Source: Morinoia aosen
Lineage: Eukaryota; Arthropoda; Malacostraca; Amphipoda; Talitridae
Length of the DNA: 64,000 nt
NCBI GenBank assembly: GCA_030386875.1
Contig: CM059559.1
Span: 4,833,177-4,897,176, forward strand
Reading direction: 5' to 3'
The position numbers were made by a program, and so were the translations under genes. Below the pieces are notes generated by a model. It had not been told where the DNA came from, searched no databases, and saw only the letters and a program-made list of their open reading frames with translations. This document shows positions 1 to 64,000 of this stretch, piece by piece. Every line of letters begins with the position of its first letter. Position 1 is the stretch's first letter.

Positions 1-471
1 AAAAATATTGACGTGACTTGATAAACTGGCAGCACCGCTCGAAATATCCTGTGGTTCACTGTGTCTCGTATTTTTTTTAAATCGTTTTCGCTGAAAATGG
101 ATGCAGAGGGAGCAATATTTCGTGTGACCGACCATATTTTGGAAGTTTTTATGCTGGGTAATGGACTTGGTGTTGGTTGAGAGATTTGGTGTAAATTGAC
201 AGAATCAATACGTGCTGCGTTCGGGATAACGGGATAATATTTTGAGCGTTTTGTTTTCAGTCACTGTAATATTTTGCGGCTGTGCTGAACTCCAGTACGT
301 GTGACGATTCAGCCTCAAAAGAAAATACCACCACCTACCCCATTTCACGTGCGCTCTCAAATTATAATGGAGCTGCTAAGATATTTTCTTGATATGTACT
401 ACTAATTCAAGTGGGAAAAATTCTTTTTGTGCCATGAAACTTTAAGTGTTAACTTTGGTTTAAACTTACAG

Positions 472-3400
472 GACTAAGTGGGGCTTCCGGAAGGTGGTCA
501 TTCTTACTGACTACGGCCTCACAAAAAAGGCTTTCAATCATCCCGACATCCAAGGCAGAGCTCACTTTTACTCCTTCGATCTGCTGTACTCCTTTAAAAA
601 TAACGGTGAGTGTGGAATGAATACTTCGTGCTTGCACAAACCAACCTTTACGACAAAAGCTCAGATACCCAAAGCGTTTGAATTTGTGTTTTGTGATGAG
701 AATGTAGGTATAATTTGAATCTTTTAATGCACATATGCAGCACGAACCTAGACCTGCTAGTTAGACAGATTACGAAATTAAATGAGACCAGGGCAGTAAA
801 ACGTGCTCGAGTTTTTGTTGCTTTCTTTTATTTAACTCAGATGTTTGGTTGAACCTGCAGATTTGAGGTTGAAGGTAAGCCTGTTTTGTGATTGGAGATT
901 TGTTTTCGTCCTTACCTTAAAGGCTCGCACTTTACCTTTTATTTTCTCTAAAATAAAGTTCACTGATGTGAAAATGATCATTAGTGGGGTTGAATGAATT
1001 GACTGCTCTATATCATCCAGGTGTGATAAACAGTGACGGCTCTCTGTGGTCTGAGAACCGTCGTTTCCTGATGCGTCTTTTGCGAGACCTGGGCATGGGC
1101 AAAACAGTCCTTGAAATTTCCATCCAGAAGGAAGCCGCCATGTTGGTGGACCACCTTGAGAAGACCTGCGTGAACAAGCCCTCTGAGATGGATCTTAGCA
1201 TCAACACTGCCGTCCTCAACGTCACCTGGCAAATGTTAGCGAGTGAGTCGTTAGTTCTTAATGGAGATCATCGGGTAACTATGTTACTCGTTAACATGCT
1301 GGTATACCAGCGTAAGGCAAAATAATGGGAACGTCTATGGAAGAACATGAATTTTTCATTATTAGAGAGTGGGCCACTGTTGGCACGAATGACAGGTTCC
1401 ATCAAGCGTGAATTTGGCTAACGAAGGTCGCGTACTAGCTAAGTAATTCGTAGCTCCTTGCATAGCAGCACGTGTTCGGGGAGTGCGAGTTGAGGAGGGA
1501 ACCAAACGTTGTCTTTGGTCTCTAACACACTCCTCCAAGGCTCGACGATGCTGAGATCAAGAGATAAAAGGTCACCACGTGACATGTTCTACGTCATCAT
1601 TGTATACATCTTATTAGCAGGGCGAACGGGGATGTTGCCATCTTGGAGTATAGGACGTTGCCATTTTGGAGTAGAGGATATTGCCATCTTGGAGTAGAGG
1701 ATATTGCCATCTTGGAGTAGAGGACGTTGCCATCTTGGAGTAGAGGATATTGCCATCTTGGAGTAGAGGACGTTGCCATCTTGGAGTAGAGGACGTTGCC
1801 ATCTTAGAGTAGAGGACGTTGCCATCTTGGAGCATAGGACGTTACCATCTTGGAGTATGGGACGTTGCCCTTTTAGAGGACGTCTTCAGGACACCAAATC
1901 AGAAGCGAATAGCGCGAGTGATGTGCGAGAATACTTGGATAATGTTCGTTTGTGGTCCTCGGGAAATGGATCTCCAACCTACACTAGGGTAAAGTACTTT
2001 TCACCATCACAGTGTCTGTCCTTCTAAATTTCTGGGCAAGAACCAGGTAGTCAACATGGTATGCTTTTGCCGGTGTTTATGAGAAGACACATGCTCGGTG
2101 GTGTGAAGTAATGTAAACAATGATTCACTAGACCAAATGATCTGTTTCTTTTTCCGTATATAGTTTTGTATTTTTGTGCTAAACTGTATACTATCCTGTT
2201 TTAGCATTATAGTGTATGCAGTACCGTTTTGGCACTATACCTCAGCCACTCGATCTGCCATGGATGGACGCAACAAGTATCACTTCTTGAATACGTTTAG
2301 TGGAGACGGAGTTGCGGAAATGGGGTGTTCGTTTTGGAGGTTGTTTGCGACTACGAAGGCTTACTTTTTTGGGTGACACTCTTTCTAAACTTTTCAGTGC
2401 GTCATATTTATAATTGTTATTCAGGGGCTGTACTGAACTCTAATCTATATGCCGATTCCATACCAAACGAAATGACGGCCACCGACTCGATTTCACGTGC
2501 AAGCATAACTTATGATGGACTTGCTTAATTATTTTGTTGGTATCCTGTAGGAATTCAAGTGTGTCAAGTTGAAATTCAAGTGTGCCTGTGACAGTTTACG
2601 AATATCGGCTTTCGGACACTTTTTTCCACCGCAGAGGATCCTTTTAACAGCTTTATTATTAGGTCGTAATCCATGATCCGGTAGCCCTTAAAACACTGGT
2701 AATGTTAGCTCTTCACAACACGACCGTAGAAGTGAGTTCAAATGATCATACCTCTGCACTGCAGACAGGTCTAGCTACCTTAAAAACTTGACTTACGTGT
2801 CTCACAAGCAGATCCTCGACTAATACCCCGGATACCCGCCTTTCGTCTCCTTTGGGGATCTTACTCTTTTGCTGAACGTACGGTCAGAGTAAGATTCATG
2901 TTGAAATAAATTTTTGTATTATTTTGCCTTATAAGTAACTTGCATACACAGTTGTTGTTCTGTGAGAATTGCATTGGCGGGTATGAAAAGAATTGTATTA
3001 CCTTATGTGGAAAAGATTGTGGCGTTTTGCGTGAAGAAAAAGTGGCGCAGCATGGTGTTAAAAAAGTGGCGCAGAATGGTGTTAAAAGAGTGGCGTGCTG
3101 GTTCGAAGGAATTGAGGCCCTGTCTTGTATAGAGTGTTGCTGTGTCGGTTATTTAGACAGAAGTTTATGTTATTGATTTGATCGCATAGTTTATTCTCTA
3201 TGGATTCTCCTTTCAATATCAAAAATAAATTCAATTGAGGTGGTAATTTGAGATGTGACTTCGTGTTCACATCGAAGCCTAAACTCTTTTAAAATATTGA
3301 AATGTATCATCAAAAATGAAATAAAGGGAATTAGTAGTATTTCTTTCAATTTCTAATACTTTTTATTACTCTCTAGTTTGTTTTATTTATTACGAGCTGC

Positions 3401-6400
3401 TTTATTAACTTTGTTGCACTAGGTCGAAAAATGAGGTTTAGCTCTCACACGGGACAACAGAGAGACTTACGACGCTTTCTATCGGCACTTCTTTCTAGTA
3501 ATTTATGCAATTAACCAAAGTGTTTCTTCACTCTTCTTTTTCTCAGGTAAGCGATACGATTGCAGTGACGACGAAATACGCCTCTACACACTGATTGAGA
3601 AGGAAAATTTACGATTAACTCAAGGCCCTATATTTCTTATTGACGTCTTTCCCGGACTGGAGAAATTCGTACCAAAATTCATTCTTAACCACGTCATGAA
3701 AGTTCACGTTTTAGAAAAAAACAGAGATTTCATGCTCGACATGTTTGGGGTGAGTATTTTTTACTTTGGGTTTGAAAGAACGAGCCTCTTTTTTTGTTAG
3801 AATCTAGCATCTTTCAACTCATCTTTCGTGACCGAAAAGAAATCATTTCAGTTGAAGATAGCCCTTTATTTCACAATAGAGGTTGATAACGGGGGCGATG
3901 CTGGGTTAATTTTTATTAGCAAGTTAGTGGTGTATACACGTCTGAGATTGAAGATCCAAATTATGCATAAATCAATGTACAATTATTTTGACGAATACCG
4001 TGGAATACCTACCTCAGAATCGGCATCTTTTGTTGATGAATTCATTTTACACAGCGTCTTGGTTTCGGAACCTTCATTTTCACGCACTAGTTAACTTTTC
4101 TTTTTGAAACCTATTTAAATTTATTTGCACACGACGATGAAATACAACATCTCAAGTGGTGTCGTCACTCTCTTGATCTCAACATCGTTGAACATTTCTG
4201 AAGTGAATTTTATTTGAAACCTTCACCTAAACGCACTAGTCAGCTCTTCTTATATTGATTTAAATTTATTTCTACTCTACGATAAAATACATCTCAAGTG
4301 GTGTCCTCACTTTTTTATCTCGACATCGTTGAACTCACCTGGAGTGCATTTTATCGTGTATTGTTTGTGTTCCAGAAAGTAATAGACGAACACAAAAGTA
4401 CCCTGGACCCCGACAACCCTCGCGACATCATCGACCATTTCCTGCTCTCCAAAGACTGCATGCGAGACTCTCCACCGCTCTCCTATGATGACCGTAAGAA
4501 TCGTTTTCAATTGCTCGAGAAGGTTATTAGAAAAAATGGTTTTGATTCAACTTACTTGCTTAGTTGTCAGTTCATGGTTTGAGACATAGAAAAACGATTT
4601 TGATATCCGATGCGTGTTGGAGTTGAATGCGTTATTTTGATGTGTTGTTCAGTATTCCAAAATTGTGTCTACATCGCGTATTACGGCAACTATAAATGTC
4701 TAAGGGCTTTTAATAAAATTTGATCCCTATTATATAGTTCTTTTGACTACATGCTAAACTCTTTAATGAAAATAAGGATTTAATGCATTATCCAGAGAAC
4801 AATCGTTCAACTTTATTCCAGTAAAAATGAGGTCAAAAGACATTGTAAACGAATTACCTAATATACACCAAATGCCCTGAAGATGTTGCCATCGCCATGG
4901 AAACTAATTTCCAACTTCATATTTAATTTTAAGTGTTGTAGTACTATTCAATAATACATAGAGTGTCATTGAGTATTTTAAAGTCTGTGCGTTTATTGTC
5001 TTTTGCATCACACCATCACTGAGCGCTCTGTTTCCATACAGAGAACAACTTGTGCAACACCATGGGGGACATGTTCGTCGCAGGTTCAGATACTACCTCA
5101 TCCACACTACGCTTTGTCATCCTCTACATGGCAATGTACCCGGAGGTGAGTCTTCCTTCGGTGAAAAAATCATGGTGAAACGTTTTTCTCCTTGTTTCAC
5201 GCTACAATTGAGAGCAAAGAAAATCATTGAGTGAAGGGGATTCCAATTATGAAAATTTCGCGTTACATTTTGCACGAAAAGTTTAGCAAATGTTACCGAA
5301 TGATTTCACTTCAAATTCAAAAGCCAAGAAGTTACAACTTTTGAAATAACTCACCGAAATACGACATACTCACATTCATCATGCATATTAAAAATTACCA
5401 GCGTATGGTGTGGGCCTAAAATCGTATGCACTCTTTAAATTGCAATAACTTATTTTCTGTTCAACCCAAGAAATTAGAACAACCAGCATCAGGTAGCTGA
5501 GATCTTTCTGGTTTGGAGGGTCATTCTCTTCTATCATAGTCTTCTCAATCCCAATTTTATCTTCACTTCTTCTTGTCTGATGTTGTTCAGATCGTTCTCA
5601 GTTCCAGTTAAAGAAGAGTTCCTTCTGCTGTCCGCTTGCAGATAATCTTGCTAACAGTTTTGGAATTTCCTTGTTGTTCCAACCGTCGCGTTTGTGCGTG
5701 TCATTTCTTCCACGAGAAACTTTAGTTGGTGAAAATGTATTTTTCATCCTAAGCAACAAAGTTATATAATAAAGCAGCTCGTGAAAAATAAAACAAACTA
5801 GATCTAGAGTAAGAAAAAGTACTAAAAATTGAAAGAAAAGCTACTAATCCCATTTTTTACTTCATCTTCACCAAGTTAGCTAGGGCAAGAGATTGAGAAT
5901 GTGGAAAATGGTCCATTAAATGCTACATGATGGTTGCGTTAATGTTCAAATGGCTGGCATAAAAAATGTATATACTCTGACTGAAATTTTTTCAGCTTTG
6001 CGATGGCGATTGTACTTATTTCCTCCATCAACATAAAATAAGTTATTATAATTTAAAAAGTGTGTTTTTTTGGCCCACTCTGTACATCGAGAATGATAGA
6101 ATTAAATGAACTTTTAAGCACCGTCATTATTATTTAACCTGGAAGATATTTACACCTGACTTGATTTGGGAAGGACATAATATAACTTCATTGCAATTTC
6201 TAAAGCACTAAAATGAAAAACGTTTCTACGTCGCAGATGTTATGACGCTCTAGTATGAATCGAAATCGCCTTCGAAGGTCAATTTTATAACATGTACTAT
6301 ATCAACCGTGCAATTTAAGGGTTCCAATGAAGAGATGAAAGTAATTATAGCTGCGATCACGGTAGAGGAAACAAGGTAGGTTTAAACCAGTCTTTTTTTC

Positions 6401-9400
6401 GTTGACGGTGTGGTTTTGCTGACGTCACGGCAACGAACCAATAGCAGCACTCGTATTGCATCTGGTAGCACTGCTACCTCCAAATCAGGCTCCACTATTG
6501 GCCGAACGACATGTCGTTGTGGTGATCATCCATTGAGTTCGAAATAAAGCCATTCTACTGGCTAGCTGAACAAGAGGAGGCGTATTTTTCCCATATAAAT
6601 GACCCTACCTTGTTTCCTCTACCATGGCCGCGATTCAAATGAACGCGCATTTCTTCTCCGACCAGATCCAGGCGCGGGTACACCGCTGTCTGGACGAGGT
6701 GGTGCCGCGGTCACGTCTGCCCTCACTCGCAGACCGCACTCAGTAAGTTGCCAACACTCTTCATTTTATGCTGATTGTTGACAGCGTTAGAAACAGTGAT
6801 TCATTTCTTGTGAGAATTATTAAATAACTAGTGTACACAGCCCATCAAAAATCACAGGATTCAATTATTTCCTTGAATAAATTTTTCAGCTGTAAATGAC
6901 AAACTAATGCATATATCCACCCTAATAGCAACTGCGATAAAAATATTTTTTTTTGTGTGTGCACTGGTGAAACTCGTATTAAAGATACGGCCACTAAGTG
7001 TACTTACGAGCATCACGGTAGAGGAAACAAGGTAAATTCAAGCCAGTCTCTTTTTCGTTGACGGTGGGGTTTTGCTGACGTCACGGCAACGAACCAATAG
7101 CAGCGCTCAAATGGCATATGGTAGCACTGCTACCCTCAAAATCTGCCTCCACTATTGGCCCAACGACATGGCTTTTGGTGACGCCATAAATTTCAATTGA
7201 AATAAAGCCTTGCTATTGGCTAGCGAACAAGAGGAGGTGTATTTTCTCCAATAGAAATGGTCCTACCTCGTTTCCTCTACCGTGATGAGTATGGCAGAGA
7301 GACGGAAGAAGCGTACACGAAACAAGTATATAAATAAACACACCAAAGGTGTATCTGTTCGTCCTGACATTTATAATTCCATCACCACTTTGTGATTAAT
7401 TTGTTCGTTTTAATGGGGTTGGTTGCGATGTTTTAAAAAAACACTAATTTTCAAAAATATAATCTGGGTGGTAGAGAATACCAAATTCTTTCATTATAAA
7501 GCATACTTTTTTGGTTTAAAACATACATTATCATCGTTGTTATTCACTATACCGCGTTTTATATTTTAAAAGCTAGACGATGTAACGTTCTATATTTTTA
7601 CCTGAGGGCAACTAAACTTTTTGGACGTATTGTTAGTACCTGCCATAGTCCTTTGCCGCGACTGATAGTTTTATTTTTGTCGATGTTCATGTTCTAAAGA
7701 TCGTGCTGATTCTCCATCGTCACATCTATTAGCCTTTATTGTTGCACGCACTCACCCATTCTGTTCAATGCTAAGCTATAAGTTATTGATTATGGTGCTC
7801 GCCAAAACTGTTCATGGTTTCGATTTTGGACTCATTTCCATTCCCTGCACTTGAAGTCCTCACATGAAGTTTCATTACTTTCTCGGCGGCCTCCAATAAT
7901 TGGGACTCAAACTCTTACTTCTTACCGGACACGACTGCATTGGTGTCTCCATTGCGATAGGATGTATTTGTGAATTATCTGCTTTTACAGACGAATCTTT
8001 GTTAAAAATGCGAAAATACTTCTTACTGTAGTCGTGTTCCACTTACCTAACTTCTTCAAGCTTTCTTAGACATCTGAGCATTGAAGTGCTCAACTCGAGT
8101 ACTTCATAAGATTTCCATTTGTTCTAAAGATACTAGACTAAGAGCTGAGTCTTAACAAGACACTTAAAATCATTGTTTCTTAACAGGCTTCCGTACGTGG
8201 ATGCGATGCTGCTGGACGTGCTGAGGCTGAGTTCACTGGCGCCCTTAGCGTTACCTCATCGGGCTACTGCTGACGTCAACTTTGAGGGGTACACCATACC
8301 CAAGGTACTGACACCATACCCAAGGTACTGACACCACACCCAAGGTACTTACACCACACCCAAGGTGCGTACACCATACCCAAGGTACTTACACCACACC
8401 CAAGGTGCTTACACCATACCCAAGGTACTTACACCACACCCAAGGTGCTTACACCTCACCCAAGGTGCCTACACCATACCCAAGGTGCCTACACCATACC
8501 CAAGGTACCTACATCATACCCAAGGTGCTTACACCACACCCAAAGTGCCTCAGATACTTTCAGTGAAAGCCATCTTCTATTTCATATCAAATTCAAGTAT
8601 TACCCGGAAAATCTGTCTGAGATATAAATTTATGCGGAGCGGTCCAGTCATGAGAGCGGTCTCTCATGATTGGATACAGTTTTATTTAAACTTGGAATGT
8701 GTTTTCTCTTAGTGAATTTGCTGTCTATGTGTCCAATTACACTCAATTGTCTTTTACCAAAATATATTCAGAGCGTACATTGCTATACAGAAATAAGTTC
8801 ACGGGGCTCACCTTTGACGTGTGACGGTAGTCCGAATTGTGACGATAGTCCGAATAATCCTAACTTTTAGCACTCAACAAGTAGCTATACTCAAATGTGT
8901 CCATTGTACTAGCCTAAAGACACAATCTATTGCTGTATCAGTTGGGGTAAATAAATGGTTTCGTTTGTTCTAATTGTTTAAACACTTACAGGACACCCTT
9001 GTGATCGCCTGTCTGGATTTGTGCCACCACGATCCAACTTTTTGGGAGAAGCCTCATGAGCTCCACCCAGAACATTTCCTTGATGAATACGGGAACTTGA
9101 GTAGCAAGAAAGAAGGATTCATGCCTTTTTCCATTGGTGAGTCAACGAGATAGTCTGCATTGCAGGATGATTTCATTGATCAAGAAATGCAAGATATTTT
9201 ACATCTTTACCTCCAGCAATGTGGAACGTGTTTCAGAGCAGTTTTTCTAAATGAACTTTGATGACATTCAAAATTAGGTAACACAAGCTGAGAGTACTGA
9301 AAAATTATGCATCTTACAGGACGCCGGCAGTGCTTGGGAGAATCGTTGGCTCGGATGGAGCTGTTCTTGTTCGCGGCGGCCATCTTGCAGCGGTTCTCAA

Positions 9401-9504
9401 TCGCGCCGCCAGAGGGGGTGACTCTCACGGGTGAGACCGACCCTGAGGATCGTCTTATGAACGTACCCAAGCCTTTCCAAGTCGTACTCAAAAAACGAGT
9501 GTGA
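472..9504 (+). CDS. Cytochrome P450, CYP2-clan, copy A (5' partial)
   Basis: Haem-thiolate monooxygenase, expected to be ER-anchored and to use NADPH-P450 reductase; the substrate cannot be read from sequence. Coding exons 3-11: 472-605, 1021-1242, 3547-3749, 4376-4493, 5042-5145, 6666-6742, 8187-8304, 8992-9136 and 9320-9504 (stop TGA 9502-9504), all with AG acceptors and GT donors. Exons 1 and 2 (membrane anchor, proline-rich hinge) must lie left of the window; I see neither in 1-471. Motifs: C-helix WSENR (exon 4), I-helix AGSDTTSST (exon 7), K-helix DVLR where ExxR is expected (exon 9), PEHF in the PERF position (exon 10), haem loop [11 protein letters not shown] across exons 10/11. No in-frame stops in any exon. 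Exon 9 runs into a 20-bp splice-donor array. Introns hold a 23-bp minisatellite, two MITEs and a LINE tail but no other gene. Closest relative in the window is copy B. Confidence 0.93.
1631..1875 (+). repeat. 23-bp minisatellite, intron 4 of gene A
   Basis: About 11 tandem copies of a 23-bp unit with core GTTGCCATCTTGGAGTAGAG. Because 23 is not a multiple of 3 and the unit lacks stops on one strand, several overlapping minus-strand frames stay open; these are not genes. Each unit holds GCCATCTTGG, which resembles the YY1/Pho binding core (GCCAT). Confidence 0.9.
3318..3440 (+). repeat. Left arm of intronic inverted repeat, gene A
   Basis: About 115 bp in intron 4, including TAGTTTGTTTTATTTATTAC and GAGCTGCTTTATT. 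It matches the reverse complement of 5735-5865 in intron 7 at roughly 85% by eye, with small gaps. Probably two copies of one dispersed repeat in opposite orientation. They flank exons 5-7. Confidence 0.75.
5735..5865 (-). repeat. Right arm of intronic inverted repeat, gene A
   Basis: Reverse-complement partner of 3318-3440. Shares AACAAAGTT, AATAAAGCAGCTCGTGA and AATAAAACAAACTAGA. Lies in intron 7. Confidence 0.75.
6358..6626 (+). mobile_element. MITE family 1, copy 1 (8-bp TSD), intron 7 of gene A
   Basis: 269-bp non-coding element with terminal inverted repeats CACGGTAGAGGAAACAAGGT. Flanking 8-bp target duplications are GCTGCGAT (6350-6357) and GCCGCGAT (6627-6634), 7 of 8 matching. The 8-bp TSD points to a hAT- or P-type transposase. 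It ends only about 40 bp before the exon 8 acceptor, so it supplies much of the region where that intron's branch point and pyrimidine tract should lie. Confidence 0.88.
7014..7284 (+). mobile_element. MITE family 1, copy 2, intron 8 of gene A
   Basis: 271 bp, perfect outer TIR CACGGTAGAGGAAAC at both ends. TSDs ACGAGCAT and ATGAGTAT (6 of 8 matching; both differences are C/T). Internal sequence closely follows copy 1, including the CTGACGTCACGGCAACGAAC segment. Confidence 0.88.
8285..8549 (+). repeat. 20-bp splice-donor minisatellite at exon 9 end, gene A
   Basis: Thirteen head-to-tail 20-bp units, consensus GTACTTACACCATACCCAAG, start directly at the exon 9 donor (8304/8305). Each unit joins the first 6 bases of the intron to the last 14 of the exon, so AAG|GT recurs exactly every 20 bp at 8305, 8325, 8345 and on to 8525 (12 sites); the 13th is AAAGT. 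In the exon frame a TGA is met at 8329-8331, so the array is not an extended exon. Variation is mostly A/G at +3 and transitions inside the unit. Confidence 0.97.
8875..8966 (+). mobile_element. LINE 3' tail fragment, intron 9 of gene A
   Basis: About 90 bp matching, in sense orientation, the 3' end of the LINE at 12148-17100: GTAGCTATACTCAA, CCATTGTA, CTGTATC, and the terminal GGTAAATAAAT. It stops about 25 bp before exon 10. Confidence 0.7.
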
Positions 9505-10069
9505 CCTGTTAAGATATGATTGTAATCTCAATACAAAATGACAAAAAATAGTATTCGTGCCGAAAGGCTGAAAACTGTCTCACTATAGCTATGAGTTTCA
9601 ACGAAAATATTCTCATTAAGTGTTTAAAATTCGTGTTCAATTGCACTTAGAAATAAATACGGTATCTACCCACGTGCCTACGGACCTGCCCGAATTAAAA
9701 AATTGCAAGTAATGATTGATGGGGAAAGAATGGCAAAAGTATCCCTCAATACTATTGTAATATTGTCTATCTGGTTCCCTTCTAACTTCGATACGAAAAA
9801 AAATTAATGAACGGGAAGGAAATTTAGACATGCGGAATATCAGTAGGAGATTCCCTGACATATGTCTCATTCTTTAAGTGACAAGATTCATGAATAAAAG
9901 TATGCATACTCTCATCAAAGTGTGCTGTGGGAGATTATTTTTTATTTTTTCGAAATGATAAACATTGTTTTAGTCTCTCAAACGTTACACAAATATGATA
10001 CACTTCTGATGAACGCTTCTGAATGAAAGTGAACGCGTTAAAATTAGGTTATTCCCATTCACCGCATTA
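9505..10069. other. Gene A 3' flank, no other feature
   Basis: AT-rich 3' flanking sequence with two AATAAA signals (9652, 9893). I see no gene or repeat. Confidence 0.5.
9652..9657 (+). promoter_or_regulatory. Candidate poly(A) signal, gene A
   Basis: First AATAAA after the gene A stop codon (about 150 bp downstream). Another lies at 9893-9898. Either could direct 3'-end formation; chosen by position only. Confidence 0.45.
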
Positions 10070-10223
10070 GGCAGCCCGCCCACTGATGCGATTCGGTGCG
10101 ATGCGATTCGCCTCAGTCGTCGGTGAGCTAGCCAACACAATGCTATTCCAACGGTGCTACAAATGAACCGTGCGATTTCGCAAGGCGTTGCACCAATCGC
10201 ATCGCATCAGTGGGCGGGCTGCC
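10070..10223 (+). mobile_element. Short palindromic MITE, TA-flanked
   Basis: 154 bp with inverted ends GGCAGCCCGCCCACTGATGC, flanked by TA on both sides (10068-10069 and 10224-10225). Internally it repeats GATGCGATTCG-like words. No coding capacity. Superfamily uncertain; a TA duplication would fit Tc1/mariner. Confidence 0.8.
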
Positions 10224-10472
10224 TAATTAATTAACAAAAATGCCTGATTACCACATAGTGCTTTCTATGTTGTACCGCACAGTTCATTATTTCTTGTGAA
10301 AGTGCTCAGCTCCAAAATTTATTAATCGAGATAGAGCTGAGACTATGAAGGGATTCAGCATTCAAACTTCTAAGCATTCAAACTGCTCGGCCCTAAGAAC
10401 TACGTAGCTGAACCATGAAATTGTTTCGTGCGATTTGTCTTTTACCAAAATGTATTCAGAGTGTACTTTGAT

Positions 10473-10645
10473 ATATTTAAACAATTTATTTACCACAGTT
10501 GATACGTACAGAGGTAGAATGTTTCTTTGAGTCTAGTACAATGGTCAAATTTGAGTATAGCTACCTGTGGGCCAGAATAATTTCAGTGACTTCTAGGGCA
10601 TACTATACCATCAACGTTATTCTAAGGTGTACAATAATGTTGAAC
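10473..10645 (-). mobile_element. LINE 3' tail fragment, A-B intergenic
   Basis: A 5'-truncated copy of the 3' end of the neighbouring LINE in the same minus orientation, starting TTTAAACAATTTATTTACCA on the + strand. It is inserted in a sequence resembling 8748-8815. Confidence 0.78.
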
Positions 10646-11736
10646 ATGATGTTTATATGGAAATAAGTTCACGGTCCTCAACTTTATGGAGGTATCAGTC
10701 GTCGTTTTACAATCTCAAAACGTTGAAAATGTGTAGCTGTTTTCAGATAAGGTGTTACGTATTTTTACTTGAGCTGTATACATAAACCAATATTCAAACA
10801 CCATCATAGCCTCTGTTCCTCTGTTGTTTAAACCAACGGTATCAGATGGATCATACGCATCACGCAGAAGACGTGTATTAACTTGTGTGTGAACGTGTTT
10901 GTGCTGTGTTTTCATTTTCCCCGTATTGTTATGTTGACTAATGATGACAAGGGGAATTTAAGCATTCTCCGCGGTATGCATTGAGCGTGGTCGTACTGGA
11001 GACTTCAAATACCCAATCTTCGTAGTTCAACCCAATGTTTGTTTTTGAAAATAAACGTTTTTTCTTTCTTTCTTTTTCTTACTAAAAGTTATTGGGCATC
11101 TCTTAACGAACGGCATTTCAGGCGTCAGCTTCTGGGGCAACCACATCAGAAAGTGTACGATGATACATTTTATGTCATGCGATATCCATAGTTTCAGATT
11201 AAATATAAACATCTTGAGACGAGACAAAAATCAGAGAATTTGTGTGGATTTCAAACACAATGTAGGAATTTTGATCCCTATATTAGAGTATTATTAAATT
11301 ATTGTAATGTTTTCTACTCATTTTCAATTTCTGTCTTTCTACCCTACTAACAGCGATATGATTCACTTCTCAGTTGTTTCAGCACATAGACTTTGGCTCC
11401 TGTGCAACAAAACGGAGATTTAACAATACTCCTTCAAATATTATGACGTGCACATTGACCGCAATATTAACGTGGACCAAGAGTATTAGAGTTGAAAGTG
11501 CAAACTTGCCGCATTATCAACGTGGACCAAGAGTACCAGAGTTGAAGTGCTTTGTCGAACTATTCCAGTTATATTTAAGTCAATTGTGATATTTCCCCAA
11601 TGCATGCTTGTACATCCCTTTCCCTTCGATTAGAACTCGGCTCGTTTGCCAGTAGCTCGACCATACGTCTCTTGGCTCGTCTGGGTTTAAACATCTTACT
11701 GATGTGGTTCTCACGATAAAAGTCTGGAGGATGCAG
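10646..11736. other. A-B intergenic, no gene
   Basis: No convincing ORF. 10653-10680 resembles 8790-8810 of gene A intron 9. About 11035-11090 carries a T/C-rich SINE-type tail (AAAATAAACG then TTTCTTTCTTTC). Confidence 0.4.
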
Positions 11737-12013
11737 CACCGTAGAGGAAACAAGGTAGGTTTGAACCAGTCTCTTTTTTTTCGTTGACGGTGTGGTTTTG
11801 CTGACGTCACGGCAACGAACTAATAGCAGCATGTATTATATTGCATCTGGTAGCACTGCTACCCCAAGCCTGGCTCCACTATTGGCCTAACGACATGGAG
11901 TTTTCGTGACGTCATAAAGTTTGTTCAAAATAAAGCCTTTCTATTGGCTAGCCGAACAAAAGGAAGTGTATTTTCTCCCATAGAAATGATCCTACCTTGT
12001 TTCCTCTTCCGTG
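11737..12013 (+). mobile_element. MITE family 1, copy 3, A-B intergenic
   Basis: 277 bp, same family as 6358-6626. TIR starts CACCGTAGAGG and ends CCTCTTCCGTG. TSDs GGATGCAG and GGATACAT (6 of 8). Slightly longer than the other copies. Confidence 0.86.
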
Positions 12014-12537
12014 GGATACATCGTCTCACTTTGTCAGAGAGACGTTGTATCATTCTATCTTATCACAAGAGTGGCATGTATGTGTTCGGGTCTACCAAGG
12101 GAAATTTTCTCGAGCAATGTGCAAGTTGTGATGTAGGTATTTAAACAATTTAAACAATTTAAACAATTTATTTACCACAGGAGATACAGAGGTAGAATGT
12201 TTCTTAAGTCTAATACAATGGTCAGAGTTGAGTATAGCTACCTGTGGGCCCGAATAAGTTCAGCGACTTCTAGGGCATCCTACCATTACATTATTCTAGG
12301 GCGTACAATAATGTTTAACCTAATTCACTTAGCCTAGTTTCGCATTAGACTGATCAACAGGATAATGAACTCGATATTGATGTTTAATTTTACAATGTAG
12401 GTCATATGGACAATATTTAACAGTATATTCGATAACGATTTGGGAGCAGACTGAAAATCGGCGATATTACTATGGCAAATTGCATTATTAGGACCAGACA
12501 TGTAGGAGGCAGGATTTGACTTGGTGATCTTACACGA

Positions 12538-15500
12538 CTAGTATTCTGATAAGAAGTGAGACTCAAGATTTCTTTTAAATACCTTGTAAGAATTACTTTC
12601 CCGGATCTCCGCAGGTATTGAGTTCCAGGTTTTAGTTCCAACGAATAGTATACTATGTTGCGAGCGGGCCTTTGAATAATAAGGAAGCATGAATTTACTT
12701 TTATTTCGTGTTAAATGGTCGTGATGACCAGTTTGCGCAGTTAATAACTGTTGAAGGCTATTGTCGCCATCATTAGCTAATGTTTTGTAGATGAAATTGC
12801 AGATGGAGATTTTGTAGAGATCCGAGAGTTTAAGTATTTGTAAATTTTTGAATGAATCATTTGTGTGAGCATTATATTCTAGGTTCTTTACCGCTCTGAT
12901 GGCTCTTTTTTGCAGAGTAAAAATTATATTGGTTTTATTTTTATCAGTTCCATGCCATGCTTCTATTCCGTATTGCAGGTATGGTGAAATGAGCGTTCGA
13001 TAAAGCATTAGTAAGGCTGTTTCAGGCAGGAAGTTTTTAACTTTATTCAGGATTCCGATGGATTTTGATAATTTAGAACTAATATGAGTGATGTGCTCTT
13101 TGAAAGTCAGATGTTTATCTATTATGATGCCCAGAAATTTACATGAGTTGGTTTCTTTGATTTCACCTTCGCCAATTTTAATGGATGGTAGAGATATATT
13201 TTTCTTGTATGAGAACGTAATATAATTTGTTTTATCGATATTGAGGCTTATTTTATTAGCTTTAAGCCACAGTGAAACCTTATAGAGTTCATTATTTATA
13301 CTCTCAGCAATTGTAGTGGGATTTTCGTTCGGAAGGACCGCAGAAAGCGTACTGTCATCGGCAAAAAGTAAGAATTTAAAAAATGATGTAGATTTAATAA
13401 TATCATTGATAAAAATCAGAAAAAGGAGAGGCCCAAGAACAGATCCTTGTGGAACTCCATGGCTAATTTTCTGTGGGTCCGATTTTGCGTCGTCAATGAC
13501 AACGTATTGCTTCCGATTTGTTAGGTATGATCTGAACCAATCATGGGCAACCCCACGAATGCCATAACAATGAAGTTTCGAGAGTAATATGTTATGGTCC
13601 ACACAATCGAATGCCTTTCGAAAGTCAAGAAATACAGAGAAGACAGTCTTTCCGTTATCTATATTAGAATAAAGGAACTGAAAATGATTTAATATTGCCT
13701 GTGTTGTTGATTTTTTACAGCGAAAGCCGTATTGTTTATCATAGAGAAATGATTTTTGTTCAAAATAAGAGTACACTTTTTTATACACAATTTTCTCGAA
13801 TACCTTGGTAATAATTGGTAACATGGAGATAGGTCGATAATTGTTTACACAGGTTTTTTCACCATTTTTAAAGATAGGGGTTTCTCTAGCAACTTTGAGG
13901 GAGTTCGGGAAAGTGCCTAGTAAGAGAGACTGGTTAATAATATTGGATATCAGCGGGGCCACAATATCAGCAATTATTTTAAGTATTTTAGTTGGAAACG
14001 TTTGTAACCCACTCGATTTATTTTTCATGTTGTTTATGCACGCAATTACATCGGAGGAGTTTGTAGGCGTAAAGAAAAAGGAGTTGTGTTCTCGAATATG
14101 ATCCATAAATTCCAGGTGATCAGTAGGTTCACTTGGAATACCATTGGCTATAGTTTTCCCTACGTTTACAAAGAAGTTGTTGAAGAGATTCGCAATTTCA
14201 TTTTTCTCATGGTATTTTACATTATCTTGAGTGATATATCCAATTTTCTTTTTATCGGCGTTATTCGGTTTATAACAAGAGTTAAGGAGGCGCCAAGTCT
14301 TTTTAACGTCAGCTTTGAATTGAGTAAACTTGAGGGTAAAGTAGCTCTTTTTTGATGTTCTTATCTGGTTTGTCACATAGTTTCTGAATCGGTTATATGT
14401 TTCTCTAGATATTCGCCCTTCGCAAAGGAGGGCTAGGTACGCTTGGCGTTTCTTTATATTTATCACGATGTCTCTAGTAATCCAGGGCTTTTGTTTATTT
14501 TTCGGGGTAACTGTACGAGTTACAATTGGGCAACACTGATTGTATGCGTGCATTATAGTTTCAGTCAACTTTACTACTGATTCATCAATGCTCCTTGCAT
14601 TATTGTTTTGTTGGGTGATGTGCAATGTTGGCATTAAATCTTCTAGAACGGTGCGCATTTCTTCTAAATTTGATTCGTTTATTTTACGATATGAGTAAGT
14701 TTCAGCCCGTGCTTTGGTGCACGCAAGATAGACATTTTTCTTAATAAGAAAAACTGGAAAATGATCTGATAAGTCAAAAGTAATTATTCCAGCAAGAAAA
14801 TCACTTGAGTCTGTCATAAAGATATTGTCAAGCAGCGTAGCACATTCTGAGGTTATTCGTGTTGGCTTTGTGATGATCGGAAGGAAAGATTTAGAATGAA
14901 ATGCGTTTAAGAAATTAGAGATTGGTTCATAGCTTTCATGTTTCAGCAAATCATAGTTGAAGTCACCGCATATTATTATGTCATTGTAGAAGGACCTGTT
15001 GAACTGAGAAATAATTCGATTAAGCTCATTAAGGAAGGATATAGGACAGGCTGTAGGCGGCCTATACACCGTTCCAAGCACAATTTGTTTGCCATCTCTA
15101 GACAGTTCTACGAATAATGATTCTATATGATCCTGATTCAGTGTTGCACTTGCTATGATTCTCGAATCCATGTGCTTAGAAATGTATGTACTGATGCCCC
15201 CGCCTCGCTTGTTTTTTCGTAGCGAATGGTAACTATGATAATTTTCAAATTTAATCATGTCTTTGGTCGAGTCATCTAGCCAGCTTTCGGTGAAGCTAAT
15301 CACATCTAAGGTATACTTAAGCTCAGTAATAGTGCATTGTATCTCTTCCAATTTTGGATAGAGTGACCTACAGTTCCAACACAGTAGCGAAAAATCCTGC
15401 CGGGTTATTCGTATAGATTCGTTGAATTTTGATATATTAGTATATCTGCAGTTTTCAGAGTCGTTTAGGTTTGGAAATATTCTGTTCAAATGATTGAGAT

Positions 15501-15540
15501 CCGGGTCGATTTCATCTAATATATCAGCGTGATCAGTCAT
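12538..15540 (-). CDS. LINE ORF2: endonuclease-reverse transcriptase (1000 aa)
   Basis: Uninterrupted 1000-residue protein. The N-terminal apurinic-like (EEP) endonuclease has LLCWNCRSL, the catalytic Glu in SFTESWLD, VYRPP, CGDFNYD and SDHFPVF. The central reverse transcriptase has NNYRPISMLP, YGFRCKKST, FLDFRKAFDCVDH, HGVPQGSVLGPLL and the catalytic FADD. A C-terminal region carries further hydrophobic and basic motifs. It nicks the target and copies element RNA in place. The architecture fits the CR1/L2/Jockey assemblage; I cannot fix the clade by eye. An intact frame suggests recent activity. About 650 bp separate it from ORF1. Confidence 0.92.
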   Translation of the reverse strand: MTDHADILDEIDPDLNHLNRIFPNLNDSENCRYTNISKFNESIRITRQDFSLLCWNCRSLYPKLEEIQCTITELKYTLDVISFTESWLDDSTKDMIKFENYHSYHSLRKNKRGGGISTYISKHMDSRIIASATLNQDHIESLFVELSRDGKQIVLGTVYRPPTACPISFLNELNRIISQFNRSFYNDIIICGDFNYDLLKHESYEPISNFLNAFHSKSFLPIITKPTRITSECATLLDNIFMTDSSDFLAGIITFDLSDHFPVFLIKKNVYLACTKARAETYSYRKINESNLEEMRTVLEDLMPTLHITQQNNNARSIDESVVKLTETIMHAYNQCCPIVTRTVTPKNKQKPWITRDIVINIKKRQAYLALLCEGRISRETYNRFRNYVTNQIRTSKKSYFTLKFTQFKADVKKTWRLLNSCYKPNNADKKKIGYITQDNVKYHEKNEIANLFNNFFVNVGKTIANGIPSEPTDHLEFMDHIREHNSFFFTPTNSSDVIACINNMKNKSSGLQTFPTKILKIIADIVAPLISNIINQSLLLGTFPNSLKVARETPIFKNGEKTCVNNYRPISMLPIITKVFEKIVYKKVYSYFEQKSFLYDKQYGFRCKKSTTQAILNHFQFLYSNIDNGKTVFSVFLDFRKAFDCVDHNILLSKLHCYGIRGVAHDWFRSYLTNRKQYVVIDDAKSDPQKISHGVPQGSVLGPLLFLIFINDIIKSTSFFKFLLFADDSTLSAVLPNENPTTIAESINNELYKVSLWLKANKISLNIDKTNYITFSYKKNISLPSIKIGEGEIKETNSCKFLGIIIDKHLTFKEHITHISSKLSKSIGILNKVKNFLPETALLMLYRTLISPYLQYGIEAWHGTDKNKTNIIFTLQKRAIRAVKNLEYNAHTNDSFKNLQILKLSDLYKISICNFIYKTLANDGDNSLQQLLTAQTGHHDHLTRNKSKFMLPYYSKARSQHSILFVGTKTWNSIPAEIRESNSYKVFKRNLESHFLSEY

Positions 15541-16187
15541 TCAAAATTAGTAAACAGTAGGCATTAAGTACTATTGTATAACTTAAAAAAAATACAGAGT
15601 CAAGATTAAAAATATATTTCTATCTAAAAACTAGCTTAGAAAGTATAGAAAAGAGTAAGAAATCTAGCGTGATTTCGTGAGTACACTCAATACTCAGCCA
15701 AGAGCGATTAATATTGGAGTTCAATATACAAAATTGATGCGTACAAATTGCTGAAGGCGTTGTTACAAAGTTCACATACAACAGGTAATAAGTTTAAAAA
15801 AAATAAAAATAAATAGAAAAAATTTAGCGACGATGATAATCTAATCAGCTAATATGATTTACACATAATAATAATTTGTTGGTTAAAAATTACACACAAT
15901 TTACGAGGAAAGGCGAACAAGGTGGATATCAATATTCCATCATAACATTGGTAGGTACAAATTGCTGATGGTGTTGTTGCAATTTCCAATACAGTTGTCA
16001 TAAATGTTCATATATATCTGTCATAAGATTGTCAAAATTGAAGTAAAACTGCCGTATATATCTTTAGAGGTTGGAACTGATTCATGACATGAAGTTATGC
16101 AGTTTGAAGATCTAGTGTAAAGTTATAGAATTCTAGGCGTTATTGGCATACGAGTATATAATTTGACACAGGTACATGTTTTGATAC

Positions 16188-17025
16188 CTAATTGAGGTGA
16201 ACACCCAAGACCTGATTCGATGATTTATCCAGTTGCCGCATCAGGTATTGGTCGAGCTCTTCTGGCGTGTTAATCTGACGTCTCGAGTCCGGTTGTCTAG
16301 GGATGAATGCGAAGATGTTTCCATCTTGGGTCCTCTGGGTTCCGATTTTTTCCGGGAAATTTCTCTTGGCTACTCTCAAGGTGTACATGATCTTGGCTCG
16401 TGAAGGTATTAGATATTCATTTATGTAGAACGTTGGTTTATTTACTCGGCAGGCAGAGAGAATTTCACGTTTTTTGTTGTAATGTTTCAGTTCGAAAGCG
16501 ATGTTTCTTCGATCCTCGTTTCCACTTAGTGGTTTTCTTCCCATTCTGTTAGCTGACGTGATGTCAGCATCACTGAGGTCGATGTTGATGTCCTTCAGAA
16601 TTTTGCAGACTGTTTCTTTGCAATTTTCGTTGTTGTGTGAATGAGGTAGTTCCCCCCCCGGAAATGACGAGAGTACATTTTCTATCTTCCAGGTCTCGGC
16701 GCTGATCATTTTTTTCCAAGCGATCGAGACGTGACTCCAAGCTTTGTATTTTTTCATTCTGCTCTTCAATAATTTGTTTGTGTTCTGCTTCTTTTCCTGC
16801 TATTGTTTCAGATAGTGTTTTAAGGTCGCTTATTTCACTTTTCATTTCGTCAATATCACTATTAAATTTTGTCATCACTGAGTCGAAATATTTTATTAGA
16901 ACAGATACCACTTCTTTGCAGTCTTGCGTTAGGCTAGACACATCAGGATATTGACCAAACTTTGGTTGATACTCACAGCTGCTATTGCAGCTGCTGATGT
17001 TGTTGCGTTGCTTCTTGGGTACCAT
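16188..17025 (-). pseudogene. LINE ORF1 (coiled coil plus RRM-like), frameshifted
   Basis: The N-terminal half (17025 to about 16655) begins MVPKKQRNN and has a coiled-coil heptad region (about residues 55-110, Glu/Lys/Leu-rich, IQSLESRLDRLEK) leading to CTLVISG. The sequence then continues in another frame with ELPHSHNNENCKETVCKIL and SANRMGRK, resembling the RRM-like nucleic-acid-binding part of LINE ORF1 proteins, and ends at 16188. The frame changes at an eight-C run (16652-16659). This could be a real slip or a sequencing error in the homopolymer. Confidence 0.75.
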
Positions 17026-17100
17026 CTTGTAGGTTGAGGGAGTTGGCTTCCTTGTATAAACGAGGGTTGAATACCTTCACACTTTATGAGGGAATATTAT

Positions 17101-18775
17101 ATTCTTAGTTTGATGATTTATATGTTAATATCACATTTGAATCCTCATGGCGACAGAGGGTACCCATTCAGGCTAGAAGTACATTCTTTCTAACAATAGG
17201 CACTTTGTTTCGGAGCGAGCGGAGCGAGCGCATCGCACATCCTCACCATATGGAGTCTCAGAGGACACTATGATGGTATGATACATTGGAAACTGAGCTG
17301 CAGTTCTTCAAAGAGCAAAAGTATCTGAATGTTAACTTAATGAAATATTTACTTCTTCAACGAAAGTTTGTAAATAATCGTCATATCGCAATAAAAAGTA
17401 AGCGGATGTATGACAGGAGCGTGCAAGTAGTTTTATTTTCTTACTGTTTCAAGTCACGCTCATGATACTCGGAGTTCGTATGTCTTAAGGCTTAGATATA
17501 CCAATATTATCCGAGGAAACATCTCTCACTAGCCCACAAATCCCATTCCGTTGAAAAATGTTCAACTGTTTTCATTATCTAACGCTGTATATAAATATAT
17601 GAGAGAAATTAATGAGTTCGTTTTATAATCAAACAAAAAAGTCATGCTGCGGGAAGGATATATTAATGAATATTTTCGTCTGATGCCGCTGAAATTTCTC
17701 CAGGAAATTTCCCCTAAAATGTACAGTAAGAGACTCGTTAGATCGTCGTTCATATATAGCATTTCATAACTTGTTCAAAGTTCCCTTATTTCAGCAAACA
17801 TCTAGGCTTTTCTTACGAAAGCAAAAATAAATGTCTGGGCCTAAAACCTTTAAAATCCATGAAAACTCTTGTACATTCTGAAACTATTTCAAGTTAACTA
17901 GCAGAGCGTATTCGTATAGCGTGTCATGCAAATCTGGATTCATTCTTGGAATATTATGATCATGTAAATCTCTCAGCATTTAGAGTTACCTGACGACGTA
18001 ACATACATGTACTGTAAAAGAAAATCTTTGGCATAAAATTTGCCATTTGTGGTAAGTAATCCTTTCATGTTTGTATCTTGAACTGCGGGGTAGAAATAAA
18101 TAACACTGAATAAATAAATAAATGAGTATACGATCAGCGGTCAGAAAAACGACGAATTTTGTTAGTTTCTGAAATCGTATTGAGCAGCAATTAAAAAAGT
18201 ACAGAAATTAAAAAATAGAGAATATTTCTTAACCTCGCGAAGGAAAAACTCAGCACGTAAAAATTGATTGCAGGTTAAAATGTTGAATACAAAGAAATTA
18301 GCACCTTTTAACTTTGAATATGTAACTCAGAACGTGGGAAAGTCAATACTGAATATTGCACGAATTCATCCACTCAGGGGGATACAATTATTGTATCTAT
18401 GGGAACTAGCGCTCCCAGGGGGACAATGCATGGCAGGGCCCGAGCTGAGAGAGTAAGCCTTCTTTTTCGTTGAAATAAAATGTTTTCGTTATGTTAAGGG
18501 GGAGGCTAAAACTAACGAATAATCTAATCTAATCTGCACGAATTGATTTTCGAAAAGGTGCAAGGCACATCAACAGCCAATTTTAGAAGAAGTTAGTACA
18601 AAGTTGCCAGGTGGAAGAGTGAAACATCGGTAGTTTCGGCAGCTCCCGAGATCGTCGCGTAATCAAATCTGTGAGTGACGGGAATTAATGAGCTGCTGCC
18701 ACCTATATATATAGAACTGCAGGAGAGCGCAATTGGGACGGTCTGAGGTTTCCAACGCGAGAAGACACGGTGAAT
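17101..18775. other. Intergenic, no gene seen
   Basis: AT-rich. A GAGCG-type short repeat at 17211-17230 and a TCTAA-type short tail near 18520-18535 are the only patterns. Small ORFs show no recognisable domain. Confidence 0.5.
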
Positions 18776-18895
18776 TAGTAATGATCTCGTTGGACAAAGA
18801 ATTGGTAATTATCTCATTGGGCGAACTTTTGGTCATAATTTCGTTGAACGAACATTTAGTAATAATCTCGTTGAAAGAACATTTTGTTTACAATT
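18776..18895 (+). repeat. Degenerate 30-bp tandem repeat
   Basis: Four imperfect copies of about 30 bp built on GTAATNATCTCGTTGNNCGA. The short open frame across it (VIISL repeated) follows from the repeat and is not supported as a gene. Confidence 0.6.
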
Positions 18896-19140
18896 TTAGG
18901 AGTTGCCGCGAGTTCGAACATTTGAAGGTCTCGCTTGTCTCCAAGCCAGGCTAAAATGAAAAAAATCACATCCATCAAAACTTACATTTGGATTCAAATC
19001 CTTTGATATACTGGGAATATATTTACTGCTTAGTTGTTAAACTACGAAATTTATAACAAAAAAGTACTTGAGAAACATTGCAAGTGAACCTCACACGCTT
19101 CAGCTTATCATGTCATAACCAGTCATTAGTGTAGATAGAC

Positions 19141-19194
19141 CAGGGGTCTCTAAACTAGTGCCCGCGGGCCACATCTGGCCCGCCAAATAATTCC
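19141..19194 (+). mobile_element. hAT-type transposon end (fragment)
   Basis: CAGGGGTCTCTAAACTAGTG followed by CCCGCGGGCC and GGCCCGCC is the typical terminal sequence of hAT elements of the Charlie type. The other end was not found, so the extent is uncertain. Confidence 0.55.
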
Positions 19195-19298
19195 ATCAGC
19201 TATGTTACGCTCGTACTTGTGATGGTGCTTATGATGCTCTTTGATCATCAGCTATGTTACGCTCGTACTTGTGATGGTGCTTATGATGTTCTTTGGTG
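19195..19298 (+). repeat. 52-bp direct duplication
   Basis: Two nearly identical 52-bp copies starting ATCAGCTATGTTACGCTCGT at 19195 and 19247, directly after the hAT end. Confidence 0.8.
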
Positions 19299-20299
19299 AT
19301 TTTACTCGTTTTGGAGGCTCAAAATCCGCAACTCACATAAAAATTAGAAACTTACAATCGAGATAACTACAAAGATCGTCATGACTACCGTCCGTCACCC
19401 GCAAATTACGGGTTAAGAAGTCGGAGCTCTCCATGCCAAAAAGAAACTACGCTGGAAAAGCTGGGGCTTCCCACTACTGCATCAATTTTCCAGCAGACCA
19501 TCAGCGACTGCAGCAGGTTGTCATGTCAATAGGAGGTATTGAGGGCAAGTGCAAGGCAGCCTCACATCCAAGAGGACATAATTTCTTAAAAAAAAAGTTT
19601 TTTTGCCAGAAAGTTTTCAATGAAAAGTTTTGTTTTCGCGAAAAGTTTTCAACGCCAGAAGAAGTGACGAGCAGGTGGAATTTTTCAGGGAGGTGCTTTA
19701 ATGTGTGACCTATATCTGTACGTACAATGTAATTTACATTCCACGCCAGAGTTGCCTGCCCGTTCCCGATCAGTAGAGTCGTCAATTAAAGGATACGTAT
19801 TTTTTCGTATAACATCGCTAATGTGGAGTAATCTGAAATGAGAACTATACAAAAAAAGCATGGGATTTTGGTATTCGGCAATTGTGATTTTAATCTGCCC
19901 ATATGCGTTCTTGTAGTTGATGAGCTCGATCAGCATTGTATTTCCTGTTAAGGAAATTGAGATCATTTTCTATATGTATCACCATTTTAATAATAGTGAA
20001 AATATATTGTCAAGTTTCTCCAGCATGAAAAGTAATCTGTGGGTACTCTTCGATTCTTTAAATCTTGACATCACAAAGAAGTAAATCATACATTGCGCTT
20101 AAAGTTCCGTAGACGTTTGGTTTGCCTCACACTCGCACACAAACCTGAGAACGTACCGTAGCGAGTGTCTCATTTGCATCGTGTTCGGGAATGCCTACGC
20201 ATAGGTCTGTCGAATATTCAAGGCCAGCTCTGGCCCTGAAATCATAGCATTTTACCCGACCTATTGCGTATAGGTAGCTACACACGCAATTCCCAGTCT

Positions 20300-20370
20300 T
20301 TTAAAAACCTATGTATCAACATTTCATGTTATACTTTATTGGAAATAAAATGTTTTTCATTTCTTATTTT
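20300..20370 (+). mobile_element. SINE-like 3' tail
   Basis: TTTTAAAAACCTATGT, then ACTTTATTGGAAATAAAATG and a T-rich tail. The same ending recurs near 22565, 30880 and, inverted, 54110, so it is a dispersed short retroelement. The 5' limit is unclear. Confidence 0.45.
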
Positions 20371-20388
20371 CTATTTTTTCTAACTTTT

Positions 20389-20492
20389 TGGCCGCCTTCA
20401 TTCATGTTTTTTCGCCGCCTAAGCGATTTAACCGCTTAAATTCCTTAGGCGGCGAAAAACATGCATGCAGGCGGCGAAAAAGTTAGACTGGG
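20389..20492 (+). mobile_element. Palindromic MITE family 2, copy 1
   Basis: About 104-bp near-palindrome. The right end GAAAAAGTTAGACTGGG is intact, the left end is eroded. The core reads CCTAAGCGATTT followed by its inverse. Family members end in CCCAGTCTAACTTTTTCGCC. Confidence 0.8.
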
Positions 20493-22564
20493 TTGAACTA
20501 GGATTCTCGCACCGTCGCAGTTAAGCCAGCAACGCTTCAAAGTACCTACGAATAAAAAATTCTTTAAAATTGACACACAAATGAAGTGCAACGGTTTCAC
20601 CTGCTTTGAACAAATCGGTTGTGCTTCGTCTCACGCCCATCCTTACGTGTGCTTCGAAAATTCCAACAAGTTTTCTGGTAGACTTCTATTGAAGTTCTGT
20701 TTTCTGCGGTCATCTTCATCGATTCTGAAGGTGACTGGCACAAAGTTTCGAAATTTTATTTTACGCTCGCCTCAAAATTTACGCCTCCTGATAATACCAT
20801 TGTCTCTGCGTGAGTGTTCAAGTCGAACAGAGCGTCCAAGTGTAGCGCACTTTCACGCGAATAAATCCTCTGCTATAACGTCGAACTTCAACGAAACTCA
20901 ATAATATACAAACGTCAAAAAAAAACTCTATGGTCATCTTAATGGTTAATTTTTTTTTAAATTGAGAATTGAGAGTTCTAATTGAATGCGATGGTACATA
21001 GCTCCGATTTTTATTTCTAAGTGCATCTGAATTTTCTTCGCGTATATTTCAATGCATATGGAGAAATTTACTCAGAAATTCCTGACAACTTGCGTTATTT
21101 CAGCCGCTGTACAGCTATGCCAGCTCCGTAAAAAGAGTGCGTTTTTGCATGAGAGCAAACTGTGCCATCTAAGACACATATTGAGCTTGTATTCCGTAAT
21201 TTTCTAGCGAGCAAAGCCTTAAAATTTTAAACGTCTAGAAGCAACCGAAATTCTTGATTTTCTCGAACTCAATGCCAGCATTCTTGGATAATGTTTTGTG
21301 AACCGCAGTAGTTTACAACTTTTGAATGCAAATCAGCTTAAAATTGATGCAAGGCGTAATGTAGTTCGTGCGACTCTCCTACTGTTTCCTAAACTCTGTG
21401 TATGCTTAGAGCACAGACTCAAGGTTGATATTTTAGTGTTTCGTGGCACAGCTCTGAAGTGAACTCCAAGCATGAAAATTCTCCTTCAAACACGTGTAAT
21501 GTTGGCTCAAAAGCTGTTATTCCTGTTTACAGCGGTCTGGTTCTATGTAGATCGATTCCCTGTAAAGGGATCGCTCTCAAGGCTATAAGGCTGCTTGCGG
21601 ATCGACTTTTGAACTTTACCCAAGCCATTCCAAGTCGCACCAAAAAACTTGAACAACGGTTGTTAACTGAGATATTAACATCATACTAACTAGCAGGAAT
21701 ATCTAAGGAATAGTAAGTTTGCCGAGTTATCTAACATCTGAGGGACATTTTTCATCAGTATTCTCAAAATTATTTTTATTAAATGAGTAATTCCTACACG
21801 AGATTCTCTACTCCACGTTCGGAAGCGCTCTGGGACAAATACTTGATCTGCCTAATTCATAGAATGTATCCAAATCCAAATTTACTGAATAAATGAATGA
21901 TGACAAAAAATGATATTGATAAACCTGACAAGTACTGAATATCTGATTTCCTTTTGACTGTCAATAGAATTTAATAAGTTTTTAAAGCAAGAAATTTTGA
22001 ATATGCGAGGATTTTCCGAGGAATCCGGAAAAAAATTATTTCCTTCTCTTAGCAAGCAAATTTTAAAACAAAAATAATAACTCTCACTTTATAGTTTAAG
22101 ACGGGGTTTATTTGAAAATCTCTGTGATATTAAACTACGCAAAGATTATGATATAACTCTATCTGAAAATATTTATTTAATGAGATTTCTCAGACATACG
22201 TTCCTAAACCATAGAAATGTCTCATTTTTGAGGCCAAAGGCTTCGTGTTTTCATTTCAACTTACCTTAATGAGCATTCCATTTAAAAATGCCCACTTTAT
22301 TTTCAACACCATATCACTCGTATCACAAGTTACCATGTTCGCTTGCTCATATTTCAACATAAGTGCGCGCCAACGCGATTGTTTTGTGCTGTACGTCACT
22401 GGGATTATGTTTTCTTAGTTACTTGTATTTATATGCATTGTCCAAATCAGATTAACGCATAGAAGGGAACGCATTTTCTTGTGTTTTTTTCTCAAAAATT
22501 TTTGTTTCGATGTGTGAAATCGGTATTACGATACCCCTCTGTAGGTAATAACTAAGGAATAAGG
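20493..22564. other. Intergenic, no gene seen
   Basis: AT-rich. The two longest + frames (about 107 and 76 codons) have no recognisable domain, splice support or composition bias. Confidence 0.45.
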
Positions 22565-22650
22565 TTAAGGTATTTTAAAAACCAATGTTGCAAATATTCC
22601 ATGTTTCAACTTTATTGGTAATAAAGTTTTTTTTCTTTTTTTCTTTTTCT
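22565..22650 (+). mobile_element. SINE-like 3' tail
   Basis: TTTTAAAAACCAATGTTGCA, CAACTTTATTGGTAATAAAG, then a T/C tail; same family as 20300-20370. Confidence 0.45.
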
Positions 22651-23669
22651 TTTCAACTCCTACATTGCTTCTATTGTTCGGAATCGAACACATCGGTTGA
22701 ATCCCTCGTAAGATAAAAGAAGAGCTCTATTTTGCTATTTATTTGCCTCTTAGCTTATGTTCGACATTATTTCTGTATTGTCCTTTGTTACTATCTGAAA
22801 GATGACAACGAGAAAAACATAAAATTTATATGTTATATCAGGTATTTATATCTGGTCGTACATAAACGTAAACTTCGTATGACAATATGAGCTACATAGA
22901 CCTGGTCTGGCTCGATCACGGGCTAGCATCGGTCAAAGTTTAGATTTCCCAGCCCTCTCGGTTCCTGGCAAAAGACAAATTATCGCCTCAGTGGCGTGAG
23001 CCGCTCTAGCAATCGTGTAGTACTTAAAAGTCTTCCGAAGAATATTTTAAGCGTATACGAATTAAATATGGTGAAACTAATTACAAATTACTAGCAAAAA
23101 ATTTGGAAAACTATGATTTCGTTTATCTACATTGCAATATTAGTGAATTATTATTATTAATAAATTAATTATCAATGGACGGACCAACAACACGGATAAC
23201 TTTCCAAGCTGTTTTCCACATTGACCTGCGACACCATGGACAATATTGGAAATCGATATGACTCTCCATGCACTTAGTTCTTCTCGCGCTTATTTTTTCG
23301 GTTCGCTTAAAATGAAATAGTCAATTAAATACACTCGTTTACGAGAACGTACGCTTGCAAATTTTTCTTGATAAATAAGATAAACAAGCAACAGAAAAAC
23401 GCACGTGGAACTAAATGACAAAGCCCTAAATTATCGAATTCATGTTCAACAAAATTATGTATTGGTGGAGCTCAGTTCGAAAAACATGGAACGAGAAGAA
23501 TTACTGTACTTTTAAATCCCACTCTCAGAACGTTGGAGTTGCCGAGTCCAAATCGATAGAAATATAAGACTGAAGGATATTTACCATCATGGAAGTGTAT
23601 TTTGAAGCCTGATGCGGAGTGCTGTTTAAACAACACACAACAAATGTGGCGTGTTATTGATCGTCTTTA

Positions 23670-23786
23670 CCCAGTCTAACTTTTTCGCCACCTGCATACA
23701 TGTTTTTCGCTGCTTAAGCGATTTAATTGATTAAATCGCTTAGGCGGCGAAAAATATGCATGCAGGCGCGAAAAAGTTAGCCTTGG
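23670..23786 (+). mobile_element. Palindromic MITE family 2, copy 2
   Basis: 117-bp palindrome flanked by TA on each side (23668-23669, 23787-23788), the longest copy, with both arms CGCCxCCTGCATGCATG and a TTAAGCGATTTAATT centre. Confidence 0.85.
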
Positions 23787-26040
23787 TAGAGACGTGGGGG
23801 GTTGTGCTGCGGGCTTTTTACAGATGGAGGACAAATAATATAATCAGGAGATTTTAACACTACCCTTGCACGATAAGGTAAGCAGAAAGTGAATTTTCAC
23901 ATCACAAATATACTTTTATTTACACTATCCCTATTACGTTCAATAATTACACCTCTCTACTGGCCAGTTGATGAGTTGTGTACGGCAGTGCAGTAGGCAA
24001 ATAACTGAAGTTTTGGCTTCGATTCCCTATTTTTTTAAAAAATCGTCGTGCACAGGCAAAGCTTCAGATGATACCTCACAGGCCAGCCTCGGTCAAAACC
24101 ACTTTTCGATCCCTTATAATTTAATTACCTTATAATTTTGAAATAAAATGTGTAGTAGCACAGATGAAGACGAAGGGATTAAATGAGGTGAGGCCAAAGC
24201 CAAATGGAATATAATTTTTTGTCCGACATTTACGACATTTACATTTTGGTTCAAGGTGTTGGGACTATAAACGATCCGCAATAATTCAATGAGTTGAGTG
24301 ATACCAAATAAGGTCACTCTGTGCTTGTAACAAGATGAACAGTCAATACTTTATTTTATGCTTCTTTTCGTTTATATGCTGTAGTAATTCATGTAGTTCC
24401 ATTGTCAGATAACTCTTTAAATCGCTGTGCAATGACCAGCTGATGATAATATTTTAGCGTGCGCCAAGCAAGTGTAAAATTTTTGTAGAAAACGTTTTAC
24501 ATTTTGTGAAACGGCGAAGTGAACTGCGCAGTAAAAGCAAGGGAATGAACACATCCTGTATTTGTGCTAGAGTTTTGTTTTCATGATCACGGAACTCCTT
24601 ACTTTTTGATCGGTGTCTTAGTTTCGAGTTTATTACAAAGTTCAAAGAAAATCTGGGAAATATTTGTTCCTACATGTTCGCTGTTTATATGTATGCATGT
24701 ATTTCGGTACAATGAAAAGTCGGCAAACAGATAGTTAGCTATAGTTGTAAATTGGGAGTAGAAATTTCTAAAAACTGTGCACCTTGCGTTTAAAATCTAC
24801 GTGACAGTGTTCACAAGGGGAACATTAGAGCTGCTTTGAACAGTGTAAGACATATTGCGAGTCTTCAGAAATAGATAGACTATGGTTACAAAGGTGCGTT
24901 ATTTATAGTCTGAATAAAATAGATCCTGCTTCGTATACTGTGACGAAAATGATCAGACTTCTGTTTCGACGAGTTGGACAAAAAATGCATTCAAGGGAAT
25001 CCAGGGATCTAGATTGAATTTGATCTCGGGACCACAAAAAATTTCTACTCGAAAACCCCACGTCTGCAAGGGGCTTAAAAGCCATAACTCAGACCAAAGC
25101 GGAAGCTTGACTGCAAGCGCCATCACTACCAAGGTCAGTAAGCTACGGACTGTCTTGCAAATTATTGGCCATAAGGTCTAAGGAAGATTTCAACTTCCCA
25201 TTTCAGCGCAAATTTTCCTCCATCGCAGCGGCGGCAGCAGCGGGTCATGAGGTAGGCCTCACTCTCCTCGGTGTTGCTGCTGCGCTCGCGTTGCAGTTCG
25301 GCATCAGGAGCAAGTGACACACGATATCACTCCTTACGGGATATTGAAAAAAAAGAAGTAGGGGAATGTGTTACGCGAAATAATGCTAGCTCCACATAAA
25401 CTGAAAAGCAAGTCGTATTTTTCTGGCGCTGGCTTTTAATGGAAGATGCAAATTGTATTTCTGTTTTCTGCATGCATCGCATTTCCAGCGCAGCTAATCA
25501 GAGCCACATGGGCTTCTCCCTACGGGAGTCAGTTTAGTCCAAAAGCAAATGATTTTACGGGATTCCCGTTAAATGATTCAACAGGATTCAATCTGTAGGG
25601 TTCGGTAATTTAATATGTGAAGTGCCTGATTGATTTAACATTGTAATGTAATTTAAAGTAACCTATTGATTTCACGACTTGAGCGCTCTGGAAGTTAAAT
25701 TTGCACTGGCTCAAAGTCATCGTTGATGTCTGTGAGCTCAGACTGATAGCGTTGTTTGAAGAGCATCATCGAGTTTTTTTGAACAATCATTACGTTCATT
25801 CTTTAAAAGCCAAGTTTCATGCAGCCACTAAAATATTAGAAGCCCTCAACTAGCATGTTGGGATTCGTGAAAATTTGACACCATGATAGAAGAAAGAAAG
25901 AAAAAAAACTGTTTATTTAAAAACTAAATAGCTAAATGAAATGTATGTCATGTTGGATTTTTTTAAATTTCTCATTATAAATGTCCATGATTCATAGGAA
26001 AATCTTATGCAGGATTAAAAGTATACGAGTGGTACTTGAT
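23787..26040. other. Intergenic, no gene seen
   Basis: No ORF with recognisable features. A GC-richer stretch with GCAGCGGCGGCAGCAGCGGG-like codon repeats lies near 25220-25300 but has no extended frame. Confidence 0.4.
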
Positions 26041-26049
26041 CATCTTACT

Positions 26050-26114
26050 TTAACACACACACAAACACACACACACACCACACACACACACACACACACC
26101 ACACACACACACAC
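26050..26114 (+). repeat. Interrupted (AC)n microsatellite
   Basis: Runs of ACAC broken by CACC interruptions. Confidence 0.9.
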
Positions 26115-26408
26115 GCATCACGGCTGAGGGGAGAGACCTCGCTAAGGCTTCATGTTTGCAGATATGTGCTACCGTCGAATTTCAGGCCTGGCTCTGAAAA
26201 GATGAAAAGATGGCATTTCAAATGAGGTGTTGCATGCAATACAACCTACACAGCTGCACTAAATTTCCACATCATCTCACTCGCCTTTATAAATCTATTT
26301 CTGCATTTAGGTTCCACGTATAACTTTTAAACTGCTATATATGATTAGTAGTTTCGGTTCACCTGATTGTTTTCGCGTCTGTCATCCAGGGAATTGTATT
26401 TGATCACT

Positions 26409-26516
26409 CCCAGTCTAACTTTTTCGCCGGAGTATGCATGTTTTTCGCCGTCTAAGCGATTTCATTACTTGGGCGTCGAAAAACATGCATGCAGGCGGCG
26501 AAAAAGTTAGACTGGG
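26409..26516 (+). mobile_element. Palindromic MITE family 2, copy 3
   Basis: 108 bp with perfect outer arms CCCAGTCTAACTTTTTCGCC. The asymmetric core TCATTACTTGGGCG fixes its orientation. Confidence 0.87.
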
Positions 26517-26653
26517 CTCAGTCTCGCTCTCTTTCTAAAAGTCCATAGAATTTTCTCGAACATTTCGGTAAATTTTGAGTTGAGTTTCGTTTCTTTTTGT
26601 GAGAACTTTAATCCATTGTGGAGGCGGCTGACGCAATGACCGAACTGTTTTAA

Positions 26654-26831
26654 CACGTAAACTGCGACGGGTTAAGCTGTAGTTCACTATTCAATTACAA
26701 TTTAAAGTCATATTAATAAAATAATTAATATAAAATAAATAAATAAAAAAAATGAGTTAGTGATTGCAGGTCGGTCAGCAGCACTATGAAAATCACCTAA
26801 GTGATCACCGGTGGGTCACTTAGGAAATGTT
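26654..26831 (+). mobile_element. TTAA-flanked MITE, copy 1 (piggyBac-type)
   Basis: Flanked by TTAA on both sides (26650-26653, 26832-26835). The start CACGTAAACTGCGACGGGTT and interior GATCACCGGTGGGTCACTTA match the copies at 50899 and 60743. The inner (AATA)n-rich part is copy-specific. Confidence 0.78.
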
Positions 26832-27468
26832 TTAACACATCGTTCAAATTCTCAGATCTGACTTCACTACTTGAGAGTTCATTTTAAATCGAGTGCCCAC
26901 GTGTAGAATGTACAGTACGGATCTGCGTTCAAGCATTTCCTCTTCAATGACGTCGATCATCAGTGCATCTCCGTAATAAACACATATAAAAAAACCAATG
27001 AAAATCTTGACCGAAGTTTTATACCTGATAATAAAGTATTCCAGTTTTATATCGCAATTGCCCAGATTTAAATTGTAAAAAGCACTTGAATATTCTTTGC
27101 GCGCATTTGAATTCATGAGAGAATTCACTTGGAATGCTAGAGACCGTACGTTATTTCAACCTCACTGTCAGTCATTGAGATGCTATGTAAAATATCGGTC
27201 ACCTCGAAAAAGATTGCATTGCTCTTAGTTAAAAAATTTAGCTAACTAAAACACATCATACACTCTATTGATGTAGTGAACACAACTCTCGAAAGGCTCA
27301 AAATTTCTCGAATTTCTTTATTCATTGTTGTTCAACTTTGTGTTAAATATGACGTTTATTAAAATGTCTGTACTTGTGACCTGCTCTGCACATATTGCGC
27401 ATCACGACGCTGTAGCTTGTAGTCGTGTGATTGCATTATTTATAACGAAAAATTATTTTTAGAGCATC

Positions 27469-30400
27469 ATGATACTTGGAATAATACTTTTGCTGGTGTT
27501 CCTGGCGCTTATCGTTTTCTTCACAAGGAAACCTGGAAACATGCCGCCTGGTGAGTACTTCTGTTCAAGTTTATAGGTGAGTAAACGAATATTTCTGGAT
27601 CGGTGTCGTTAGCTTTATTTTCAGCTATTCGGAACTACGTATTAAGATGAAGAGAAAATTTAGGCTGAGAAATTTATATTGGTTAGCTTCTTAGCTTGCC
27701 CTTTCTGCTCTTGGATTAAGAGGAAGCTACTTCGAACGTAAGTTATTGTGAACTTCAGCTGCATTCTGCTACACCTAATGCATTAGTCAGAGCAGATGCA
27801 TGCTTGCGGAGACTCGTTACGAAATAAGAATCTGAATTAACTACTCATTGGTAAATGTCTGACTTATGAATGCATTTGTTGTGTCTTTTTTACGTTACTT
27901 CAAATGTTAAATGTCTCGAATATCCAAACAATAACATACCGAGGTGTTGCTGGTGCGATCTTGCAACAGCCTGTGTAGGTGGTGGCTCTCCAGAGCATTT
28001 GGTGGATGTCTATAGCGTTTAATTCGAACGTTATTGTCAATGTTCTGTAGCAATAGTTGTACCCAGTCTAACTTTTTCGCCGCCCAAGTAATGAAATCGC
28101 TTAGGCGGTGAAAAACATGCATGCTCCGGCGAAAAAGTTAGACTGGGTAGAGTGTTTTGGTGGATGGTTGCTCTGTTTCAGTGATTTATCGCATGGCTTA
28201 GTTGGGTACATGAATGAGATACTGTGCGAGTACTGTAGATAACCAACGAATAGTAAAATTTTTACTCAGCTTTCTAAAATTTAATATTTACTCAAAAAGT
28301 TAAACCGCTGTTCCGTATAAATTCGCTAATTCTAAAACCCACTCTAGATATTTTGAAAATTTTGGAGGAAACAAATTTTGTTAATAGATTTTTCGATTAA
28401 AATTAAATAACTTGGCACAGAGTTTCAATGAGAATCTTTTGGAGCGTATATTGCAATCAATTTAGCATATAAATGGCTGGTAATAAGACATATTGGTCAA
28501 GCAGTTCATGTTGAAATATTAAAATTGCTCCTTTTAAAGTCTCTTCCGGTGCTTGAATTTCATTTGAAAATGGGAGTTGACTGGAGTACTCATTGGAGTG
28601 CTCGTCGTAGCCGTTTGATTGAAGTTCCCACCCTTCCGTGAAGGTGTCGAGGGTTCAAATCCGGGCGCTGTGTGGCGACTTTCTCCGTAGGGTATAGGGG
28701 AAAAATTCCAAGCCCAATACCCCACTCTACCCAGGTGTCTAAAATGGGTACCGGTCTCGACCGAGGGAAACGGTCATGGAGTCCTTGGCGTTAGTTATAA
28801 GGCATTTGAAAATCCAATGTACAAGGTGAAATGTACCAGGCTTGATTGGAAATAAAAAATCCTTAGATGCCGTTGTTTGTTTGGTTGTTTGAGTATCCTA
28901 GCTCTTCCCTAGACTTCTGTGCATAGCGTCCTGCAGTATCAGTAACCTTAACCAACTTTGCAGGCGAAGCAAACTTCTATGCCGGCATTTCATTATCTCA
29001 TGGAGAGACGAATTTTTTAAACTTGTCCATAACGTTCGAGTTTACAATTTTGAGAGGTTCTTACGCTTTCTAAAAATTAAAACTTTGCAGTGACTTCAAT
29101 AGGGTAAATGGTTAAAATAATTTATAAATTTCGCAATCGAGATTAACTTACCCGTCGGACATGCTTAGCTATGTAATTATGAAGTGTAAAACGCGTTTAG
29201 CAGCAACCATAAACGTTCAATCATAAGCAGCAATAATTTCGCTAAATTATTCCTTTGATACAAAAAATATTCATCTTCACGATAAGCAAAAAATATAGAA
29301 CTCAAATATTATTTCTAGATAAGAAACAACACATCCGCTATCCTCTATTCGCTACCGGCCGTAAATTGAAAGTTTAACTAAAAGGGTCCATCATCTTTCA
29401 AACATCAGTGGAATATCACTCTCTGCATATTTGTGCAGGTAAACCAACTTTGAGCTAAGAAAAAGCAAAATGAAGTTGCAGACGAACGTAGGCACCCAAT
29501 TCGTTCATTGATTTATGAGCTACACACTGATTTTTGATTATTGATTTAAGTACGTTGATTCATGTGCATAACTGATTTGTGATTTTTATACATTGATTTA
29601 TTTACATAAATGATTTATGTGCATTGATTTATGAACATAACTGATTTATGATTTGTGTACATTGATGTATGTACTTAATTGATTTGCGATTTGTGTACAT
29701 TGATTTATGTACGTAACTGATTTATGACATATGTACATTGATGTATGTACATAATTGATTTATGATTTATGTACACACTTTATTCATGATTTTCATATAC
29801 TGATTTATGTCCATAATTGATTCATTATTTATGTACAATGATTTATGTACACAACTTATTCATGATTTATTTACATTGATTAATAATTTATGTACACTGA
29901 TTTATGAGCGCGAACAAATCTCGTCCACACATCACAAAGCTGACCGCTGTGTTCCCCAGGCACATTTGGCTGGCCCTTCGTGGGCAACCTGCCGTCCCGC
30001 GACCGCCGGCTGACGGAGCAGCTGCAGGAGATGATGGAGCGCTACGGGCGCATCTTCACGTGAGTCGCGGCGGCGCGTTCTTGTGTTTCTGCTGCAGGCA
30101 GCGTGCGTGTGCTATGTAGTACAAGTGCAGAACTTATCGTAAATCCATTGAAAATTGTGCTGGAGAAAAATGATTGGCAATTATAGCTGTTCATGCGACG
30201 TGAAATGAGTGGATCCTTTTTCCAAAGATGCATTGCTGATTTTGTTGTGTTCTTTTAATTTAACCTGAAATGGGTTTGATACCGTAAATTCAAGAGAAGT
30301 GATCATGTAGCTCTCTTCTTAATAAACTAGTCTGGACCCTTATTTAAGGAAGTTTTCTCTCTCATCAAGCCCAATGGTATTATTCTCTTTCTGCCGCCCT

Positions 30401-33400
30401 CAGAGCAATGCTGATATTGTACAATTCCTTCCTCCCACTGTTCAATAACTTCGAAGTCGTTGCATTTAGACATCATTTACATATGGTTTTGTTGGTGAAC
30501 TCATCAGTCAATGTTTTAAATCATTTTTAAAATAAAATAAATAGGAGTGGAACCTCTAATGTGGGACGAAATGAGATTCCTACTTACACCACCAAATTTT
30601 TATTTAAAAGTTGCTATAGCTTTCTAACGTCAAATGTACTGTTCCTAATTTTGCCTCTCACCTCTAGCAGCATTCATGTACTAAATAATTCTCGAAAATT
30701 TTGAAGGCCAAAACCACCTGACGGTTTATAAATATTAGACATTCAACTACGAAAAAATTGCGTTTACGAACAGAAAAGATTTTCTTGTTTTTGTTTCTAT
30801 CTTCTGTAAAATATTTATGTATGTGTATAGTTTGTATAATACCCATGTATGTTTACCAACTAAGGGTCTTAATGTTGAGACATTTTTAAAAACCTATGTT
30901 TTACATTTTATGCACCAACTTTATTGAAAATGGATTGTATTTCTTTGTTCATTTCCTTGAATTTAAAATGGTAATCGAACGTGAGGTAACTCGTGGGATT
31001 TATCAAACTTGTTGAGAGATCCAGTGCATGCTGGGGAAATTTACATATTCTGAAGAGTATAGTGATTAGTATCCTAGATTGAGGTTAGTATTTTATCTCT
31101 GTAATGTCATCAAACGATTGAGTTCGATCGAGTTGTACCCAACATTAGAATGACGACAAGGAAGGGATAATTTAGTTTCATTATTTATTTTGGGTTCTAG
31201 CTGTAAGTTGCACTGCAATAAGCTCGGCGACTGTGCGTCATAGAAATCCGCGAGGTCCTTGGAGGTGACATCCGCCATATAGCGGTAGGGGCACGTTGCT
31301 GCAGTCAGTTGCGATAACTCTGTGGGTAACTCGTGCTAAGCAAACTCGGGCCAGTGGCTACGCGGCTTCGTTGCCGACTCATGATTTCTTGACGAGTGTT
31401 GGTTACAGCGTGAATAGCGTGACTATGCTATAGCACTTATCAGGTTATAGGAGTGCTGAACGTGATGTAGTAGTGAGGAGAGCATAGGACTGAGTAGGTC
31501 ACCTTCTTTATCCCTTCCTACTCAATAGGTCACACATACTCATAGAAGAGACTCGCACAAGGTCACTATATTACGCGCAAATGAGCTTGTTCTTAGCCTT
31601 CTGCCATCTATTTCCGATTCCCTTTCTTAATTCTTCCGGCACTCTCTATGCCCACTCCGTCTCTCTTCTTTCATTCCTTTCGTTACAGGCCCCTCACTTC
31701 CCCCACTCCCCCTTCCAAACACGTGGTGACGAGCTGATTCGTGAAGTTTATCTAATAGCTTGGGATCTGTTTGCAGTGGCGTCAGGCGCCGAGTCTCTAC
31801 ATTTTTAACTAACTCCAACGCTTGAGATGATTTTATATCAAACTTAATTAAATCATCTCGTCTTAATTGTGGGACTTTTGTTTATAATTGAGTTATTAAA
31901 TGGCGTCTTGATATCTATACGTGTTTTAGAAGACCAATTTTGCAAACAAATAAGCGGAGTGATACTGAATTTCGTTTAACCTTTCAGGTCTAAGGTGGGC
32001 TTTTGGAAGATGGTCATCCTTACAGACTTTGACCTTATAAAGAAGGCCTTTAATCATCATGACATCCAAGGAAGAGCTCACTTCTACACCTTCGATTTGT
32101 TATTTTCTCGTAAAAATAACGGTGAGCGCGATGGTAAATGATCCCTGCTCTGGCAGATCACTCTTGTTCAATAAAAAAAAAACAAAGACATAGAATTCAT
32201 CTTTCATCCTGGGTATCAACAAAGCCACAAAAGAAAAGGATTCAAATTGTTTGATGAAAATGTGGTCTAGAATTGTTTGTATCAAAATACATCCATTGTT
32301 CGTAATTTTGACTGCAACGACGAGAATAGGTATCCCATAACATGTTTGTATTAGATTAAACATTCAAAATTTAAAACTGAAAATAAGGAAATAGACTAAG
32401 TTATGTGACCCATCCAAAGTTGAAAACTTTTACTCACATTTGGTTAAGCATCAGAATAAGGCTCATTAATGTACGAATCAAGTCTGTCGAGTGGGGAAAG
32501 ATCAATTGACTGCTCTCTCATGCAGGTGTACTGAACTGCGACAGCCCGCTGTGGTTAGAGAACCGCCGTTTTCTGATCCGCCTGCTGAAAGACCTGGGTA
32601 TGGGCAAAACAATCCTTGAAAACTCCATCCAGGAGGAAGCCGCTCTTTTGGTGGACCACCTGGAGAAGACCTGCGTAGACAAGCCTTCTGAGATGGATCT
32701 CAGTGTCAACACTGCCGTCCTCAACGTCATCTGGCAAATGTTGGCGAGTAAGTTCCGCGAGTTGGAGACCTTTAAGGAAGTTTTATTATTTGTAAACAGT
32801 AATACATAATTGCGTGCGCAATGGCACATATCCTTTCCAAACTCCCTGATCTTAGGATTGCAGGAACAGTAAGCGACTTTAGTTTGAAATAATGTCTGAT
32901 ACTGCTCGGTATAAAAAAGAGTGGGTCGCAGTTCTGTACAAAGAAGAGTACGAGGTCTCATATCCGCGAGAGTGACATAGTGACAGAGATGGAGTAAAAA
33001 GCCATGACAATCATGGCTTTATGCTCCATCTCTCACTTTTTCTATGTCGAACCTAGCTCTTTTGTTACCAATGTGTGATCCATAACCCTCTCGTCGCAGG
33101 TAAACGCTACAACTGCAGTGACGACGAAGTACGACTTTACACAACTATGGAAAAGCAAAATGTTGCCTTAACCAACCGGCCTATCGCAGTGTTGCTTGAT
33201 TTACACCCAGGACTGGAAAAATTTGTGCCCCAGTTTGTTCTTAATCACGTCATGAAATATCACATCATAGAGAAAAATAGAGACTGCGTACTCGACATAT
33301 TCATAGTAAGTGTTTTTCAATTTAATTTGTTAGAACTATTCGCCTTCGATCTGTACTTTTATTAAGTATGGAACCTCTGCCCCTATTTTGTACCATTTTA

Positions 33401-36400
33401 GTAGTCATTTTAAACAAGCTGAAAATCATTCATTGACTCTAAATTTTTTAAGACTTTGTGGAATTAAGAGTTCGGTGTAAAAATTAACAGATACATCCAT
33501 CAACTGACCAAAAATTTTTAAACTGTCTTCAGGCGTCCACAATACAAAATCAGCCCGGGTTCACACCTGATTCAATTCTGCTGTGCATCTGATTTTACTC
33601 GTCTTTCAACGCCTTTTAAAAGGGGATTGTTAATTTTACACGAATGTACAGAGGCTATACCCTCGATAAATTTTGAGTCTCATGTAGCCAAATGTCCAAA
33701 AGTTTATAACCATCGATAAAATTGAGGAACCACAGAAAACGGCATTTGCCCTTTTGCTTAAGGAGCGTCTGCAAGTTCGCTACGTACTTAGGCTTACCTT
33801 TTTCGCGGGGGGCATTTATTTTAGCATGGCTCCTACACTAGGAGCTAAAATCATAGATACCCGACAAAAAGTTGGAGAGCGTACCCGATTTTCCGAGTTT
33901 TGTGTGCGTATTTGCTCGATATTCAACCAAATGCTACACTACGCAGTAAAAAAAACATCCATAACTTAATTGATAAACAAATTCCTTATTCATCCATTGA
34001 AGTTTTTCGATTGAAATGTGAAATCATAGTTATCTCATACTGTTTTTTAATTCTGAAATTCATTGCGTGCATTGATGTTACACGCTTCATGATTAAGTGT
34101 ATTGTGTAGTTTAACTAGTAACGTTTAAAGTCGTACTTTCAATATTTTTGGCCGGAAATTTTTCGACTTAATAAAGGATTCAGTTCAAATCAATGTTGTA
34201 CGCATTTAACTGCTGTCCCTCTGCTATAGCTATCAGCGATATTCTCTACTGCCAATGGACGTCAAAGTGAAGCTAGAATGACTTTTGGCCATCGTCCAAG
34301 ATATTAATAATCTTGGACGCTACCGAACATATATAACAACAAACATTCAAATGTTCTATATCAATATACCCTTTCAAAAATTGAATAAGTTTGAATTAAG
34401 TTAATGAATTTTAAAACCCATAAAATGAATTCAACAGGGAACTGGACAGTAAGAGATACGATAGGCTACCGAAATGAATATATTTCTCTTACACGTAAAA
34501 AATCGTAACTCTTTACGATGCGAATGACCGAAAGCGTTTACTTATCATCATGTTTAAGGAAGGATAAATCAAATCACATGCATAGAGCACGTATACAACA
34601 CAAGGTACTTCCGAAATTTTACCACGTTAATTGCAATCAAACCCCATGCATTGAGGACTTGTACGGTACAAAGTACTTCCGAAATTTAACCACGTTAATT
34701 GCAATCAAACCCCATGCATTGAGTACTTGTACAGTACAAAGTACTTCCGAAATTTAACCACGTTAGTTGCAATCAAACCCCATGCATTGAGTACTTGTAC
34801 AGTACAAAGTACTTCCGAAATTTAACCACGTTAATTGCAATCAAACCCCATGCATTGAGTACTTGTACAGTACAAAGTATTTCCGAAATTTAACCACGTT
34901 GATAGAAGTTCCCTTGATAACCCTTGACTTTCGGTGCGGTGAACATCGAATGTGTGGCTCGTGTTCCAGAGGCTGATAGGAGAACACAAAAGCCGCCTGG
35001 ACCCCGACAACCCTCGTGACATCATCGACCACTACCTGCTCTCCAAAAACTGCTCACGGGACTCGCCCCCGCTGTCAAGTGACGACCGTAAGAATGCGTT
35101 TTTCTTATTGGGAATTTTTTTTTTCAGATCAAACTCGTCTGCTGAACCGCCTTTACATTTGTTTTTTTTACTAGTTTTCTAAGTAATTTTTAAATCCAGT
35201 GCGTAACTGTACATGCGTCACTTCGATGCATTGTTCAGTATTCCTAAATGGCGGCTTTACTCGAAGTCACTGTAACTGCACATGTCTGTACACCTTTAAA
35301 GAAATGTTAAATGAAGATTGAGTAGTCGCGAAAGCTGTGTGTCAAGCAATTAAATGTCAGGATAAATTCAACCTAATATTACAGATGCTGTACAATTCAT
35401 GACAGAAAATAAAATTTATAAAGAACACATTTTCTGTAGCATTGCTATCAGGGTCAAGATATGAAGTCCGTGAATAACCAACATCAGTGCCTGTTTACAT
35501 GTAGAGTACGAACAAAAATTAATAAAAAACTCCAGCACCTTAGAGAGACAACCCAGTCCAACTTTTTCGCTGGAGCATGCATATTTTTTGCCGCCTAAGC
35601 GATTTAATTACTTGGGCGGCAAAAAACGTGCATGTAGGGAGTGAAAAAGTTAGACTGGGAATTTGATCTCGCTGACCCTCAAATAAGACATCAGTAAGAC
35701 TTAGATTGGACTGCAATCTGGCATTATATGTGGAATATGTGGCATTTTCCCTAGAGACAAGGTGCACGGCAGGGGATCAGAATGTTTTTTATCATTTTTC
35801 GAAAAGACTGTATCTTAAAATTTCTATTTATATGAGCTTTAAAGGTCTTTAATGGGATTAGAATATTTTTTTAATCGTTTTTCGAAAAGAGTGTATCTTA
35901 AAATCTCTGATTTTATGGGCTTTAAAGGTCTTTTATTAGATAAGAATATTTTTTTATCGCTTTTCGAAAAGACTGTATCTTAAAATCTCTCATTATATGA
36001 GCTTGTAAGGTCTTTCATTGGATTAGAATATTTTTTTATCTTTTTTCAAAAAGACTCTATCTTAAAATCTCTGATTTTATGAACTTTAAATATCTTTCTT
36101 GGGATTAGAGTATTTTTTGATCGTTTTTCGAAAAGACTTGAGGCCCTATCTTAAAATCTCTGATTTTATGGGCTTTAAATATCTTTCCTGGGATAAGAGT
36201 ATTTTTTGATCGTTTTTCGAAAAGACTGTAGGCCCTATCTTAAAATCTCTGATTTTATAGGCTATGAAGGTCTTTTATGATCAGCAATCTTTTACGTTAC
36301 AGAAAGCAACTTGCTCAACATCATGGCGGAGATGTTCGTCGCAGGTTCCGACACCATTTCATCAACCATACAGTTTGTCATCCTCTACATGGCGATGTAC

Positions 36401-39400
36401 CCGGAGGCGAGTTTAATTTTCCTGATAATATCTCTGCTAGAAGCGTTGCACATAATTTTAAGCAACAAATGAATTGGATGAAAGCTTATACATATATATG
36501 TATACATATTTTAGGAATTATATTTTAATATGTTCGAATTTTAAAATTGGAGACTGATTTTCTGTTACGTCTACATGTACAAGCAATTTTACGTAGCGTA
36601 TTCTGAAGTCAAATTCGTAGCCCCCATTTTTTTTTGTAAATCAGCCGTCGAATTTCAATATTCAACACTATGTAGATCGTTAAATTGAGGGAATTCTTCA
36701 TGATTTACAGTTCTAAGTTGACCTTTAACATATATTTGGCTTGAACTGAGAGCTGGATAATTTTTTATTTTCATCATAATCTCGTACATCAGACTTGCTT
36801 GAATGACTATATGCTACACTATTCACTAACGTCAAAAAAAGTTCGCCTCATAACCTGCCGCTTCTACTATGCAGCTTGAAAACTACTTCGATCGACTTTG
36901 TAGAAAAGAACGCCGCAATTCAAATGGGCGATCGAAGTTCCAAAACTTGAGCGGATGCGACAATGTAGAATACATTATCACTTGAAGAGCGTATCTGCTT
37001 AACTGAGAATGTTCTGGTCCCTGTCCTCGGTCCTTAAAGCTTTTCTCAAAAAATGAAACACACAGTACTTCATTTTTACATTCGCTATAATTTGGGAATC
37101 ATCTTTCATTGAAATAGTAGCGTTCTCTACTTAATCCTCGGTCAAAGAAGTTATAAAACTGCTTAGCTGAAGAAATCCAGCTGTTATAAATGTCTGCTTC
37201 TCACACCCAGATCCAGGCGCGGGTACACCGCTGTCTGGACGAGGTGGTGCCGAAGACACGCCTGCCCTCACTCGCAGACCGCAATCAGTAAGTCTACAAC
37301 ATTCATATCCATCAAAAGCAGTTGAAACAATCTAGAGAGGCACTGGAACCGATTTTTGCAATTCAATTTATGTTGAAAATGATTAAAAAAATAATTCAGA
37401 ACAGAAAAAAGTGGTGTGTAGTCTTTGCTCCAAATTTTAAGTACATTAGAAATGAATTTCAACCCGTGTTCAGGATCGAAATAAGCTATGTACCAGCAAG
37501 CCGCTATATATGTACTTCTTTCTCGAATGCTCTGATACGTGCTGTTCTAACTCGTACTCAGGCACTCATATACAGCACAGATGAGGGGAATTAATATGTG
37601 TGACAATCTCGTCTCTTAATCTTTAAATATTCTCAATATATGATATATATATTTGATAATTTACATACCCGTTCATGACCCATCGTTGCACTAGCGCTTT
37701 TCCGTCTTTTGCTATGAAAAAATTTCAGCCCTATTGGTTTCCATTAAGCGAAGAACATACGTTGGCTCATTCTCCTTCCCTGTATACGGGAATTTTTGAC
37801 AATTCCTACAGTTTAACTCAGCTATTACTGAAATTGAGGACTTTTTTAGTCACTTCACTACTGGACACTTCCCTGATTGTAACATAATTCAGGGCTGAAG
37901 ACAGCACATTCAAATCAACTACTTTTGTTGAGTGCATCAACATCTAAAAATCGTTGATTTCGATGTCTTTAACTCGCCATATTCTTTTTTCTTCAATTTT
38001 CACCAGCATTTCTGGATGTGGAAGTTATTTTTCCGAATTGTGAAAATGAAAACCTCAAGTGAAGGTTCCAGAGTGTGACAGTTTTGAACTTGCACCTACA
38101 TGCATCATTTCAAACCAGGCTCTCGTACGTGGATGCGATGGTGCTGGATGTGCTGAGGCTGAGCTCGCTGGCACCCATGGCGTTACCTCATCGGGCTACT
38201 GCTGACGTCAGCTTTGAGGGGTACACCATACCTAAGGTGCTTACACCATACCCGAGGTACTTGCGCCATACCCGAGGTACTTGCGTCATACCCAAGGTAC
38301 TTGCACCATACCCGAGGTACTTGCGCCACACCCAAGGTACTTGCGCCATACCGAAGGTACTTGCACCATACCCAAGGTACTTACACCATACCCAAGGTAC
38401 TGACACCATACCCAAGGAGCTAACACCCTACCCAAGGTGCTTACACCATACCTAAGGTACTTACACCATACCCAAGGTACTTGCGCCATACCCAAGGTAC
38501 TTGCACCATACCCAAGGTACTTATACCATACCCAAGGTTATTACACCACACCCAAGGTACTTATAACATACCCAAGGTACTTACACCATACCCAAGGTGC
38601 TTACACCACACCCAAGGTGCTTACACCATACCCACGGTAGTTACACCATACCCAATGTACTTACACCATACCCATGGTAACCACGGTACTTTCATTGGTA
38701 ATTACATCCTATTTTACGTAAAATTTAAAGTTCACCCAGAATATTTAGCTTAACTAGAAATTTACGAGTATTATAGGATGAGCCGCTCAATCTCAGCCAT
38801 TTCCCTCACAGGACACCCTCGTAGTTGCCTCTACGGAGGTGTGCCATCACGACCCTGCGTTTTGGGATCACCCTAACTCACTGCATCCAGAACATTTCCT
38901 TGACGAGCATGGAAACTTGAGCAGCAAGAAACAAGGATTCTTGCCCTTTTCTATTGGTGAGTGAGCTGCTAATGAGTTTGCCATATAGGGTTATCTCTTT
39001 CATCACGAAATGCTTTTTTTAATTTGCACCATTATTTATTGCGGAATAATTTCAAAACTGTTTCTCTATGATGATTTGTTGAAATACTGAAAATAATGTT
39101 GAATGAATTAGCGCATTACGGTTAATGTGAATATTAAACGCCAATAAAAGTTAAGGTTGCAGCCACCAGAGACGTGTATCTCGAATTTTAAGATTGTGAT
39201 TTCAAAAGATATTGCTGGAAGATTATGATTTCAAGAGATATTGCTGGGTACGTTAGACTCCTACATCACCAAGCAAACAACAACTTTGGTAGCGCTGACC
39301 GAGAGCGTGTTTCTGTTGTGGTTCGCGTGAGTTGAGGGTGATAAGACGCACCAAAAAATGATCTTTATTGATGCACGAGGTAAGTACGGAGGAGGGAAGG

Positions 39401-40608
39401 GAGCGCTCTCACGGGGCACCAGACATACAACCCAGGAACATCTCAGCAAAAGGATAGTGACTTTAGCAACCCGTTATTTACTGTCCACTCTTTGACTTAC
39501 CTTTACCGATAACAATGTTCAAACCAGACCCCTCGAATCTTAGCCCTCGACAACTATCCAGGAAATCAAGCCCTAATATCGTGGTTTCTCTCCGGCTGAG
39601 ATCTATCGTCCCCCTCAATACTTGAGAACTGAACGAGTCTATTACTTAAGTCTACCTTCCCGCCCTCTCGAATTTTTTCTCTCTGCCTCGCGACCGGACA
39701 CTAAAAGGCCGTTTAAACTAGGGCACATTTCGGCCGTGAGGCGCGACACGTGTATACGAGGCTCACCACTGAGGCTCATATATGTGTGTGTTTATGCGAA
39801 GTTCTCTATTCCCCATGGTAGTTACGAGGCTCTTGAGTGTCGCGCATTACGAATTCGATCAGAGCAACTAGGGAACTTCATATAAACATACACAAATGTG
39901 AGCCTCGCATACGCGTGGCGCGCCTCACGGCCGAAATGTCCCCTAGTGTAAACGGCCATTAAGTGACTCCTAATGTTCTCATCGTTATGAACAAGAAAAT
40001 AGGGAACACTACCGAGGGGGAGGGGGCGAGTGAGGAATGAGGCAACCTTGAGCAGCCACTCAGGCTTTGCCCGGTGCCGTGTCTAATCGCAAGGGTCGAA
40101 AAGGTCTCATCTTTGGTTCGTTCTCCAATAACCTTAGGATCGGCGATCCTGGCTCTAGTTTTGTGGAGGCCTCCGCTGCCAGTCCGAAGCTGAGGAGTGA
40201 GAGTGTGGCTCTTTCTTTATTAATTCGTCATAAAATCCTGTCCATCATCTGGCACTAGCGCATAAACGTATACCCAGTCAAGACCAAATGTTTCCACATC
40301 CATCAGACACGCCTCATTCGTATTAGATTCACCCAATTTAAGTCTCTTGTCTGCTTGCGACAGAGACAAAATAAAATACTTTTTATTCAATGTTGACTGC
40401 GTTGAAAATTTTTTTGTCGCCAGGACGTCGCCAGTGCTTGGGAGAATCGTTGGCTCGGATGGAGCTGTTCTTGTTCGTGGCTGCCATCTTGCAGCGGTTC
40501 TCAATCGCGCCACCAGAGGGGGTGACTCTCACGGCTGAGTTTGACCCTGCCCAGATACTCATGAACCTACCCAAGCCTTTCAAAGTCGTGCTCAAAAAAC
40601 GTGTGTGA
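27469..40608 (+). CDS. Cytochrome P450, CYP2-clan, copy B (complete)
   Basis: Complete P450 of 496 residues. Exons: 27469-27550, 29960-30059, 31988-32121, 32526-32747, 33100-33305, 34970-35087, 36303-36406, 37211-37287, 38119-38236, 38812-38956, 40424-40608 (TGA). The ATG at 27469 begins a hydrophobic signal anchor ([18 protein letters not shown]) followed by basic residues and the MPPG hinge. Later motifs: WLENR (C-helix), AGSDTISS (I-helix, with Ile in place of the second Thr seen in A and C), DVLR in the K-helix, PEHF, and [11 protein letters not shown] with the haem Cys near residue 440. Exon 5 has one codon more than in A and C. Intron 7 starts with GC, not GT. TTTTTAG at 27456-27462 just before the ATG looks like an acceptor, so a 5'UTR exon probably lies upstream. 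Tandem repeats or a hairpin lie close upstream of exons 2, 5, 6 and 7, and exon 9 runs into a 22-unit donor array. Reading frame intact throughout. Confidence 0.94.
28062..28147 (-). mobile_element. Palindromic MITE family 2, copy 4, intron 1 of gene B
   Basis: 86 bp, TA on each side (28060-28061, 28148-28149), outer arms identical to copy 3. Core in the opposite orientation to copy 3; the left arm has lost one inner block. Confidence 0.85.
28570..28860 (+). mobile_element. Possible tRNA-derived SINE, intron 1 of gene B
   Basis: Contains GAGGGTTCAAATCCGGGCG, a good RNA polymerase III B-box/T-loop match, with a TAGCC-type A-box candidate about 50 bp before it, and ends in GATTGGAAATAAAAAATCC. 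No tRNA cloverleaf can be completed, so SINE is preferred to tRNA gene. The left edge is approximate. Confidence 0.5.
29505..29908 (+). repeat. ~38-bp AT-rich minisatellite before exon 2 of gene B
   Basis: About 9-10 degenerate copies of a 38-bp unit made of TGATTTATG and TGTACATTGAT words. It ends about 50 bp before the exon 2 acceptor at 29959, so the intron's 3' functional region abuts it. Confidence 0.85.
30880..30960 (+). mobile_element. SINE-like 3' tail, intron 2 of gene B
   Basis: TTTTTAAAAACCTATGTT, CACCAACTTTATTGAAAATG; same family as 20300-20370. Confidence 0.4.
32974..33048 (+). other. 75-nt near-perfect hairpin, intron 4 of gene B
   Basis: GACATAG...CTATGTC closes a stem that continues through AGAGATGGAG pairing CTCCATCTCT and AAAGCCATG pairing CATGGCTTT, with a tiny loop (about 33 pairs, few bulges). 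It lies about 50 bp before exon 5. Size fits a microRNA precursor or a very small foldback MITE; sequence alone cannot decide. Confidence 0.65.
34293..34319 (+). other. Short perfect hairpin, intron 5 of gene B
   Basis: CGTCCAAGAT and ATCTTGGACG form a 10-12-bp stem with an AT loop. No U-run follows; role unknown. Confidence 0.5.
34598..34901 (+). repeat. 68-bp minisatellite before exon 6 of gene B
   Basis: Four full units and a partial one, period 68 bp (69 for the first), starting TACTTCCGAAATTTAACCAC at 34605, 34674, 34742, 34810 and 34878. Copies are nearly identical, so recent. It ends about 70 bp before the exon 6 acceptor. Confidence 0.93.
35552..35659 (+). mobile_element. Palindromic MITE family 2, copy 5, intron 6 of gene B
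   Basis: 108 bp, arms CCCAGTCCAACTTTTTCGC and AAAAAGTTAGACTGGG; core in the same orientation as copy 3; more diverged than copies 3 and 4. Confidence 0.85.
35776..36276 (+). repeat. ~82-bp minisatellite before exon 7 of gene B
   Basis: Six copies of an 82-bp unit with landmarks TTTTTCGAAAAGACTGTATC and TTAAAATCTCTGATTTTATG; the last pair carries a 7-bp insertion (GGCCC). The array stops about 25 bp before the exon 7 acceptor (36302), so it supplies that intron's 3' end. Confidence 0.92.
36407..36412 (+). other. Non-canonical GC 5' splice site, intron 7 of gene B
   Basis: Exon 7 of gene B ends CCGGAG and is followed by GCGAGT. At the homologous place gene A has CCGGAG|GTGAGT and gene C GAC|GTGGGT. 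Exon length (104 bp) and phase need the break here. GC-AG introns are a known minor class, and the remaining donor positions are a good match to U1, so it can probably splice. Confidence 0.75.
38221..38696 (+). repeat. 20-bp splice-donor minisatellite at exon 9 end, gene B
   Basis: About 22-23 units of the same 20-bp family as gene A, beginning at the donor 38236/38237 and repeating at 38257, 38277 and so on to 38677. One unit has GA instead of GT (38417) and the last two or three are degraded. The exon frame stays open to 38455, for about 11 units. A frame-preserving alternative donor occurs only every third unit (60 bp). Array length differs from gene A (13 units), as expected for minisatellite turnover. 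Confidence 0.97.
39707..39957 (+). mobile_element. Long-TIR MITE, intron 10 of gene B
   Basis: 251 bp with arms of about 100 bp: GGCCGTTTAAACTAGGGCAC on the left and the reverse complement of a near-identical arm on the right, sharing CATTTCGGCCGTGAGGCGCG. CpG-rich compared with its surroundings. Target duplication unclear. Confidence 0.85.
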
Positions 40609-40663
40609 GATGAGGAAATATGACCGTCTCACTTCTAGAATTAGACATGCAGTGGGTTTAGAG

Positions 40664-40835
40664 CAGTGTTTCTTAACCTGGGTTCGATCGAACCCCAAGG
40701 GTTCGGTGAGTCAGTTTAAGGGGTTCAGCGGTTTAATTCCTCCATTGGAAAACCGTATTTCATTTTTCCAACTAAGAAGGGTTCGAATGGAACTTGTAGG
40801 GTTCAGTACCTCCAACAAGGTTTAGAACCACTGCC
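40664..40835 (+). mobile_element. hAT-type MITE in gene B 3' flank
   Basis: 172 bp with ends CAGTGTTTCTTAACC and GGTTTAGAACCACTGCC, flanked by a perfect 8-bp duplication GTTTAGAG (40656-40663, 40836-40843). Begins 55 bp after the gene B stop codon and before the likely poly(A) signal. Confidence 0.9.
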
Positions 40836-40880
40836 GTTTAGAGCAACTTATTAAATTGCTGCAGTGGAAAGGAATTAGGA

Positions 40881-40886
40881 AATAAA
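40881..40886 (+). promoter_or_regulatory. Candidate poly(A) signal, gene B
   Basis: AATAAA about 270 bp after the gene B stop. If used, the mature 3'UTR contains the whole hAT-type MITE at 40664-40835. Confidence 0.45.
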
Positions 40887-41667
40887 ATACCAACTCTTAA
40901 AAGTTTGGTGTTTTCTGACCAATTAATCATGGTACGTTTCTGTTTTTTATTTTTACGGTTGATTTTCCATCAATGCCGGCAAAAACAAGAAATTTGCCGG
41001 TACGAAATAATTTCTAAATCGAAATGACAAATTCTTAAGTTTTAGGCTGAAATTTTCCAAATCTTTTTTATAAGAAATATGGCTGTAAGACAGGGAAACG
41101 CTGAAAGCCTCTTTAACAACTTGCAATAACGGTGTAACCAAAATGCTTTCAAACTTTTGCAAGAAAAATTCATTGCATTATTTACGGACTCAAGGAGACG
41201 ATTAAAAATGAATAAACCTACTCTGTTGCTGGAAAATGATCATATCGAGCCAGTAGAGTAAAATAAATATCAGAGCATTTCTCTCGAAAAGAATACATCC
41301 AAATCTGCACGTCAGTAAAAACACAAAATTTAATTAACAAAACCTTAGTATTTTCCATAGTTTAATAAATCATGTTCGACGGATATACTTCTTCGCTGAT
41401 CATTTAAACTTTAATATTTTAAGTTTCCTGACCATTGTAACTTAATCTATAGGAGGCCTCATCTTTAGAAAATATTAAAGGTATGTATAAACCTTGCCGT
41501 TCACAAAGGTAAATTTCAGGAAAGCGATTTCGGAGCCCGTTTATAGTAAGAAGCTCCGATGGACCTTGACACAAAAACTCTCTTTTGAAATTCAATATGC
41601 ATATTCTTCTTATTTGTCGTCCAAAATAATGCAAATATTAAAAAATTTATCCCATCCTCGTCAACCC

Positions 41668-42165
41668 CGACCAAACAAAGAGCATCATCAGAGAGAATAA
41701 CATTTTAGTGATGTACACTTTAACCCTTGTTAACCCGACCAAACAAAGAGCATCATCAGAGAGAATGATGTTTTGGTGATGTTCAGTTTAACCCTTGTTA
41801 ACCCGACCAAACAAAGAGCATCATCAGAGAGAATAACATTTTAGTGATGTACAGTTTAACCCTTGTTAACCCGACCAAACAAAGAGCATCATCAGAAAGA
41901 ATGATGTTTTGGTGATGTTCAGTTTAACCCTTGTTAACCCGACCAAACAACGAGCATCATCAGAGAGAATGATGTTTTAGTGATGTACAGTTTAACCCTT
42001 GTTAACGCGACCAAACAAAGAGCATCATCAGAGAGAATGATGTTTTGGTGATGTTCAGTTTAACCCTTGTTAACCCGACCAAACAAATAGCAGCATCAGA
42101 GAGAATAACAAATAAGTGATGTACAGTTCAACCCTTGTCAACTCGACCGAACATCGAGCCGAATC
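41668..42165 (+). repeat. 68-bp tandem array with alternating unit types
   Basis: Seven full units and a partial eighth at exact 68-bp spacing from 41668 (41736, 41804, 41872, 41940, 42008, 42076, 42144). Two unit variants alternate (AATAACATTTTAGTGATGTA versus AATGATGTTTTGGTGATGTT), i.e. a dimeric higher-order repeat; unit 5 is a hybrid. Confidence 0.93.
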
Positions 42166-42638
42166 AAAGACAACGATGAGCTAGAGAGCTACCGTTCATC
42201 AAGCATACAGCAAGAAACTGTCAATATCATGCAGGTGCCGTACACTGAAGCAAACCTCCCGAGCGTTAACAACTTCCAATCAGTGTAAAGAATCCCAAGT
42301 CGTTTGTCTAAGGACGACCTATATTAAGAAATGTTTAAAAGCCAATATGTTGGCATGTATCTCACGTGCCCTATTAAAAATTATAGGAGTGGCATCGGTG
42401 ATTCTTGGGAGCGCTCCCAAATATGCATGGTTGTTTCATCCATGCGTCTCCTATGAGGCAACTTCGAAGTGTCCACTTTATAGGCGCCCCTGCACCTCTG
42501 TCCCAACCGGTGGCCACGCATGGCTCAGCATGGAGCACTACCGTCGCGCTCCCAAGGCGCGACCAGTTTATCCTATTCACCATCGGAGAATCATGAGAGG
42601 CCCAGGATGGCCACCTCTTAATTTAATTTAAAAAAAAT

Positions 42639-43014
42639 GGCTGCGCACAGCTGATTTCCCATTAGTCACACTTTCAAACCGTCACACTGCTCAAACCGAT
42701 TATAACCAGTTTGCCCTTGAATTACCTTAGTTCTTGCGCGATTAATCAATTCATCATAAGCAAACACGGTTGATAGTACAATAAAAATGTACCAGAGTAT
42801 GTAAATTAAATACATTCCTACTAATGTGCAGAAAATTTCAAGGGTGCGTGTTCATTATTAAGCTGACATTAATGGAACATGTTTGTGACGTATAACTTAT
42901 GCTTGAAGTTTTTGCAACGCAATAACTAAGGTAATTAATGGGCAACTGGCTATATTTGGTTGAGAAGCGTCAACGGTTGAACGTGCAATATTGGGAAATC
43001 AGCTGTACGCAACC
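42639..43014 (+). mobile_element. Long-TIR MITE, B-C intergenic
   Basis: About 376 bp. Left arm GGCTGCGCACAGCTGATTTC and right arm reverse complement GGTTGCGTACAGCTGATTTC; the arms match over about 100 bp (both include ATTACCTTAGTT) with roughly 20% divergence. Older than most other MITEs here. No target duplication seen. Confidence 0.8.
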
Positions 43015-43189
43015 TCGGAGGCGAAAGCCTGCAGGGAACAATATAAATGTACCTTGAAAAGAATATAGCAACAATACCCTAGGGTCGTTTAAAGAATATA
43101 CTCGTAGCTATATACATAACAAAAAAAATAGAAAGGAAAATAAAATATCTTTACCTTGCCCGAGCTTAATTACACCGGCTATTCATATA

Positions 43190-43300
43190 CACACACTCCC
43201 CCACCTATCCCCACACACAAACCCTCCCCACACCCCCCTCCAACACACCTACTCCCACACCCACACACAAACCCCCCCCCCCTACACACACACAAATATG
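43190..43300 (+). repeat. C/A-rich simple repeat
   Basis: ACAC and CCCC runs with CCCCACAC words, immediately before the LTR element region. The proline/threonine-rich frame through it is low-complexity. Confidence 0.8.
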
Positions 43301-43611
43301 TATCTGAACAAATCTTCGATCACCTTCAAGAACGTCCTTCAATTCAAAGGTTGCTGAAGACTGACGAGGGAAAATTCAGGTTTGGTTTCCACATTTTGTT
43401 GTTTTTACATTGCTCACATTGAGGTTTTGCCTTCGCTACCAGCCCCACCACAACGATGAATCATCACAAATATCAATTGACCGAAGTGGTGGGGTGCTAG
43501 CAGTGGGGTCCTTGCTCCGTTCATGCTCTTGAAATAATGCCTCTACAGACCAGCATTCTACGTCTCTTCCATCTCTTGTTTCTTCTGACACCCTCACGTA
43601 CTATACACCCT

Positions 43612-44918
43612 TGTCATGGCCCTTCTCTAATTTTATCCCGCCGTTGTCACATCATTGTCACGTCCCTTCCGTCGAATGGCATTATTTTTTTCTTTGTTTC
43701 TCATCTCTTTTTTTCACATCTTTTAATTACTGCCGATGTTCTATGATCTTAGTTCCGTGACATTTACGAATGCATTATTTGTCGTGACATTAAGATTATT
43801 CGTCACAATTCTTCTATTTTCTAGTTATAAATTTCAAGGTAGCTGCCACCAATTCAGATTCTTCTGAATAAATATTTAATTCAATCTTCGGTAAGCGTTA
43901 AGAGCGGCTTAAGGCCATAAATTGATCGAGCATTTTAGCCGTGTTTCCTGGCTTTAAACATCATCATTTTCTTTCTAAATCATCTATTTCCTCTCCTCCT
44001 ATCTATCTGAAGGATATTGAAGAACACAAGGACATTAAAGAGATTCGCTATTGAACAAAAGAAATTATCAAGACATTAATCATCAAAACACGCAAACTAA
44101 TTGAACGTACGTGATTTACGCATTCGCACCTACTATACTTAGAAGCGTGAGGGGGAACTCAGATCGATGTAATATCAGAAAGGGACTTAACTGAGGGTTC
44201 GGAGATCTGGGTTGGCAGTCCGAGCGTCGTCTTGCCGGCACGCTGGAGCGGCAACCGCCATATTTGATCGGGAGTTGACAGACAAAGTTGACAGCTGGGG
44301 CTATGTTGCCACAAACTCGAAGTATAATTTATTCACAGATGAATGTCACTGGAGTCGTTTAAATAGCTTTTAAATAGATCGTATTATTATGAGAGGCAAG
44401 GCCCCCCCCGGCCCAACTGGGCCAAGGAAGGTGAGTATAATCTCGTGCGTGACTGCTCTCGGTGGTGATCTCGCCCAGACTGCTGCTCTCTCCCTCAGGC
44501 AACCCGCGTTCGGTTTTGCTCAAGATGCCAACTTTGAATAACGACCTCACAAGGTTACAAACATGAACGTAATATATCCCTGTTATCGAATAGAAAATAC
44601 ACCTCATTAACCTTACACTTATTACTATGTAAAAATCCCCATAAAACAATGTAAAACATCATGAATTAAAGCAAAGAAGACACTCGTTGAAGTCCTTGGC
44701 ATCTTCCCTTGGCGTGTCTGTTCGTTACGTGTTTCGGCAGCGTTCGATCGTTCCTGAAGAGTCGATTATTCTTGAATTTAACGTTGCAATGCTTTCTCGC
44801 AGAAATCAGACTTAATATTTGGTCTTTTAGAATCATTAAGGATTACGTTGTAGGCCAGACAGCGCTTCTCCAGATTCTTAGCGATGTTCCGTACACAGTT
44901 ATGCGGAGAAACACAACA
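43612..44918. repeat. Left LTR (1307 bp)
   Basis: Left member of the LTR pair described at 43612-49187. The internal sequence after it starts TCCCCCGTGGCC and shows no tRNA primer site that I recognise. Confidence 0.88.
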
Positions 44919-47880
44919 TCCCCCGTGGCCGAACAAATTACAAGCTCCTGCTTGTACTCGAAAGGCTTATCTCCGATTGTGTTCATCACGTGCAGCCGAC
45001 ACCTTAAATGTGTGGATCGTGGAAGAGAGTCCATATGCTTACAACTGGAGTTTGCTCTTCTGGCGAGCGCTGATTCAGAGTCGTCGTGTAAAGGTACCAT
45101 TATAGTTGTCCTTGGGCAGAACCGCATCCTATGGATGATACCGACTTCTCCCTCCGTCGTATGGATCACTGCAGTAATCCTTGAGAGTGAAAACCCTCGG
45201 AAGCGTAGCTAAAGCTTCCATAACACCCAAGTCGTATAGTCCTGGGCTGCATAACTCGCTCTACCACTTTGCAGAAGTCTTATAGACATCTCCGAATATC
45301 TAAATATTCCGTGTGTCATCAATCGAAGAGGACTACTATCTCGTGGAATTCGTCATCTTTTGATGGAGATTGTGTAGGAGTCGCTGCCTTTATGCTGAGA
45401 TCGTTGAGTTGATACGTTGATTTTCATCCGGGCCTCCGTATTATTTTCATCGTCGTTGATTACATGTGAAGCCGTCGTCGCCGGATCCATCCGAAGTCCG
45501 AAGTCGTGATTGAAATCCTAATGTTGAGCTGTCCTTTAAATTTTTAAATGCCAGTCGTTTTCTATTCACCGTGCCGCAATAGTAAATTAGCCGCCGCCGT
45601 CGTCGACTCAGCCAGCTGATAAGAAATTTTCTTCGCATAGTCGTTTTCTACGAGTCGGTGCGCGAGCTCAGGTCTGCCGCTGCGTGCCGAGATAGCCAGT
45701 TGCCGTCTGGCGAAGTTTTCTACTCCTCATCGTTTTCTACGAATCGGTGCGCGAGCTCAGGTGGTTGTCGTCTTGTGTCGTGCTTCAAGCGTCGTGTAGT
45801 TGGTGGAGTAGGGAGCAGGGGCGCAGCGCATGCGTGGCCAACCCTCGGTAGTGGTGCCGTCCGAGCAGGGCGATGCCGCCCACCAACCACAGTGAGTGGT
45901 AGGTGATTGAATGCCAGCGCGTGCGTTCAGTCGCGCTCACCCGATGTCATGCACCATTCCTGGAAGGTCAATCCCATTAAGTGCTTGTTCTAATATCCTT
46001 TATTAAATTTTTCAAGTCTCCCTCCACATCACATTAATCAAGTCTCCCCTCTCAAACTCCCAAGTATTTACAAAAGGACTTTAGCATCCTATGTTTGAAT
46101 TTACGTTATCATTAGCAAATTACGAACCGAACATAAGGTTCAAAATTTTCTTTAAGTATAGATCGCAAAGTTTATAATTAATTAAATCCTACGAGTACAC
46201 ACACATTTATGAAATTACCGAAATACATGAAAGCGAAATAATATTGAACTATTTTCCCCACACAGAAATATTACATAAATGATACATAGCATTTAAATTT
46301 GACCAACTCGACGCCATGAAGTTCATAGTCATGTTCAGGATTAGTAGAACATGTGTGCGCAAACATATTAATGTGAGATCGTCGAGCTTGAATATAAATT
46401 CGAGATAAATCATAACCCTAATGAAGTCCTAAATTTTCGAATTACCAATTCACTGTATTATTCAGATGGATTATGGATTATCGGGATTTCCCAGCTGTTT
46501 GCATGTTATTAATCCATACCCCTCATAACTAGAATCATTCTGTGATGTATCTCGCAGGTAACTAATGACTAAATTAACGATAAATCCGTTGGAAGAGTTT
46601 ACGCCGAAATACGAATTTGGTTCGACGAACTCAAATTATAATGAACTTTAAAAGCCTTATCTAAGAATTAATACTAACTGCAGACAAATGTCTCCAGTTT
46701 ACATTCATTCTCATTGGAATAACGTCGTTGGTAATTGGAATTAAATTTATTGTACGTAATCCGAATAATTGATCAAGAAATCGCACATCATATATTGGAA
46801 AAAGATTAAATTAATTATACGTTGACTTTGAATTGTAATAGCAGTTCCTAGCATCCGTAGTAATTTATCAGACAAATTTCGCGTAAGATCGTTAGTATTT
46901 ACTGATTACATCGCATAAATTTCCCGTAGCAATAATGAACTTAATTAAATTTTATTCTCGTTCATTCTAGTTGAAACCGTGCCATTTGGTATTTAAATTG
47001 AATCTATCGTATTTAAATATCAAGATTAAATTGTTAAAGAATGCATCCTCCAAAAATTGGAACAAAATTATCTATAAATTGGTTTTGGTCATCATTATTT
47101 AAATTTTGAATATAAAATTCACATGATATTGACATAATTATGCCGTGGTATCCGCAGGAATTTGTTTGATGAACGTCGAATAAGAAATTTTACACGCAGC
47201 AATGATGAAATAATTAAAATTTTACGTTCTCACATGTAATTAAATTTATTTTTCATTAGAAAAACGTAACCTATTACATGCCCAAATTGAGAAATTCGTG
47301 GTTCACGACATTTATTGTCTGTGTTATTGAAGTCTAGGACCACGTAAGGCTGTTGAGTGTGTGTGTGTGGTTGTCCGTACGAGGATACGAAGCTTTGTTT
47401 ATGTCTGGCATTCCTTTAGCGTGGGGGAGCGAGCGTCTGCTGCGGCGCCATGTCGGCACTTCCAAAGGCTAAGAATGATTGACTTCAACATCTCCACAAC
47501 ATAGCGGGTTTTTACATTACAGTTTTAACGTTGGGTAGTGCAGAAAATGTTACATCATACGGTAATTGAAATTAATTGATGAAGGGATACGTTGAACATT
47601 CGTACATATTATGAGTCTATCGTCAACATTGAAATATGAAACATTAATACAACATTACTTTATCGTTCCCGATGACATCCTGCAAATAAGTATTCATTAG
47701 GAAGAGAGAGATGAGATGATTCAGATAAAGAAATTATTTTTAGTCGGCCAAATATAAATTTTTAAATTTGAATGTTTGAATGCACATGTATTTTTATTTC
47801 GGAGGTGTGAGTTCGGCATGAGGTTCTACAGTAACATTTACATTTAAAGCAAAACTCAAATCCCTCCGCTCAGCCGCCAT
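44919..47880. other. Internal region of LTR element, no coding capacity
   Basis: AT-rich apart from a GC-rich CGCC/GTCG part at about 45420-45900. An 89-bp offset duplication of TCTACGARTCGGTGCGCGAG lies at 45642 and 45731. No purine tract precedes the right LTR. The open frames that cross the LTR border have no domain match. Confidence 0.7.
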
Positions 47881-49187
47881 TGTCATGGCCCTTCTCTAAT
47901 TTTATCCCGCCGTTGTCACATCATTGTCACGTCCCTTCCGTCGTATGGCATTATTTTTTTCTTTGTTTCTCATCTCTTTTTTTCACATCTTTTAATTACT
48001 GCCGATGTTCTATGATCTTAGTTCCGTGACATTTACGAATGCATTATTTGTCGTGACATTAAGATTATTCGTCACAATTCTTCTATTTTCTAGTTATAAA
48101 TTTCAAGGTAGCTGCCACCAATTCAGATTCTTCTGAATAAATATTTAATTCAATCTTCGGTAAGCGTTAAGAGCGGCTTAAGGCCATAAATTGATCGTGC
48201 ATTTTAGCCGTGTTTCCTGGCTTTAAACATCATCATTTTCTTTCTAAATCATCTATTTCCTTTCCTCCTATCTATCTGAAGGATATTGAAGAACACAAGG
48301 ACATTAAAGAGATTCGCTATTGAACAAAAGAAATTATCAAGACATTAATCATCAAAACACGCAAACTAATTGAACGTACGTGATTTACGCATTCGCACCT
48401 ACTATACTTAGAAGCGTGAGGGGGAACTCAGATCGATGTAATATCAGAAAGGGACTTAACTGAGGGTTCGGAGATCTGGGTTGGCAGTCCGAGCGTCGTC
48501 TTGCCGGCACGCTGGAGCGGCAACCGCCATATTTGATCGGGAGTTGACAGACAAAGTTGACAGCTGGGGCTATGTTGCCACAAACTCGAAGTATAATTTA
48601 TTCACAGATGAATGTCACTGGAGTCGTTTAAATAGCTTTTAAATAGATCGGATTATTATGAGAGGCAAGGCCCCCCCCGGCCCAACTGGGCCAAGGAAGG
48701 TGAGTATAATCTCGTGCGTGACTGCTCTCGGTGGTGATCTCGCCCAGACTGCTGCTCTCTCCCTCAGGCAACCCGCGTTCGGTTTTGCTCAAGATGCCAA
48801 CTTTGAATAACGACCTCACAAGGTTACAAACATGAACGTAATATATCCCTGTTATCGAATAGAAAATACACCTCATTAACCTTACACTTATTACTATGTA
48901 AAAATCCCCATAAAACAATGTAAAACATCATGAATTAAAGCAAAGAAGACACTCGTTGAAGTCCTTGGCATCTTCCCTTGGCGTGTCTGTTCGTTACGTG
49001 TTTCGGCGGCGTTCGATCGTTCCTGAAGAGTCGATTATTCTTGAATTTAACGTTGCAATGCTTTCTCGCAGAAATCAGACTTAATATTTGGTCTTTTAGA
49101 ATCATTAAGGATTACGTTGTAGGCCAGACAGCGCTTCTCCAGATTCTTAGCGATGTTCCGTACACAGTTATGCGGAGAAACACAACA
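47881..49187. repeat. Right LTR (1307 bp)
   Basis: Same length as the left LTR, nearly identical, followed by CCCT. Confidence 0.88.
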
Positions 49188-50894
49188 CCCTCACGTAATA
49201 CACACTCGCACTGATATACACTCTAACACTACTTGAAACGTTTTAAACAATAGAGACACGATCCAGACATGTGTCACGCACAACACCGACTTCAAAACTG
49301 ACGCGAAAGACGGTAACCGTCATTTCTCTCGAGAAAGGTGGCAGACATTTCGCCTAGAGGCCACCTGAACAGGTGGCCTGTGGTAGAACCATGGGAGAAC
49401 TTGCTCGCATCGCGCTTATGAGTCGCGCCCTGGAAGTGTCAGAAGGGAAGAGGCCTCGGTTCGCTTAATACTCCTTTAATTCACCGCTGTCTCCCTTAAT
49501 CAACCATGCTACTCCCTTAATTTTTAATAGGGTGGCAACGTTGTTGGAAATAAGCGTTTTTTTCTTTTCTTTTTCTTTTTTTTCTGTCAGTGTGACGCGT
49601 TATTCGAGTCTCACTGCTCAGTGTTCTACAAAAGTATTGACATTTTCGAATACTTCCACCTCAGTCTGTGTGTATTACTCATAGGGACCTCATCCTCGGT
49701 TAATTTGAAAAGTTAATTTGTAAAATTTCAGAAATTAAAAGCGTTCTGTTTTTCACTCGAATAAATTTGATGCAGTTACGTAAAAGTGCGAGTTTTGTTC
49801 TCTGAGCAATTAAGGACGCAATCGAAACCTTAATTCAGTACTTGGATAATTATAATCGGACGAAATAAAAATGATGCTAAAACAGAATATATAGCTGCTA
49901 CAAACTCGTACAGAGAATATGCATTCTTAATTAGTGATTATGAAGTAAGTTTCTGATGCATTCTTAATTAGTAATTATGAATAAGTTTCCGTTACAGAAA
50001 ATATTGAATCTGCGACCGATTTGCTCAAAACATTTTTGTCTCTGTGCTCTCACACAAATCGAATTAAAAACTGAGTGACAGTGAAAAATTTGAAGAAAGT
50101 TTTGCTTCAAATCAAACAATGAGGATTGTCTCGTATAATTCGTTAAAAAATCTACTTTTGTGTTTGTTTCCCGTAAAATACATGTTTGACTAATTCAGCA
50201 CCGTGTCACTCACCGTGTGCTGTAGCAACATGCTGCAATGCTCACAAAGAAGGCGTGGATCTCTCTGGACTTTGTGCAATATAGTTGTTGAGTACAATAT
50301 AGTTGTTGAGTGCAATATAGTTGTTGAGTACAATATAGTTGTCCATCATTATTATTGTATGTAGGACTGTTGTCTTTTCTACGTATAAAACGGTTACTTA
50401 CATGAGTTGTTTTTCGTGATTTTCCTTTGTTATTCTGTAACGGATGGTGACGTTAAAAATACTAATGTTCTTTGTAATATCTATTAAGCACCGTTAAATA
50501 CAAGGTTACGTCACACAGTTTCATTGTTCTTTGCAAGAGAATATTACCTAAGATGGAACGCTCCCAATGACTAATTCATCAAAGATAAAATTCGTGTTGT
50601 ATCAGAATTATAGTAGCCTGTGAGGTGCAAGCAACTGGGAGTAATCATTTAATTTTAAAAAGTTTATGAAAAATACATATTTATTGGTTTTGTTGTAAAC
50701 TATTTTTAGATTTATGATTTCTGAGAAACGAAACGTCGGGAAACGTTGGAATTATTGAGTTTATACAGACTGTGCGCTCGTGAAGCCAAATGTAAAGTAC
50801 GAAGGATCAATGCAACTTCGTTCGTATTTTTATGTTTTCACATTCTGTTCAGTCAACAACAAGAACACTGATGCACAATGTAATTTATAGTTGT
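49188..50894. other. Intergenic, no gene seen
   Basis: No supported ORF. A T/C-rich retroelement-type tail lies at 49545-49590 (TTGGAAATAAGCGTTTTTTT) and a short repeat of AGTACAATATAGTTGTTG at 50277-50340. Confidence 0.5.
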
Positions 50895-50898
50895 TTAA

Positions 50899-51118
50899 CA
50901 CGTTAAGTGCGGCGGGTTAAAATGAAGTTCAATATCCAGCTTAAATTTAAGTTCAATTGTAGCAAGAAATTTTGAAAATATCTAACATTAACTGAATCAT
51001 GCCTTCATATAGCTTTCATTTAGTATTTGTAAAAATTGAATCAGTGACTGCTGGTCGGTCAGAAGCATTATGAAAATCTCCTAAATGACCACCGGTGTGT
51101 CACGCAGCACTGGACGTG
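50899..51118 (+). mobile_element. TTAA-flanked MITE, copy 2 (piggyBac-type)
   Basis: 220 bp between perfect TTAA duplications (50895-50898, 51119-51122). Starts CACGTTAAGTGCGGCGGGTT and ends GGACGTG. The TTAA target is diagnostic of piggyBac-type transposition. Confidence 0.85.
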
Positions 51119-51354
51119 TTAATCACTTATTGTTTATTTTTACCTCGGGATCAATAAAATAGGAAAATAAATATTTTCCTTCAGTCCCGATGGTGGTTTA
51201 ATTAGCTGATAAGTATGTTATGGCAAGCACATCGACGACAATGATACAGTGTACTTAGATCATTGAAGGGAGTTACTCTCACAACGAAATGTCTTTAGCT
51301 TTAGCGCGTTTTCTCACAATTACTTTACTTTCTTCACAAAACTGCTCAAAAATC

Positions 51355-51560
51355 ATCACACAACAACTCAATATTCTTCACACAACTACTTAATTTTCTT
51401 CATTCGACAACTTAATTTTCTTCGCTCAACAACTTTATTTTCTTCATTGAACTACCTAATTTCAATGATCCAATTACCTACTTCTCTTCACAAAAATACC
51501 AACTACTTGATTCTCGTCGTACAACTACCTCATTATCTTTAAGCCAACTTCTACATCGCT
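51355..51560 (+). repeat. Degenerate ~27-bp minisatellite
   Basis: About seven loose copies of CAACTACTTAATTTTCTTCA. Confidence 0.6.
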
Positions 51561-53136
51561 GCAGAACTTCAACAGCATTACGGCACTCAGCTCGTCACCT
51601 GCAGTTTTACCGATGCAATCAACGCTCGCTAGTTGTTTGCTTTCATATATCTACATTCTCATCGTTCTTACGAGCAAACTTAGAAGAATATGGCGTTGCT
51701 GGCAGTCGGGCGATACGCCTTATCGTCTTATCTCTTATAAGAACAGACGCAGCTTTCAGTAATATCCACCACCCAAAAGTGGATAAATGAGCCACAGTCT
51801 CATTCTGATTCTGTGTGCAGTTACATTATGTCAACAACTTAACTTCTGATCTAGAAACAGCACAAGAATCGGGTGGTTTGGTTTGGCATTATAAACTCTC
51901 TTTTCTCCAACGAGGATGTGTGAATGATAGCCTCCTGCAATGTGAATTGCAGGAATGTAATTAATGAGAGGAGCTTGAAGATCAGTTTATCTATTTTAAT
52001 GAGTACAACACTTATTTTTCGCAAGATATTCGAAGTATAATTGGTTTGTAATATTATCTACAAAGATGTTTGTATGACCGACTACTGAGACGTAAAGCTA
52101 CGAGGTTAACATTATAAATAAAATTGCTCTAGTGTCTTATATGTGTTTTAAAAATAGAAGTGACATTCTGAGATTTATTAATGCAAGTCATCCTCTGATT
52201 AGCATTTATCTCAAAAAAAAAATTAGCTCAGGTTCAGTCGCCAAATTTTAACCCTAGAGCTGCTGTGTATAACAGCGTCATCGTAGTCAGGTGTATGTAC
52301 TACAACAATTTCCTTACTTCAACAAACTTCACTTATAAGTTAAGATTCCAAATTCCTCACCTGCTGTGAATTAGTGTAGCGTATATTTAGTGAAATATAT
52401 TTTTTTACCTTATTGAAACACATTACGAACTTTATTTCAATAACCTTTTGGATTCCTATGATGAGGGTAATTCACTTGCAGTAAGTTTATTGACTGCAAA
52501 AATCAATACGGTGAACTTGACCGATGGTGAAATAGTTCATGACCTCCGTTTGACGATATATCTTTTCATTGTCCGTTCTGAAGATAACATTTTTATTACC
52601 AATATAGTTCAACTATCAATCTTAAATCTTATCTTTAATCATACTTCTATTGTGGACATAATCCTATATTTTTGTGACTTATCATTTTTCTCCGCAGATC
52701 TTAACTGCCGATTCCACTGGCCTTTTTTTAACATCTGCGGTATCTCTAGCCACGCTATAATTTAGTGCGGTTGAAATCACGATTTCTGCGCATTTTTATA
52801 CTGAGATCGATGTGATTCACTCGAATCATTGGGTAAAATGTATAAATCGGGTGTTTTTTACCTCCCAATTCTGCCCCGTTCAAACCAATGTAACTTACAT
52901 CAATTTGCACTCATTTTTAAAATCCAAAGTTCGCAACTGTAAATTGTACTTATAATTTGTTTTGGCCATCAAAAATGCTAACAATTTTGGTCGTGGTTTA
53001 TTCATTTACATAAATAGTTAACTACCTTTCACATCCCCAAATTTAGAAAAGAAACATTTTAATTGTTCTGAGCAGTAAAAAACAACATCTTTTGTTGTAA
53101 CTCCACTCGCCCTTGGAAACTATTTCAGTACAACTG
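51561..53136. other. Upstream region of gene C, no gene seen
   Basis: AT-rich; should contain the gene C promoter and a possible 5'UTR exon, but nothing can be placed with confidence. A 105-codon frame at 52448 lacks any domain. Confidence 0.4.
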
Positions 53137-53151
53137 TTTTCCAGATCGAAA

Positions 53152-56100
53152 ATGATCCTAGAATTGTTCATACTTGTTCTCCTTCTGGCCATTTGGGCTC
53201 GAATGAGCGGGAAACCCAAAGATTTGCCACCAGGTGAGTGTGTGATGAATGAGAAAAATTGATTTTTTCAATTGTACCCATCTTGTTTGTACGATGATAA
53301 CCATGCTAAAACACAAACACCTAGGTTAAGTATTTTTTTTTTAGTGTCTTAAAAATATTTAGTGTACTGATTAAGCACAACAGAACAATTGTTTTCAATC
53401 TTTGGATGAGATGTATGTGAGGTTTTAGTCTCGACCAAGGGGAAAATGACAGCCAATAGCGCCAACCAGCTGAGGCCTCCTCAATATGTCAGGCAGTTTG
53501 AGCAAGCACCTGAAATGCTGCATTTGTATTTCAGAAATTATTTGTGTTAAATCAGGCTTATTACTATGAGCGGTTTGCAATAGGAGTGTTGACGAGGTAC
53601 AAGCTGAAAAATTGGAGTTTTAAATAAGTTGAAAACTAAATGAACTTCGAGCTACTTGAGTGAAAAATTTACGAGTAAGCAGTTAGAAAAAACTCATTAA
53701 AAATTGATATATTAGTCAGGGCTACAGGCAACGAATAGTTTTACCTAGCTGCATTTTAGAAATATGCCATAGGAGTCGACAGCAAACAAATTTTGCTTTT
53801 GGAATAAATAATCCGTGCAACAACCCAACAAATTATCAGTAAATAACCAGGCTGAATATTCAGAAACAAGCATGTGGGTTACCAGCTGAGCAAATGTACA
53901 CTTAACTTTATGAAAGATAAGTGGGCAAATTCAAGGGGATTATTTACTTGAGTTTGAGGGGTGGAATTATCATGGAGTTAGTAACAAATTAGATGGACCA
54001 CACAGGATGCCTGAGAGGTGCCGGTATTTATGCAAAGAAAAACGCACGTTTAGAGGCAGATGAAGTGCACGGTCTAAACCAACCTCATGCGAGAATCGTC
54101 TCTGGAAGAAAAGAAGAACAGTTTATTTCCAATAATGATACAAAAACAGGCATGATACAAAAACAATGATACAAGAAACATCATTGTTTTTAAAATATCG
54201 TAAAGTAAGGATCCTTAGTAGATACGCACACATGCGTATCGTCATGCCCTTGTCACGAGTCGAAACAGATGATTGAATGGAAAGTTTGGAAAATGTATGC
54301 CCTTTGTTGCGTGATCTAGGTTTGGTAATATATGTTACTAAAAGTTAGAAAATTACATGAATTCCGTGACGATGCATTGTTGAAAACACTCTTATTAGTG
54401 CTCACTTACATTGAAAGAGATGTCTCTGCCTCCCGGTCCAGCAAACCTCCGCGGCCAGATTAGCAAACGACTTACGCCGTCGTGTTGTACAGCTGACAAG
54501 GTAAGTTTGCTCAAGTCGACCTGGTTTTGCTGCCAGCAATACTTTTGCGGTAAAGATAATTGTTTAAAAATTTGACCAATAATTGTTATCGTTAAAGGAA
54601 CTCGCTCACCGTCCCCGCCTTACGAATCACTAATGCAAGCCATCATCCGACTTGCAATGTCACGTTGAGTAAGTTTTAAATGCATTCATATTACAACGTA
54701 GATGTATGGGAGGTCATTGCTAAATATCTACGGCTGAATTTATGAACAATATCAAATCAGACAAGCTGGGTTTTTGGACGAAATTATTGCTCCAAAGAGG
54801 CCCTTTTTTGAGCTCATATGTGCTCCTCGCAAGCGTCACGAGCAACTCCTTAAATTTATTTTGTTTCTAATAGAAAAGAGAAAAAATCAGGAACAAGTTC
54901 TGTAGCACGGGATTTTTATAATTTTGGTCAGCCGATATCAAAATGAATTTCATTAAACAGATGCACGAATTTTAAATCTAACTCACACGCAATCTAACAC
55001 AAAAACTTGTTGATAAGAAGTTTAACGCGAAGTGTACCTATTCTGCCTGGATGTAGACAATCTTAACTGCCACAATATTTCTTGATTTTCAGGGTCGTAC
55101 GGACTTCCAATCATTGGTCAGCTCCCAGATACGTCTGTGCGCATAACAGAGTACTTCCAAAGACAGAAACGAAAATACGGTAACATATTTACGTAAGTTT
55201 TTGCTAATATTTTTTGAGTATGACGTTATAGGATCATGTTGAGTAAAACTTTTCAAAGTTTCGGAAGCGTTTTCAAATGCTGTAACTTGAAACTAATGCA
55301 GTAAGAAAGAAAAGAAGCACCGGAAAAGGCATCACTGAGTCTCAAAAAATAGATATAATTAATCTGCATTGCTTGTCCAAGTATTTAAATGGCGTTTGGA
55401 ATAGGTGTTTTTTCTCAGGTTAAATTCTACAAACTTGTGACATATTAGGAATAAACATAAAATTTAGAAACCTTCACCAAAATTTAAGAAGCCATGAATT
55501 TATTTTCCTGTATGTTCCTCGCTAATTTCATCCGCGAAACACGTTAAGTGTGGATCTTATTCTTGAAAGTGTTTAATTCTTCCAGCACCAAGTGGGGCTC
55601 CAGACCTATCGTTGTCCTGGCCGACTACGACGTGATCAAGAAGGCGTTCACCCACCCGGCGTTCCATGGCAGGCCGCACTTCATGAGCTTCTCCGTGATA
55701 CACGGCCGGCAAAATGCTGGTAAATACGAGATGCACAACTCATCTCTGTTTCGTTATGAAGGAAATCCAAATTAAATTTTTCCTGATGCTAGTTCACTTT
55801 ATATGTTTAAAAACCTCTTGTAAAATACAGAGTGTGCATGGGATGAACGAGAAGCGAAAGTCCGTAAGAAATGAGGTCTCAGGCGAATACTGCTAGAGGA
55901 AACATTTCAACATTTTCAACATTTGAAACAAGGCTAATTAATTGTCGATATTTCAAATTAACCGATATTGTTTTTTGCCCAGCGGTTAGACTTTATTTTC
56001 CAGGAAGATTGTACAATCTGTCACTTTTTATGTTAATATCATACTGACCTGAAAATTTATGAGTCTTAGATTAAAATGACGAAATCGCCAAGTTCAGTAG

Positions 56101-59100
56101 CAGCTCCATAGATCAAGAAGCCAAAATACTGTAAAGAGTTCTAAATTATACCTGTTTTTGTACAGGTATAGCAGACAGTGACGGAGTGAAATGGTCGGAC
56201 AACCGACGCCTTGTGTTGCGCGTGTTGCGCGACCTGGGCATGGGCAAAACAGCTCTCGAGAGCTCCATCCAGGAGGAAGCGGCCATGTTGGTGGACCACC
56301 TGGAGAAGACCTGCTTGGACAAGCCCTCTGAGATGGGCCTCAGCATCAACACTGCCGTCCTCAACGTCATCTGGCAAATGTTGGCTAGTGAGTTCATATT
56401 TTGTAGGGCTGAAATTAACTTGAGTTCACTGCTGTGAGTTTTAAGGATTATTTGCTGTTTCTTTGAATTCGTACAGCCTGAGAGTAGAATTCGGTCATAT
56501 ATTATAACAAACTTACTATTTATTAGCAGCAATTTATATCTTATGCTTAGCGTAATTTTCAACAATTACTAATTGAGGCGCACGAGCACTAAAAGCCTGG
56601 AAAATAAACTATACCAAACAAAAAACATATATTAACTAAAATTATTTTAATCACAGCTGTAGAACATGCTGCAAAACTACCCGGATTCCATAATGAAACA
56701 AAAAAAGCGTAGAAATTACAAACGGAGCTAGGCCGCGAACTTATGTCTGGACAGTTAAGCGGCCCATAGACGATCAATTTTATTGTCAATATAATTGACA
56801 ATGATGGAATATTGACAATTTAATTGATCGTCTGTGGGCTTGATTGACGACCGTCAATTAATTGACTTAGTGGGCAAAAATAATTTCATCAATATATTGA
56901 GTCAATGATATTGACAATTTTATTGACAATAAAATTGATCGTCTATGGGCCGCTTTAGTGATGCAAATGGCTGAGTTGCCGCCACATAAAGTTAGCAACA
57001 ATTATTTAGGCTTTCTCTCGAGTATCACTGATACAATTACAACTGTCGCAGTTGGGGACGATTTATACCACCTTGAAACTCAGCTGCTCAGAGCTGCGGA
57101 CGTTCAGCAGATGCAATCTTTCGAGGTAAAAAGCCAAGCATTGCGACCACAGAACTGTTGCAAAGGCGCATGTTACTGAATTAGAAATCACTTACATTTA
57201 CATTTCTGTTCTCATTTTCTAGGGACTGATATAACAGAATGACTTGATACAGTCCACAGCAAATAACAATAAAATTATAGAGTAGCGTTTATAGTGCTCA
57301 ATAAAGTATTTGCTGTGATGAAAGCGTTATGTGGCACATTGCATGGCACAAAATCAGTTTATTTTGAACTTAGAATTTGTTTCTAAATTGCTGTGACACA
57401 AACTTCACTGATACGGGAACTGCTCCGATTTTAAATTTTTGACGATGCAGTGTTGTCTCCTCATTTCACGTTAATTCCGTTCTGTTTATCACCAGGCAAA
57501 CGCTACGATTGTGACGATGAAGAAGGCCGTCGCTACGGCGCCATGGTGAAAGAATTTTTCAAGATTATTGAAGGTCCTTTCTTCGCCCTGAACGTATTCC
57601 CAGGGTTGGATAAATATCTACCAAAATTCATTTTAAATAACGTCATGAAAGTCAATTCACTGATTAAAATTCGGGAAAGTGTTTTCGAAATGTTCAAGGT
57701 AAGCTTCATTTTACAATAAGCATGAGTACCATTAACCATTAAAATCAGTAGTTATCTGATGATTAGAGTGAGCTGTAACCATTCCAATACTTTCACAGCC
57801 GTTCAATAGTAGTAAAATCCTATTTCCGAAAGCTCAATCTTAGTACTACAGTTCCTTCGTTTTTACTCTGTTTTATCTTTCTATTCTACTTCTACAGTAA
57901 GTGGAAAAGTCGGTAATTACACGAGAAATGATACATTTCTATCCTACTTTTAATGTTGCACCTCAATGAAAAAAGATTTGTAGAGTGTTTTGTTTATACT
58001 ATGTTGTTGCACGGAAAATATAAGCATTTCATTATTAGAATGTTGATAAACCAAACAAATATATACGCATGTGTGACCTACGCTCAGGTCTTGTAATGTA
58101 AAGCTCCCGACTAGAAAATGTTTATCACAGAATTATTTAGGCTTACTGCACCGATAGGTTTGTTCTTGTGAACGTGAATTTCTGAAAATATATTATAGTA
58201 ATTCCTTGAATGAGTGTTAGAACAATTAATTTTTTCCATTCATTCCTCAGAATCCATTCTTCATTCATTCTTTAACCCAGTCAAGAGCTTATTCTGCTGA
58301 CTTCCTGGATCTAATTGAGTACCAGAAAAAGAAACGGGCGAAAAAAAAATGCTGACGGCTGAGTACATAACTTTATTCTGCTGGCTTCCAGGAAGTGATA
58401 GAAGAACACCAGAAGACGGTGGACCCCAACAACCCTCGTGACGTCGTCGACCACTTCTTGCTGCAGAGGGATAGTTCCAGCCCTGCTCAGCCTCTGCAGC
58501 CTGACGATCGTGAGAGAAAAATACATTCGAACCTTTGTTGAAAAAACTTTACAGTATTAAAATTCCAGTGAGTCAAAACAGAATTTTTTGGAGGAAACAT
58601 TGCCAGATCAATATATATATATTATAATTGCTTACATGAATTCCGCCGATAGAATTTGTTCCAGTGTTTATGCCAAGCAACCGATTTACCGCTTTTTAAG
58701 TTTTCTCCGAACTGAATGTTACTTCGTTTACGCATAAGTGCGGAAGACTAGGTAGTTTGCAGAGCTGAAATGTCACCAGGGACCTAATCGAGTTTTATGT
58801 CTCTGCGGCAGTTGTGGAGGTGATGTGCGTCATGATCGACATGTTTGCCGCCGGTACGGACACAACGGCCTCCACAATTCGTTTCTTCATCCTCTACATG
58901 GCCATCTATCAGGACGTGGGTGTTAATAGTGTGATAAATTCATAAATTTACCGCTGATTGAAAATAGTAAAAACTCTATACGACCATCGTAAAAATAACT
59001 TTCCCATAACCCACAACTTTTCACAATTTTCATAATTAGCCGATATGTGAAGGGGCATGAAAAATTTTAGGCAATTTCACTAGTACTATTATGAATAATG

Positions 59101-62100
59101 ATGATGAAATTGATCTCTACTCTTTCGCTGCAACGATTTCCAGTTTTGCATGGTTTGGCGAGGAAATCTATGAATATAGAAAGGTGAAAATCGTTTTCAA
59201 GGTTTTGAATACATTGAGTTCAAGGTTTCGAATACATTGTTCAACAACGCAATTTTGAAGTTGAAGTGAGTACTTAGATTCTTGTTGAAATGTGGTTGGA
59301 AATTTGTTTCAACACACAAATGTACTGCTCAACACTCGCGAGAACGATCGTCTATATAGAGCAGGTGTTCCCAACCTATCTTCGACTTACACCCCTTCAG
59401 AAATTTAATTTGAACCTCGAACCCCTAAAATAACAGTGCCAGCCTATAGCCAATATCCTATTATTTACCTGGACTCTCTACCACCTCCTGAAACTCTACT
59501 TCAGGTTGGGAAGTACCCCAAGATGGGAAGTACTCCAGATTGGGAAGTACCCCCAAGTTGGGAACTCAAGCTGGTCTAGAGCTATTAGTCTTTGAACTGC
59601 ATTTGACTTTCAGCATAAAGATCTCGAGATCTCATAAGAATGCCAGACAGAGGTATGTCACTAGCACCTGATACAAAGCATGAACTGCGTTCAAATATTG
59701 CGTTAACAGTCCTAAAGGCAAACATTCAACACTTGGCTGTCTTTGCATTTGTACGTTTTACCTTTAGATTTTTATTGCGTTAGTGGGAGTTGATCGGCTA
59801 TCGCACCCGATCAGTCAGACTAATTTATTTTGACAGCGCGACGCAGCGTCTGTAAGCTTTGGTCTGCTTGCGCCCGCTCGCGCGTAGTGTGGCCGCTCTC
59901 ATAGCAATACATGTCTTTAATATTGCAGCTACTGCCTGCGTACGCTCGTGTCAGTGCCAATGCGTTCAGTCTGGCCGTATCCTTAAGGCTGAGTTAATAG
60001 AAATGATACACTTTGCTTAAATATTAGAAAAAGGTCGGAAATATATAATTTTAAGGAAAAAAATGCTCCTAATAATGTACTTATTCCAAAAAATAATTAA
60101 ATGGAGAAGATTCATTAAAATTTAGATACTTAATAAAAAGTCATAGTGTATAGTAATGACCTTTCCGTTAGGGCTTTTTTTCGACAGTATGATATTTTGG
60201 ACGATTTGAGAAAAATTGTAAGCTTCTCATGCAGTGTTGTTCATTCACAGTGGCCTGCAGCTCGGCTGTGCCACGCAGGCATTCAAGTAAACTGTCGGCT
60301 CCGAGTTAGCGAGAACGATACATATGTGTTGGTCTTGTAACACCTTGAAAATAATATTCTCATCTCATTAAAATCGAAAAGTAAACAATGTAATTCAAAG
60401 AGAGCCACGTCCCTAAAGTTAATTTCTTTCACTGTTAACGTAATATTTAAATTCAACTTTGATCATGCCTTGTGTATCGCAAACGCAATATTACGTAAAT
60501 TTCTTCATCGGCGTATTTACGTGATGTTTTTCACCGTTTCTTGATTTCTCGTATGTGTTTTGAGGCTATCTGAAGCCATGACTGTGATAATGAAGTGTTT
60601 TTTACGGGGGCAGATTCAAGCCAAGATCCACCGGTGCTTGGACGAAGTTGTCCCAAGATCTCGCCTCCCATCCGTCACCGACCGCAGCCAGTGAGTTCAT
60701 TTAGCTTACGGGTTAAATAATTGAACGTCTCCTACTTCTTAACACGTTAACTGCGACGGGTTGAAATGAAGTATTCAATATTCAACTCCGATTGGAGTTA
60801 AGAGACCAATTTGAAAAAAAAAATCATTAAACATATTGTGCCTTCATTTAGTTTTCATTAAGTATTTATGAAAACTGAGTTTGTGACTGCGGGTTGGTCA
60901 GCAACGATTTGAAAATCTTCTCTGTGATCACCGGTGGGTCCCTTCGGAGGAGGCGTGTTAGAGCCTGAGTTCCTCAGAGAAATCGTGACGTCATAAGAGT
61001 GGTCAGAGATATCTCGCCATTTGTGCAAACTTCAAGGGAAGAAAATCAGTTAGTTGCTATGTTTTGATGATTTCCGAATAAACGGAGCTGATCATGCTTT
61101 GGAAAATTAACAGAGTAATGTAGAGATTTTTTTTCTGTTGGTTTAATGGGGGAAGACGGTAAATTTATGTCATTTCTTGTGTGACGCGCAAAGGAAATAT
61201 AATTAATTAAGCTTGTCTCTGCAGGCGCTGGCCTGAGTTATCGGATTAGACAACCGATATGGCAACCGATACATATGACAACCTATGGAAATATTTAACG
61301 CATAATTTCTGTATCAGTAATATCTTAATTTTATCACTAAAGCATGTGAATTGCACGACGTAAGGCTTTTCCATGCGTTTTAATTTTCCATCTTATTTCT
61401 TCTACGAGGGGCTAAGTACTGTCGATTACAACGGAGGAATTGCATTGCTAAAAAAATAGTCACGATCATTAAAAAATCTTTTTGGCTTCAACCTTGTTTG
61501 TCCAAGAGTTGTGTCAAGACTACGAGTCCCTTATTCAATACGTTTGTGAATCAAATATACGCCACATAGAAATCCAAAAAATATAAATATTCATTTCACT
61601 AATTTCACTAATATACTGCTTGCGCAAAAGTATATTTCAGCTTGAATTTGGAATCCAACCTTTCCATTGTCATATATCTAAGAGATAACTTAACTCACTC
61701 AAAGCCTTGGGTAATAACATTTTCTAGCGTTAGCTTCACAGAAGCTCGCCATTTTGATAGTTCCAAACAATGATTCCACGGTGCCTGTTTGGCACCGTGA
61801 AAGGCAACGCTGCTACAGAGGCCACTCCTCATGTGTGCCCCAGACTCCAGTACGTGGACGCGGTGATCCTGGACGTGCTGCGGCTGAGCTCCCTGGCGCC
61901 CGTAGCGCTGCTGCACAGGGTCACGTCAGACGTGGTCTTTGAAGGATACTCTATTCCCAAGGTACGGGCTGTTGGGTACTCTGTTCCCAAGGTACGGGCT
62001 GTTGGGTACTCTATTCCCAAGGTACGGGCTGTGTGGTACTCTATACCCAAGGTACGGGATGTGTGGTACTCTATTCCCAAGGTACGGGCTGTGTGGTACT

Positions 62101-64000
62101 CTATTCCCAAGGTACGGGCTGTGTGGTACTCTATTCCCAAGGTAAGGGCTGTGTGGTACTCTATACCCAAGGTACGGGATGTGTGGTACTCTATTCCCAA
62201 GGTACGGGCTGTTGGGTACTCTATTGCCAAGGTACGGGGTGTTGGGTACTCTATTGCCAAGGTACGAGCTGTTGGGTACTCTATTCCCAAGGTGCGGGCT
62301 GTTGGGTACTCTATTGCCAAGGTACGGGCTCCTGGGTACTCTATTGCCAAGGTACGGGCTGCTGGGTACTCTATTGCCAAGGTACGGGCTGTTGGGTACT
62401 CTATTGCCAAGGTACGGGCTGTTGGGTACTCTATTGCCAAGGTACGGGCTGTTGGGTACTCTATTCCCAAGGTACGGGCTGTTCCTTTTGAAGGATACTC
62501 TATTCCCAAGGTATGGTATATTACTTATTCATTTTAGGCATTTCAAGCTTTGTTCCAGATCTCTTAGACTCTGATTTTAGCTTTGTGCCTAAAACTGATA
62601 GAAACTCTTCATAGGTCGCAAGTTTATTAGATTCGTTCTGGTTATATGAAATGTGATTGTGTGGTGGTTTTCCGAGCATGATTCTGGGTTGCAGAACACA
62701 ACGGTGCTCGCTTGTGCCGAACTCTGCCATCGGGACAGGAGGTTCTGGAAGAAGCCCTACGAGCTTTACCCGGAGCATTTTTTGGACGAAAACGGAAATT
62801 TAGACACCAAAAAGGAAGGCTTCATGCCCTTCTCAATTGGTGAGTGACTTGAATCTAGTTTGACATTCTTGCGTGGTATTGATCGAGATAGGGAACGAAT
62901 TTCGAAAGTCTTGTTAAAAAACAAAATGAAATAGACTCAAAGTACTGGCTTTTCCGGACTCATTTTTTCTTTCCGAAAAATGTCTTGGCTTGTTACAGCA
63001 AGATTTTACAAATGCCTCGACGTATGAATTTGGCGAACGTGAATCTATGGAAATAGGAAATCAACTTCATCTTTTTATAATACTTAAACACAGTTTTTTA
63101 TGTCGAAAAAAGCATTGCCATTGTAGATGTTCAGAAATCAAAACAATTGCATCTCAGGATCATGACAGCAAATACTTCGACGTATGAGCGCGCTAATTAA
63201 ATTTACGCTTTAGATGCAGGCAGAGTGACTATTGACTCATAGTAACCTAATGTAATCAGTAGTTTCTTCATTTCACTGAGCATAATGTGACACAGTTAAA
63301 TTAATGCTAAAATAATGTCTTTTTTTTCGATTTTCCATCCATTTTTTTCCGACAAACGCTGCTTCCTAAATCCAAGTAAACTGCGGTGTTTATTCTGCAG
63401 GTTGTGAGAGACTCTGTAATCCAGACGTTCTATTCAACATCTTAAGCCACGTGTCTTTAGTTCAGTCCTTCAAAACAGTTTCTATTTTCGCTTAATTCAT
63501 TTTATGGCATCCTCAAACTAGTGCCCGACGCAAATTTTCCATCACATTTTTTTCCTGTGAATATTTTCCCGGGTTGGCTTTTTGAAATATTCATTGCATT
63601 AAATCAATTAAATGACGGAATTAAATCAAGAAATTAGATCAATCAAAAGTTAATTATGTCCGCATAACCAGTATGACTTTTGCATCGTACAATACCAATC
63701 TGGATTGTGTCATTGCTGCATTTGGTCTTGTCAATATGTTTGGTCGATCAGTGTTTATTGACATGTTCCCACCACTACTACCAAAATAACCTCACCACTA
63801 TGAAGTTGCGAAATATTCTACTGCATTCGATCATCTCTCGCCAGGACGCCGTCAGTGTTTGGGGGAATCCTTGGCTCGCATGGAACTTTACGTCTTCACG
63901 ACGGCCATCTTGCAGCGGTTCAGGATCGAGCCACCAGAGGGGGTGACTCTCACGGCCGAGCTGGACAAGTCTCAGAGACTCCTCAACATACCCAAGCACT
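53152..64000 (+). CDS. Cytochrome P450, CYP2-clan, copy C (3' end cut by window)
   Basis: Third P450, about 495 residues if its last exon matches A. Exons: 53152-53233, 55093-55192, 55586-55719, 56166-56387, 57496-57698, 58392-58509, 58812-58915, 60614-60690, 61844-61961, 62695-62839 and 63845 to beyond 64000. The ATG at 53152 opens a hydrophobic anchor ([16 protein letters not shown]), then LPPGS at about 25-29. Motifs: WSDNR near 115-119, [10 protein letters not shown] near 299-307, DVLR at about 357-360, PEHF near 412-415, [11 protein letters not shown] with Cys at about 439. Exon lengths equal those of A, so the start and splice sites are well supported. TTTTCCAG at 53137-53144 suggests a 5'UTR intron. 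Sequence is clearly more diverged than A is from B. Exon 9 ends in a 30-bp in-frame donor array. Introns carry TTA-, TTAA- and hAT-type MITEs. Confidence 0.93.
54110..54200 (-). mobile_element. SINE-like 3' tail (inverted), intron 1 of gene C
   Basis: Reverse complement reads TTTTAAAAACAATGAT and ATTATTGGAAATAAACTG, with an ATGATACAAAAAC triplication. Same family as 20300-20370. Confidence 0.4.
56758..56954 (+). mobile_element. TTA-flanked MITE (PIF/Harbinger-type), intron 4 of gene C
   Basis: 197 bp with inverted ends AGCGGCCCATAGACGATCAA and a perfect TTA duplication (56755-56757, 56955-56957). A partial internal copy of the end (GATCGTCTGTGGGCTTG) near 56820 suggests a compound structure. 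Confidence 0.9.
59362..59573 (+). mobile_element. hAT-type MITE, intron 7 of gene C
   Basis: 212 bp, ends CAGGTGTTCCCAACC and GTTGGGAACTCAAGCTG; flanks ATATAGAG and GTCTAGAG (6 of 8), close to the TCTAGA-like sites hAT elements favour. Three tandem GGGAAGTACYCCA words precede the right end. Confidence 0.75.
60743..60957 (+). mobile_element. TTAA-flanked MITE, copy 3, intron 8 of gene C
   Basis: Left TTAA intact (60739-60742), right one TTAG. Starts CACGTTAACTGCGACGGGTT and ends CGTG; interior TGATCACCGGTGGGTC as in copies 1 and 2. It begins about 50 bp after exon 8. Confidence 0.8.
61941..62515 (+). repeat. 30-bp in-frame splice-donor minisatellite at exon 9 end, gene C
   Basis: Donor GT at 61962 recurs every 30 bp (61992, 62022 and on to 62472; 18 sites), and a further GTATGG donor lies 39 bp on at 62511. 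The unit is about 13 intron bases plus 17 exon bases; translated in the exon frame it reads [10 protein letters not shown]. The right end restores the original exon end (FEGYSIPK before 62511). Units differ by few substitutions (C/G in ATTCCC versus ATTGCC; GTACGG, GTAAGG, GTGCGG). All units are multiples of 3, so every donor choice is in frame, and no stop occurs over the whole 549 bp. Confidence 0.97.

Follow-up and report, generated by a model that had tools for sequence, protein, structure and literature searches.

Tandem arrays whose unit repeats a 5′ splice site lie over the donor after exon 8 in three neighbouring cytochrome P450 genes of a talitrid amphipod, and arrays at the same junction are found in further paralogues; in total, arrays occupy 9 of the 60 donors of this junction read in the genome and fall into four unit types. 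With a probability of about 0.5, these splice-donor minisatellites would be the product of recurrent mutation that is tolerated rather than selected because the copied donors are weak.

P450 genes of the window and their donor arrays

The window, i.e. the whole 64-kb stretch analysed, harbors the CYP2-clan (CYP3213-like) P450 genes A, B and C in tandem and with intact frames. Exon borders were taken from spliced models.

472..9504, + strand: gene A, CYP2-clan P450 (CYP3213-like); 9 exons found, frame intact, initial exon(s) not found within the window
8187..8304, + strand: exon 8 of gene A, ending ...NFEGYTIPK (spliced model)
8290..8549, + strand: array A, 13 units of 20 bp (15 exonic and 5 intronic nt), GT in 13/13
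27496..40608, + strand: gene B, paralogue of A with an intact frame (dS 0.60 and dN/dS 0.21 for A/B)
38119..38236, + strand: exon 8 of gene B (spliced model)
38222..38681, + strand: array B, 23 units of 20 bp (15 exonic and 5 intronic nt), GT in 22/23; taken as the same array as A by descent
55093..64000, + strand: gene C, paralogue with 65.6% identity to A; 10 exons found, continuing beyond the window end
61844..61961, + strand: exon 8 of gene C, ending ...VFEGYSIPK (spliced model)
61947..62486, + strand: array C, 18 units of 30 bp (15 exonic and 15 intronic nt), open and in frame throughout
62487..62510, + strand: final, longer copy of the exon 8 end in gene C, with 24 exonic nt and a donor 39 nt past the 18th

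The assignment of all three genes follows from homology over the fold with CYP3213 and CYP2L1-like proteins as matches, and a sequence search of structures with the window P450s matched CYP2B and CYP2C chains. The haem-binding motif of P450s reads FxxGxRxCxG and is present as FSIGRRQCLG in A, B and C. Gene A is 81.6% identical to Trinorchestia longiramus P0001 and gene C 88.9% identical to P0002 of that species. Open frames together with dN/dS values of 0.14-0.21 rule out pseudogenes, and the value of 0.21 suggests that A and B are working genes. A search for transcripts of the species itself among predicted proteins gave best matches from another species (81% and 80%).

The donors lie between 8304 and 8305 (A), 38236 and 38237 (B) and 61961 and 61962 (C), all in phase 0 directly after the common exon end ...FEGY(T/S)IPK. 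That the arrays sit exactly over these donors, as a sequence-only reading of the window had claimed, was confirmed by Tandem Repeats Finder and by reading the letters; the program also bore out the unit lengths of 20 bp (A and B) and 30 bp (C), with copy counts of 12.9, 22.9 and 17.9 in A, B and C, respectively, and array limits at 8290-8548, 38222-38679 and 61947-62483. Since the alignment of A and B runs ungapped through the array and past its 3′ end, where 53 of 84 nt match (random mean 22.7), arrays A and B are taken as a single inherited array. A pattern of the A/B unit allowing up to two mismatches matched solely in A and B within the 2 Gb searched. In gene C, a 19th copy carrying 24 exonic nt follows 39 nt after the 18th donor, and from this spacing and the longer exonic part the founding unit was probably 39 bp long, the 30-bp unit representing 39 minus 9 bp. 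With respect to unit turnover, adjacent copies are similar to each other in B and C, but not clearly so in A. Of the 54 copies in the three arrays, 53 retain the donor GT; purifying selection on it is not claimed because several other columns of the unit are equally constant.

The exon 8 junction elsewhere in the genome

Inspection of the same junction in other CYP2-clan genes of this genome (42 of the 100 matches listed being unread) yielded further arrays, including some in distant paralogues on other contigs. Besides A/B, the unit types are those of C and D, of a trio on contig C15 and of a pair on contig C21. Gene D (G000:C4:4922060), the fourth array-bearing gene of the cluster and a duplicate of C, has its exon 8 inside a 461-aa open frame and carries at least 12 copies. 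On C15, L036 contains 53 copies of 20 bp, the array starting at the donor, and its neighbours L092 and L093 have arrays at the exon 8 donor as well; the closely related members of this trio have 4, at least 8 and 53 copies, and the exon contributes no more than AG to the unit. As the stretch surrounding L036 consists of arrays to 68%, an array at this donor is less surprising. GT is lost in 4 of the 8 copies read in L093, i.e. donor copies decay. The C21 pair (C21_98.625 and C21_98.675) shows short, diverged arrays of ~75-bp units that include the exon end. Breakpoints of the four types differ, being located at exon positions -15, -24, -2 or later, and -12.

The proposal that such arrays originated more than once at one junction is thereby supported and extended to four unit types, two of them in distant paralogues. 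Descent of the A/B and C arrays from one shared ancestral array is a less favoured possibility in view of their distinct units and breakpoints. Gene E (L084), a neighbour without an array, has a GTTACG donor (not scored); it does not decide on this ancestry, because the 20 residues read match P0001 and P0010 equally well (15/20 by our own count).

Ordinary intronic and intergenic minisatellites are common in this genome and resemble the donor arrays in unit size and copy number. Among 10 larger arrays of the window (units of 15 bp or more in 4 or more copies, picked by us from the Tandem Repeats Finder output), however, only the three described above begin with a unit that spans a donor, whereas the other 7 cover none. 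Ten arrays placed at random lie over donors in at least 3 cases with a frequency of ~5e-4, a value that has to be read in view of a window chosen for its arrays and of A and B not being independent.

Calling an array where a donor's own copy recurs downstream at z >= 4, arrays were found at 6/57 exon 8 donors (including those of A, B and C) versus 0/113 donors of other exons (best z 3.5; p=0.001, or p=0.011 when counted by lineage). Outside the window the difference is borderline (3/54 versus 0/90, p=0.05) and corresponds to two lineages (p=0.14). These 54 exon 8 donors were picked without regard to arrays; D, L092 and L093, found via an open frame or because a neighbour bears an array, are excluded from this test and included in the count of donor strength below. 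A first control outside the window demanded GT[AG]AG (0/89) and was redone motif-free, giving the 0/113 above, as this motif favours strong donors. One exon 8 donor counted as array-free is just under the threshold (C19_56.266, z 3.9, with 0/200 shuffles as high and the best match 1.3 kb away), and for 20 exon 8 donors (best z 2.6) the stretch tested was only ~625 nt long, compared with as much as 1500 nt for the rest.

Donor strength, reading consequences and possible causes

An A at position +4 is present in 0/9 array donors versus 43/51 array-free exon 8 donors, and the consensus of the array copies lacks it as well. As the copies share this core, weak donors are probably what was multiplied, the weakness preceding the array, although homogenisation of copies could mimic the same pattern. 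Weakness is not a sufficient cause: +4A is also absent in 26/113 donors of other exons, some of them at projected positions that may be wrong, and none of these carries an array. Donors that depart from the consensus (GTATAT, GTGAAA, GTAAAG) occur, with no array detected, in paralogues close to the C21 pair.

The predicted consequences of donor choice differ between the genes. In gene A donor 1 alone is predicted to give an intact enzyme, 12/13 donors leading to a truncated protein, while in gene B an intact protein is predicted from 3 GT-bearing donors only. A stop follows 19 codons beyond the first donor of L036. In gene C all 19 donors are predicted to yield an open in-frame product, the array being open over 183 codons, and each unit would add an in-frame insert of ten residues, as it would in D as far as read. 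Since only 3/90 single changes in the C unit create a stop, this openness is weak evidence, and selection for an open frame is not claimed.

In the favoured account of recurrent and tolerated mutation, a tandem duplication spanning the exon 8 5′ splice site (or, in one family, starting there) would have arisen in CYP2-clan genes at least twice, and four times judged by unit type, followed by growth through unit turnover. The multiplied donors would already have been weak, lacking A at +4, so that their copies make poor decoys, and exon definition would keep the first donor in use. Other choices would mostly result in truncated mRNA (A, L036) or lengthen the protein in frame by ten residues for every unit (C, D). 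This order of events, the choice of donor and neutrality are what we infer from the arrays. A purely neutral account leaves unexplained why this junction is affected and why weak donors elsewhere (26/113) are array-free.

Selection enters in several other accounts. Extra donor copies might raise U1 capture and exon 8 definition at a weak donor, so that the duplications were selected for donor redundancy. The weakness of the array donors, the non-consensus, array-free donors near the C21 pair and in gene E, which fit a weak-first order, and the in-frame products of all 19 donors of C agree with such compensation, but the few productive donors of A and B, the early stop in L036 and GT columns not clearly better kept than others make it unlikely. 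With several other columns as constant as GT, with GT lost in half of the L093 copies read and with truncation predicted from nearly all donors of A, the selected splicing function envisaged by the sequence-only reading is not borne out. That variable use of the donors adjusts how much of the mRNA is productive and how much truncated, or that C and D use the 10-residue repeats after ...IPK, appears improbable; the open frames of C and D and the differing copy numbers of the C15 trio are compatible with it, but besides the scarcity of stop-making changes, such a repeat occurs in none of the 120 homologues listed out of 1524 (in one of them a 34-aa insert, unrelated to the repeat, occupies this place), and a search with the array peptide (7995 candidates scored) gave two matches at chance level (E 1.7 and 2.4). 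Similarly improbable is a combined proposal in which selection repeatedly favoured arrays at the exon 8 donor of CYP2-clan genes in this lineage, their variable numbers of weak 5′ splice sites determining the amount of productive P450 mRNA, with C and D also adding variable in-frame decapeptides.

Alternatively, a mutational hotspot residing in the exon end, in its sequence or its structure, might drive the duplications, splicing being incidental. The recurrence here and at no other junction tested, as well as an exon end conserved in much of the family (GGNTAY...CCNAAR followed by GT), point in this direction. The short direct repeat earlier suspected of seeding replication slippage has to be rejected, however, as GGTAC (in A) or the GGATAC/AAGGTAC pair (in C) recurs at 16 nt and not at the unit lengths of 20 or 30. 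Together with breakpoints that vary among the four types and array RNA folding no better than shuffles (z -1.3, 0.3, 1.3), this renders a hotspot rather unlikely.

Relation to known systems

The impression that no family of this kind had been described holds in part. The human CBS gene contains a 31-bp VNTR at the exon 13/intron 13 border, c.1444_1467+7(16_21), with 16-21 copies of fixed length (PMC2630376), which is built likewise: going by its name, the unit comprises the exon end (24 nt) and the intron start (7 nt), so that the donor is repeated. More repeats went with lower CBS activity (PMC5188458). Units of exon end, donor and intron start are likewise found in A, B, C, D and the C21 pair, the C15 trio being a borderline case with at most AG from the exon, and many tandem copies of constant length in all arrays (13, 23, 18+1, at least 12, 53, 4 and at least 8) except those of the C21 pair. 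Unlike the CBS repeat, a polymorphism of one gene, the arrays reported here represent four unit types that share a homologous junction within a gene family, read in one assembly. It is this recurrence at a matching border that is new to us.

Which of several equal 5′ splice sites the spliceosome takes could be studied in a natural setting here, since a single intron contains a series of near-identical donors. Across the paralogues the junction is available with 1, 4, 13, 19, 23 and ~53 copies, both in frame and out of frame. Were the recurrence to hold across species, it would indicate either that the conserved end of the exon creates a mutational hotspot or that the number of donors is under selection in detoxification genes.

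Intron gain by tandem genomic duplication, as outlined in PMC4974935 and PMC2891723, is similar in that the duplication carries AG/GT. There a new intron is made, whereas here array-free paralogues already have the intron at the same place, 51 array-free sites showing the donor in this position. Three P450 matches (L001, L002 and C10_66.592) read through the site with no intron, and the exon 8 intron is therefore not universal in the family.

The P450 genes of the window and their donor arrays

Three CYP2-clan (CYP3213-like) P450 genes, A, B and C, lie in tandem on the plus strand; their reading frames are open and FSIGRRQCLG is present in all three.

Features of the window
472-9504, plus strand: gene A, spliced model built; array of 13 x 20 bp
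to 40608, plus strand: gene B, spliced model built; array of 23 x 20 bp
55093 to the window's end, plus strand: gene C, spliced model built; array of 18 x 30 bp and a 19th, longer copy
12538-15540, minus strand: open frame of 1000 aa, resembling a non-LTR retrotransposon endonuclease/reverse transcriptase (named by eye)
16188-17076: shorter open frames near the preceding one
43608-44921 and 47877-49190: direct duplication of 1.3 kb, identity 99.5%

The closest proteins come from Trinorchestia longiramus, a talitrid amphipod, at 81.6% identity to A and 88.9% to C; next are those of the CYP3213 type from Hyalella azteca, at about 60%. This divergence points to a talitrid-type amphipod other than T. 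longiramus as the host. A 23-protein tree joins A with B (support 0.68) beside the T. longiramus protein P0001, and C with P0002 (support 1.0). Both are annotated without an insert at the end of exon 8, a protein-level observation that is uninformative on their introns. Pairwise dS and dN/dS are 0.60 and 0.21 for A/B and 1.75 and 0.14 for A/C. In the model of gene B, exon 6 (numbering of this model) is followed by a GC donor at 36406 (GAG/GCGAGT).

In each gene the first array unit holds the donor of exon 8, which ends in phase 0 with ...FEGYTIPK or ...FEGYSIPK, and nearly every unit carries a donor of its own. All 27 genome-wide matches to the A/B unit pattern (up to 2 mismatches) fall in A or B. 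As two unit types are identical between these arrays, and as both genes align in register across the array 3' end and on into the intron, the two are taken as one inherited array. The last copy in C contains 24 exonic nucleotides instead of 15, with its donor 39 nt past the 18th. Most simply read, a duplication of 39 bp (24 exonic and 15 intronic) would have founded the array, and a subsequent loss of 9 bp would have left the 30-bp unit. Of the 15 intronic nucleotides past the first and last donors of C, 8 agree; taking the end of unit 18 for the comparison raises the number to 10 (counted by eye). Adjacent copies are more similar than in shuffled order in two of the arrays, as unit turnover would give: a value as low came up in 4 of 2000 shuffles for B and in 1 of 2000 for C, against 517 of 2000 for A, where neighbors are no more similar.

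Recurrence at the exon 8 junction

The search of the same junction in other CYP2-clan genes, proposed in the sequence-only reading, was rewarded within the species' own genome (one assembly, 1.99 Gb, 29 contigs) by new arrays in three neighboring loci on contig C15 (L036, L092, L093), in a pair on C21 (C21_98.625, C21_98.675) and in gene D near the window. Sixty donors of the homologous junction were read, including A, B and C, while 42 of the 100 listed exon-8 matches are not among them. The sample comprised 20 loci from a P450 match list, 14 of 20 further ones, and 20 more from the list of 100; D, L092 and L093 were added knowingly. Six loci of the second batch (C21_98.920, C15_39.083, C5_27.958, C6_81.805, C10_66.592, C21_29.505) were left out because the stretch read showed no exon 8 followed by a donor at the junction. 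The exon 8/9 intron is not universal, as the P450 matches L001, L002 and C10_66.592 (L054+L070) read through the border without it.

At L036 a 20-bp unit starts at the donor and runs to 53 copies, AG/GT being kept at 50 of 54 sites; the adjoining loci have 4 copies (L092) and at least 8 (L093). Five arrays, including one of 27 bp x 146, make up 68% of an 8-kb stretch around one P450 exon of L036, which renders a chance array at its donor less absurd. The C21 units measure about 75 bp with 12 exonic nucleotides each; counted by eye, C21_98.625 has 5 diverged copies and C21_98.675 has 3, and an insertion of about 700 bp splits one of them. Gene D repeats the 30-bp unit of C over the 12 copies read. 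Similar crowding on the acceptor side is seen at L038 (7224-7790, gene strand), where a 22-bp x 26 array stops just before the next P450 exon match. In gene E (L084, G000:C4:4934927) the ACCCAAG that closes the exon is repeated some 14 nt further along, just past the donor, perhaps a nascent duplication. Several equal-score exon-8 matches occur in both G000:C4:82.5-82.9M and 84.86-85.23M, as would result if a large segment had been duplicated or a haplotype left uncollapsed.

For comparison with other donors, positions -15 to +15 were aligned to the downstream sequence over at most 1.5 kb (for 20 donors, about 625 nt) and scored against shuffles, z of at least 4 counting as a pass. Six of 57 exon-8 donors (the window's three and 54 chosen without regard to arrays) pass, namely A, B, C, L036, C21_98.625 (z 9.3) and C21_98.675 (z 12.3), with C19_56.266 just under the threshold (z 3.9). 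None of 113 donors of other exons does (best z 3.5), although some of these control positions are projected and may be misplaced. The difference gives a Fisher p of 0.0012, or 0.011 counted by lineage (four unit types: A/B, C with its duplicate D, the C15 trio, the C21 pair), yet beyond the window, with no observation made beforehand, it amounts to 3/54 versus 0/90 (p 0.051; as two lineages, 0.14). A special status of this junction for arrays is thus likely, not proven.

Donor strength and predicted donor use

Of 27 donors scored across genes A, B and C, the three array donors rank as the weakest. Over the 60 sites, A at intron position +4 is found in none of 9 array donors as against 43 of 51 array-free ones (p 1.6e-6 ignoring relatedness; 0.005 as 4 lineages versus 25 clusters). 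Since the unit consensus itself carries a weak core (GTRCT, GTACGG, GTGTGT, GTASAG), a weak donor would have been what was multiplied, rather than a strong donor decaying later, unless turnover replaced it. Weakness by this measure also occurs without arrays: +4A is missing from 8 of 51 array-free exon-8 donors, L038 and C21_98.827 among them, and from 26 of 113 at other exons, none with an array. Exon-8 donors overall are not poorer in +4A (43/60 versus 87/113 at other exons, p 0.46).

In-silico splicing from each donor yields an intact product of A from donor 1 only, the other 12 of 13 giving truncated ones, whereas B remains intact from donors 1, 4 and 7 (the tenth is in frame but has lost its GT) and C gives an open product from all 19. 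Past the first donor, stop codons follow after 19 codons in L036 and L092 and after 39 in L093. Given the constraint under which A and B evolve, their donor 1 is presumably often used, in A despite a stronger-looking copy at +60 (score 6.4 versus -5.8); this is the sharpest prediction for RNA.

Possible origins of the arrays

We favor an account in which duplication at the exon 8 donor would recur and then be tolerated: copies of a weak donor would be poor rivals to a first donor set by exon definition, whereas those of a strong one would trap splicing and hence be lost. It is also possible that the extra copies compensate for the weak donor, or that donor choice within the array has a regulatory use. 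A mutational hotspot at the junction is a further possibility, but the four unit types have no breakpoint in common, and the short direct repeat proposed in the sequence-only reading as a seed for slippage has a spacing of 16, so that this seed fails.

CBS aside, none of the open-access papers listed was recognized as describing a donor array in a P450 or recurrence at one junction. The human CBS VNTR, named c.1444_1467+7(16_21) (PMC2630376), has, as far as the excerpts of that source go, the same build as the P450 donor arrays.
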